64,000 bases of DNA. Source: Schizophyllum amplum. Taxonomy: Eukaryota; Basidiomycota; Agaricomycetes; Agaricales; Schizophyllaceae. The notes under the pieces were generated by a model. The model ran no database searches. It was not told where the DNA came from and saw only the letters and a list, made by a program, of their open reading frames with translations. Below are positions 1-64,000 of this stretch, piece by piece (position 1 is the first letter of the stretch; each line of letters starts with the position of its first letter). The DNA lies in assembly GCA_007026445.1 (NCBI GenBank), contig VDMD01000071.1, positions 1-64,000 on the forward strand, written 5' to 3'. Both the position numbers and the translations under genes were made by a program.

Positions 1-74
1 CGCTCACCTTAGTGCACCGTCCTACGCACCGTGGACCACATACCGCTCAGACGACGCTGAGGATCGGACCCTGG

Positions 75-3000
75 TGCGTGTATCTCCGCGCACGATGTTC
101 ACTTGCCTGACCACCTTATGCTGTGCACTAAATGTATTAGTATACGAAAGTTTTCATTGCATTAATTGCATTAACCAGCACAAAGTCTCGCGTTAAGATA
201 CCGACGAGCCACAGCCCTTCTAGGGCTATCGGGCTGGTCCCGGCTCGCTGGGCAGGCCCTAGGGCAGCCCGCGCGGGCGGCTGGGGCCCGGCTCGTACAC
301 GCGCGCGAGCCCGTACGGCTCCGCTCGGGCTTGCCCGGCACGCGCCGGCCCTCGGACCCGGCACCGTAGCGCGTGCCGGCTGCGCGCTGATGGCGCCCTG
401 CCGGCGTCGCTGCCAGGCGCGCCCTCGCCGCGACACGCGGCGCCGGTATCGCGCTGCTTCGCAGCAGCGAGAAAATCGAAAAAAAATTGTATGAAACGTA
501 TAGTAGGTACATGTTATGCTACGAATAAAGATGCTGTGTCCCACCTATGCATAGGTGGGGATGCAAAGCGAGATGAGCGGGGGACGGGAAAAGCGCGCGC
601 CGCGCCGCGTGCGGCGCACAGCGCGGGAAGCTCGAGCCTCGAGCCTTCTTGTGTGTATGCCGAGGCCACGAGCGTCTCCCACAACGAGTGCGAAGGCGTC
701 TACGGCCGCGGGCCGTAGGGCGTCGCACGTCGCGCGAGGGACGGGTGGCGGGGGCGATCAAGGCCGTGCTCGCGCGCGGAGAGCGCCGCATGCTGGTGCG
801 GGTGGGCGAATCGGAGTGTGTATATGTAGTGTGGGGGGGCAGGGAACAGGCAAGGCGGGGGATGGGAGGCGAAACGAGGGCGAGGGAGCTTGCACGGCGG
901 TGGCGGCGATGAGGCGCTGCGCCGGCTGTCGCGCCCGCTCGCTGTTCTCCGGGGGCTGCTCGGGGCACACGCTTCGCTGCGCCTAGACGTCGCCGACGAG
1001 GGTGTGGCCTGCGGCGTCCGATCGCGATGACGAGCAGCGGCGAGCAGCACGAACACGCCGCTCGTGGTGCCGCTCGCCGCGCCCGCTCGCCGCGCCTGCT
1101 CGCCGCCTATCCCTCCGATCCGCGCCTCCCCACGTCTCCTGCGCACAGACGCTCTTCCCAGCGTCGCGGGAGCGCGGGGGGCGATGAGCGCCGCATTGCG
1201 GTGGGCGTGCTCATCGCCTTGTGCACGCGCTTGTCCTGCGTGCCCCCTCCCGCGCGCCCTCTCATGCGTGCGTCGGGAGCTCAGTGGTACGTTTCCTGTC
1301 GTGTTGTCAGTTGCTGACGCGGATGCTATGCGTAGGGGACGCACCTATGAGGGCGGCGCCTCCCGCGCTTGCCTCGCCGCCATATCCGCCGCAGCGCATT
1401 CTTGAGCGCGCCAATTCGCGTAAAACTCGAGGGGAGGGAAGGGGGAGTGTTTCTTGAGTTTAAGTTGAGTAAAGGAGAACATGACCAGCAACCACGACCG
1501 CGGCGCGGTCGTGGTTGCTGGCAGAGGAGCGTTGATGGCATACGCTCGGCGCCTCGGACCGGAGTCCGAAGGTCGCCGTCGTCGCCTTCGACGTCCTCGG
1601 ATTCATGCCGAGAGGTATGTAAATTCAAAAGCTCTTCACAAGGCATGTCTATATACATTGTAGAGTCGATATCCAGAAATTTGTGCAATTCTGTACATGG
1701 GAAGGGGGTCAACTTTGAGACCCTTGTTGACGAGGTCAACTGCTCGTTAAAAGCACTACTCGAACATCTACTTAAGCACCTTTCGAAGCATTCCGAGGCG
1801 ATATTTCATCGTGTCGCTTCAGTCAAAGTTGTAGCATGCTCTATCTAGTTCCCCCTAGACACCCATGTAGTTTATGTAGCCCATATCTTCCGGAATAGTA
1901 TAAAAATTCGCAAGGAGTACCTTTTGAACCTCTTCCAGAATATCTTACTCAACTTCAGTATATTGCAAGGCTCTGAGACCCATCCAGAGTCCAGATCGTT
2001 CAATGGTAAGTACGATAATCACTATCTATGTAGGTCTCATGGTAGGGGAGGGCCGCGATGCCCCACAAACGCGCCGGCATCCTCCCGAACGCGTCCAAAT
2101 GAACGCGTTCGTGACGTTACCGTCACGCCTCGCCTTGTCCTCAACCACGTCGCGCGGTCCACTACGACGCGCCTGAGCGCGCCACCGAACAGCGCGAAGG
2201 TGTTTTTGGGCACTGAGGCCCTCCAAGGTGCGTCCCCTCGCCCTTCTCATTGATATTAGACTTACAATTTGCTCTGTTCTCATGCGACCCGAGTACGCGC
2301 GCGAGGACGCGCGTCGCTCGGGCAAGCCAGAGAGAACCAGCCGTCGTCACCTCCGCCGTAGTGAGACGCGGAGGGTTCTTTCTGAGCTGCCCTGCGCAAC
2401 GCGCTCGCTCTCGCGCCTGCACGCGTCCACCACAACAACAGCCACAAACAAAGACGATCCGGCCTAGCCAGCCCGTCGTCTCTCCACCACGGCTACTCCC
2501 CATGCCCCACCCCACCCCTCATCAGCCCCCTACTGCTGCTGTAGTGGCCGAGCACCCCCTAACGCGTCAAATGCGGACAGGGCGATCAACAAGCGCGACG
2601 ACGCGTCGCGTCGCGTCGGAGGTCGGGCGAATGTGCAGCCACAGCGACACGGTCGAGGGCTATGTCCTCGACGGTCGCCATGCCGCCGCGTATTACCGCG
2701 CGTCGGCTGGTGCACACCGACGCTCGATATGCATGAGATCGTGCTGCTGCACGATGTCGTGCGTCGAGCGCTCACCCGCGACGTGCCCTCGCCGCAACGC
2801 GCGGACGGGTCGCGCTCCTAACGCGCCCCCGCGCAACGCGTGGACGGGCTCTGCACTCAACGCATCCCCGCCGCCGCACGCAGACGCGTCGCGTTCCCGA
2901 CGCGCACGCGCACGCGCACCTCATCCCCATCCCTATCCCCTTCCCTGCGAAAATTTTTCGCTTTTCCTCAATGTAGATACAATGTTTATGATTATTTTTA

Positions 3001-3385
3001 TTCTACATGGCATGTTTGCAGCCCATGCCGCATGTGGCAGCCTGGTGGCAGCGAGCGCGAGCGACGCGGCGACAACGGCGACGCGCCGCTGCGTCATCTA
3101 GACGCGCTCGGCACGCGTCGGACCGAGGCCCGAGTGCGAGCGCGCACGCGGCTGAGGCCGCAGCGCGTGCGAGCCAGTCGCCGCCTCGCGCCGCGGGCTG
3201 CCCGGCACGCTCCCGGCGAGCCAGACCGGCCCACAGTGCAAATGAACCGTCGGTATGTTTATACGAGAATTTACGCCGGTTATTGCAATTAATGCCATGG
3301 AAACTTTCGGCATCTAATATATATCACTGCACAGCATGAGCTGGCCTGACAATCCCATCTGCGCGACGTAGTACGCGATTCCTTT
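75..3385. repeat. CpG-rich repeat block with degenerate inverted ends
   Basis: About 75-240 and the reverse complement of about 3215-3385 align recognisably. They share words such as ATGCTGTGCA, CGAAAGTTT, CATTAATTGCA and ATACCGACG in the same order, with many mismatches. The interior is GC-rich, full of ACGCG words, and has no protein I recognise. Part of it (about 490-1850) resembles 50.6-51.7 kb in order of motifs, including a shared GGGGACGCACCT word. The block looks like an old non-autonomous element or two inverted repeat copies. The ends are approximate and no target duplication was identified. Confidence 0.45.
1485..1521. repeat. perfect 37-bp palindrome (hairpin)
   Basis: Two 18-bp arms are perfect reverse complements around a single central G. 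The left arm begins CCAGCAACCACG and the right arm ends CGTGGTTGCTGG. A decayed version of the same hairpin is visible near 51521-51553 at the equivalent place in a related repeat, so the structure is probably part of the repeat family. Its function is unknown. Confidence 0.7.
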
Positions 3386-3389
3386 CTGC

Positions 3390-4333
3390 GTATGGCATCT
3401 GGGCACTTGTGCGTTCTTCCTTTTGTCTCTGACGGATCTGGCTAACTCGTCCGCCACAGCGGATTGCTGCCAGAACTGGCGCCGGAAGTCTTCTTCTACA
3501 GCGACCAACACACGATGAGTGCTTGGTCGCTGGTGGCACGCTACTTCACACCCCTCGCCCAACCCGTTCTGTACTCTACATTTATCCTTGGCGGTTATAA
3601 GTTGGAACATCCCGCTTTACCCGAATCCGGATACATCGTCAACGTCGACCATGATCACTTCGTGCGCGGAGCTCGACACCTCAGCGATCATCCTCATCTG
3701 CGATCGTACGTACGCCGTCTCGTGCTCGGTGTCTGTGTCGCGGATGGAGCTCAATCGTACGACGCGGATGGATCTCAATCGTACGACGAAGACGGCGTGC
3801 TTGTACGACATGCAGGCGGATTAGACGCCGGTGCGATCGACAACTTAACATCGACCCTCCTCCTGCAAGGCTATCTTCCCAACCTCACCGACCTCCACTT
3901 GCATCCATGTAATCCTCCGCAGGATCGTCGTCCACCCTTCCTTCGTTGTCCACCCTTCCTCATGCCGTACCACATGAACGACATGTTCAGATCGAGGATA
4001 ACATCGTCTACCATATCGCGGCTCGTATTCCACAACTTCGAGATAGGGGGTTGGAAGGCAGGACATATATTGGAGCTGCTCGTGACCGGGGACGTGCACG
4101 ATGTGGCTCTTGTCAGCTGTGTAGTCAGCTCGCAACCTTTGCCTTGGGTGGAGCATTGGCCCCGTCGGATCCCTCCGCATATCAGGTTCAGCATATACAA
4201 CTGCACGGACGGAGAGGGTTCGGATTCGGATGGAGACGGTTCAGATGGGGTTGATTTTGCACGCTGGGTACTGTTGAATCGTCCTTTCGCGACGGTGGAA
4301 CTCGATAACGTGCTGCAATTTCCCTACTGGTAG
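3390..4333 (+). CDS. F-box-like protein
   Basis: Two exons are proposed. Exon 1 is 3390-3406, beginning MASGHF. A 53-bp intron (3407-3459, donor GTGCGT, branch GCTAAC, acceptor CACAG) leads into exon 2 at 3460-4333. The product is about 296 residues. The start reads GLLPELAPEVFFYSDQHTMS and continues AWSLVARYFTPLAQPVLYST, which has the layout of a fungal F-box (LPxEL, then a CSLVCRxF-like helix), though the Cys of the core motif is replaced. F-box proteins are SCF ubiquitin-ligase adaptors; the rest would be the substrate-binding part, without recognised repeats. A short internal duplication gives DGAQSYDADGSQSYDEDG. The ATG lies just outside the repeat block to its left. Assignment to the F-box superfamily is likely but rests on pattern only. 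Confidence 0.6.
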
Positions 4334-4421
4334 CATGTACGATTACTAAGTACAGGTATTAATACACGCAGGTCTCGTATATGCCCTAGGGCCACTTACT
4401 AGTACAAATGTGATCTCTATA

Positions 4422-4618
4422 TTAACCTGCTGTCTTTTTCTGCTTGGAGGGTTGTTCGTTGTCAGCAAGAGCCGATAAAGTAGGTCCGCGAGGGCGCTTC
4501 TTCGTCTCCAAATTGTCCTTCTCTTCCAACAACGTCTGCAGGACTTCTACAGCATCCGAGTTCGGGATGGAGTAGTCTGCCCGATACTCTTGTGTGTCTT
4601 CGACACTGGCACCCATGC
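4422..4618 (-). pseudogene. severed C-terminal tail of the 24.3-27.4 kb transposon-type gene
   Basis: The minus strand reads MGASVEDTQEYRADYSIPNS and ends ...QPSKQKKTAG then stop, about 64 codons. Its first codons overlap the 8-bp sequence GCATGGGT, which also ends the gene fragment at 27376 (…EATCMG). Reading from that fragment across GCATGGGT into this piece keeps the frame. The family's usual C-terminus has this same Asp/Ser-rich YxxxxIPDSD-type segment. This is therefore not an independent gene but the 3' end of the gene at 24.3-27.4 kb. It was separated first by insertion of hAT copy 1 and then by inversion of the segment between the hAT copies. Confidence 0.85.
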
Positions 4619-4722
4619 TAAGGCTCCAACCATATAAACTATTTACTGAAAAATTGGGTAATTAGACAGTATAGAGTAAGTATACGGTATATATATAGTA
4701 GTTATATGGTATATATGGTAGA

Positions 4723-7700
4723 TTATTTTGAGGATTTCTTGCTGACCCGACGCTCCACTACCTCATACCACATTGCCTCGTTCTCTAACCACTTCTTTGA
4801 GCATACCAACTGTGTGATAGTCCCAGCTCGGAACGAAGAGCGAGTATCCCTGCAGATGTGGCGTGACTTCGAGAATAGACGCTCGACAGCCACAGATGTG
4901 CCAGGGATGGCTAAAAAGTCCCTTGCCATGCGTGCAACAATCACAAATTCATGGGCATGCTCCTATAAGGGTAAAAATTGTCAGTATAAACACCAGACAA
5001 AAGCCTATCACACACCTTGTACCACATTAAAGGAAAATTGAGATTACCTGCGCCTCCCTCACCAGCCAGCCATCGGTCGGCTTCCGAGCGGGAAGATGCG
5101 CGTTCGGAAGCGATAGGGTCAGGAAGTGCCCCTACAGTCGCAAGGAAGCTGTAGTCATCATCGACGAGCACATCTGATGGAAGGGGTGCTGTCGCGGGCA
5201 CATGGTCTCGAGCGTACTCGTCAAAGACATGCCGAAAGAGGGTGCAAGCACCATTATAGTCGTCGGTGCTCAGGTTTTTGAACCAGTTCGCACGTAGACC
5301 GGGGTGCAATACTGTAGGAAACAATGAGCGAAGGGATTTGGAGAGAGAGAAAAGACGAACCAGTAGCGAGTATGGTGTGCTGAGATTTCTTGACAATAGT
5401 GTAGTACTCCATCAGCTTCTGATGACCAGCAGCGCAAGCCTCGCGTAGACTCTCGTCCAGTGAGGTATCGTTGATGTGCTCTTCGAGGTTTTTGCGCATA
5501 TGCTCATACATGGGAATCGTCCACGGGAGTGTAGGTGTACTCGCCCGGGACATAGTCTTCGTGACCTTAGTGAAGATCTATAGTAGAGTCAAGGCTCAAC
5601 AGCAGGCTATAGCATGAAAGAAGATACCCACCTGTAAGATAGAGTTGAGCTTCTTCAACGTCCCCCACTCTTTCTTGCCGAGGAGCAGGTGACGATATTG
5701 ATCATGCAAGATGACCCACGAATCGATAGCCTATAGCGCACGCGTTAGCAAACAGCCATCAATATGCATTCATGCAACATACCTTGCCAATGAGGAGGCC
5801 ACGCTCCATCATGGCCTGCGTAGAGTTCCAGCGAACCTTCATGTCTCGCACGACCATCAGTCGCGCAAGGGGAGTTGGTGTCTGCCCCGCGGTCATCTGA
5901 CCCCGCAGTTCCTTTTGTGCAGCACTGCGAAATGCGGCACGGCTCTGGGGTGTGCTGACAATCTTCTTGCATGCAGTCCGAAGCTATAGAATGATGTCAG
6001 AGGATACCAGACAGGCAACACTCTTACTCACCTTCTCAAGCGCAGTGAGGTTCTCCTCCTCCTCCTCCTCATCGTCAAACTCCTCCTCATCCTCATCCTG
6101 GACAGCAGACATGTCGATGACCTCGACATCATCATCATCTCCCTCGTCGCCATCATCCCCCTCTGCCTCCCATTCCCGTAAGTCCTCGTCGTCGTCGTAC
6201 GAGAAGTGGATGGGAAAGTGCTTCAAGAAAAGCTCGTAGTAATCTTGCGCGTCTGGATCAGCATCAACCTCCTTCAGAACAGCCAGTATCTTCTGGACGA
6301 CAAGATTGACGACATGGGCGATACATCGAATCTGAGCGTTGTCGGCGTTGAAAGGGATGCCGTAACGGCTCATGAGTAGGCGGGCGATGTAGCGGCAGAG
6401 AACATCGTTAGAGGATACGTTGTCGAGTGCAAGGGCTATGAGGTGAAGGATTGTCAGGCGCATGAACGACAGAAAGAAATGTGGCAAACATATCTTATGC
6501 GCACAGCCCATCCGCTTGAGCGATGACCAGAGGGACTTGGCGCCTCCCTTGCCAGTATGCTCATCACCCTCGAGGTGCCGAAAGTCAACAAGGCGCTCGA
6601 TCATGCGCCAATCGTCGTCGATCCAGTGCGCAATCGTGCCCGCGAACGAAAAGACCATGCCGGCGTTCGTCCAGGTGTCTGTCGAGCAAGCGATCTTGGA
6701 CTTGACAGACTATGACTAGATATTAGTAGAGCAAGGTGAGGTATTGTGCGAGAGACGCACTGCAAGTTCGCGAACGACTGCGTCGTTGAGATCTATGAAT
6801 AGCCGCGCGACTTGATTACGAACAGCGGTATCGGAGGGGAGCGAGAAGTTGCACCGGATGTACTTGAAGAGCCTCTTGCAAGCGGGCTGCTCGCCAGTTG
6901 TAAATGGAAGCCCAGCCTCGAGAATGTAGCCAGCAAAGACGCGCGTGAAGCCGTTCTGCGTGGGAAGAACGGCTGGATTGAGCCATCCGTCCGAAACATA
7001 GGTCGCCATCAGCTCCTTGCTCTTGAGCGTGTACCCCATGTCCCCTGAACGCGTCTCGCCATCTGCACTCGCCGCTGCCGTACCGGCATCGATCTCTGCC
7101 TTGTGCTCGCGCGTATGGGTCGCAAGATTGGACAACTGGGGCTTGATCGGCTCGTCATCGAACGCCACGTCCTTTCCAACTTTGCGGGCGACGGTACGGC
7201 TTCTAGGGATGAGGTGAGTGCCGATTTCGTGAAAAGAAACAAATGGACTAACTGCGAGCAGAACCTGCACTTGAACAGCCAACGATCGCCCTTGTCCGCG
7301 TCTTGGATGGCCTTCGGATCATGCCAGTGCTGCCGGGTCTGATTCTTGGGACCTCGCACTCCCACTGGCCGCCGCTCCGCCTCGCGCTTTTCAACATCAC
7401 GCAAAGCGCCCTCCCCATCCGACTCCGATTCGCTACTACTCAGCTCAACAGCCTCCCTGTCCTTCCCCTTCCCAGACTTCCTGCGCTTCGCGCGGTTCTT
7501 TGTCTACACGCCGGTGAGTGATAGTGTGGGCGTCTGGAACAGACTACTCACCTCCTTCTTTCCCTGCTTTCCTTTAGCACTTGTCCGCGTTTCCGGCTTC
7601 CTCGCCTTCCGCCCGCTGGGCTGTCCCTTCCCCTTGATTGACGCCTGCGCTTCCTTGATGAGGGAGTCCACGTCCGAGTCGTCCACTGCGTCGCTCGAGC

Positions 7701-8600
7701 AGCTCGGTGACTTGACGGACTTGCGCTACATCTGGCGGTGAGTGATGCGCAAGTTAGACTGCAGAAAATGCTCACCTTGTTCGCCTTTTTAGGGCTGTCA
7801 ACAATCTCGTTTCCCAGCTCGTCCACCACCAGCATAGCGTCGCCATTCGAGTCCTCGGACTCGCTCGTATCCTTCGGAGGTGCGTAACTCTTATCTTTCT
7901 TTGAGTCTCCCGGTAGCTGAGGATCTGTACCACTGTCAGACACGCGGCGCTCCTTCGATCGAAGATGGCATACCATTGGGTGGAAGGATGTGCTCCGCCA
8001 GCGCACCGACGCCGAACGATCGCAGTGCCTTCTCTGCGAGCTTCTTCTCATCAGGAACACGCCTCTTCGTAGGTGCTACTGCGGAGGGGTTTCCATTGTC
8101 GTTGTCGGGGATGGTAGGAAGGGAGCCATCATTCGCTGGATCTCTGGTCGTCGTCGTCGTCGTCGTCATTGGCGGTGGCGGTGGCAGAGGTCCATTGCTA
8201 TCACAATATGTTAGTATATATTCTTCAATCTACAATGGATGACGCACACTAGAAGCTGCAGCGCCGTCTTCAAGCGCTCAAGCTTGATCATCATGGGCAC
8301 ATGAAGCATTCCCTGCGCTACGACCGTGCGGGCGACATAGTTGCTGACGGCGTCCATCCCAAATCGCCCCCTCTCTATGTTCAAGAGGTTCCCCTCTGCA
8401 TCACGGCAATCCTCGCCGAACAACACATCGAATCGACTGTTGAAGGTCATCCATGCAGACTCCTTTTGTGGGCCAGTGATTATCTTGTATATCTTGCCGG
8501 ACTTCTCTGCACTTGGAATACTGCTCGGAAGGCGTTTTACAAGGCTTTTGATATCTTGAGCTATGTCTTGACGAGCTTGCTGCTCCTCTGAGGACGCCAT
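4723..8600 (-). CDS. hAT family transposase (copy 1)
   Basis: This cut-and-paste transposase is encoded in more than ten exons separated by introns of about 50 bp. The start is MASSEEQQARQDIAQDIKSL at 8600. In order the protein shows a low-complexity Pro/Thr and acidic/basic N-terminal third, then a BED-type zinc finger (FKCRFC ... LATHTREH). The RNase-H-fold core follows, with Asp motifs STDTWTN and ALDNVSSN, and a long acidic insertion (EEFDDEEEEEEN). It ends in a hAT C-terminal dimerisation region with AIPGTSVAVERLFSKSRHI. All reading frames appear open across the inferred splice sites, so it may be functional. It is identical to copy 2 apart from one Thr/Ser difference in the poly-Thr run. 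Confidence 0.9.
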
Positions 8601-8701
8601 TGTGTAGAAGAACAACAGAACTTGACGCATTGAGAAATTCTCGCCCAGCATCCCACGACCGTGTGAATTCCACGCTAGATCCGGATGTCAAGGCACGACG
8701 A

Positions 8702-8723
8702 AATTGACCGCGCGCGGTCAATT
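8702..8723. promoter_or_regulatory. 22-bp perfect palindrome upstream of hAT transposase (copy 1)
   Basis: A perfect palindrome centred on CGCGCGCG with outer arms AATTGACC/GGTCAATT lies about 100 bp upstream of the transposase ATG. The same site is in copy 2 at 27840-27861. It could be a transposase- or host-factor binding site; this is inference from position and symmetry. Confidence 0.4.
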
Positions 8724-9186
8724 CCGTTGTGCTGACATAAGCGCGTGCGGCGTTCCCCCCATGTTCCAGCAATTTCTGAGGGAAGCTGTGGTGGGAGCGA
8801 GCTACTATCTACCAAGTCTTTCATATTGTCCAGCTCTCCATTGTTCATTCATCAGCCGACTCTGAGAACACAGGCTGCAGCACTCGGCAGTGTCGGCACT
8901 CGCCGTGTGACAATGTGATGTGACACAATGTCCAAGCTGTTGCCTTTTACGTGCGCCCAGGCCAGGGTGCACGAAAAAGGAAGGTGCGCCGGTGCTCCCT
9001 TGCTCTGAAACACAATCCCTCTGCATCCTCGACTGAAAAGAACAACATATCTAACATCTGAGAGATCTGTTTACTATATAGTATACTATATAGTTACCCA
9101 GTACAACAAGACCACTAATTAGAGAGTAATTCTATACGGTAAAAACCGTATATATATGGTAATTAATTTATATGGTTGGAGCCTTA

Positions 9187-9617
9187 ATGGAGCAGCCACA
9201 TCTGCTGCTATTGGATAACCGACCATCTCAAGGCAGAGGAATGTGCCTTGAACGGCTAGTTACATATTCATTCCGCACAGAGAGGTACAAGAGGCATGTA
9301 GAAATGTTCTGAGATCCAACCTTCAGATTGCCCAGGCCATCTACTCAAGAGGGTGTAATGGCAACTGGTTCGAGTAAATCAGCATGGGTTCCAACAGGTT
9401 CCATCACATCTTCATAGCCGTGATATCATACCTCCTTTCTTGGAATTGATCCGGTCAGACGCAAGCAGTTAAGCTGGATCAGCAAACCGCAAAAGGCAGT
9501 TACCAGGGACGGCGTGTGAACAGTGCTGCCACGATTCTCGCCCAGGTCTTCCCACGCAAATGATTTTCTTCTATAGGGAGGATGATGCAAAAATATAGGT
9601 GTAAGACAGTGTGTACT
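9187..9617. other. no gene recognised
   Basis: This 430-bp stretch lies between the hAT end and the RING-like gene. It has only short, unsupported open frames and no repeat that I recognise. Confidence 0.5.
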
Positions 9618-10717
9618 TCAGAGCAAGAGCTGGGCCAAACTAGCGGGTGGTAAGCGGTCACGGTCTCCTAAAAGGTCCGCAAGCTCGCCCAGAGCACCAA
9701 CAATCAAGGGAACCCCCTCAACCTCATGATCCTGACAGCCATCACCGGGGCAAAGGCGGGACGGCCGACGAGTGATTAAGAACTGCTGCAAACAGAACTT
9801 ACAGACAGTGCTTCCACAACATAGCAGTCTGCTCAAGGCTCATCAGCATTATAATCTCTACAAAAAGACCATACGCACGTCTGTGGCTCACACCAGATTT
9901 CACCACAAAGGAAGCACAAGCACGCATCGCTCACTCTTGTAACCTAAGCCAAGGTTAGCAGGCATGAGGATGAGGGGAGGGAATGAGCAGACTTGGGTTT
10001 GAAGCTTCCTTGCGCTCTCCTCCGCATCCTGTTGCTGGGTATGGGCGACATCTGCGGCCGCGTTCGCTTGCTGAGCGACCTCCTCCAAATCCTCCCGTGA
10101 TATCTCAGCGGCATCCTGTGCAGTATGTGCTGCATCACGCTCCTCAATCGCACCGTCTCGCTCAGCCTCAGCTACCGCTTTTTCTTCGAGGGCCTGATCT
10201 CGTTCTGCCTGAACCTGTCCGCGCTGGCTGTAGGCGAGGTTGCGCTCAGTGATGACTTGGCGGAGATGAGCGGCTGCGTCCTGATCTAGGACCGTAGCCT
10301 GAAGGCGTGCAAGCTCGATACGGGCCAAGGCCAGGTCGTGCTGCACATCGTCGCGTTCCCGGTGAGCAAGATCTCGCGCTGCCCATGCCTGGTCTCTCTG
10401 AGCCCACAGCTCTCGGCGCGCCTTGAAGAGGTCATCTATGATCTCCGCTGCAGTCTGGTTGGGTATACGCAACCGTATCTGACATGTACGACAAGGCTCA
10501 GGCTGTATCATAGAGGCTGTTAGCCTTGATTGAAGCATAGCGGGATTGTACCACGCACCACAAACTGTGTCGATGATCGTATCCGCGTACGTGCAGCAGA
10601 GGCAGGCATAGAGTACGGAGGCTCGTCTTCGTCCGAGGAGATATATTGTATGCCACCGCGCTCTGCAGCTGGTGTGGCTTGGTGAGTGGGACGGGCAGAC
10701 ATGAGCGCCAGGGACAA
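9618..10717 (-). CDS. coiled-coil protein with C-terminal RING-like zinc finger
   Basis: Four exons are proposed: about 10552-10717, 9993-10516, 9879-9943 and 9618-9828. Introns 2 and 3 have good GT..AG ends, and one carries a TGCTAAC branch site. The exact donor of intron 1 is uncertain. The N-terminus has a short acidic SSDEDEPP segment. Residues of about 70-230 form a long charged coiled coil built of RDxAxxERDxA-type heptads. The C-terminus reads CDACLCFLCGEIWCEPQTLL then CCGSTVCKFCLQQF and later CPGDGC, the spacing of a RING finger. The usual ligand His in CGHxxC is Ser here (CCGSTVC), so zinc binding at that site, and E3 ligase activity, may be lost or altered. A role as an E3 ligase is inference. 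The gene lies inside the inverted segment. Confidence 0.6.
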
Positions 10718-10852
10718 TCAACTCTGATCAGGCCCCTTGTTTGAAAGTGAATCGTTTGGCACATCTCTTAATTTGTGGCAAGGTGACCAGTACAGGGGCT
10801 CCATTCAGGTAATCTATGGATAGATAATGGTTATTCTGGCAAACAAGTCCCT

Positions 10853-12773
10853 TTACCACCCCAAAAGGCTATCCCCAGAGTGACCAGATGACACACTGGA
10901 AGTATCGCCATCTACAGGAGCGAAGAAATGAGCATGCGCTGAATCGATATCGCTCCGATGGCCTAGGGCGTCAGGAGAGTCACGCTCTGACCCGTAAAAG
11001 TCCCACCCAATGATACCCATGCGGCAAACCACACAGTCCGATGTCGGTCGGCGTTCACCTATCTTCCACCATCGCAGGGACCCCGCTGCGCCCTTGAGCA
11101 GCATGCGTTTAGCGTCAGCGAGACGCTCCATCTCGTGTCCCTCCACTGCGGGATCGTACTCGGAATACTTCCGTGATTGGACGATGTCGACATGAGGTCT
11201 GGCCACATCTTGGCAGGCCCTGGGGCGCTCCACAAAGTTCGTGTGGATATCGAAGCGCCCAAGCTCGGGCCACAGATGGATGTAGTCATTGAGATAATGC
11301 TCGTCGCAGTAACGGGAGGTGACGTCGAGATTGAGGGGGGGATATGAATGAGCGTGCATGGTGCTGTGAAGGCATCGTTCCTGAATCATGCGGACAAGTG
11401 CGCTATTGGCGGAGGTGCCGGGTTGAAGAACACTAGGGCCCAAGCGCAACCACCGCAGCACCGGCAAGACACCAGAGGCTAGAGCTTCGAGGAACGAAGG
11501 ACTGCCTATGTAGATGGTGCGATCGCCTCGCAAAGAATCGCCTGCAACTGCACCACCTTCTGCGAGGCCATGCACGCTTAGCGTCTCCAGTGTGGGCACA
11601 GCGCGCATCCATGAGACCCATATGGCTCCTTCCTCCCGCACGAAGACCAAAATGGCATGTCGTAGCGTGGGTGTGTGATGTCCCATGATAGCCGCGTTTG
11701 TTTCGCTGATGATGGCAGCTGATGGTGCCCTCTGGTCGCGATCTCGGCTTTCCAGATACAGAAGATTCAGATGAGGAAAGGATGTCTGGACGAGCAGATC
11801 GCGCATGCCGGCTGTTGAGCATGCGAGCCTCAACCGCACCAATGCTGGTGCACGTAGAACAGGTCCCGGTGAGATCTGAGCTGGCAAGGACCACGCAGAA
11901 CGATAGACGATGCCGAGGTCTTGGACGGCAGGCGTGGCTCCTAGCGTTCGGCCCCAGTCGTTAAGCGTAGGGCCCGCATCCATGGCCTCATGCTCCACAC
12001 GAAAGCTAGAGAGCTCCTTCCATGGTATAGGCAGCAGGTTGATAGGGGAGCTGTGAGCGCCAGCAATAATGGACATCCTCCCATATCGGCGAAGCATGTC
12101 GGTGTCTGTAAGGGCAGCGAGCCAGCCGTCGATTCCTTCCCATGAACCGTCCTGAGAGAAGATTGTGAGAAAAATGTGACCCTAGTCAACAGGCTGTCTG
12201 GCGCACCTTGTCCATCTCCGAGTCCACCTCCAGATATATGAGCTGTGAGATGCTTATGGGACGCCATTGAATGCAGGGGAAGTGCCGGGAACGAAGTATG
12301 AATGTATGCCAGCGGGGGGAGTGGACGGCGAGCAGCTGCATAGTGTCGCGAAGGATACTGGGATAGAGATCATGTTCTGGACTCAGGCGGACAATGATGG
12401 TGATTTGAATGAGCTCAGATGCAGAATATTTGAGCGCCAGACCCAGGGCGACAAGGCGCTCTGCGCTGACATTGTCATCCACAACGATGATCAACACCGA
12501 CCAGAGACACGGCTCGCCTTGTATGGCCTGTCGCCATTGGCGACAAAGACGGGCGTAGCCTAGAAGCGACCATGGATGAGCGAGTACTGGATATCCACGG
12601 CTCTCCAGGTTGTGGTGAGCAGGCGCTGTGCGTTCCTCCGCTGCCAACACATTGAAGAGGATCCTCTGAATGACATTGGTTGGCAGCCGCTGAGCGGGGC
12701 TCAGAGTGAGCAATGAGGTGTCGGATGAATGCGCCATGGTGACCGTGAAGGGAGAGGCCGGTCGGAGAGGCAC
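10853..12773 (-). CDS. F-box protein with long substrate-binding region
   Basis: Two exons: 12207-12773 and 10853-12151, joined across a 55-bp intron (12152-12206; GTGCGC..CTCAG) that keeps frame as ...SEMDK|DGSWEG.... The protein is about 621 residues. Near residues 28-80 it has LPTNVIQRILFNVLAAEE and WSLLGYARLCRQWRQAIQ followed by PCLWSVLIIVVD, a typical Agaricomycete F-box plus the conserved P.LW.. segment. The remainder resembles the irregular leucine-rich region of such proteins (for example APALVRLRLACST and LPVLRWLRLG). Expected role: substrate adaptor of an SCF ubiquitin ligase; the target is unknown. MAHSSDTSL, 12 residues downstream, is an alternative start. It looks intact and like a host gene. 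Confidence 0.8.
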
Positions 12774-14099
12774 AGCAGATAAGAGTCAGACGGTGAGACA
12801 AACATGCAGGAAAAGCAAATGATCATACCGCCTGCTCAGGCTGACCATCACACGAGATGGATTTTGCAGGCTTGCCACAAATGCATTCGCTTTACGCGAA
12901 TGAGCAGACTAAGCACATGCAGGGGCGGCTCAAGAATGAGCATTGATGTCCTATAGTTTGCCTATGAGATATACATGCGTAACTCCCCTTACAGCTTTGC
13001 AATCCGACCGCTGGAAGACCTGCGTTGTTGCATCAGTCACGAAGCTTCGGGCTGTATCACGCCACTTGCCTGGCATTGCCACCAGGGCCATAGGTCCGCC
13101 CGACGAAGTCACGATGAGCAAAAGACCCGGCATCGGGGGACCGATTCAGCACACCGGCCACTGTCAAAATCGACAAAGGGGGGCCACAAAGCGGTTTGCC
13201 ACCAGAATCACTTGTTACGCGTGTAGGGATCGATGCCGAGGTAACATTCCAAGGGGAAGTGGCTGTTAAGGGTGGTAAACAAATGTGCATGGGTCGTACC
13301 GAGCTGAAAATGAGCATACCTCCAGACATGGGCAACATCTTGGGCAAGGGCGTATAAGGCATGGGATTAACGGCGCGTGCGCGAACTCTGGTGCGGTCTT
13401 GACGGCAGGGGAAGAGACGCGAGGAGGCACCATGACCAACATTACAGATGTTACGCGCAGCAGCGATTCATACCTCGCAATTGGGAGGGCGCCCAAGGGT
13501 GCGATAACGGGTTGAGCTGGTGCGCCGACTCGGCGGAAGCAGGACTGTCGATCACTGATTTCCAAGTCGAGATGGATCAGCGGCTGGAGCGGCCCGGGAC
13601 AGCCGTCAACGCTTCTCTTCCAACGACCACAGCCGATGTCGTCGTTTTTACCCATTCCCTTCCCCTTACTCCTCTGCCACGTCAAGAACACTCTCCCCCC
13701 CTCTCTTTGCAACTCCCCCTTGAATCAACGCACTCCGAAACGGTGTGAAGCGGCAGATTTGGAGGGTGACTTGACGCATGGGGTGTATCAGCGCAGGTGC
13801 GTCGGCTTCACCCAGTTCGCAGACACGAGCACTCACAAAAAATTCTCATAGGTCGTAAGTACCGACACTTGCCGGTAGAGGAGAGTGCTAGGAGCTGGCG
13901 CTAGTGCCGGCGCCTGCAACAGCGCGGGTGCAGCATGCGCGCCGAGGGAATCGCGTGCGCTGTGTGCGAGGATCCAGCGCCTGTGAGACCCAAGGACGAG
14001 TGCGGACGCTGAGGATGGCAAGCACCAGCGGCGTCATCATACCGCTCGCCCTCGCGAGCGTGCACGCGTGCAAGCCCACACGATCACCCCATCCTGCCG
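12774..14099. other. no gene recognised
   Basis: About 1.3 kb with only short frames in several phases. I see no domain or consistent splice structure and no clear repeat before the tandem array begins. Confidence 0.4.
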
Positions 14100-15470
14100 T
14101 GCCGCCAAACACGTCGACACTGCTCGTCAGTCTCGCATTCGTACCGGCTACCAACCGCATATTCGAGATCCTCGACATCTCCCCAAACACCACCATGCCT
14201 AAGGAGGACGCTGTGGCGTTGTCGTCGATTCTCGCCAGCGCCAAAGACGTCAATGCCGCGCGTCTGCCTCGCATCCGTACCTCCCTACAACCACATCCCC
14301 ACGACCCTCATCATCTGCTCGAAGACCTATATTGCTCAGAACGACGCCCCGGCGGCCCCTCGGCGCCGATCACCCTCACCCGCCCCATCTCGCCGCGTCG
14401 GCAGAGATCTTGACGCCGGGCCTTCGTTTCGCGTCCGTACCGGCCACCAACGACATCGCCCCGACCCCCGACCTCCCCTCGAACATCCGCGTTGCCCAGA
14501 ACGACGCCGCGAGGTCGTCTTCGCTGCGCGTCGTCACTGCTTGTCGGGGTGCACGCCATCTCGCCGCGTCGCCAAAGAACTTGACGCAGGGCGCTCATCT
14601 CGCGCCCGTTCCGCCCCCCAACCACATCGCCCCGACCCCCGACCTCCCCTCGAGCACCCCCGTTGCCCAGAACGACGCCGCGAGGTTGTCGTCGCTGCGC
14701 GTCGTCGTTGCTCGTTGGGTGCGCGCCATTTCGCCGCGTCGCCAAAGGACTTGACGCCGGGCGCTCATCTCGCGCCCGTTCTGCCCCCCAACCACATCGA
14801 CATGACCTTCGGCATCCCGTCGAACATCCGCGTTGCCCAGAACGACACCGGGGGGTCGTTGTCCTTGCTCGTCGGGGTGCACGCCATTTCGCCGCCTCGC
14901 CAGAGAACATGATGCCGCGCGCTCAGCTCACGCCCGTTCCGCCCCCCAACCACATCGCTACGACCCCCGACATCACATCAAATATACTCATCGCCCAGAA
15001 CGGCGCCGCGGGATCGTTGTTGTTGCTCGTCGGGGTGCGCGCCATTTCGCCGCGTCGCCAAAGAACTTGATGCCGCGCGCTCATCTCGCGCCCGTTCCGC
15101 CCCCCAACCACATCGCCCCACCCCCGACCTCCCCTCGAACACCCCCGTTCCCCAGAACGATGCTGCGTCGTCGTCATCGCCGATCGCCCTCACCTCCCCC
15201 ATTGCGCCGCGTCCGCAAAGGTTGTACCAGCGCGCGCTTCATACCCGCCCGTTCCGCCCCTCAACCACATCCCCACAACCCCTGACATCCCCTCTATTAT
15301 CTCCGCTGCTCAGAATGGCACTGCATTGTCGTTGTCGGCGCGCGCGGCGTGCACTCGATCTCGGCGCGCCGCCGAAGGGTGTAAGGCCACGCGTTCATTA
15401 CACATCCGTTCCGCCCCCCTCCCCCCCCCCAGCCAGATTTTCGGGACCCTCGACATCCTTCCATAACCTA
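14100..15470. repeat. degenerate tandem array, about 158-170-bp units
   Basis: The recurring start of the unit, a form of CGCTCATCTCGCGCCCGTTCC, appears near 14121, 14258, 14421, 14591, 14761, 14919, 15077, 15235 and 15391. Spacing is about 163-170 bp at first and then 156-158 bp. Each unit also holds a CCCAACCACATCGCC word, a GCCCAGAACGACG word and a CGCCATTTCGCCGCGTCG word. Middle units are most alike and the outer ones decay, as expected for an array grown by unequal exchange. Open frames across the array (repeats of APVPPPNHIAPTPDLPS) follow from the repeat and are not evidence of a gene. Confidence 0.85.
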
Positions 15471-16195
15471 TTGCTCGTATAGTACCTACCTACATATATA
15501 TATCACAAATAATAACGTTGTTTACACAATTTAGCGTGTGCACATGTTTGACCATACCTTGTGCAGCATGCTTGCTTGCCTCCCACGTCTTAGCTGTCAA
15601 AAATCTCACTTTGCCCGTGGACACCGTCCTCTGCCGCCCGCGCCTGTTGGCGGCGGCGCAGCGAGCGAGGCAACGTCGGGGGCGGGCGCCGGCTCAGCGC
15701 GGCGCATCAGGCCCGGAGCGCCGTACCTGCCGGCTGCTGCAATGCGACCTTGCCTTATCCCTTCGGCGTCACAATCCTATCGGGGTGGGCCCTCGAAGAA
15801 TGGTACCTGCGATTCGGTAAGTGAGATGGCGAAGCTTGCAGCGGGATCTGACAATGCCGCAGCGAGATTGTGCGTCCCCACCGGGGCGTCCTCACCGCGT
15901 CGCTGCCTGCGCTCACCGATCGTCGAGCCTGTGCAGCTCAAGAAGGCTGCACGCACCACACACGTCGCCCATACGCGTTGCCAGCTGGCGCCCACATTCC
16001 TCGATTGCGAGCGGACTCGATGGAGACGCTGCGGCCACTTTATCTGGTTCCGCCCTCCTGCCATGCGCGGGTGCTGTTGTGGGGTGCGTTTACCGCCCAT
16101 GTCCCCTGATTGTGCCAAGCTTATAGGTCGTCTTTTCAGCCATATATGTCTTTGCCATCCTCTCGCTCCCCTCCCCCCATCCCACCTCTTTCATC
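15471..16195. other. no gene recognised
   Basis: This gap between the tandem array and the TET/JBP gene contains a short TA-rich tract near 15490-15505 and overlapping unsupported frames. It presumably holds the promoter of the gene at 16196. Confidence 0.4.
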
Positions 16196-18829
16196 ATGGA
16201 CGATCGCCCTCCTCCGCCGGATATCGAGCTCGGCTCACAAGAGTATTGGGCCTGGGACGAGCTTCACAATCGCTGGGGGATTGGAGTTATCATCTACAGC
16301 CGCCGCCGCCGCCGCCGCACACCTTCACCGTCTTCACCGCCCAGTTCGCCTGCAACGCGGCGGTCAACCAGCGCGGCGCGCTCCTCTCGCAACCTATCAC
16401 CGCCCCCTCCGCTCGTCGACTCGTCGGTGCCAGCGGCCAAGCGACATCGACCACTGGAGGCTGTAGGCAGATTCGCCAGGAAGGCTGCCGATAGCGCGCA
16501 GCGTGCGATAGGTGCGTTATGCCCAGCGGCAGTGCGCTTTTTGACTGACAATGTTCTAGATCGACTGCGACAACAAGCCGGCCAGAAGTTTAACGAGGCG
16601 GGGGCTAGCGACGAGGAGTATCAGCCGGGGCGCAAGAGGCCGCCGCGCAAGCGCCAGAGGCGTTCTTCGCCACATACTGGTGCGTCCGCTATCCGTCTAA
16701 CCATTGCTACTCTCCGACCTCTGTTGCTTCAGGTGCGGGCGACGGTGCAGTCGCTAGGCCATCTGGAGGTCTGGGCCAGAGGATCTGGAACAAGATCCGA
16801 GTTCAATCGCGCCCATCCCCCAAGGTCGACGAAGGTACGCTGCCTACTTATGCCACTCGACTCTCTTTCCCGGCGAGCGGATGGCCCTCTCCTTCCACGC
16901 CCAACCTGGGTGCCCACCTCCTCACTCCATGTTCGACCATGAACAGATCCTCCATGCCATCCGCTTGCCGTCTACTTTACCATTACGTTACCGTTGGTGT
17001 CCTCACGCTGCGCATCCGCCTTCCTTGTCCGACCCTGGATATCCATTACCCACATTCCTATGTCCGACATTGGACAATCCCCCAGCGCATAGTGTGGACG
17101 CCTCCCGCTTTCCTCATCATCCCATTCTCAATGATGTCCTCACATGCTCACCTCTATACAGGTCGGGAATGCTCTGTGATGCCGTCGCAGGTCGTGCCTG
17201 CATCGCAGAGGAACATTGAGGCCCCCTTCAACATCGAGGACGCTTTCGATGGGGTCCGTGCGGCGTTCCTCGACGACGACCTCTCCGTCCACAACATCGA
17301 CGATGATCCTTATGCCATCCCGATTCCGGAGTCCCGCTCGCCGTCGCCATGCATGACGGATATGTCTATGTCGTCAGGCAGACCGGCCTCCAGGGCTTCG
17401 ATCATCAGCTACCGTCCCTCGAGGGACTCGATGTCGATAGTCCCGGACTCGCTGTCGCCCTCGCCACGCGTATCCCCGCTGGTTCTGCCCACCCCCTCTC
17501 CATCGCCGCCCTTGCCACCGTTGCACCCGCTGTCGGCACCTTCGTCATTGTCTTCTGCGTCGGCCTCGCCTCCTCTCTTGCGGCTCGCCGGTCCACCTAT
17601 GCCGACCCCCATGCGCAAAAACGGCAAGCCCGACGCTCGCCGCACCATTACCAAGATTGAGCGGCGGCTGGAGCAGCAGATGGCGGGGACCAACTACAGC
17701 GCCCATGCTCGCCGCAAGGCTGTCACCGCCGATCACAACGCTGTCACCTCGGAGGCTACCATCCCGTTTGAAGCTATGTCTAAGACCGCCTGGACCGGCA
17801 AGATTCCTGGCCTGGCAACCGATGTCGACAAGATGGACGGGTTCCAGCTGGTGGAGTGGGACGGCGAGTGAGTGGCTGTGTCTTTTCGGGTATAGTCTTC
17901 ATGCTGACTGGCTCTGTAGATCTGCGCTCACCATCAAGGACCAGCATGGCCGCAAGGTCGTCATCGGGGTGCCCTGCCCCAAGGACGGATTGCGAGAGGA
18001 GATCAACGCCGAGATGGAGAAGGTCGCTCAGCATACCTCACCCGACGGCGCCTTCAATCGTCGCGGCGATCAGTTACGGCCTATCAACATCGGCACATCG
18101 TTTGGAGGTGGGCAAAAGGTATGTCTCACCTTGACTGCAGTTGATGATCAGCTGATTTAAGCTCATTAGGGCCCTGGCACACTTCACAACAGCAAGATGA
18201 ATGAGGAGGCATGCCGTGCAGCCATGGCCTCGGCGCCATTTAAGCGCTTGGCCGGGCTTATTGATGGTGAGCTTGCTGTTTTCGAATGAACTCTCGACTG
18301 ACGATTGATAGTGGCTGTTGGTATCAACTTCGAGAAGATCCACCATGCGCTCAAGCATACCACGGACGAGGTCCACCGCCGTCGACCGCACCTTCGCCGC
18401 AACTTCGACAATTCGGTCTTTCCCTGCGCGACTTTCAACCTCGGGCCCCGTGCTGTCTCTCTTCCTCACCGTGACAGCCTCAACATGGCCTGCGGTGTGT
18501 GCGCTGTTCACGCCCAAGGCCATTTCGATGCTGACCGTGGTGGACACTTGATACTATGGGACCTGAAGTTGATCATCCGCTTCCCTGCAGGCGCTACCTT
18601 GGTATTCCCTTCAGCCCTCATCCGGCATTCTAATGTTGCTATTAGCCCGAACGAGGTGCGACGCAGCTTCACTATGTTCTGCCCCGGTCATCTCTCAAGA
18701 TGGGTTTATAATGACGGGGTGACGGACAAGTCTCTTCACGCCACGTTCACTGACGATGACTGGCTCATGTATGCTATTGACAAGAAGTTTCGGGTGCAGC
18801 AGGCGTACGAGATGTTTCCTACCGTTTAG
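16196..18829 (+). CDS. TET/JBP-type 2-oxoglutarate/Fe(II) dioxygenase
   Basis: The family oxidises methylated bases in nucleic acid using Fe(II) and 2-oxoglutarate; in basidiomycetes it is expanded and linked to KDZ transposons. Exons I can support are 16196-16511, 16560-16679, 16733-16834, 17161-17867, 17920-18118, 18170-18266 and 18312-18829. The stretch 16835-17160 is unresolved. The N-terminus is Pro/Ser/Arg-rich and disordered, beginning MDDRPPPPDIELGSQEYWAW. The catalytic domain in the last exon shows FNLGPRAVSLPHRDSLN (the H-x-D iron ligands), then GGHLILWDLKLIIRFPAGAT. The distal His is in ALIRHSN and an Arg for 2-oxoglutarate is in EVRRSF. All key residues are present, so activity is plausible. 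No KDZ transposase flanks this copy, unlike the one at 37 kb. It lies in the inverted segment. Confidence 0.85.
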
Positions 18830-19230
18830 ATACCTTGTTATATATATATACTGGCTTTACTAGATAGAGAAATTGCCTTGTTGACACGCATCTCAGAACA
18901 TGCTGTGCTTTATGATGCCCTATTTGACCAGTAAACTCATATGCAGTAAGGATAAAGAGCGTACATGGATTTAAGGCTCAACACACAGTGCGGCACAAGC
19001 AGGTGCAAACACAGAAGCTCCAAACACAACAAGTATAAACACAGATGTTCCAAGAACAACCAAGTCGTACAAGAATTCCTCCCTCGCCCTCGGATGCCCA
19101 GAATGATGAACAAGGTAGCAGCTGGCCTTGTTGCCTTGTGCGAGCATGCAAATCTGAACCTTGTTGCAGGGCAAAGAGAAAATATTGGCGACGCAACGCC
19201 TTGCGGGCAACCCGTCAATACATGACACAA
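18830..19230. other. intergenic, nothing recognised
   Basis: About 400 bp between the converging TET/JBP gene and the minus-strand gene ending at 19231. It begins with a short TATA run near 18841-18851. A Lys/Cys-rich open frame around 18965-19225 has no supporting features. Confidence 0.4.
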
Positions 19231-22200
19231 TTATCTACTTGCTACTCTCCAAACCTGCATCCCATTCCTCGCGTGTCTCTGGCTCCTGCCAACCATCTCC
19301 AGCCGCCTTTGCCGCCTCGCTGTTCTGGGTGGCCTGATGTGATCTAGACTGGATATCAGAGACGGATGTCTCCCCCGTGTAGTCTCGCCGAGCAGACGCC
19401 ATATTGCAGTGGAACCATGTGCTGAAGACGCTGTCGGCATCGCCCTCCGGCCATGGATATAGAACACTTCGCATGGTCTCATGGGTCATGAAAATGTCGA
19501 TATCACCACCGCATGAGTGAACCATCATTCCCTAGTATGCGTCAATAGAGGGTCAGACCGTGATTTCCCATCTGGCCAAGTCATATGGTGCGCCCGGACG
19601 CTCAAAGTGCTCTTCATGTGGACTTGCCGGACGTTCGCCGGATCCGTCCGGCCTACCACATCATATGGTCCGGCTGATATGTCTCCGGCGGATGCAACTG
19701 ACATGGTCAAGGCGGAGCCGAGTCCATGGGTAACACAGCTGACGCGGAGGCGGCGTGCGCCAGCTAACTTGGGCCAGCCGGACGTGAACCATGGGGTCGG
19801 CGGACATACGATACGAGGTTCAGATGAGGGGACAATGAGCGGAGTTGTATATATATAAAGTTGCCGGTTTGCACCGCCAAATTGATTGTCATTGAACCGG
19901 CAGGTGTCTGGCTGAGATCAGCGACGTGCATGAGCTTAGGAGTCCCTGATTGAAAGAGACACCACATGCTCTAGGAAGGCTAACGTGTGTGAGTGCTGTA
20001 TGTGTGGTTAATGTAATGGAGCTGCAGGCCCAAGTGACATGGACGGGCGGCGGGCTCGCATGAGCTGTAAGGGAGGGCTACCCACATCATATGGTCGAAC
20101 AGGCCACACGCCTGAGGTGGGTCCGGAGAATAACCGGCGGACGTCCGGCAAAACCACATGAGCCGCATTAAATGATGTCCGGTTGCACCACATGATGTGG
20201 TGGGGATGGAAGCCACCTTGTGAGAGGGTGGGAGCAAATCAGAGGAAGCTCACGATATGGCGCCCTTCTATACCAGTGAATGCTGGATGAACGATGAACT
20301 GGTGTGCTATGCATTCAGCAAGCTGGTTGTTCAACTCAAGCGGAAGACGCACGTTACTAGTCCAGGCACCAAGAGGAAGCATGCTGGTCTCACGTGCACC
20401 CTCTAAGAAGATGGTAGAGCGGGCGGCAATGCTCTCACGACCGTCCTCGAAAGCCTGCGCTCCAACAAACTCCTCCGTACCCGCGGGATGGCCGGGGATG
20501 AGAAGATGTTGATCTATACGGGATTTGAGGATGTGCGAAAATCGAACCACCACATCGTTCTCCTTTTGCGAGTCAGCTGGCCTGACCCTCAAATGCGGTA
20601 GGATCTCCGTGAGCGGGTCCTTGACAGTGCGGTCAATAAGCGCAGGAATAAGGCGAAGGGTGTCCTCCACCGTGCCAAAGAGCTGATGTCCGTGTAAGCA
20701 GAGTGCTACCGTGCAGAAGGATTGGGAGGACGCACGTTGACAAAGTGCTTCTCTGCAATAGGGATATTGAAGGACCGGTGGAGGGCGGCGAATTCACGCT
20801 CGTCGAAATGGTGCCGCTCATTTAGGCGCTTGTTCATGTGGCGCAGAAGAACCCCAGGCAGGATACGGTCTACCCAGGCCTGGTCTGGCTGAGTTGGTAT
20901 GGCGTCCAGGCCATCATCAAGATGGTAATCAATGCGCATCCTCAAGTTTGGATCAAGGGTATCGCCAGGCTTGAAATGGATGAGGCCTTTGTATACCGGC
21001 TGCATCTTGGGCGCAAGCAAGGTAAGCTGATTAACAGTGAGCTTGAGAAGAGCGTGGTTGAGGACCAGTGCTGCGAGTGTGGGCTGAGCCAGTCTCGGTG
21101 ACCCGCCTAGCTGGACAAGACAGATCGCAAGAAGGGCACCATTGACGCTCTGCTGGCGGATGCGTTCGTCTGTGGTAGTTCCATCCGAGAGACACCGAGA
21201 TGCACGGCCTGAATCCTCGGCTGCATCGAGAAAGTATAGGTCATTAGAGAGCACTCGATCGGCGATCTCGCCAAAGACCGCGTTCACCGGTCCCAGACCG
21301 AGAGAGCTAGATGATGAGGAGTGCCGTGCACTTCTGATCAATAGATCAGCCTTCAGATGCCAATGCAGACAAGCAAATCCTTACCTGACAAAGAAGTTGA
21401 AATGTAAGTTCTTGTCTTGCAGAAGATGAATGAGCTTCATATCCTTGGCGTCCGGCCTTGCGCGGGTTATGTCAGGTCGGGTGGACGGGAGTGGCTGGTT
21501 TGGGAGGATAAGGTAGGTGACAAGGCTGATGAGGTAGTCGGCTATGGCATGTACACTTGTACCATGGATGGATATAACCTCCCCAGAGTAGTCGAGGGCA
21601 TGTCGTACAGCCTTGATGACGCGACGTTGAAAGTCCTCAACAAGAGCACCCTGGGATGATGCGCCATCCAAGGAAGGTGGCAACATCTGCGCATCCAGGT
21701 CCGGAAAAGGCTCTGGGGCTCTACGGGATGATTGCGTAGTGAGGGATGATCGTGTGGTTGAGCGACCATAAGTTCGCAGCACAGCACTGCTCGGGCGTGC
21801 GCTGGGCGCAGGTGGAAGGTTGTTTGACTCAGAGTCACCGTTGATTGAGCGCTCCAGTGCTGCCTGCATCTGCTGCTCCTCCTCGTATTCGTTGGCTGGC
21901 GTGAGAAGATCCAGGTCGGACGAGCCAATCTGTGGAAGGGCATCGTGACTAGAGGATGTAACATGCGCTGATGATGATGACGAGGGAGCTTCTGCATGAT
22001 GGCTGAAGTTCACGGCCGTAGAGGCATGTGTGGTGGAGAGAGGAGGCTCAATAATATCTGGTAGATCGTCAGAGTAAAGGGCTTCACTGAAGGGTGGAGG
22101 AGATAGGAGGCGTGGACGTGAGGTTAATGGTTGCGACACCTATGTAGAGCATCAAGTCAACTCCTAAGAGGGAAAGGGTACAAAGAGCTTACCATATTGT

Positions 22201-23763
22201 CGAGACTCTCAGAGCGCGGACGTGTAAGCGTGCTAGGACACAAGTACAGAATGCAAGACAGTGGATGGCTGGGGTTAGTCTCCGGCCACAGCATACGGTG
22301 GCAACGCTCAGGCCAGCATGCATGCTCCTGGCTGGGCTGGTACACATCAGCAGGTGCCGTATATCGGCTGATGGTTGTTAGAGGAGCCGTGAAGCGTGTT
22401 TGTCCCCGTGGGCCTGGCATGAAGTAAGAGGATGTTCACAAGACTTAAGCACACATACCAATGAAAACTGTGAATGGAGTCAGAGATTTTGTGCCCTTCT
22501 TGGGAGCAACAGGCGGGTTAGGAAGCCCAACGCTACCATTGCGACGGAGCAGCTGCATGCTGAAGTTGCTGGTGCGTACGTCCGGGTGGGGCTCTAAGCG
22601 AAACCGGTCATCCTTTACAACGTCGGTCTTGCGCGAGGAGCTGACGAGGGTAGGCTTGTATATGACCCATGATGATAGCTCGTAGGAATCCGTGCCGTCT
22701 GGACTGTCGTTGGGAGGGATGGTGATGCCGACCTTCTTGGCGTGGGTGCGAAGAGCATTGTCAATGGCTAGGAAGAGGGGCAGGTGGTTATGGGACGCAA
22801 AGGTGGCGTGGCAAGTCAGATGATTTGCCTGGTAGGAAGGGATGCGGGATGCGAGGGTGGCTGGCGTATATATCGTGCGGAAGGCATGGTTCACCTGACC
22901 CTAGAGTTAAGAGAGTGAGCAGGTCTCAGGACTATACTAGAGAATGTGTGCACGGACATTGCATGGTACAATGACAATGAAGATCGACATATTCGAGGTC
23001 TTCACGGTGGCTGGAAGTCCGGCTGCAGAGGGCCCCTGAAGAACTTCGGCCTTTGGTCGAGGGCCCATATTCCGGCGTGCCATAGAGCTACCCCTTCCCT
23101 GATTGGCGTCACGAGTAGGTCCAACATCAGGAGTCGCATGGGATTCGGGAAGACGCGCATTGATGCTTGCAACCCAGAAGCTAGCAGGAGGAACACTGGA
23201 TGCTACACCTGTAGACCGAACTGGTGTCATTGGGATAGGGCGTTCAGGGCTTGTAGGCGGAGCCGCCGTCATATCCGATCTGGAAACAACAGGCAGTTGG
23301 GAAGGCGATGCATGAAGCTGAGGACTGAGCAGCCCACTGGTCTGCCTATAAGCTGGTCAGCCGCCACTACAAATGAGGTGTATTATGGACGCACTGGGCA
23401 GGCGATGGAACCGGGAATTGGCTGGTGCTCATAAGTGCAAGAATGATGTGCTCATGCTGGCCCCATGGTTGACCGCAGCAGCAGACAGATTGAATGGACC
23501 AGGGCCCAAGATCTCTCTGCCAAGTAACTTTAGAAGGAAGCGAGTAAGGAGAGACGGCAACGCACAGGCCAGAAAAGGGGACAGTTCGATGTTAAACATC
23601 CACCTCGACGAAGTGGTGACTTGACGGGGTACATAGGATCCTCAGCATGATACCAATACTCGTGTGAGCAGAAGTGACACTTCTGGTCGGGACCAAGTTG
23701 CGGAAGCTGTAACAGACCGGGTGTCAAAAGAGCACCACAGACAGAGAGATTGTGCACGCACAT
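19231..23763 (-). CDS. large transposon-associated protein with N-terminal Cys/His clusters
   Basis: A multi-exon gene of roughly 1000 codons. The start MCVHNLSVCGALLTPGLLQL at 23763 is chosen because it leads directly into the first Cys/His cluster, CHFCSHEYWYH ... GGCLTSNC. A spliced second cluster, CCCGQPWGQHEH, follows. The middle is Ser/Pro-rich (for example PRLLSPPPFSEALYSDDL). A structured C-terminal half includes PDQAWVDRILPGVLLRHMNK and DIDIFMTHETMRSVLYPWPE. Introns I can place include 19532-20253 (722 bp, holding a MITE) and 20683-20735; further introns lie near 21.35, 22.17 and 22.45 kb. I recall similar N-terminal CxC..H pairs in repetitive Agaricomycete proteins, so I take it as an element-encoded gene, but the biochemical role is unknown. 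It appears open throughout. Confidence 0.6.
19560..20226. mobile_element. MITE-like element inside an intron
   Basis: The outer about 85 bp on each side are inverted copies. Both read, from outside in, a CATxTGGTGC word, then CCGGAC, TCATGTGG, TTGCCGGACGT and CGCCGG. It is about 0.67 kb with no coding potential, and sits wholly within the 722-bp intron of the minus-strand gene. GTGAGC and CTAG splice ends outside it are preserved, so the exons still join in frame (…GRHI|GMMVHS…). The exact ends and any target duplication are not settled. Confidence 0.65.
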
Positions 23764-24034
23764 AGGCAGGGATTGGATTCTGCGTGTCGCCTTGCATAAC
23801 AAACCACCGACTGCATGGATGGGGGCTGCTGGAACATGCAGGGTGATGGCATCCAACGCGCGGGACATATGCTTGGAGAAGGGTTGACATGACTGCAACT
23901 AGCAAGAAACTCCAGCTGCTACTCAGCGATGGTCACGGTATGGGGCTGATGCCAAAGCAGACCATTGGAGCCAAGATAAGGCTTAGGCACAAGAGCCAGA
24001 TCTGGCAGGTGAGATAGGCGTGATAAGCTGATTG

Positions 24035-24266
24035 CCAGTGACTTGAAATGCGTGAGCGAAAGCACTAGGGACTTCTCTACGCGCGTGATTGAAGGCACTA
24101 GTGACTCTCGAACGCGTGATTGAAAGCACTATCGTGACTCTCGAATGCGTGATTGAAGGCACTATCGTGACTCTCGAATGCGTGAGCTCACGCATTGCAG
24201 ACTGACTCTCGATTGCGTGAAGGGGGCCTGCTAGTGAGTCAGTCGCCCTGGGTTTTGTCCAAGATC
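24035..24266. other. terminal and subterminal repeats of an unidentified DNA transposon
   Basis: Several near-copies of a unit GACTCTCGAATGCGTGATTG, about 29 bp apart, run up to 24200. They end in CCTGGGTTTTGTCC followed by AAGATC at 24266, exactly where the coding sequence of the next gene begins. A very similar terminus (…CCTGGGTTTTGTCCAGAATC) with CACGCG-rich subterminal repeats lies at 59162-59589, bordering a paralogue. I read both as ends of the same transposon family inserted in these genes. Confidence 0.6.
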
Positions 24267-27200
24267 TACAACCATAACCTCGATGTGCATGTACCCACGC
24301 CCCGAGATGTCGACCGGATAGCCAACGCACTGAAGCAGGGTACGGTCTGCCACGGCAAGGACGGGACCGTTATTGCCATTGCCGCAATTGCTGACGACGA
24401 GCACTACGCGCCTGTTCCCATCCTGCTCTCGCCGTCGTGCAAGAAGGAGACTGGAGACGAGCTTGCCAAGTGGCTCTGTGAGGTCGTTGATGTTTGGGAG
24501 GAACACGAGTACGGGAAGCGACTTCACGGCCCTATCCGTACCGTAGCAAGCGACGGAGAGTCGTCGTTTCGTGCCGCCCGCTTCAAGCTCTGTATGACGG
24601 AGTCTCTCGATACCTCGGAACCACTCGGCGAGCTGCTATCCTCGCTTGTCGGACTCAATCTTCAGACGGGACCTCGGGGTCTGCTAGGGACGTGTGACCC
24701 CAAGCATGTCATAAAGCGTATGTCCCCCGGCAGTTATTTCTTTTATGACCAGATGCTAACTATGTGGGATAGGTTTTGCAACCTGGCTACGAAGTCCGAC
24801 CGGCCTCCTTGTCGGGAAAACCACACTCATGCCTGGCGATTTCTTGCGTGCGCTCGCGCGTCTGCCTCACATGACGGAGGAGAAAGCGCGACACCTCATG
24901 GACCCTGCAGACAAGCAGAACGTTCCGAAGGCTGTCTCTCTCATCCAAGCGCTACTTGAGATTGAGGAGAAGGCTGAGCCTCCCACAAACCCCGCCGAGG
25001 CTCACCGTCATTCCCTCGTGATATTCGTGGCAAAGACGCTTGGCTTCTTCGTCAGACCATTCATCGACTTGAACATGGACTTGGCCGAGCAAGTTCGCTC
25101 ACATTCGACGTACACGCACCTAGTCTCAGCAATGCAGCTCAAGCATGGGCTGGGATTTCTCACCGGCGCGCTCCTGGCCGACTCACTCGCCATCGTCAAG
25201 GATGAGATGCATCAGATTGCGCGTCTCCAGCTCCTCGACCGCAAAATTCGCTATTTCTTCATCCTGGTCGGCACGGACCGCCTCGAGGTCCTCTTCTCGA
25301 ACGTGCGCACCCAGGACCACAGCCGCAACTTCGATGCCCTTCAGCTCGTACAGAAGCTCAGCATCGGAGCTGAGGTTGGCGCTATTCTCGAACGCAATCC
25401 AGACATCGACCCCGGTCACAAGCGCCTGAACGTCAGCGACACGATGGGCGTCGACCACGTCAACCCGATATCCGTGACGGGCGAGGTCAGCGTTGGGAGT
25501 GTCAACCTTCGGCGCGAGTGGCCGGGGGGAGGGGAAGATGCAAATGACCTGCTTGTCCAGTACCTTGGGCCCGACGCTCGCGTAGATTTCAAACCAATCT
25601 TCAAACAGAATAGTGGCGACTTCCTGCGTCTCAATGGAAAGGACTACGTTGGATCGCGTTGGACCGCAGATGATGCTCGCTCGGAGTCCACAGAAGTCGA
25701 CAAGGATTCAACCCATCCATCCCCATCTGACCCCGCCCCTCACTCTATTGCACTCGAGTCGTCGGATTCCGGCAGCTCAGTCGATCTCGAAGACCTTCCC
25801 GAAGGCATGGATATCGAGGATTACCTCACCGCTGAGGAACTCGATGCGAACGATGTCTCGCCTCCTGGTAGCCGCCAGGATCGGCTCTTCTACAACGTCG
25901 ACGGGCGAAAATTTTACAAAGCGAGCTACATTGCTGCGAAGCTGACCCCAGAGCATGCGCGCAAAGTAACTCTTCGTCCTCTACGTGCTCGAGGTGTGAC
26001 AGTAGAGCAGTCATTGCGGCGCGGGGATTCACGCGCGCTGAATCTCACCGACAATGATGGGAGCAGTCAGCTGAAGACGGGGGACCTCGTTGCAACGCTC
26101 GTGCACATTGAGAAGACAGTCTGTCTAGCTGTCCTCGAAGTTCGAGGCATGACCATGGGTTCGGCAAAGCGCTCCGTGGACGCTATACCCATACAGGACC
26201 TCACGCGCACTGCCGCTGACCGAGTCGTCACCATCACCGGCCAGATATTGGACCTGGAGGCATACAGCAGCGAGGACGCTCACTCGCTCGAACCGCTTAC
26301 GAGCTGGCGGTGGTCGGGAGAGTTTGTGCGGTTCAACTCCCCTCGCAGTGCCACTGCAATTGCGACGCAGAAACAGTTCATGCTGCAGGTCCCGGCACCG
26401 TCATTCGTATCCTGTCGCCCCTTATTGTCCCTGCGTCATCGGACATCACGACAACTGTGCCAGTCGTTGAAGATGACCAGCCTCTTTCCGACTCTGGTGA
26501 ACCGAGAACCAACCACGACACGCCGGCGGACGTGCATCGCCCACCGGCGCTTACTGTCACATGGTCATTTCCATCGTCTGACCTAGACGACGCACTTCTG
26601 GACATGTGGTCGTCTCTGACGTCGGACTCCAAGGACATCTTCAGCAATCTTCAGCTAATTCCCTCTCTCTCCAATGTCGAATTGCCTTACCGGGATTGCT
26701 CAAGTGGGTGCTCTACTTGCAAACTAGCTGGATTTGTATCAACTGACTCATATTAGACGACCAGGCCAAGTTTGTCGTTGCGGCGGAGGACATGCCCGCG
26801 CACGCCAGTGTTGTCAAGAAGCCCGGGAGTACAGTGGTACCCTGCAAGCTCTGTGACGCACATATCAAGATCAACGGAATGCGCAGACATGTCGGAGAGC
26901 ATATATTACGCTCTCTGTACGACGTGCCAGACTCTAGGCTGACAGCGCCCAACGAAACGGTGAGCAGCTCAAATGTGGCAAATGTTTGGGTGAATTCTGT
27001 TACTGATCTCGAGCAGCCTTTCGTAAATCCGTGCGGGTGGTGCGGACTTGAAGACTGCACGACACAGATCGTCTCCCGAAAGGGCAAGGCGGACACAATC
27101 ATCTCGAGCTGCGAGTACCACTACGAGCGCATGCAATACGAGGCCGCGAAGCGATTCAGCCCCGCATCACCGTGCACCAACGTCCCCCTTCATTACCCTC

Positions 27201-27376
27201 TCTGCACTCTCTCGCTCTCGGGACAGCGGAGAACGATATGGAAGTACAATGCACTCTTTCATTTCGCTACAGAGCATATCGTACGGGCGGAGGATGGCAG
27301 TGACGAGTTTCCACAAGTTCCAGACGAGTTTTTAGTTGCCACATTCATTACTACACAGGAGGCGACGTGCATGGGT
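24267..27376 (+). pseudogene. C-terminal part of a large RNase-H-like transposon protein (gene B)
   Basis: This is a truncated copy of a repetitive Agaricomycete protein family. Its N-terminus is replaced by a transposon end at 24266 and its last about 64 codons lie at 4422-4618. An intron at 24718-24772 joins ...DPKHVIK to RFATWL...; later introns lie near 26.72 and 26.96-27.02 kb. Visible landmarks are TVASDGESSF (candidate second catalytic Asp), LMDPADKQNVPKAVSLIQ, and GTDRLEVLFSNVRTQDHSRN (candidate Glu, reminiscent of the P-element/THAP9 GTDxLExxFxxxR motif). A C2H2-like finger, CKLCDAHIKINGMRRHVGEH, and a Cys/His cluster CGWCGLEDC ... SPCTNVPLHYPLC follow. A frame change near 26390-26400 looks like a small indel. 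The first catalytic Asp would be in the missing N-half. It is not functional as it stands. Confidence 0.75.
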
Positions 27377-27839
27377 TAAGGCTCCAACCATATAAATTAA
27401 TTACCATATATATACGGTTTTTACCGTATAGAATTACTCTCTAATTAGTGGTCTTGTTGTACTGGGTAACTATATAGTATACTATATAGTAAACAGATCT
27501 CTCAGATGTTAGATATGTTGTTCTTTTCAGTCGAGGATGCAGAGGGATTGTGTTTCAGAGCAAGGGAGCACCGGCGCACCTTCCTTTTTCGTGCACCCTG
27601 GCCTGGGCGCACGTAAAAGGCAACAGCTTGGACATTGTGTCACATCACATTGTCACACGGCGAGTGCCGACACTGCCGAGTGCTGCAGCCTGTGTTCTCA
27701 GAGTCGGCTGATGAATGAACAATGGAGAGCTGGACAATATGAAAGACTTGGTAGATAGTAGCTCGCTCCCACCACAGCTTCCCTCAGAAATTGCTGGAAC
27801 ATGGGGGGAACGCCGCACGCGCTTATGTCAGCACAACGG

Positions 27840-27861
27840 AATTGACCGCGCGCGGTCAATT
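27840..27861. promoter_or_regulatory. 22-bp perfect palindrome upstream of hAT transposase (copy 2)
   Basis: The sequence is the same as the site at 8702-8723. It sits about 100 bp before the transposase ATG and is symmetric around CGCGCGCG. Confidence 0.4.
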
Positions 27862-27962
27862 TCGTCGTGCCTTGACATCCGGATCTAGCGTGGAATTCAC
27901 ACGGTCGTGGGATGCTGGGCGAGAATTTCTCAATGCGTCAAGTTCTGTTGTTCTTCTACACA

Positions 27963-30900
27963 ATGGCGTCCTCAGAGGAGCAGCAAGCTCGTCAAGACAT
28001 AGCTCAAGATATCAAAAGCCTTGTAAAACGCCTTCCGAGCAGTATTCCAAGTGCAGAGAAGTCCGGCAAGATATACAAGATAATCACTGGCCCACAAAAG
28101 GAGTCTGCATGGATGACCTTCAACAGTCGATTCGATGTGTTGTTCGGCGAGGATTGCCGTGATGCAGAGGGGAACCTCTTGAACATAGAGAGGGGGCGAT
28201 TTGGGATGGACGCCGTCAGCAACTATGTCGCCCGCACGGTCGTAGCGCAGGGAATGCTTCATGTGCCCATGATGATCAAGCTTGAGCGCTTGAAGACGGC
28301 GCTGCAGCTTCTAGTGTGCGTCATCCATTGTAGATTGAAGAATATATACTAACATATTGTGATAGCAATGGACCTCTGCCACCGCCACCGCCAATGACGA
28401 CGACGACGACGACGTCCAGAGATCCAGCGAATGATGGCTCCCTTCCTACCATCCCCGACAACGACAATGGAAACCCCTCCGCAGTAGCACCTACGAAGAG
28501 GCGTGTTCCTGATGAGAAGAAGCTCGCAGAGAAGGCACTGCGATCGTTCGGCGTCGGTGCGCTGGCGGAGCACATCCTTCCACCCAATGGTATGCCATCT
28601 TCGATCGAAGGAGCGCCGCGTGTCTGACAGTGGTACAGATCCTCAGCTACCGGGAGACTCAAAGAAAGATAAGAGTTACGCACCTCCGAAGGATACGAGC
28701 GAGTCCGAGGACTCGAATGGCGACGCTATGCTGGTGGTGGACGAGCTGGGAAACGAGATTGTTGACAGCCCTAAAAAGGCGAACAAGGTGAGCATTTTCT
28801 GCAGTCTAACTTGCGCATCACTCACCGCCAGATGTAGCGCAAGTCCGTCAAGTCACCGAGCTGCTCGAGCGACGCAGTGGACGACTCGGACGTGGACTCC
28901 CTCATCAAGGAAGCGCAGGCGTCAATCAAGGGGAAGGGACAGCCCAGCGGGCGGAAGGCGAGGAAGCCGGAAACGCGGACAAGTGCTAAAGGAAAGCAGG
29001 GAAAGAAGGAGGTGAGTAGTCTGTTCCAGACGCCCACACTATCACTCACCGGCGTGTAGACAAAGAACCGCGCGAAGCGCAGGAAGTCTGGGAAGGGGAA
29101 GGACAGGGAGGCTGTTGAGCTGAGTAGTAGCGAATCGGAGTCGGATGGGGAGGGCGCTTTGCGTGATGTTGAAAAGCGCGAGGCGGAGCGGCGGCCAGTG
29201 GGAGTGCGAGGTCCCAAGAATCAGACCCGGCAGCACTGGCATGATCCGAAGGCCATCCAAGACGCGGACAAGGGCGATCGTTGGCTGTTCAAGTGCAGGT
29301 TCTGCTCGCAGTTAGTCCATTTGTTTCTTTTCACGAAATCGGCACTCACCTCATCCCTAGAAGCCGTACCGTCGCCCGCAAAGTTGGAAAGGACGTGGCG
29401 TTCGATGACGAGCCGATCAAGCCCCAGTTGTCCAATCTTGCGACCCATACGCGCGAGCACAAGGCAGAGATCGATGCCGGTACGGCAGCGGCGAGTGCAG
29501 ATGGCGAGACGCGTTCAGGGGACATGGGGTACACGCTCAAGAGCAAGGAGCTGATGGCGACCTATGTTTCGGACGGATGGCTCAATCCAGCCGTTCTTCC
29601 CACGCAGAACGGCTTCACGCGCGTCTTTGCTGGCTACATTCTCGAGGCTGGGCTTCCATTTACAACTGGCGAGCAGCCCGCTTGCAAGAGGCTCTTCAAG
29701 TACATCCGGTGCAACTTCTCGCTCCCCTCCGATACCGCTGTTCGTAATCAAGTCGCGCGGCTATTCATAGATCTCAACGACGCAGTCGTTCGCGAACTTG
29801 CAGTGCGTCTCTCGCACAATACCTCACCTTGCTCTACTAATATCTAGTCATAGTCTGTCAAGTCCAAGATCGCTTGCTCGACAGACACCTGGACGAACGC
29901 CGGCATGGTCTTTTCGTTCGCGGGCACGATTGCGCACTGGATCGACGACGATTGGCGCATGATCGAGCGCCTTGTTGACTTTCGGCACCTCGAGGGTGAT
30001 GAGCATACTGGCAAGGGAGGCGCCAAGTCCCTCTGGTCATCGCTCAAGCGGATGGGCTGTGCGCATAAGATATGTTTGCCACATTTCTTTCTGTCGTTCA
30101 TGCGCCTGACAATCCTTCACCTCATAGCCCTTGCACTCGACAACGTATCCTCTAACGATGTTCTCTGCCGCTACATCGCCCGCCTACTCATGAGCCGTTA
30201 CGGCATCCCTTTCAACGCCGACAACGCTCAGATTCGATGTATCGCCCATGTCGTCAATCTTGTCGTCCAGAAGATACTGGCTGTTCTGAAGGAGGTTGAT
30301 GCTGATCCAGACGCGCAAGATTACTACGAGCTTTTCTTGAAGCACTTTCCCATCCACTTCTCGTACGACGACGACGAGGACTTACGGGAATGGGAGGCAG
30401 AGGGGGATGATGGCGACGAGGGAGATGATGATGATGTCGAGGTCATCGACATGTCTGCTGTCCAGGATGAGGATGAGGAGGAGTTTGACGATGAGGAGGA
30501 GGAGGAGGAGAACCTCACTGCGCTTGAGAAGGTGAGTAAGAGTGTTGCCTGTCTGGTATCCTCTGACATCATTCTATAGCTTCGGACTGCATGCAAGAAG
30601 ATTGTCAGCACACCCCAGAGCCGTGCCGCATTTCGCAGTGCTGCACAAAAGGAACTGCGGGGTCAGATGACCGCGGGGCAGACACCAACTCCCCTTGCGC
30701 GACTGATGGTCGTGCGAGACATGAAGGTTCGCTGGAACTCTACGCAGGCCATGATGGAGCGTGGCCTCCTCATTGGCAAGGTATGTTGCATGAATGCATA
30801 TTGATGGCTGTTTGCTAACGCGTGCGCTATAGGCTATCGATTCGTGGGTCATCTCGCATGATCAATATCGTCACCTGCTCCTCGGCAAGAAAGAGTGGGG

Positions 30901-31840
30901 GACGTTGAAGAAGCTCAACTCTATCTTACAGGTGGGTATCTTCTTTCATGCTATAGCCTGCTGTTGAGCCTTGACTCTACTATAGATCTTCACTAAGGTC
31001 ACGAAGACTATGTCCCGGGCGAGTACACCTACACTCCCGTGGACGATTCCCATGTATGAGCATATGCGCAAAAACCTCGAAGAGCACATCAACGATACCT
31101 CACTGGACGAGAGTCTACGCGAGGCTTGCGCTGCTGGTCATCAGAAGCTGATGGAGTACTACACTATTGTCAAGAAATCTCAGCACACCATACTCGCTAC
31201 TGGTTCGTCTTTTCTCTCTCTCCAAATCCCTTCGCTCATTGTTTCCTACAGTATTGCACCCCGGTCTACGTGCGAACTGGTTCAAAAACCTGAGCACCGA
31301 CGACTATAATGGTGCTTGCACCCTCTTTCGGCATGTCTTTGACGAGTACGCTCGAGACCATGTGCCCGCGACAGCACCCCTTCCATCAGATGTGCTCGTC
31401 GATGATGACTACAGCTTCCTTGCGACTGTAGGGGCACTTCCTGACCCTATCGCTTCCGAACGCGCATCTTCCCGCTCGGAAGCCGACCGATGGTTGGCTG
31501 GTGAGGGAGGCGCAGGTAATCTCAATTTTCCTTTAATGTGGTACAAGGTGTGTGATAGGCTTTTGTCTGGTGTTTATACTGACAATTTTTACCCTTATAG
31601 GAGCATGCCCATGAATTTGTGATTGTTGCACGCATGGCAAGGGACTTTTTAGCCATCCCTGGCACATCTGTGGCTGTCGAGCGTCTATTCTCGAAGTCAC
31701 GCCACATCTGCAGGGATACTCGCTCTTCGTTCCGAGCTGGGACTATCACACAGTTGGTATGCTCAAAGAAGTGGTTAGAGAACGAGGCAATGTGGTATGA
31801 GGTAGTGGAGCGTCGGGTCAGCAAGAAATCCTCAAAATAA
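27963..31840 (+). CDS. hAT family transposase (copy 2)
   Basis: The start MASSEEQQARQDIAQDIKSL at 27963 fits a first exon ending at a GTGCGT donor near 28317; the next exon begins NGPLPPPPPM followed by a Thr run. Domains are as in copy 1: BED finger, split RNase-H-like core with STDTWTN and ALDNVSSN, acidic insertion, and the dimerisation block with SVAVERLFSKSRHI near the C-terminus, ending ...RVSKKSSK. The one residue difference seen is Ser for Thr at the end of the Thr run. Both copies look coding-competent. Confidence 0.9.
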
Positions 31841-32104
31841 TCTACCATATATACCATATAACTACTATATATATACCGTATACTTACTCTATACTGTCTA
31901 ATTACCCAATTTTTCAGTAAATAGTTTATATGGTTGGAGCCTTATGCTCCATTGCACTAGTGTATTTGCAACGATCATGGGGCCGTAGTGATGCGGCTAT
32001 ACTGTTTCCGAAGACGCAGTGGAAAACGGACGTGTGGTGAGCACTCTCCTTTCTCTGTCCATCTGCACTCACTCAGTACTCTCTCAACACCCTCATGCAC
32101 TGCA

Positions 32105-35100
32105 ATGAGTGAGAAGGACGACAATGGCATCAAATCCAGGCTCCGTCCTCGAGAAGGCCTTAAAAAGCCATCGCCTCCTGATGCAACTGTGTCAATGGCT
32201 CAGTTTGCGCGCCGATCCTCTTCCTCGTCGGCAGCTCTATCTCCTGCCATAGATCCACACGCATCTTTGACCACATCGCGCACCAGGTCAAGGCCACCCT
32301 CCAGCCGTCGTACGACATCTGTATTAGGTTCTGGATTTTTTCCTCCCCATCACCAAGCAAGTCCTGCCGCTCTAAACAGCGGTGTCTCGCTGCTAGAAGA
32401 GGACCGGCCTGCATCTAGCACGAACACACCCATGGATATCGATGAAGCTCTACCTACTCCAAGTGCAGAGGACCTGTCTGCCCAAGCTCACTATATGCAA
32501 ACACCCGATCACTTTCCCAATGAGCGTGCCGCCACAGAGGTCCCTGATATAGCTGGTAAATCCTTCTCACATGGGTGCAGGATATATCTCTGACCATTCA
32601 CCTTATGCTGTTACCCTATAGTAATACATACGGACTACTGTCGAGCATGGTGTTGCAACACATATGACGAGGTCGTCGGGGCCGGCAAATTCCGTTCTGG
32701 CTGCTAGGTAGGGGTTCGGGGGCCTGCCGGAAACGCTGGGGGGCTCGGAAGCTGGCCCGGCTCGGGGCTGCTGGCTCGCCGGGACCCCTGCGATCGATTC
32801 CAGGCCCCCCGAACCAGTTCCTGCTCGGAACTCGCCGAATTACTGAATTTGGCTCGGCTGCGCGTTGCTTTCGGGGCTTGCCGGTGGCCGTGGGTGCCAT
32901 TCAAGAACGTACATACAGTCAATACCCCTCCTCGTCGGACGCATCGTCATCACCGTTGCTACCCTCCACTTCGTCCTCCTCATCTGCATGACCCTCATCA
33001 ACCTCGTCGTCCTCTAGCTCGCCTCCTTCAGCAGCGATCTCCTCCTCTTCCAGCGCCGCCCGGAGCGCCTGCGCCTCCTCCTCGCTTATCCCTGATCGTG
33101 CCTGCAGGCCGGTCCAAAGAGTAGCGAAGCGCTCCTTGAGCTGCCGATACGATTCGGCTTGTCCTCGTGCATAGGCGCGTGCACCCTCGCCCAAAGCACC
33201 ATTGCGAACGTCGCCCTGCTCGCGCTGGTCCCACTGAGCCGCCGTCGTCTCCAGCGAGACTAGGGTCCGCCGCATTTCTTCCTGTAGAAGAAAGACCTCT
33301 TCCTCCCAACGACAAACACGTGAGAAAGCCTTGCAATACTCGACTTTGACACCTAGGAAAAGGTAAGCTTTGCATGCAAGGAATCAGTCAAGAAAATGCA
33401 CTAACCTTGATAGACGGCACCGTCACCGCCCTCGACTTCCAAGCCTTTCCATATCCAGGACACGGTCCTCCTACCCTCGCCCGTTGCATCCCTGCAGTGT
33501 TGCAGATGGCCACCCGCAGCCGCGCCCGGTTGGTCAGCACCACCCTCGTCGATCGAGCCGTGCGCACGCTTTTGTCCTCGGGTGCGCGTGTCGTCGGGGT
33601 CATCCAGACAGCGGACGTCCTTGCCGCGATCAAGCGCAGGCCAGGCGACCTTCGATTCGTCACCATCCGAGAGTCGCACAAGCGCCCGTCGCGCGTCAAT
33701 GTACTTCTGCACGAAGACGTCGATCTTCTCATCGTTCTTCTTCAAGATTGTGCGTGCTCGGGTCGTCGCGTTCTGTGCGCGTACATTGCTGTTTTTGTAA
33801 GTAAGCAAGCGCGACTTGATGAGGAGCCCGCTACGAATGCCGACAACCGACGTCTGGCACTGCCCGTTCCGCAGACGTTCTTCGATGCTGACGACGCCAT
33901 CGAGGCAAGTGGCACGCTCATGCTGCGGGAGCGCGGAGGGGGGAAAGAGTGGTTGGTCTTCAATACGTGCAGGTGCGTCGCCAGGGGGCGCAAGGGAGTT
34001 CTTGACCGCCGCGGGCGTGTAGATGGCCTGAACACTCTGTAATCTTGATATTGCCCTTGCTAGTTTTGTTCTTTGGCGCGCGAGGTCGGTCTGTTGCGTA
34101 GTTGTCGTGAACTTGTTTGACGCAACTGCCAGTCGAAGAGCTCGCCTACTTACATTAGTATACGAAGACGCCGTGGGGCTGGAGTACTCACTGTTCGCCC
34201 TCGATATCCAACAGCGCCAGGACGAAGGCGCTAGCGGACATCTCATGCCGGCTGTTCAGGCCCTCTCTCGCACGAACTTCGTCCTCCGTTGCGAGCTCAA
34301 GTGCCACGTCAGCCTCTGTGACACCTGTGCAGTAGTCAGCATTCAACAGTCTATCAAGTGACGAGGAATGCCAACGTACCATGTTTGGGTGGTTCGAAAG
34401 GGTTGGGCTGCGAGTTATCGCTCTCGAACGCGATGACGGCAGTCTCCCACGCGCCAGCGTGCTCGCTCTGCCCTTCCCGAAACTCTCTCAGCTCCGCCTT
34501 TTGAACCGCGAGCTCCGCAAGTGCATCAACCAGGCGTCGACGGAGCAGGGGCCCTAGACCGATTTTCCGGCAGAAATTCCAGAACCCGCCATGGTCGTTT
34601 AGCGTGTCGGACGCGCTGCCTGGCCCCATGACCCGCAGACTCGTACCCAAGGCGCCGAGAGCTGCCCAAGGGCGTTCGACACCCTCGCCGTCAGTTCGCC
34701 CACAGCCGCAGGTGAAGTTGAAGTTAAAAAATAGCTGACAGAGCAGCTTATGGCCGTGGATATGCAATTTGGGGATAACGAATCGGATTCTACTGCCGTC
34801 GATGTTGACTCGAAACCCCGGAGGGAGCGTGTAGCTGGTGAGGCGCTCGGCTAGGTGCTTCGAGTATTGGCAACATATATCGTACGATAGAACGATATAC
34901 AGGTCCTCCGAATGGTGGCGCAGAAGGGAGGCTAGCGCGTAATCCGTATTTGCATAGCTAGTCATACACGTCAGCCTGCGGGCGACGTACCCCAATGCCG
35001 CCGTACTCACCGTTCGCCCACTTGCGTCGGAACAATTCCATTTGGCTGCACAAACTCATGTCGCGCGCAAAGCCCAAGCATCTTCCCCGTCTCCGCGTAC

Positions 35101-38100
35101 CCCTTATGGTATTTCGTGTTTGCATGATCCAACGCCGAAAGCCCAGTACATGTACTGATCTATGAAGCGTGAGCATCTGAGCGGGGGGCAAAGATGGGTC
35201 CAAGTACCTCTGCTTGAGCCCCAACCCCTTTCAAAAAGTTCTCGAAGGGCAAATTCTCCACCATGTACGCACCGCCATCGACGAGGCCCGGGTCCTTCTG
35301 CCACGACGAGATCTTTCGTCGCTTGAGTCGAAAACAGGCGTCCATAGCGATGAATAACGTGTATAGATAGCTGATGAATGGTAAGCGAAGTTATGGGGGG
35401 CATGTTGCCAGAGCGCGCACCTTTTTTCCTTCGGCGCGTCTTTCCAGTTGTCAGGAAGGTTCACGCCGGGCTGTGGGCACGCCGGGCAGGAGACCGCGAG
35501 CTCTCCTGCGAGGAACTGTGTCGGCTTTCGCATGACATCGTTACCGCGCCCGCCGTGCAACAACAGCTTGATGAAGCGCCATTGTCTAGCACAGCGAAGG
35601 AAAGGCTTGTATCGCGACTGCGGATAGGGTGTTAGCGGCGTAAAACGCGGAACGCGCGTAGACTTACGACCCATCCATCAACCTCAAGTATGTCCGTCAA
35701 CTTCTCGAGGGACGTGTAATAGTCATATGCCGTCACCTTGCCTTGTAAGGTTACGACATGGAAATGGCGAAGCGCGGCGAAGGTGCAGAACGTGCGAGGT
35801 TGGTCGGCGGTGGCAGGGAATAGCCTCTGGCGAAGAAGTTGTTCGCGCTCCTTGCCGCCAACGTCGCAGCTCGCGACGCAGCCGCAGAATTCGACGGTGC
35901 ATTTGTGCAAGCCGTTGACGTGAACGCCGATCATCTCGGTTCGTTGGGGGGCGGCGCAGCGTTCCCCCTCCGCGTGGCCCAGCCGGACGACCAGCCCGAG
36001 CTTCTGCAGGCTGCACTTTTGGAAGGATGTGCCCGACCATTTCTATAAGTTAAGTGTTAGGGCGAAGTCGCGGCCACGCAATCAAACACGCACTTGAATG
36101 CGACAGAAAGGACGCCGCCGGTGGTCTGACACCAAGCATTCCCGACAGAACATCGCCCCGCCGAAACAGTCGATGCATCGATACTCTGCGGGGCGCGGCG
36201 TATTGGAGGGGCAGTCGGGACACGGCGTGCTCTGATGATAATCGCGCCCCTTGGTGCGCATGAAGTTCTCGACGTATTCGTCGGCGTAGAGACGAAATTG
36301 TCTCATAGGTTCGTCCTAAAGCTGATAGTAAGCATCCGTCATGCGAGGGGTAGGTGGGTACACGCACCGAGGTGAAAAGACCTTGTCTCCGGCGACGCCT
36401 CCGCTTAGGCGCCGCTGTTGCTCGGCGAAGATCGTCGGGCTGCTCGAAGGCAGGGACATCATCCAAGGGTTCTCCATATGATGTGCTTGCAGGGCTGCTG
36501 GTCTTCTGCTTCTTCTGGGGGGAGGGAAGCTTGGGGTGCGACTTCTTCTGCTGAACGCGTCTCCGATCGTCGGTAAGGCTTTCAGTGATAGACGTTGCGT
36601 GAGTTGCTGAGACGAAGAAGGCGGAGTATTTCTTGACGCCGGATGTCTTGGCCTTCTTGTTGCGTTTGGTGCTCATGGCGGTGGAGGTGCTGAGGCGTGG
36701 CCGTGATCGTGGAACAATTGCGACGCGTCGAACGCGACTTGTCACATCAACTGTGACACGACGCGCGGGTCACGAGCAGGCGTTCGAACAAAGTGTTCGA
36801 ACAAAACACGTCCGAACAACGAACCGTCGCCCTCCCTCTCTCCCTTCACCAACACCCGTCATACACAAGCCATGGATGCTCTTCCCTCTTGGATACAAGG
36901 TGCGCACCACTCTGCGTTCGGTCCTTCGATTGCAAATCCCAATGTTTGGCGCTCAAGCGCGTTGTTGACCTGTGTTCGACGCCCGCGCGCCGTTATCAGC
37001 CTTTGCCCATAGTGCGGTATAGGAGCGCGGGTGCAGCATCTGGGAAATGGCGCGCCATGGGCCCTTACACGACGGACGCGCATCTGAAGTGCCGGACGCG
37101 CGCTTATGTAATCTCGCTGAACGATTGCTAGATTTTGTTCGATTCCGCAAGACGCGCAGTGGGGCGACGTTCAGCAACCTGTACACGATCACGGACACGT
37201 CATTCGACCTTGACCAGCTTCTCAAGAACGCAGCAGCCGACGAAGAGGACGACCCGGACCCCACCGGCGCCGACGCCGACGAAGACTGGGTAGACGAGGA
37301 GATCGCACCATCCACGGCCGACAGCTCCCCCCTATCATCACCCCCAGCATCCGAACCCGGTTCTCGAGCGCCCTCGCCGCCGCCCCTGTCTCACCACATC
37401 CCTACCCCTGACCTGCCGAACGCGGCAACGCGCGACATTCGCCCTACGATCGTCGGCAAAAAGCGCGCCAAGAAGGAGCGCGCGCGCGAACGGCGCGCGA
37501 AGAAGGCAGCTCGGGCGAAGGAGGAATGGGGGCCGCCCGCGGCGAAAGGCCGCAGGCGTCGCGGAGCCAAGCGCATACTCGAAGCCCAACAACAGGACGT
37601 CGACATCTCGTGGGACGACATGCCCGTGAACGCTACGGGCTATGGCGGCAAACGCGGCGAGAACGAGCGCAAGCTCTACTCCGTTGAGGACCTGGTTGGG
37701 CCCGAAGCCAAGGTTCCCGGGATGACGCTGTACGACTGGGACGGGCGGTGCGTCTCACGCCTTTTTGCCGGCGTTTACTGACTTGCAATCTCATAGCGAG
37801 CCGACCGGTATTGCGGCGCCGGATGGAAGGGTTTTCGCCGTCCTTGCTGGGCAACCGGACGACGCGTCTTGGACGGGCGCCCATCAGAATCTCGCCGACG
37901 AGATCCGCAAGTGTGAAAGCCATGTCAACTTCCCCGCACAAGCCTCAGATCATCGGCGCGGTCGCTTCGGCGCCCAGGCATACGGCGTATCCCATGGGGG
38001 CGGACAGACGGTGGGTCCAGCACGCGCACAACTGACGCGCGGCTTATTCGTTCAACAGGAGCCAGCCAATCTCAAGCACGGTAAAGCGATGCACCGTGTG

Positions 38101-41100
38101 CTGGTGCACCTTATAGGCCTCACGTCCATGATGCGTATAGCCCTTTTCGCTTCCTGTGGGTGTAATTCCGAGCGCACGACCCGGTACTTACTCGTACTCG
38201 CCAGCGGTCTTTGCATGTTGGGCCCCGCTCCTGTTCGCATACTATGCAGAGCATATGGCGATCCTGTTTGCCAACGACCCGACGCTCGTCCGTAACTTCG
38301 CGCGCAGCGTCTGGGCGTGTATCACCATTAACTTTGGCCCTCGCACCGTAACCTTCAAGCATCGAGATTTCGGCAACCTACCCTTTGGATGGTGCGCCGT
38401 CACGGCGCTTGGTAGATTTGATCCACAGCGCGGCGGCCACATCGTTCTGTGGGAGTGCAAGCTGGTGATTCGTTTCCCCCCGGGTTCGACGGTGCTGATC
38501 CCTTCCGCCATCATACACCATTCCAACACACGCCTTCAGCGCGGAGAACAGCGCTTCTCCGTAACCCAGTATACGGCGGGCGCGCTGTTCCGATGGGTTG
38601 ATCACCACTGCAAACTCGACGCCGCGTACTATGGATCGCTGTCCGCGAAGGAGAAAGCGCGCGCGCATGCCGCCAACGCGCGCCGGTGGAAGGAGGGCGT
38701 CGAGCTGTGGTCGAAGATATCGGACCTTCGTAAATCTGCCGCTGAAGTACTCGAGTAACCTGTAGTTCTTGCTGTATCTGTATCTTGTTAGATATCCAAA
38801 TGATTTCTTAACGATCCATTCATTGCCCCTCTTGCGTGAAAGCGCGTGCGCGTTGTGAAAGACATCGATCTTAGCGAGACCTTCCTTGACCTCAACTTTG
38901 CAGGTGATGCTGTGTTACCGTTGTTCAAGTGCATAGGCACTCTATTGACTTCATAAAACCAACTATATATCACCCCTGGATATGTCGCTCCTTACAGAAA
39001 ATGTGCACGTACTTCAGATTGAAGCCAAACATGCATCACAGTCGAAACTCGCACAACCCATTGGCACTAGCCACATCAAGCAATATCTAACCCATCTGTG
39101 AAAGTTCACTGCTCCTCGAGGTGGGTACATAGTCTTGCAGTGGTCCTATGGTATTATATGAAAGGATCAGCGCATCCTCGCAGTACGTGACCATGAAACG
39201 GGATGCGCGAGCATTGAAAGACGACTTGAATCGAGAACATGGCCTCATTGGAATGAGTACTGGATATCATCACCTTGTCACTCATTGGACTGGATTTCTC
39301 AGCTGTAGTCGGTAGTTTACATGGTCCCCTGCATGTATACACCATCGATATCTTTCCGGAAAGCTTCCGAGGTGTTGGGAACGACATGCAGAGGTGCGGT
39401 GGCGCGCATCGGAAGTCGGGCCGAGTCCCCGCACTAGCCACTCCGACCGTAGGTCTTCCTTTGTTGTGCCAACCACCACTTACACGCCATGACCGATGGC
39501 GTTATAGAATTGTACGTGTATGGATGATGAATATGATAGCTTACCACGGTAGGCACGGGGCCCACGGGTGCCTCACGCCACTCACTTGGAATCGTCTTGT
39601 TCGCGACACAATGGCCTGGTATGCCCAGCGCCTGACGCGTGACGTTGTGGGCATGTCGGTTATACTGATAAGACTGTAAGCATCCTCAAGCCACGTGCTC
39701 TACCCTGCCACAGTGTTGTTTTTCTTCTCAAAGGAACTCCGATCTCTTCGTCCTTAATCGTGCTCGCATCTACTAAGTTCATATCACGACATGCGACACC
39801 GTACACGCATTGCAATGATCTCGCCAGTGAGTACTTCTATCTTATATCTGCTCTTCTTCAAATCCAGTATCTATAGGGCCGGTGCTGCTCATTCTTTCAA
39901 TTTCGCAAAGAATTTACTGTGTTTTCCGAACGGAGGCTTGCCATGTACGATTACAATATCTGGCGAGACGGATAGGCTATATGCATAGGTCAGTCAAGAT
40001 TTCAGTTGTATTGAGAGTGCTCTTCCTCTCCCGCAATATGTGATCGCCGCGCTGAAGTTGTGGGTGCAGACGGCCGCAGTCACGTGCACTCGCCGCATCA
40101 ACGCTTCAGCTTCCACGTAAAGCTCTTTTGCGTCCGACCACCATGGCGCCTGGCCCTTACCTCTGCACACCGCCGTTTTTCACGACCGATGTCCCTGGCC
40201 TCAAGACTGGGACCAAGGTCTACCTCGTCCGCAAGGGAGTTGAGGGCATTTATGCCGACTAGTGCGTGGTCTGCATTGCTTGACTACGCGCACTGACACG
40301 TTTTTCAGCAACCTAGTGGACGACGACTGGAAGTGTGAGGTGTACGAAAACGCAGCCGACGGCGAGCTCGCCTGGAAGGAACACTGTAGGCGCCGGCACT
40401 GTGGCCACGATACCCCGCAGTCGCTCCCTCCCAATCCGTTCAACGAGGCAGCGTGGAGGGCGTGGCGCGCGGAGATCGATCGTCGGCAGCAGATGAAAAA
40501 GCTCAGGGGATGTTTCGCATCCTTGAGCGTTGGCTCTCCGCCGCCGCCCGTGGGGCAACGTTCTGCGCCAGCTACTGCTCTTCGTGTCACCCCGGAGGAC
40601 GTCTTACGCGCGGCCGCTCGCGAGTTCGGTGGAGGATATCGTGCCTCGCCGCCCCCTCAAGCTCTTCACACCGATGCGGGCTCGTATCATGATGGAGGCG
40701 ACGACAATCCAGAGGAGCATCCGTCGGTTCGTGAAGGTGGTCGCCCTCGTCAACGCCTCCCTCAAGATCGAAACTTTGCCGAATCCGCGAGCGTGAGTAC
40801 GACAGGACGGTCGCACGCAAAGGGTGTGCGTGACAACGCTTCGACGCGCGTCGGCAACATCTCGCGCAATGGCGAAGGTCCGAGCAGCCGCCAGCGCACG
40901 AAGTCCTCCTCACCCCGCAAGCGCGGCAACCCTTCTGCACGCGTCTCTTCGTGGAGCAAGGACGACCTGCAGCAGTTCGTCGTTGTTGACAGCGACACCG
41001 ACGAGGGAGAGGCGTGGTATCTCGTCGTCGGCGAGGATGCCGTCAAGACGTTGTACAATGTGTCAGTCCCTGCATTGCGTACGACCGCCGCTTACACTGC

Positions 41101-44100
41101 TTCAGGGACGACGCCAAGCGAATTCTTCGCCGCTCCGCTATCGAAGGTAAACGCGCTGAGATGTTGACCTTTGACTCTTACGGGGAGTTGGAGGAGTATC
41201 GCGCGAGACATCACATCTAAGTCGAGGGTGATGTGCACAATTCGCGCCTCGGGCTACATTGTACATAGTGTTTTGTATGTGTCCCCCTTCGTAACGTTGT
41301 TGCTGCAATGAACCGTCTAGTGCCTTACCTTGCCTTGAAACTGAATCACCATGTTGTAGTCTCCCCGCTCTTATATGGGTGCATGCCGGGTCACACAAAA
41401 CATTGCTTAGATTAGTCCCACTAAGGCAATTGATGACGTGTCAAATAATCCATTCGCACTTCTGCTCTGCTCTACGCGATTTGTGTTCTCGTTGTCGCAA
41501 CCACTGACCTGCATTCTCATTGCAATTGTCACCCCTCTTTCGCTGCTCGTCCCCGTCTCCACGCCCACCCCTCGTCCATTCTCCGAGCACACAATGCCGA
41601 AGCGCAAACCTGACGCGAATGCCCAAGGCAAAGTCGGCAACCCGGGGAACTTCCATGGACGACGCCTGGAGCTCCTCATGGACTATCGACCGGAGTTTCT
41701 CTTGAAGAGGAACTCGAAGAAGCAGTGCAGCGAGCTGTGGAAGAAGGTCAAGAGCGCGTATTTCGGCGAGTTTCCGTACCACCTGAAAGATCGACTGGAT
41801 GCACCACTCTGTCTTGCCCCAAGCGTGCTGCAGGAGCTAGACAATGCTGCACGAGCTGACGCGCAGGAGAAGGGATTCAAGGTGCGTATCCTGGCTCACA
41901 CGTCGCGACGAGACTCTGACCGTCAGCTGCAGCAAATCAAGAACTTTTTCTATAATCAGCGCACCAAAGAGGCCGCCGTCAGCTCCAACATATGGAAGGA
42001 TGTCTTGCAGAAGGGCGTCAAGGAGGAGCTTGCCAAAAACAAGCCACGTCGTGAAGCCGAGTTCAGAGTCTACATGCGCGATCGCCGTGCCGCCGTCGCC
42101 GAAGAAGCGCAGGCGCGCTGGGATGCGTTATCAGAGGAAGCGCGCAAGACCACCGCTATCATCGCCGTCAAGTGCGCCGTCGCGAAGGAGTGGTACGAGG
42201 AAGAATCCGAGCAGGTGAAGGAGGAGACACGGGCGCGCGTCGAGAGCGAGTATGCCGAGCGTCAGGCGGAGTTCGAGTTGAACATAGACGAAGATGGGGA
42301 GGATGCTGTCTTGCCAGATGATGTGATTCAGAAGTGCGTATTTCTTTAGCTGGATGTAATGTAAACGACTGACCGGGGTTCAGGTATCGCGACAACATCA
42401 CATCAGTCCTCGAGCCCCTTCTCGAGACCATTGTGAAGCTCGCCGGCTTCAAAGGTGCCTCCGTGATAGCCGCGTCACCCCCGGAGGATGAAGATGGCGA
42501 CTACGACACGATAAGGTGCGGGTTCATGGCCTGTAAACCAGCACGTTAGCTGACCATGTTTCCAGTATCCACGTTGGACAGACTACTCGCACTCATGGGT
42601 GCCTCAAATTTGATGAGTGGAAGCCGAAGAAGTACGACGATTGGGTTCGTCATTACTTGAGTTGGGTCTTGCTGACTGAGGGTACGTCCGACGATGGTCG
42701 ATGTGGGCGCCGTCACTGATGGACCTGCAGACAAACCCTGGATCAGTAAGGAAGCGATGAGCGCGACTATACCCAAGCAGCGTGCGCAGGGTGGCGACTG
42801 CAACGAGGGCGACGAGCATACGGCGCCGCGAGCAGGTGTAGAGGAGGGGCGTTGCGTGACGCCAGACGGAGGCCAGGCGGAAAAGACGGACACGGCGCCC
42901 GCGAACTCCGTGCACAGCGTGTTGCGCCCACAGTCGCGAGTCAATACTGCGCGAGCGCGCCCCAACATCGACGCTGCCGAGCTCTCAGATGACGAGACGC
43001 CGCCCCCCGCCTCGCCTGTACTGGATGACGAGCCCGAAGGAGACGCGCCCGGGGCCCCTGTTGTGGAAGAAGACGCGCATGAGAGTGATGACGACGAGAC
43101 GGGTGTTGACGAGCCCTTACCTAAACAGGATGCAAAGGGGCGGGTTTTCAGCGACGCGCTCGTCTCTCGACTGAAGCGTGCGCCCTGGGCCGAGCGGAGG
43201 AGATTACTACGGTCGTTAGATCGTATTAGCGACTACGAATTCAATCGGGAGGAGAGGATAGCAAGCAACCAGATCAAGCTTGCAGAGCTCGGCCTCGACA
43301 AGATCGACCTTTTCCCGTCGAAGGGCGCCGCCTTGTCTGGGAAAAAGCGCAAGCACGATGGAGGAAAGAAGCAGAGAGGGCGCGAGAGCGAGCCAGCGCC
43401 GCCGCGCCGTCGATCGCGTCGCCTGTTGGGATCGCCGACACCTTCGCGTGCAAGCTCAGCGACTGTTGGTGATCAGAGCGATTGCGATCATGGGAGTCCG
43501 CAGATGTATGAGGGTTCTGCGATAGGCCAGCCGCGCGGTGCAGCTCACGAGGGCGATGGGGGCATGCGGGGTGATCAGATTCGCGCCCTCTCTCCCACAG
43601 TCCGTGGGGCCCTCGCACGCGAACCAAGCGACGCCGACGCTGCTCCCGTTTCGAGCAAAGACCCAGGCCACCCGGGTGACGCGCGCGGCGATCTGCGCGG
43701 CGAGGACGACGATTTTTTTTTTTTTTTTTTTTGAAATCATTTTATGGACCGCAGGTGCTACCTATGGTGGTCCTTCCCCTCTTTACATGTAGGTAGTACG
43801 AAATAAAGCCTTTGTCCCATGTCTCGTGTCTCGTCCGTTGACTCCCTGCTGAGGCTCCGAGAGGCCTGCGAACGAAGTAAGTTCCCTCGCAGCCCGACGC
43901 GTCCCAGCGCCGTTTCTCGGCCGCCTCGTCCTGCTGTTCGTACTTCTCCATCTGAGCTGGTATATACCAGCCATTCGCTGATCGTCGCGTCGTGGGCCTT
44001 GAAGTGCTCGGCCGCTTGCGCGGTTATGCACGAGGAAGATGGAATACATGAAGATGTTGGTCGGTCGCTGCAGTGCCGTCCTAGTCGTCACATATATCTT

Positions 44101-47100
44101 CGCCTGCTCCGAGTGCTATTATCCCGTGGCGTAGCATTCCGCGTCGGGTGTACGGTAGCTCCGAGGAGCAGTTATAGTGTGTGTCGTGAGTATCTGTAGT
44201 TAGTGAAGGGGTAGTGGTAGGAATTTAGTGTTCTTTAGTGTATGTTCAGCTGTGTAGATGTGCCGCTGTGATGTAGTCATTCCTTTAGAAAAGCGGGGCG
44301 GAACGAGGAGACGTCACCGAATGCATGTGAGAGCCGCTGGGTGCGCGCGACGTATCGCAGCAGCGCAACGATGCCTTTCTTCGAGCCATATAGCATCTCC
44401 AAATTCCTCGCATCTCGCCCGAGGGCTTGACGAAGCTCGAAGCGCTGTGGCTTGTATGTCGGGCATTCGAAGAGGAAGTGTTGAGTCGTCTCCGGCAGTA
44501 CTTGCCCTGCTGTGAGGCAGGTGGGGCAGGCGTTGGAGTCGACTTTATTGATTCGGTGGAGGTATTGCCGGAGGGCGATGTGGCCGGTGCGCAGTTGGAC
44601 GAGCACGTTGAACTGGCGGCGCTTGAGTCCCTTCGTCCCGTCCAGAAACTTCGTGAATGGAAAGCGAGGTTCGTAGACGGCAATGCGGGCGTGGCGTTCG
44701 GATTTCTGCCAGCGTTCCGCCCACTTCGCTTTAAGATCTGCGTTGTGATTCTGCTTCAGGGAGCTGATGCTGTGTGGGAGTGGGTGATTGAGGACGACGA
44801 TATGTGCATGGATATCGACATCCCTCAAAGCAACGCGTCGCGGGGCCAAGAAGGTAGCGCGCCCGCAGGGGACTCGGATACGGCCCGTCATCTCATCACG
44901 ACGGAGAAGGGAGATGGTGGGAACGACGGCGGCACGAGGGAGGGGTCCCAAGGGGGGCGAGAACAGCAGGGAGGCGAAGCGTCTGAGGGGCCCGAAGTCA
45001 CAAAGGGAGGCGCGAGGGAGCGTGAAGACGTGGAGAAGAGCGCGGACAGAGTGGGGGCCGTCGAGAACGAGAGCACGAGCACGGTCGTTCAGCAAGAGAG
45101 CACGGTGTCCTGGGATTCGCCCGAGTCCTGGCCGCAGTGGATGCAGAAGGCGATGCAGAACGTGGACGCTCTCGAGGGCGCAGAAGCAGGCGGCCCAGCG
45201 CGTAAGGCCTGGCTTGAGGTCGTGCAGCTGTGGTGGGATCTCGAACGAGCTCAGGACTTCGACGGCGTAAGTGTAACGACTCACTACATGAAATATTTTT
45301 ACTGAGCGCTTTTTGCAGGACAACGCTCTTCCAATCTCGAAGAAACGACCCGCTGAAGTCGGCGCGTGGAAACAGCGCGCGCGCTCGACAAAGTACAAGC
45401 CCGTTGCACCGAAGAAGAAGTCCGACGTGGACGACTGGATCTGCGACTTCAAAGACGCAATATGGGCATGGTGGTCGGACATAAACCCGAGCTGGCGCGA
45501 GCGAGACAAGGGGAGGGTCGTGCCATGCAGGGGGGAGGGCGACTTCTCGGGTCTCTGCTGTACTGGTCAAAACGGCCTTCTCAGTGTTTTGAAGTGCCTG
45601 AAATGGCTATTCGACATGGAGAAGGCCCCGAATGGCAGCGAGGACTGGCGCACGCTTGTAGACGACGTGCGCTGGGTTCTCGAGAGGCTACCGAAGGTGC
45701 AGAGGTAAGATTTCCTTAGTATGATCATGGTAGATGGACTGATTGAGCTTGCAGCAGTGTGTCGCACCAAGACGAGGAGCCGCCGCGCAAACGACGCAAG
45801 ACCTAGGTCAATGCGGTACTGCGCGCGCGCTACCGGCTAGCAAGGGTGCTGCGAGCGCCGCTCGGAGGCGCGTGGGGCGTCAATTCCTCAAGTAAGTTGA
45901 CGCCTCAATGATGTACGCTGTCCATTCCATTCTTCGTGCTCCTCCCCCTGATCTTATTGGCCTTCTATTCGCTTTCCGCCTGCTCTTGCCGTACCCCCCA
46001 TCTATCCGTATCCGCATTTTTATACACTTTTTGCCACAATTACAGGTCACTTTATTCCTCCTATAATCATTGTTCTCTGCCCTTTGTCACCATCTAGACC
46101 ACTGCTTTCATTCACCTCAGCACGTATGACCCCAATACAACGTGCACCACGCATTGTAGCAGGCGGATCGGGCTGCCGAGCGGTGGACCCACAACTACGG
46201 CAAGTGCCGAGAGCAACGCGCGGCTCGAGCCAGATACGGTAATTCGGTGAGTTCCGAGCAGGAACTGGTTCGGGGGGCCCGGAATCGATCGCAGGGGTCC
46301 CGGCGAGCCAGCAGCCCCAAGCCGGGCCAGCTTCCGAGCCCCCCAGCGTTTCCGGCAGGCCCCCGAACCCCTACCTAGCAGCCAGAACGGAATTTGCCGG
46401 CCCCGACGACCTCGTCGTATGTGTTGCAACACCATGCTCGACAGTGGTCAGTATGTATTACTATAGAGGTACAACATCAGCTGGACCATTATAGGCCCAA
46501 TGGACTTGGACGATGTCGCCTCGGCCGCTCTCATGATGCGAACACCCTCCGTTGCAGACGAGAACCTCAAGCGCGATCCCCAGGCTGCGGCCATCATCGA
46601 GCTCATCAACATGCCTGCATTCCACCTCATTGCACGTCAGACCCGACTCAGCATTGGCTACCATACATCACAGCGTCTTTCTGATAAGGCGCAAGGGAAA
46701 TGGCGGGCTGGACCTCCTTCGCTCGCTTCACCTCAAGCTGCAGGCCCTTCTTCTCTAGAGCAGATGGCATCTAGTAAGTGCTTACCCCCCAGCTGTAGCC
46801 TGTCATCTCTTCTGGTCTGACATCATTCCCTCTAGTGCGCTCTGCAGCTGTCTTTGTACGCATCACGCAAGGAAGTCAGCAAGATATCGTGGCATGGCGC
46901 ACCCTCTCACTAATTGATGATCTCCCATCGGTTGAGGACACCGTTCATCTACTGCTAGAAGGCCCTGGTGAGGTTGCTGGTCTGCTAAGGACGATTATGA
47001 CTACAGAATGGCTGCCAAAGTATGAGGTGGGGACGTCCACTGTTGCCGCACTCAGGGTGGACACACCGTTCGACCGATCGAAGTATGGTTACACACCCAT

Positions 47101-48163
47101 CTGCAACCTTGTTGATGCGGTTGGGGTGCATGCATCCGCTCATCGCGTCCCACTGCTCACGGACCCTTCATCTCGTAATGTCCTTATTATGATGCATGAT
47201 TACGCGGACGACACTCGTATCTTCCTGTTATACTTTGTTCTCAAGGTGACTACGTTGTTCTCGTATCCATGCAAAGCGTTGACACATACTTGTCTGCTAC
47301 AGCCTTCGGAACTGGTGTTGCCTTTGCCCATAGGCGGAACACTGGCAGCGATTCCAGAGGAGCTCAACAATGACGAGAAGGCAGCCGACCATGGGCAGCT
47401 GCCAGAAGTACCGCAAGCTTCCCTCGCTGAAAGACCCATTGCATCACTGCCATCCCGTCGTTCGACACCTGCACCATTGCTAGTTCCAACCCCTCTTCCA
47501 ACACTGGTCGCACCTCTCCCATCTCGTCATACCACACCTGCACCATCATCGCTTCAGCCCCCTCTTCCGACACCCATTGCAGCCCACCCCTCACCCTCGC
47601 CTTCGGCAGTCCAGACCGATGCTGGATCCCGTGCAGCGTCGCCTGCCGAAGCCAGCCGTGTGCCATTGGATGTTGCCGCATTCATTGCCGCTCATTGGCC
47701 TGCTATCCCTCGCGCCGCGGAGAACAAGAGATCGGCATATGCGCAGCGTCTTGCGCACGAGCAGGCAGAGATGGCATACGCTCACCTTCGAATGAGACGC
47801 TATCAAGGCCGTGCGATTGCCTACGAGACTGTCACCATCCCGTACAATGGCACCGAGATCACAATCCACCCCTCGCACATTCATGAGCTTGCAGGTGTGA
47901 GTGATGAACGGCGTTGGAGGAACGTAGGCGCGATATTAAACGGAGGACGGGCGGCACTTCATCGGCTAACACAGGCGTTGAACAGCTTTATGACGGGAGG
48001 TGGGGAGCGTCTTACAAATGAGCAAGAGGATGCTCGGGGGGTACTGCAGATATTTTACAACTCACGCCCAGAGGATGCACCCGCAGCAAGTGATGTACAC
48101 GCATGTGCGTTTGGACTGTCTATTCGCGGCCTAGAATATGTATACAAGCCATTCAGTAAGTAG
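32105..48163 (+). CDS. element-type gene of unknown function interrupted by a 14-kb intron that contains the KDZ transposon
   Basis: Exon 1 (32105-32555) begins MSEKDDNGIKSRLRPREG and is Ser/Pro-rich. The donor GTAAAT at 32556 and an acceptor at 46494 give ...PDIAG|PMDLDDVASAA... in frame. Exon 2 ends at 46773 and exon 3 starts at 46836 (MRSAAVFVRITQGSQQDI). A further in-frame intron is likely at 47246-47302. The last exon ends ...YVYKPFSK at 48163, although a GTAAGT donor at 48153 leaves a longer form possible. The centre is a Pro/Ser-rich linker (STPAPLLVPTPLPTLVAPLP). No domain is recognised. Without the KDZ element the first intron would be about 94 bp. It lies 209 bp upstream of the integrase gene on the same strand and may form a two-gene element with it. 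Confidence 0.6.
32616..32898 (+). repeat. KDZ left terminal inverted repeat
   Basis: It begins CTATAGTAATACATAC and includes GCCGGCAAATTCCGTTCTGG and GGTAGGGGTTCGGGGGCC. The same order occurs in reverse complement at the right end. It stops about 20 bp before the transposase stop codon. Confidence 0.93.
32919..36669 (-). CDS. KDZ transposase
   Basis: A multi-exon gene starting MSTKRNKKAKTSGVKKYSAF at 36669; an in-frame upstream Met at 36745 also exists. The N-terminal basic region is followed by the KDZ-associated cysteine cluster, CPDCPSNTPRPAEYRCIDC, CxxC and H residues, then KWSGTSFQKCSLQKLGLVVR. The catalytic core shows MDACFRLKRR, STCTGLSALDHANTK, the hallmark LSYDICCQYSKHLAERL and DGEGVERPWAALG. 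A coiled helical region includes LLQEEMRRTLVSLETTA, and the C-terminus is very acidic, ending ...DASDEEGY. All family landmarks occur in order with intact splice sites (for example donor GTGCGTGTAC after ...GLFTS), so it is probably functional. It is divergent from the TET/JBP gene at 37047. Confidence 0.92.
36670..37046. promoter_or_regulatory. shared divergent promoter of KDZ transposase and TET/JBP cargo
   Basis: The 377 bp between the two start codons hold an inverted repeat GTCACA-TCAAC-TGTGAC (36740-36756). Three copies of a GTTCGAACAAA-like word follow (36781-36791, 36794-36804, and a variant at 36809-36818), the first two 13 bp apart. The symmetry and spacing suggest binding sites that could coordinate both genes, perhaps for a protein of the element itself; this is inference. 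A short upstream exon of the TET/JBP gene (from an ATG near 36871) may overlap it. Confidence 0.5.
37047..38758 (+). CDS. TET/JBP-type 2-oxoglutarate/Fe(II) dioxygenase (KDZ cargo)
   Basis: Exons are 37047-37747, 37797-38007 or so, 38056-38155 and 38205-38758, with introns of about 48 bp; the true start may lie in a small upstream exon. The N-terminal half is Pro/Ser- and Arg/Lys-rich (KKRAKKERARERRAKKAARA), probably disordered and DNA-binding. The catalytic part reads ITINFGPRTVTFKHRDFGNL (H-x-D), then WCAVTALGRFDPQRGGHIVL, the distal His in AIIHHSN, and Arg in EQRFSVTQY. These are the expected iron and 2-oxoglutarate ligands. The expected reaction is oxidation of 5-methylcytosine or a related base. 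It lies next to the transposase, as in other fungal KDZ/TET pairs. It may counter host DNA methylation of the element; that role is inference. Confidence 0.88.
38759..40142. other. no gene recognised inside KDZ element
   Basis: About 1.4 kb between two cargo genes. Short frames occur on both strands (for example near 39275-39679) but none shows a domain or a convincing exon chain. Confidence 0.4.
40143..41220 (+). CDS. KDZ cargo protein, N-terminus resembling viroplasmin/RNase H1 hybrid-binding domain
   Basis: Three exons: 40143-40261, 40309-41061 and 41106-41220. The protein starts MAPGPYLCTPPFFTTDVPGL. It has a segment TKVYLVRKGVEGIYADYN ... DDDWKCEVYENAADGELAW that resembles the (K)(F/V)Y(V)V..G...GIY..W ... 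ENA..A caulimovirus viroplasmin/RNase H1 N-terminal fold; this is a weak pattern match. A Ser/Arg-rich middle follows. The C-terminal third contains SKDDLQQFVVVDSDTDEGEA and RDRDRDR-free acidic/basic stretches without a known domain. If the fold is right, it would bind nucleic-acid hybrids or double strands. No catalytic RNase H motif is seen. Confidence 0.55.
43702..44801 (-). mobile_element. 5'-truncated LINE (non-LTR retrotransposon) insertion with 12-bp target duplication
   Basis: GAGGACGACGAT occurs at 43702-43713 and again at 44790-44801. Between them is a minus-strand sequence ending in a 20-nt poly(A) tail (T run at 43713-43732 on the plus strand). The other end is an abrupt 5' truncation. 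This is the standard product of target-primed reverse transcription. The insert is about 1.08 kb and breaks the KDZ cargo gene, whose frame matches on both sides. Confidence 0.93.
44277..44789 (-). pseudogene. LINE ORF2 C-terminal fragment (RNase H end and zinc knuckle)
   Basis: The minus-strand frame reads KWAERWQKSERHARIA ... and then RRQFNVLVQLRTGHIALRQY and CPTC ... ETTQHFLFECPTY, ending ...SFRPAFLKE. The LRTGHIALxxYLHRI and CxxC..HFLFECP motifs are typical of the C-terminus of fungal Tad-like LINE polymerases. The catalytic reverse transcriptase is absent because of 5' truncation. The longer open frame continuing to 45509 on this strand is antisense to the broken cargo gene and not LINE. 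Confidence 0.85.
46184..46466 (-). repeat. KDZ right terminal inverted repeat
   Basis: This is the reverse complement of 32616-32898 with scattered substitutions, densest in the innermost 60 bp. It ends GTATGTATTACTATAG at 46466, only 28 bp before the acceptor of the host intron. Confidence 0.93.
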
Positions 48164-48371
48164 CAGCAGCAGCAGTAGATAACCAGCTATCTCTTCGCTT
48201 ATACAAGTAAAGCTGTGGTCTAGAAAACACTTTGAGTGGCTCAAACATACAGGCACGCTTGCAGTGCTTCTGCTGACAGCAATTTGAGGCTGTTTGTCAT
48301 TGTGGACCTCTATTTATAAGCCAAATAATGATGTCCCCTAAGACTCGCAGCTTGCTGGGGGAACCATCATC

Positions 48372-50203
48372 ATGTCTACACCACTCCAGCTTCACAACTT
48401 GCGGGCAGCGTATCATGAGCATGCATGAGTCATCTCACGGGCCCTTCATACCCAACTTGGAGACCAGATCCGCCTTCGAGCACATCGAGAGCAGGTGCTG
48501 ACCTTTTTGCGGAACGTGGAGAACGTATGATTTCAGCCACTTAGAACAAATACCACTGACTGACCATCCTTAGCACCAGGATGTCTTTCCTGTGAACGAA
48601 CTCGCAGTGATACGGCAGAGCGTTGCTAGAATGACAGAGGCCCTTGATCAGGCCTGCTACCAGTCAACAGACACCCCAGATGCCCCTCCTGAGAATGTTA
48701 TGCAAGTTGTTCGTACAGGACGGCCCGGACGCCCTCGGAAAGAGATCAGCCGGGACTTCATGGATGAGATGGCACTCATGGGCAGCAAGACCGCCCTTGC
48801 AGGGCTGGTTGGCTGTTCTGCGAGGACAGTACGACGCCGGCAACTAGACCATGGGCTCGGCCAGCGAGGCGAGCCCGTCTTCATTCATGTTCGACAGGAG
48901 GATGGCACACAGACATCCCACTACCACACCACTCGAAATCGTCACCGGCCTTCAAGCATCACCGACACGGAACTGGACGCACTCATCAACGAGCTTAAAG
49001 TCATTTTCCCCATCATAGGACGAGCATACATCCAAGGCGAACTGACGCTTCGCCGCAAGTGGGCATCGACCGAGCGTATTCGTGCCGCCATGCTTCGAGT
49101 GAACGGAGCCCCCAATCCTTTTGGACGCCGTGACATTCCTCGGCAGCCATACCGCGTAGCTGGCGCCAACAGTCTCTGGCACCATGATGGCCAACACGGT
49201 GAATACACAGTTGCACTGACATTGAAATGATGCTGATGCTATCCATCTGTGCAGGGCTCATCCGATGGAAGATCGTCATTCATGGTTTCTGTGACGGTCA
49301 TACAAGAAAGGCGGTTGCGATGCGCGCAAGCAACAACAATCGCGGACAGACAGTTCTCACACTCTTCCTTCAAGCGGCTGCCATCTACGGGGTCCCGAGT
49401 AGATTGCGTGGAGACCACGGTGTTGAGAACATCTTAGTCGCTCAATGGATGGAGGAAAATCGTGGCCATGAGCGTGGGAGCTACATCTGGGGACTGTGCG
49501 TAATTATCAGCTTGCACTCCTTCTAGTTACTAACCCACCATTTAGGAGTATTCACAACACGCGCATCGAGCGTATGTGGTACGATGTGACTCAGAAGTTT
49601 GGCGGCAAGTGGGCACGTTTCTTCACTGAGCTCGAGGTGCACTACGGCTTAGACGTAGCTCGTCCGGAGCACATATGGCTGCTCCATCATCTCTTCCTCC
49701 CCAAAATCAACGAGGACACCCTTCACTGGATGGAGTTGTGGAATAATCACCCCATCTCACTCACACGTCAGCCATTCAGAACACCGGAGGCACTCTGGAA
49801 TGCGAGCATTGTTCGCAGTGGTGCACGCGGACTACGGTACACACCTCCGGAGGCACCTGCGGAGGACCACGCCAATGGCGATCCTGCAATGTACGGCATT
49901 GACTGGGATGCGCAGGCCGACAATCAAACAATGCGCCACTATTATCAGTACCACCCTCACACAGCATCGGAAGACGACAACCCATTTGACCCCGCTGGAA
50001 CTAACCAGCGCTACAACGAGGTCAACGTGGAGCCCCCCGACTGCCCACTTCATCCGAATCAAGTTGCAGGTCTGGACGAGTTTGTTGCTTCACGGGTGGA
50101 CACCAGCTCCTCAAGTATGGAGGTCCGTCGTCAGGTGTGGGTAGTGGCATTACAAGCAGCTCATGTCCTGTGGTCTGCTAGCCAAAACGAGGCTGATGTA
50201 TAA
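48372..50203 (+). CDS. DDE integrase-core transposase with in-frame TGA
   Basis: Exon 1 begins MSTPLQLHNLRAAYHEHA at 48372. It is interrupted by TGA at 48426-48428 and then stays open (VISRALHTQLGDQIRLRA) to a donor at 48526. Further exons run from 48575 to 49198, 49255-49495 and 49546-50203. The protein has a helix-turn-helix-like segment (TALAGLVGCSARTVRRR), then an integrase-core RNase-H fold with candidate catalytic Asp in WHHDGQHG, Asp in RGDHGVEN and Glu in NTRIERMW, plus IRWKIVIHGFCDGHTRKAVA. This matches a widespread Agaricomycete integrase-core family. The TGA could be a CGA-to-TGA change, in which case the first about 70 codons are lost and translation may start at a downstream Met. 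It probably forms a unit with the gene ending at 48163. Confidence 0.8.
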
Positions 50204-51894
50204 TATAGTTAGTCTTGGGTGCAGATGTTGTTGACATTGCAATCGAGTTGCGGTCAATGTTTAGAGCTTGGAATTGAGCTGTGTATGCGTGTTTGGGCTT
50301 GGAGCTCTGGTGATGTCGCTTGTTTGGCTTGTTACACACAGGTCTACCTGTAGTACCTCTAGACTTTCAGGGCTATTGTACTCGCAGATACACATGTTGT
50401 GTCCAGATAATACATGGACTGTAGGTCAATGCGGGATGCACTTCGCAGGTTCGTGCATCCATGCAGCGCGTCAGTATTCACGCTCGCCGAAAAGCGTAAT
50501 AACCAAATGTGTATAATGTGAGCTAGTACATGAACTTGAGAATCGTGCCTGCTACAGCACGCCCGGCCGGGAGGCAATGCGGAATACAACGCCAAATACA
50601 ACGCTGAGCGCAGGGCAAGTGGCCCAGCGGGGCTCGCGCTACAGCCCCATTGAGTTGCGGGGGGAGGTTGGATGTGTCTGCTGCGAAAGCGCGTGAGCGC
50701 GTGAGTTGAGCGACGGGGACGTTGTGCAAGGGAGAATGGTACCTTGCTAGTGGCTGACTGCGCGCTTGTGCCCGCGGACAGCGATCACCTGCTTGCACAT
50801 GTTGCACAAGCGGGTACCACAACGCGCGCCCTATGGGCGCCATAGGCGACGCATTGAAGGGACATGTCGGAGGCAAGGTGTGGGGAGGGACGCGCAGGGA
50901 GGGATGTGCAGGGCGGGATTTGCGGGGTGGGAGGGCGGGATCCGCGGGGTAGGCTGCACCTGGAGGGACACGCTGGGATCAGTGCACATGGAGGGACGCG
51001 TGTGGGGGACACACCGGGAGGAACACACCAGGAGGGACACAACACTAAGCAAACTGATGCTAGCGCCGCTGGCGTTGAGCGGAGACGCCGCCGGCAAGCA
51101 GCTAACTGCCGACGCGCGCTAGCCGCTCACAATGACGAGCAGCGCGCTCGTGCTGCTTGACGCGCTGGCCCTCCCCTTCATCCTCACGCTGCATCCGCCT
51201 TCCCCAATGTCTGATGCGCGTAGGCGTAGGCGTAGCCCGTGGGCTCTGGCACCATGTCCTTCATCCTCTACCGCCCACTCGCCCCTGCGCGTGCTCTCCT
51301 ACATGCTGCCATATACTCAGTAGGTCATGCTCTATTGTTTTGTCAATCCACGACTTGCGCGCTGTGTATAGGGGACGCACCTGCAGACGCGTCGCTCCTC
51401 GCCCACCAATTCCACTGCCGCGCACTTTTGAGAAGCCGGGTTTGGGTAGAAGGCAAAGGGAGGCCAAGGGGAGGCAGTCATGAGGTGATGGCGAGAGCGT
51501 GAGCAGGAACCTAGCAACTGTGGCCGCAACGCGGTCATGGCTGCCGGCGGGAGATGTCACCGGGGTTGGCAACCCGGTCCGGGCTGCCGACCCTCACAAT
51601 CAACGCGCGCATGGACTACCGCGCATTTGTGACCCTTGTTGAGTTCCTTTCAAAAGCCTGGTCACACAATCAGGTGTTTCTGTATACTAATATGTATTAT
51701 ATGTGACGCTTATCGGTGGAAGTTTGGCACAGAGTGTACGAACAAGCTTGGAACTCAGCTGTATGTGTATGTTTGGTTTGGAGCTGCGGTGATGCCGCTT
51801 ATTTGGCAGGCACAGCCACCACCCCCGCCTGACTCGAGATCTGCGAGAAGCAAGCTAGAAGCTCACTCACCGGCCTCTGATCCGTGATCCCCTC
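50204..51894. repeat. repeat block with diverged direct repeats and a GGAGGGACACGC minisatellite
   Basis: About 50262-50335 and 51747-51816 are direct repeats (GAGCTGTGTATGCGTGTTTG and its variant, then GGAGCT..GGTGATG.CGCTT), roughly 75% alike and 1.49 kb apart. They may be ends of one non-autonomous element. From about 50885 to 51045 a G-rich run of variants of GGAGGGACACGC repeats irregularly every 15-30 bp. The region 51180-51560 follows the same order of motifs as 1160-1530, including a decayed hairpin at 51521-51553. No coding sequence is supported. Confidence 0.6.
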
Positions 51895-53985
51895 ATGCCT
51901 AAGGCTTCAAAGAACCCCCAGTAATGCTGTATTCATCTTGATTAGACCTGATTGGCGACTGATCTGTATGATCAAAGGATTTACCAGTTCGTGGGCCTCT
52001 GGGTCACGCATAAGCAAGCCAACCGTATAAATGAAAATCGACGCTTGTGAGCGTGTTCTTATGTATCTCTAACTCTTCTGACTGGGGGATATCTGTTTAG
52101 GAACAAGCTGTCCACGTTTGAAAGGACCATCCGCGCTGACGAAGGCACCTATCCCACGGTGACGGACGAGGTCGCCAACACATTGAAGACCGCCAGCTAC
52201 GCCCGTGATGCTACGAAGCCGCAACGAGTTTCAAAGCATCCTAAATCTTACACTCCTGGCCAGTATTATTTGAGTACGACTCGAACCAGCAATGATGGTG
52301 TCCCGACAGACCAGCAGCCTCCGGCTGACACGCGCCCTCTGATTCGCGACCTGACCATACAAGGCCATCGGGGAAAGCTTCTTGCCTGGCCGACTGGTGC
52401 ACTTACTAACGCTCCATACGCCGCTTCCGACCCGGCAGACTACGATGCCGAGCCACGTCGCAACGTCCTTCAATACGTAAGTTCGCTTGCGCATTTCTCC
52501 GGCTGGCTAATGAACCTTCCAGGACGAGGAATACGCTGAGATGATGACCAAGTTTGAGGATGCCTCAAAGGCGCCAGACCACTTCGTCTTCATTGACGCG
52601 CGAAACCCGCCACGCAACGACTTTATCATCACTCAAGAGATTCGGGCCTTGCTCGCGAAAGGGAAATTTGTCGTCCTGTTCGGCCTGGACCCGCAACCTG
52701 GTGTCCTCGAGCCGGAGTGGCTCCGGCAGAACTTGATGCTCGATACCGCTCTTGTCAGAGATGTTACAGGTGCGTAGACTAGGTTGATTCGACGTACTGT
52801 ATATATTGATTGATCATTATAGATGCGATGCTTAGGGTCAACGATGCTGGAGAAGCATTTCCGTGGGTACGAATGAGCTTGGATCAGCTATGCGAGAGGG
52901 CAAAGGATCCCAAGTCGACACCGCTTGCATGCCTAGAGATTGCGCTACCCGAACTGCAGAATCGATTCCAGAAGTACGTCTCACGCACAATTCTAGTAAT
53001 ACATGCTCATTCCTGTTGGAAGGCATCTGTCGGACGGCCACCACGATATTCTAAACCCACCTCCAGACACACCGATGCCATGGGTCTTGAACGGAATTTC
53101 GCGCGTTACGGGATACATGGTTGGAAATGCCGGGACACACGTGACGTGGTTCCACTATGATTCGCCGGGATTTGGCAGCTGCTTTCAGATGCACGGAACC
53201 GGCAGGAAGTTCTGGGGCTTCGCCTGTCTTGATTTTACGAACAACAAGGATCTGGGTGGATTGATGAACACATACAGCGAGATCCTCTCAGGCAAGATCT
53301 CTGTGGAGACTCCAGTTCGCGATCGCAAGGGTGTACGGTTCTTTGTACTCGAGGTTACTGCTGGATGCATGGTGTAGGTCTTCTTAGCAATCTTTGATGT
53401 CTATTGTTGACAATGTTTAGCTTTGCAAACCCAGGTACTATCCATAGCGTGTATACGCCCAGCGCGAGTCTCATGACTGGCGGCAACTTTGTGTTCCTTT
53501 TTGGGATGCATATTGTCGAGTATGCACGTCTCCGCGAGCGCTCCGCCTCGCATGATACAAACGAGTTGGATGGTGCAGAGCAGATGGAGGATGCTGTCTA
53601 TGTCCAAGATATCATAGTGCAGAGCATGGCGTGCCTTCACCGCCGGGACGAGGGTAAGTGAGATACCGTTGTCTGATCATCCAAATTAATGCGCTACTTA
53701 GACATTGGTGTGAAGCCGCTGATCTCATTGTGTCGCATGGTCGCGTACCCAAAGGACTACCTCCCGGCCGTGTTGAAATCTGCAAAGGGACCCGAGGCGA
53801 CCCGGCTTCGGCAGTACCACCGTGGTCCTAGCTCTATCTCGGACAAGGCTGCTTGTGCGCGTGCCAAGCATATTCTCAGCCACCTCAGCTATCAAGGATG
53901 GAACACGTTGAGGGAGCACCTAGTGGAGGGCGAGGGCTTGATGGATACCTTGAAGTCCATACCTATCCAGTCTTTACAGCTGTAG
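51895..53985 (+). CDS. JmjC domain-containing protein
   Basis: An eight-exon model is in frame throughout: 51895-51920, 51978-52046, 52101-52476, 52523-52769, 52823-52973, 53023-53373, 53421-53653 and 53702-53985. It gives about 578 residues. It begins MPKASKNPQIYQFVGLWVTH. The JmjC core shows TWFHYDSPGFGS (H-x-D Fe(II) ligands) and MHGTGRKFWGFACLD. Across an intron follows FANPGTIHSVYTPSASLMTG with the distal His. JmjC proteins are Fe(II)/2-oxoglutarate oxygenases, often histone demethylases or hydroxylases; the substrate here cannot be told. No PHD or other reader domain is visible. All ligands and splice sites are intact, so it is probably functional and host-like, though its surroundings are repeats. 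Confidence 0.88.
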
Positions 53986-54058
53986 CTTAAACTCTATATA
54001 CTCTTCTCCTCTATAGTCGCTGTTGGATATCACAAGCGCACTGCCGAACTAGCCTTGC

Positions 54059-55627
54059 CTAGGGAAAGGCAAGGGTCTACCCCCGGGTTTTTGGGGACGA
54101 CCCGTACCCGTACTCGTACCCTCACCAAACCCATACCCGCCGCGCGGGTAGGGTACGCGGGTTTTCGCGGGTTACCCGCGGGTTGCAGGCTAACCCGCCT
54201 CGGGGGCTCGTAGAAGACTTGTGGAAGGTCACTACATTGTTATTTGGCCCATACATGTGGTGGTAGATACAAATGAGCAAAGGAGGAGGGGGACAACGCA
54301 TGTCAACGCGTGCGGTGCGTCGATCAACGTGTAGCACCACCTTGCGCAGAAACTCGTGCGGCGCGTCAGCAACGCGTCACGCACCCGGCACGGGCACGAT
54401 TGGTATGATGTGCTGTATCAACGTGTCTTGAGCACGCTCGCGAGGTCGGATAGCCCTTAGCTGTGCACGCCCGTCGAGTACCGCGCCGCGAATGCCCGGT
54501 GCGATAAGTACTCAAGCGGCGGGCGCTCGGCGGGATGCACAGCTGGGTGGGGAGGGGTGGGGATGTTGCACGGCTTGAGGAAACGCGCATCCGCTGCTCG
54601 ACGCGACGCACGTGCGGCAGGCAATTGCAGCAGACAGTGCGGGGCGCAGACAGCTGGCGCTTGCGCGCCAGCCGCCGTTGGCCCTCGACGCGCTGTGCGT
54701 GCATAAAGTGTACAGTAAGTCAGCTGTGAAAGATACGCAGTGCGTAGTCGCGCACCTGCAGCGCGTCTACGCACGCACGTCGTTGGACGTGTTGTCTCCT
54801 CTATTGACGTCGTGGTGTTATGCATCGCGTGCGGGGAGTGATCGTGTAGCCCTCCGAGGCTCTGTGGATGTAGACACGGGAATGGGATGAGCAGGGGCAG
54901 CCAGCGGCCCCGGGGCGGTCGTGGCGGAAGGAGAAGAGATGTTGACGGCGAGGCTTGTCATTCCGGACCGAATTGCCGAGCCTCGCCACCGACGCACGCA
55001 TCATCCCACACGCATTTCTGACCGTTTTCATACTCATTTTGTGAGAGGCTAAGGATGAGCATGCATCCAGCAGTCCTGAATTACCTAAATGAAGTCTGCA
55101 GCATTAAAATGGTCGATTTTGACGGGTTTGCAGAGGGTTTCCCACGGGTTGACCTCGGGTTGACGGGTCGGCAATCTATGTGTGCTCGTCTGGGTGAACA
55201 ATCTGCGATTGCGGTCCAAGGCGGGTCGCCGTGATGTGACCGCGAGCGGCAGCCGGTGGGAATCCAGACTGCGCGGCTCTCGGCCGCACGCACGGGCCTG
55301 TCACGAGGGACTGTACATACTACAGGAGCGAGAAAGTACGAATAAGTATGAGAAAAAAGGTAAGAAAATCGTAAGAAGGGAGGAGGGAGGGAGAAAACAA
55401 ATCGAGCAGCTGCAAGTACTGCGAGCAGGCTGTGAGTGGTGGTAGGTACGAAGCGAGACGAAGAGTAAGTACAAAGGCGCGCCGCGCCTATGGGCGCGGC
55501 ACGTGCTTCCTCGCGTGCATAGACCGCGGTCAAAGGGCTTTGACCGTTCCAATTGCGACCCGTACCCGGACCCCCGCACACCCGCCCGTGAACCCGGCGG
55601 GTTACCCAAACCCCTGCATTTCCCTAG
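54059..55627. mobile_element. non-autonomous element with GGGTACGGGT-rich ends
   Basis: The ends read CTAGGGAAAGGCAAGGG at 54059 and, inverted, CTAGGGAAATGCAGGGG ending at 55627. Each is followed inward by runs of ACCCGTACCCG/CGGGTTACCCGCGGGTT words. An 11-bp direct repeat CTAGCCTTGCC occurs at 54049-54059 and 55624-55634 and looks like a target duplication. The interior is ACGCG-rich without a recognisable gene. The class (for example MITE-like) is not settled. Confidence 0.7.
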
Positions 55628-57159
55628 CCTTGCCACATCCCCTCTATGCGACGATTGACTGTTGAGCGATGCCATCCTCCATCCAACTCCAGAATACAGC
55701 CACGACATCCCCGGCTTGTTGTACTTCGTCGCAGGCGGACATCGTAGCCAGATGTGCCAAGCTCCCACAGTACGCGCTCATCTGCATACTGCGCTATATC
55801 ACGATGACGGATGCAGCATTGGGGGGTGAGGACAAACTGGCGAAGATGGCAGGCTGAGGGTGGTGGTTGCTGCATTCTGGCGGTTATAACGTCCGAGAGT
55901 TGACAAGATGGAGCCCGGCAAGCACGACCCTTGAAGGATAGACGTTCAAGACGTGGGAGGAGAGGTGTTTTAGAGAGCATGGCGGAGAGGAACATTCCGT
56001 CAATGGGAAGGGTCCGACTACGGCTGTAGAGCGATATGTCGGGTGTGGGCTCTATCGCTAGCGCAGTGAGGCCGGGGAGCGCATGCATGAACTCGACGAG
56101 GCTGCTTGGGGACATGTAGAAGTTGGCGAGCGCAAGCACATGCAGCTTCGGCCATGTCTGCGTAATCTCGCCCCAGTGCCTGTCGAGCCAGGCACCCTCT
56201 CCCTCGTCATCCTCGTATTGGCGGATATAGAGCTGCCGGACACCGGTGCACTGCCACAGGAGACGGATGACTGCACGCATGAACGATGGCTGTGCCTTCA
56301 CCTTCAGCGTGTGGAGATGACGCAGACAGACAGGTCTTGGCATGGCTGAAGTTGGCTGCGGTGGGTATGATTGCGTGGGGAACCAATCATGATGGACGAC
56401 ACAGACAGCAAGATGTTGGATAGCAGGGCATGCGTGGAGGATGGAAGTGAGGTGGATGAGGCTGGCAACATCGATATTGAGTCTTGTCAACAGGTTGGTG
56501 TTCCGCGGAGTGAAGTAAGGGAAGGGATGAACTGTGAATCCAGAGGGGGGGAGCATGGCCCGCAGGGTGTGCAGTATAGGAGCCTCGATGGCGTTGATGT
56601 ATATGATGGCCTGCTCTCGCTCCACCTCCAATCCAGGGTAGGTGTAGGCGCCGCCGTAGTTTGGATCGATGAAGATTCGCAGATCGGTAAGATTCGGTGC
56701 CAGAAGAGGAGGGTAAGGCACGTCGGAGAGTGCACCGATATGAATGATAAGGCCACGCAAGCGATTGGCGTGGCGGTGAATCAGACGAAGAACATCTGTG
56801 CTTGCCTGAGCATCTATAGAGGAAGGGGAGGACATTATGATGGTTGTTGACAGAAGAGCCGCATATAAGGGGGGGCGTTGCGCGTCCACAACAGCCATTA
56901 GCAGACGGGCATCGTAGCATGGGACACCATAGTTGTCGAGGACAATGGTGAGGGGTACCGTGAGGGATGGGTCATTATTGACGATCTCTCGCCACAAGGT
57001 GCAGACGTTGCGGATTATGCGGGCACCATCGAAAGCGTGATGAGGGGCGAATTTGGGTGACAGGAAGGAGGTGAGGCTAGACCAGAAGGTGAATGCTTCT
57101 GGGATGAGAAACATGAAGATTCGTGAGAGTGTCTCGTTTGGTAAGCCAGCGATGGACAT
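55624..57159 (-). CDS. F-box protein
   Basis: A single uninterrupted 511-codon frame starts MSIAGLPNETLSRIFMFLIP, a canonical F-box opening, followed by NVCTLWREIVNNDPSLTVPL. Later segments such as LAPNLTDLRIFIDPNYGG and WPKLHVLALANFYMSPSSL look like the leucine-rich substrate region of Agaricomycete F-box proteins. The expected role is an SCF ubiquitin-ligase adaptor. The final codons ...EGMWQG and the TAG stop fall in the 11-bp repeat CTAGCCTTGCC beside the element at 54059-55627. The element has therefore replaced the 3' UTR and poly(A) region but kept the stop codon. Confidence 0.88.
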   Translation of the reverse strand: MSIAGLPNETLSRIFMFLIPEAFTFWSSLTSFLSPKFAPHHAFDGARIIRNVCTLWREIVNNDPSLTVPLTIVLDNYGVPCYDARLLMAVVDAQRPPLYAALLSTTIIMSSPSSIDAQASTDVLRLIHRHANRLRGLIIHIGALSDVPYPPLLAPNLTDLRIFIDPNYGGAYTYPGLEVEREQAIIYINAIEAPILHTLRAMLPPSGFTVHPFPYFTPRNTNLLTRLNIDVASLIHLTSILHACPAIQHLAVCVVHHDWFPTQSYPPQPTSAMPRPVCLRHLHTLKVKAQPSFMRAVIRLLWQCTGVRQLYIRQYEDDEGEGAWLDRHWGEITQTWPKLHVLALANFYMSPSSLVEFMHALPGLTALAIEPTPDISLYSRSRTLPIDGMFLSAMLSKTPLLPRLERLSFKGRACRAPSCQLSDVITARMQQPPPSACHLRQFVLTPQCCIRHRDIAQYADERVLWELGTSGYDVRLRRSTTSRGCRGCILELDGGWHRSTVNRRIEGMWQG

Positions 57160-59161
57160 ATTCCCAAGATCCTCTCAAACGATGTATCAGCATTGAGTAT
57201 ATACCAGCCTGATGACACTCACTAATGGACAGGCGTGCAGTACTGTGTGGTTTGTAACCAAAGAGGATGAAGGCGTGATGCACGATCCCGCTGTTTGACT
57301 GTCGATCGAGAGACCATCATTAATGGCCGCATCAGGAAACACTCTCCGGGCCGAATGGGTCTTGGTGGCGCTCCTAATCCACACCCCCTTGCTGTTGCTT
57401 TCAGACCAATCTGTGTCGCATATTGGTGTCCTGCACTGCAGGAGCACCGGTTTGCTGTAGCGAGATCATTAATGATCTTCAGTTAAGAGGGGACTCAAAT
57501 AAGACAATAGAGTGGCCAGGATCAGCAAACCGGCCCGACTTGCCGCACGCTCACATCGTCTCTCAATCCGCAACCACGGCCATCCTGAGTGGTGAACTGG
57601 CATGCAAATTTCTATTGATCCATTGACGGAAATAAACCATATGTATAGACCTATAGTGTACCTCAATTTGAGGCGATGAATTTTCTTATTGGCAAGAACG
57701 AAGGTGCGAGGGAAGTGCTGCAGTGTAGTACTACGATTGTTGGCTGTTTGAGGCGTCTAAAGCGGCGGCCCTCAGGAACACTGGTTTGGCTGTTGGGCTG
57801 TTGTTCTTTCTTGGTATATGATGAGTATACAGCTAGTTGAATATACTGAGCAAGTTTGGGACCTTGAAAGAAACACAATAATAAGTTATAAGGCGTGCAA
57901 TCTATAGGCGTGGTGACTTCGTGATACCAGTCGTCTAGCAATACCAATAAATCATGGATTTGTATAGAATAATACAGGGTAGGTCATTGTAGATGGGGAC
58001 ACAGTTCCGGATGTTTTCCTCTGCCAGACTATCCTTGAGAAGGTATGGAATTATAAGAAAGCTCAACAGCAAACAGTAGCAGCGGAGATCGGACCGGCTT
58101 CCGAGAGAGCTCAGCCACATGACTTTGATTCCTGAACCTTACCCGTACAGCCATGGTGAAAGCAAGTGAGCGCCAAATACTGGTCGCAGCGTGTCGCTTG
58201 GGAGCTGAACGGCATCGGTACTTACATTCTCACTTCAGTGCACATCTTATAAACTCTGATTACCAAAAAGCGGATGGCGGGCACTTGCGGCTCAGGCGGC
58301 ATGGATGCGCAAAATCAGTCTTCGTCAAGCACGGCAAGAGGACTCGGATGCGGAGGACATAGAGGATGGCGTTTCTGGAGCGAGATTTATGGCACGTCAC
58401 TTCAACGGCAAGCGAGGAAAGAGTACAAGACTGTTTTACGACGGGAATGATGGGGATGATGAGGGGTACGTAGGATAAGGATGAGCAGCGTACCCATGCT
58501 TATAGGGACTATTACAACAGATCAGATGATGAGATGGCAGAGCACAATAAAGCGTTGAAGCATAGAGAGGCTGTTCAGCGTTACTATGACCGGTGCGAAA
58601 TGGGCAGACATATGAAGAATTTTAACTGATCTTGGTTGACAGCAACCGAGAGGCAGTGAACAAAAAGGCTGCATCAAGAATGGCCAGGTCCAACATTCAA
58701 TAAAAATGTGGCCACTTGTTGATGCTCTTCATATAGGGCATCTACACAGCGCACACCGGAGGAGCGTGCTGCATTTCAGGCATATCGACGAGGAGTTGCT
58801 GCAGCATATCGTGCACGCAACAGGGAAGAACTGGCAAGAAAAGAAAGGGAAAGGCGTCAACGGTAAGTACTATATCTCAGCTTGGGGATCATTGATTGAT
58901 GATAGGCTGAGGGTGAGGGTCACAGTTTGACAGAACTATAGAGTGCCGCCGCAAGTCCCAACTATATGGATTACTGGTTGATAAAACACCCTTGTCCTCC
59001 TGTCCATTGCAGGACTACTGTTCAGCATGAGGCATAGAACTTGAGATCAAGAACAGCCTGAATCCCGCCATATTCAATGGGGTTCATGATTGTCCAAGGA
59101 CATTGGCAGAGCTCGGGCGATATTGGCCTGTAATCTGTATGGTGTGCAGTGCTGGATATTC
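57160..59161. other. decayed region, coding-like fragments only
   Basis: No complete gene is supported. In the plus strand near 58733-58860 a frame reads RASTQRTPEERAAFQAYRRG and continues ARNREELARKERERRQR up to a GTAAGT donor. Near 58500-58590 another reads RDYYNRSDDEMAEHNKALKH. Both are Arg/Glu-rich helical segments of the sort found in transposon-encoded proteins of these fungi, but they are too short to assign. The 5' region of the F-box gene is at 57160-57450. Confidence 0.4.
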
Positions 59162-59589
59162 TTATCTTAAGGTCGTATGATAAGGCACACATGATCCTGG
59201 AGCAGTGCCCTGATTGTGTAGTTTCATGCAGCGATTCACATGGCGAGTAAGTCTAGCAACTGCTTGAATCACGCGGCAGGTGAACCACTCGACTGCTTCA
59301 ATCACGCGGCCAGTGAGTCTCTCCCATGCTTCAATCACGCAGCAAGTAATTCTGTCGACTGCTTCAATCACACGCGCTTGCAAGTCTCTGTTTTTGCGTG
59401 ATTTTGACAATTAGGGGGCCTTGACTCACGAACGCGTGAGCTCACGCGTTTAGAGAGTCACTAAACGCGTGATCAATCACGCAAAAATCATGATTCACTC
59501 ATACTTTCACGCAAAAAACGCGACTCACGTCTCTATTTTCACGCGAAAATCGCGACTCACGGTCACTGTCCTGGGTTTTGTCCAGAATC
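59162..59589. other. second copy of the unidentified transposon terminus with subterminal repeats
   Basis: From about 59240 to 59390 a unit GACTGCTTCAATCACGCGGC recurs about every 40 bp. It is followed by CACGCGTGAG-type palindromic words and by CCTGGGTTTTGTCC then AGAATC at 59589, matching the terminus at 24266. It abuts a truncated gene on the minus strand. Confidence 0.6.
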
Positions 59590-61132
59590 TACAGTGATAT
59601 CGAGGTCCCCTGTATGCTCTCGACATAGCCCGACAACCAGCCCTCGCTCGAGGTCCAGGCGGCATGTCTCTTCCAACGCGATCCCGTCGATGAGAAGCAC
59701 AACACCTATGGGACGAGAGGGAGGTGGCCGAACATCAGGATGGAATAGAGCGGTTATATTGTCTGATATATGCGAGCGAGATGGCACACCGACACTGACT
59801 TGTAGCTGTGGAAGTCTTCGACGGCGAGCAAGCGTGTGTTGTGAGACGTAACCCTCTGCCTTCATCAGCGCGTACAGAAGGCGAGGACCACCTAAGGCTT
59901 TCGCTAGGAAGGCCTTGTCGTAGTCCCGAGACGTCGCGCCGCTTCTGACGGTGTAGAGCCCATCTATTGCAAGGAGCAACTGCTCCGTTATCGCTCGTGC
60001 ACTCTTTCGGTTGCGAAGTGAGACGGCGAGAAGGCGGCGAAGTCCAGGAACGTCGTTCGTAGACAGGAGCATGACGATGCGCTCGTAATCTTTGAGGTGA
60101 CGCTGGGCGGTCTCCAGCCTGCTTTCGGCATTACGCGCCTAAATACAGTGTCAGAATTCCCAATTAAGTGGAACAAATAAACTCACCTTCAAACGTAGCT
60201 TGCGCAGTTCACGTGCAAGCTTACGGACCAGCGCCAGCAACTGACTATGTGACAGGTACTCGTAGGGTGTGTGTTTCTTCGCCTTGGTGGCGCCGCGCAA
60301 GAGGCGACGGAACTCGGATGAATTTGGCACTTTGACGCAGTGCCAGCAAGCATTCCCCGCATGCTTCGCCGTCAGTTTCCCGTTGCAGTCCTTGGAGCGC
60401 ACCCGCAAAGACCGACGATCGGAAGCGGCGGCAGCGCCAGCCTGAACAGCCGTGTCGTTCGTATGCTCTATCTCAATTGGTACCCATCCCAGTGTGCTCC
60501 CCTCATGACGCGGGAAGGGGTAGGTGCTGAGAAGCGGCCCCGCGCTCCAGTCGACCAACGCTCCTTCGCATTCCGGCGCGTCCGGTGCGACGGCAAGATC
60601 TGCATCTTGAGGTAAAGGCGACGGAGAGCGAAGCGGATCGGATGACATGCCAAACGTCCCTTGATCGTTTTCATCTAGATCGTTGCTGAAGGGGGACGAG
60701 TACCGGGCAGGAGGGGAAGACGGGGGTGGGGACGATGGCAGAGTATCTTGTGGAAGTAAAGATGGATCAGTGGGTACCACCCGTTGGGGGTGTGGGAGTG
60801 CCGTCGTAGGGGATGCATTGCGTGCAGGAAGCTGGATAGATCGATGAGCTGAGGATTGTGTCCATCACTATACTACGCACCGTCGCGTCTCGCACAGGTA
60901 AGCGCGCAACGCCCTCCATGGCAGCTCGTCTTGATCTAAGCATGCACGCCTCATTCATTCTATGTTGCCCCAGACGGTAGGTGCTCTTTGATACCTCAGG
61001 GACAGTGCATGGTGTCCCGCATAAGTCACATTCGACGTAGTACTTTTGACTGCTTGCATTGTACTTCACTTCGAGCTCGATGGTGGCCTGGTCATCTATC
61101 TGATGTTTGACAAAAAAAGCCGGCGGGTTCAT
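59590..61132 (-). pseudogene. N-terminal half of a large RNase-H-like transposon protein (gene A)
   Basis: This is a paralogue of gene B (24.3-27.4 kb) retaining only its N-half. It starts MNPPAFFVKHQIDDQATIEL at about 61132. A zinc-finger-like cluster CDLCGTPC ... H ... C, a Pro/Ser-rich acidic linker (DTLPSSPPPSSPPARYSS) and a basic helical segment follow. An intron then leads into the conserved NDVPGLRRLLAVSLRN and AKALGGPRLLYALMKAEGYV and the candidate first catalytic Asp in LLIDGIALEETCRL. The sequence stops after VGLCREHTGDLDITV, where the transposon terminus begins. The second Asp and the Glu are missing, so it is inactive. Confidence 0.75.
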
Positions 61133-61450
61133 TTCTGCGTAGATGATTTGAAGCCACGGAGCAGTAGCGTAATAGAGAGCTCGACGTATAGAGAAGCGAG
61201 AGCAAACGAAAGAGAACAAAGCGACTCGTGACAAGCGCGCGGTATGTACGGACCGTCCTGCCGAGCACGTGCTCGGAGTCGATGTGGGTACGACCGTTCG
61301 GGGGGAGTTGGAGTCGCGGAATTTTCGGATGAGAGCCCCCTGTCAACGACTAGGCTCGTGAACCAGCTCGGCCTACGGTGACAAATTCCATTTGAAATAC
61401 GCCCGTGGAACTCGCTGGGCCGTAGGCCGGCTGGGCAAACCCGTAGTGTA
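61133..61450. other. upstream region of gene A, nothing recognised
   Basis: About 320 bp with no repeat or gene that I can support; it is presumably the 5' flank of gene A. Confidence 0.35.
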
Positions 61451-62281
61451 GGTCAGAAAAGGGGCCTGCACCCCCTCCTGACTCAGAGAAATCAGCGTCT
61501 CGTCGCCGCTGTGCGCGACGACCATCCCGTCCGCGCCTCTGTGCGTCGCTCCGTTCAGCCCAGAAAAGCTGCTAGTCTGGTATATACATACATTACTCGA
61601 TATATAAAGGCATCTTAGCAGTGATATCAGCGCTGTATCAGGATGTGAACCGATTTGTGCTTACCCGACGCGGCGAAGTTGAGGCTTGATGGCCATGGAG
61701 ACATGATTTCGGATTGAATACCCTTGTAACTTCGCATACGGTAGCACCTACCATGTAGATAGATGGGCTTAAGCCCAGTGCGCTGTCGCGAAGGAGGGTA
61801 GAGTCAGGAATTTCGAGGCAAGTGTCGAGAGCCAAGAAGGGATCATTATCACGTGACTGGCACACGATACGTGACATTGTGACGTTGTCGCCTCTCGCGT
61901 CGCCTTCGACGCGCATTCACAGCGGTTTTGCACCTTACAAGAGCTGCCATACCGCAACCCTAGCTGTATGACACCATCTGAGTAAGATACACGTTGTCGT
62001 TGCTCATCTAGTACTCAGATAACAAGGATTTTGCCGTCAATCCCCCTCACTCTTACCTAGAATGGCATTTACTCTGTCGAATGTAGGCCGGTGTATGCAT
62101 ATTTCTGTTCTGCTAAAAACAGTGCCATAGTATGTCTAACCTACGTATCTAGCGCGAGACATCCTTTGCTCGACAGAGCTGGGAGTGCCTGCGAAGGCAG
62201 ACTGGGTTGGTTGTCGCCGGGCGCGACGACGAGGTGCTGATTTCTCTAAGTCAGGAGGGGGTGCAGGCCCCTTTTCTGACC
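61451..62281. mobile_element. inverted-repeat element (MITE-like), 831 bp
   Basis: The two ends are inverted copies over about 55 bp: GGTCAGAAAAGGGGCCTGCA then CCCCCTCCTGACT and AGAGAAATCAGC, with one mismatch in the first 45 positions. The interior is AT-richer and has no supported gene. The flanking octamers do not match, so the target duplication is not visible or the ends are slightly off. Confidence 0.75.
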
Positions 62282-64000
62282 GTGCAACAGGTCAACATGA
62301 CAAATGGTTCGTGAGCTGCGAGCCGGACTGGCCACGCGAGTCTAATCAACGACCACCTTTGTGGCAAGCACGACAAAGTACAGCACAGTACCTTCCCCAT
62401 GCTCTATCACTGCTTGAGCCTTGCAAACAATCAATCCTCCTCTGCCCCTCTCGATACTTCAAGCCCAGTGAGAAACGCATCTGGCCCAGTCGACTTCTAT
62501 CGACCCCAGTATAGTGGGCTATATTGACGTCTAAGTGGGTCTGAAACGGATAGAATTTCTCGAGCGACATCAACTCCCTTCGACTGACATCTACTCGCAT
62601 CAGTTTGGAACCCACAACGCTCCGGGGCTTCTCCGAGCTTGCATTTGCCTATATTCCAGTCGATTGGCCCAGTCATATCACAAGTCAAGTACACAGAAAG
62701 CGGATTCATTCATTTCTCTACTACAGACTCTACGAACGTCTGGCCGCGGGAGACTGACTACAGACTAAATACATGCTAACAAGGGTGTAGGCTACTGAAA
62801 ATGGGGAACTTGGGCACGCGTACATAGGGCAGAAGGGACCGTTTTGCACAGTGGAAAAGCGCCTACATATCTTGGTCAGTAGGTCCACAAGCCGGTAATA
62901 CGCGCCGCGCGTATCTCTTCGCGAAATACGTAAAAACGACGAGTATTCCTTTGGGTAGTACTAGATCACTCAGCAGCAACGACTTGACAAGTCGGTCACT
63001 TATGACAGGCATTGTGGCCCTACTCAGCGCACCAGACGGTCTCGGAGCACCTCGGCAATGGCGACTTAAGACTCGCTCGGCGACCTGGTGCCCTTCCGAG
63101 GCTCGAAGACCTCTAGTACTGAACCTTTCGAAGGGCGGTAGCCACCCCGTGCCGGAGACTGGGAACGTGCCACGGAGGGTTTTACGCCCCACCCATCCAC
63201 GCCCGCGTGGACCCACAATTCCCGGCATTTGCCGACCCACCATCAATGTGCCTGAAAACGAACTTGTACTCTCGAGGTTCTCGACGGAAGCCCTAGCGGC
63301 TTCGCCAAAGGCGCCCTCCGTTTCGGAGCAACTAGAACACATGGTAAACGGTAATCTAGTACCTGTACACATGTGAGAAACAGAACAAGATGAGTACTAC
63401 CTTGGGGGGAGCACCGCTCCACCAAGGGGCAGGTACCTCGCGAGGACCTCATCCGTGACGCGCCCACCTGCCCGGTCAGGGCGCAACGGCTCTAGAACAC
63501 TGAACCCCAGCGTATGCAAGGTACGCAACCAACGGGAACCGTATCCCGCACGAGCGATAGCTCGGAACTTGACTCATTCCTTACCCCTCTCCCGTCCGTA
63601 TATATACTCGCTAACCACTCTTGGAGGGGGCAGTTGACGTTAGCCTACCGCACAGGGCAGAAACCCACCGTTGTAGCCACAACTCGAGCCTACCAGAGTC
63701 CCTACGCATAGATCCAGTTGAAATAGAATTCTCTCGGGAATTCCAACAGAGTCTCTTCGCGTGAACACTTAAGTAAAGCAACGTCTTGTAGTCCCGAACA
63801 GCTTGCGAGAACTATTCTAGTATCCCTCATTTACCCCTTTATCACGAACTCGGGCGCCTCTGCTAAGTAAAGCGAGTGACGAACGACGGAGTACTCTACA
63901 TCTTGTGTGTGTGTTTGTTTTGGTTTTTGGTGTAGCACTCCTTAGCAGAGTAAGCCGCTCATTACCGGGAATCTAGCATGCGACGTACGGAGTGCATAAG
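62282..64000. other. unclassified terminal region
   Basis: A 141-codon frame (62951-63376) and its 169-codon antisense counterpart show no domain. A TATATATAC box near 63599-63607 followed by an abrupt unique stretch could be a promoter or part of an LTR, but no paired repeat, primer-binding site or polypurine tract was found. The last 100 bp contain a TGTGTGTGTTTGTTTTGG low-complexity tract. Confidence 0.35.

Follow-up and report, generated by a model that had tools for sequence, protein, structure and literature searches.

An 18.2-kb inversion bounded by two hAT elements with exchanged target duplications in the assembled genome of Schizophyllum amplum

Inversion 2z3 of Drosophila buzzatii was generated by Galileo elements of the P superfamily, which are flanked by 7-bp target duplications; as described in the part of that report drawn on here, non-inverted chromosomes were examined, the element copies were shown to be chimeric, and it was this chimerism that decided the mechanism (PMC2775673). 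In maize inversions produced by alternative transposition of Ac/Ds elements, both breakpoints share a duplication that arose in the event, and the segment between the elements has been lost, according to the sections of the source used here (PMC8225341). For the ToxhAT inversion of Bipolaris sorokiniana WAI2411, the authors treated recombination as a strong alternative in the portion of the paper cited (PMC6737239).

The stretch of DNA analysed here, referred to as the window, comprises bases 1-64000 of a 130,728-bp contig (C279) in the 49.65-Mb, 309-contig assembly of Schizophyllum amplum. This species is a wood-decay agaric of the Schizophyllaceae. Two hAT copies stand in opposite orientation in the window, one at each breakpoint of an inverted segment.

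Octamers at the two hAT copies

The elements, their flanking octamers and the segment between them are arranged as follows.

4611..4618, + strand: ACCCATGC, the site-A octamer on the left side of copy 1, matching 27369-27376 in reverse complement
4619..9186, + strand: hAT copy 1, 4568 bp, termini TAAGGCTCCAACCATATAAA, transposase on the minus strand
9187..9194, + strand: octamer ATGGAGCA, displaced half of site B, right of copy 1, matching 31945-31952 in reverse complement
9187..27376: inverted segment, 18,190 bp including both inner octamers, restoring both duplications when flipped
27369..27376, + strand: octamer GCATGGGT, other half of site A, left of copy 2
27377..31944, - strand: hAT copy 2, 4568 bp, in the opposite orientation and with 3 differences from copy 1
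31945..31952, + strand: site-B octamer TGCTCCAT, right of copy 2

The two copies aligned by BLAST at 99.934% identity over 4569 columns, the last of which is a chance match in the flanks. Three mismatches were counted, at element positions 451, 1090 and 3530, where the initial annotation had noticed a single differing base. Its assignment of both elements to the hAT group held, with the PF05699 hAT C-terminal dimerisation domain found on the minus strand of copy 1 at 4726-4962 (E 8.8e-13, 48.3 bits against a cut-off of 21.4). The transposase reading frame lies in pieces, as if split by introns, and a Pfam scan of the ORF pieces besides the dimerisation exon returned no family above cut-off.

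In the present order neither copy has a matched pair of octamers, copy 1 being flanked by ACCCATGC/ATGGAGCA and copy 2 by GCATGGGT/TGCTCCAT. Flipping 9187-27376 gave ACCCATGC/ACCCATGC and TGCTCCAT/TGCTCCAT, perfect 8-bp duplications at both copies, so that the earlier description of an 18.2-kb flipped segment between inverted hAT copies, with swapped octamers that are both restored by the flip, was reproduced. The chance of two such octamer exchanges is 4^-16, or about 2e-10, with uniform bases.

Other members of the family served as a control. A genome search with the terminal 16-mer, allowing one mismatch, found 31 sites compared with 0 for the reversed pattern. Among 13 two-ended copies outside the window, a set that excludes the single ends C275, C288 and C1:2132255 and from which more diverged copies may be missing, 10 were bordered, beyond their TAAGGCTCC-type termini, by perfect 8-bp duplications and three had no matched octamers (C1:2133414, C264 and C266:714954). 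An 8-bp target duplication together with short terminal inverted repeats agrees with the hAT superfamily, and both window copies show it once the segment is flipped. Unmatched octamers are thus not rare by themselves, and it is the exact exchange that counts. When 33 end octamers of the family, window included, were compared in either orientation with at most one mismatch allowed, only the two exchanged pairs matched between different elements. What the octamers show is that the sequence as assembled contains an inversion whose breakpoints coincide with the elements; they do not give its mechanism.

Relatives of the hAT family with recognisable termini and unmatched octamers, three in number in the fetched loci (L050 1660-2354, L044 1666-6183 and L057 255-921), could each be the trace of a further rearrangement or simply of an insertion that is old.

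By our own reading of the ORF list the inverted segment holds about five ORF clusters, so the earlier count of about ten reversed genes appears too high. The segment also contains direct repeats that recur about every 170 bp and have diverged to 75-81% likeness (14381-15419). A 670-bp piece within it (19553-20222; window 19547-20229) is composite, 252 bp of it matching C112:5900-6151 and 418 bp matching C248:227330-227747, both with full identity, with AGAGGGT on both sides in the window and CCCAGTT, read by eye, at the outer end of both matching pieces. From these matches the piece seems to derive by internal deletion from a large element with one end on C112 and the other on C248; if this reading were true, the two contigs would be neighbours.

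The split gene at site A

At site A the element interrupts a basidiomycete gene, the parts of which now lie at opposite breakpoints.

24186..27376 (approximate ORF extent), + strand: 5' part of the split gene, ending at codons MG against copy 2
4425..4618, - strand: detached 3' end of the split gene, abutting copy 1, with its stop at 4422-4424

The halves are now 23 kb apart and have the octamer 4611-4618 in common; the tail, of 62 residues beginning ASVEDTQEYRADYSIPN, occupies 4425-4610. In the present order the frame of 26747-27376 runs into copy 2, and a deposited Schizophyllum amplum protein labelled 'partial' (BD626DRAFT_414104, P0128), which is 100% identical to the searched stretch of the gene, has its last residue (MG) exactly at the junction with the element. 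When site A was joined in the flipped order, keeping one octamer, a 272-codon open stretch crossed the junction and gained 62 residues past the present break, up to the stop at 4422-4424. Joining the flanks of copy 2 in the present order added 11 residues only, and no present-order join of the copy 1 flanks gave more than 85 open codons.

The split gene has homologues in other mushrooms, and a Pfam scan of it returned no family above cut-off. Of seven homologues found, Collybia nuda among them, six aligned through the flipped junction without gaps, reading MG followed by a tail of the kind ISQEDTQKWRDDNEIPNTD; for the seventh (P0007), the aligned part stops short of the junction. From 97 homologues of the upstream part, 20 matched the 272-residue piece, and two of these, P0129 (Infundibulicybe gibba) and P0195 (Ephemerocybe angulata), cross the junction without a gap. 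Seventeen of the 20 alignments end before residue 200 and neither support nor oppose the junction; the one left over is the deposited protein P0128, which stops at the junction itself. Within the genome each half of the gene (26747-27376 and 4425-4618) has one close match. None of three further matches of the gene (C190, C294 and C113) aligns to the tail, and the one on C190 carries a different tail.

In-frame rejoining of the halves, together with their match to homologues, shows that the flipped order is the older one. Provided that the assembly is right, site A was once a continuous last exon and the present order is derived. The initial annotation had taken the flipped order to be ancestral, and for site A the split gene bears this out on evidence apart from the octamers. 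The insertion cost the gene its last 62 residues, and the inversion then carried the 5' part 23 kb off. This is a mushroom gene doubly broken, by insertion and then by separation from its relocated 3' end. We infer that flipping the segment back would not repair the gene, because the element would still occupy the exon.

At site B the longest ORF over the flipped join is 81 codons, against 85 for the present-order join at the copy 1 flank. The site apparently lies in non-coding DNA, and polarity there rests on the octamers.

These results bear on a reading by coincidence, with two independent insertions whose duplications decayed and no inversion at all. In its favour, three of the 13 other copies are without matched octamers; against it, both exchanges would have to arise by chance at about 2e-10, and the split gene would have to rejoin in frame with homologue support. 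We consider coincidence refuted by the gene test and the octamer odds, its probability being next to nil.

The assembled order and the origin of the inversion

An assembly error would produce the identical octamer pattern if the 18.2-kb segment had been placed backwards between the inverted 4.57-kb repeats, the true chromosome then having the old order and two ordinary insertions. The gene test is compatible with such an error, as it shows only that the flipped order is older. Against it, the window contains no Ns and contigs of the assembly reach 4.7 Mb; no N was present in 72 fetched loci either (263,246 bases, overlaps counted). Where two contigs overlap (C116 and C157, one contig pair, 1.4 kb compared), 6 gap openings but 0 substitutions separate them, the pattern that single-molecule reads would be expected to leave. 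Such reads are commonly longer than 5 kb, and we presume this genome to be a PacBio assembly. Because the overlap differences look like single-molecule read errors, and given an assembly style with no Ns and 4.7-Mb contigs, reads longer than the 4.57-kb repeat are likely. An artefact is quite unlikely, and the assembled order is probably real. No second haplotype and no opposite order was found in the assembly with 5.9-kb queries, 20800-26700 being single-copy apart from short repeats, and the gap-only differences in the C116/C157 overlap likewise gave no sign of a second haplotype. The polymorphism between strains or between dikaryon nuclei that the initial annotation put forward is thus conjectural. 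The 35.5-kb contig C116, which overlaps C157 over the 1.4 kb compared, is perhaps redundant, with long-read style errors.

Repeats make up the left flank as far as 4403. One of them (112-3343), 3.23 kb long and with inverted ends, recurs four times elsewhere with about 100% identity (twice on C281, and on C101 and C280); it interrupts a sequence (1-111 and 3341-4403) that is uninterrupted in C297, C101 and C245, with a 10 bp overlap at the insertion point, and we take it to resemble a Mutator-type insertion. To the right of copy 2, a KDZ transposase (PF18758, E 1.1e-33, 34354-35055) lies between inverted repeats of about 295 bp (32605-32899 and 46184-46477) that are 93% alike and 13.3 kb apart; the gene and its flanking repeats perhaps form one large element.

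For the origin of the inversion, we consider a crossover between two pre-existing copies, the simplest account, probable, judging from the sequence. Two hAT copies would have stood in opposite orientation about 18 kb apart before the flip, each with its own 8-bp duplication. The copy at site A (ACCCATGC) would have lain in the last exon of the conserved basidiomycete gene, that at site B (TGCTCCAT) in apparently non-coding DNA. Non-allelic homologous recombination, by a crossover between the copies, would then have turned the intervening 18.2 kb round, swapping one octamer of each pair and leaving 23 kb between the 5' part of the gene and the 3' end it had lost. A repeat of 4.57 kb at 99.93% identity is a good substrate for crossing over. 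The assembly showed no chromosome in the pre-inversion state with both copies intact.

A symbolic model was used to compare crossover, hybrid element insertion and reversed-ends transposition by the order, orientation and octamers that each predicts. In hybrid element insertion, the hAT transposase would take the left end of the element on one sister chromatid jointly with the right end of its copy on the other sister and insert them 18 kb away, so that inversion and second copy arise at one stroke. In the model this one-step route and crossover agreed in order, in orientation and in octamers, and exchanged duplications do not rule it out according to the part of the Galileo report relied on here (PMC2775673). 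It would also explain why the pair is near-identical when, of the other relatives found, those next in similarity are a truncated copy on C275 (98.8% over 1369 columns) and a full-length copy on C264 (63% overall, 2782/4397). Exchanged duplications and near-identical copies, as hybrid insertion expects, are both present here, but the same pattern follows from crossover; a recent local transposition followed by crossover accounts for the near-identity equally well. Counting against crossover, the near-identity is just as well suited to two products of one element. Hybrid element insertion is a rare type of event, and we regard it as unlikely here. The initial annotation had called an inversion by recombination proved; the inversion pattern stands on the octamers and the split gene, whereas the word proved does not, since hybrid insertion gives the same octamers, as a misassembly would too.

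The three differences between the copies were also considered, and are too few to show chimaerism. At position 451 relatives carry G in three of three cases; at position 3530, which is at a repeat edge, the one informative relative carries A; and at position 1090 relatives give no polarity. By this comparison the derived base at 451 seems to be that of copy 2 and the one at 3530 that of copy 1, and undoing an exchange between these positions would put both derived bases on the site-B element. This pattern fits a crossover inside the element, which it weakly favours over hybrid insertion; it would arise by chance at roughly even odds by our estimate, is not significant, and is suggestive only.

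In reversed-ends transposition, the ends of two directly repeated elements would have been used together, a route known for the hAT elements Ac/Ds in maize, as described in the sections of the source used here (PMC8225341). In the model it leaves one shared octamer pair only, whereas here both pairs are shared, and in the events covered by those sections the inter-element segment is lost (PMC8225341); here the site-A gene rejoins in frame and without gaps relative to homologues. The second exchanged octamer pair rules this route out, and we consider it highly improbable.

A broader possibility, that a fungal hAT transposase made the second copy and the inversion in one step via sister-chromatid ends, or that repeated flipping through the 4.57-kb inverted repeats leads to both orders in one mycelium, is in our view doubtful. 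A haplotype switch between the nuclei of a dikaryon was rejected as, in our judgement, it would create no inversion.

Comparison with known systems

In the open-licence literature, as far as it was covered, the Drosophila cases and ToxhAT were found, and no fungal case like this one was noticed. Like ToxhAT, this is a fungal inversion bounded by transposon termini (PMC6737239); in that case it is the element that is inverted, and duplications were not found, within the portion of the paper cited, whereas the present inversion affects the DNA lying between two elements and has kept its duplications intact. With the maize Ac/Ds inversions, as covered by the sections drawn on, it has in common that each breakpoint carries a hAT element and that the duplications are of 8 bp (PMC8225341), but two duplications are exchanged here and nothing is missing at site A against the homologues.

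The inversion is of the Galileo type, a further case and not a new kind. It differs from Galileo in that the elements are hAT, the duplications are 8 bp long, the host is a mushroom and the segment measures 18 kb; a non-inverted chromosome was not seen, and it is a split gene that shows the older order. It is a useful case, as an inversion with both target duplications intact is accompanied by an independent record of the older order. A single genome thereby yields polarity, the conserved split gene recording which order came first.
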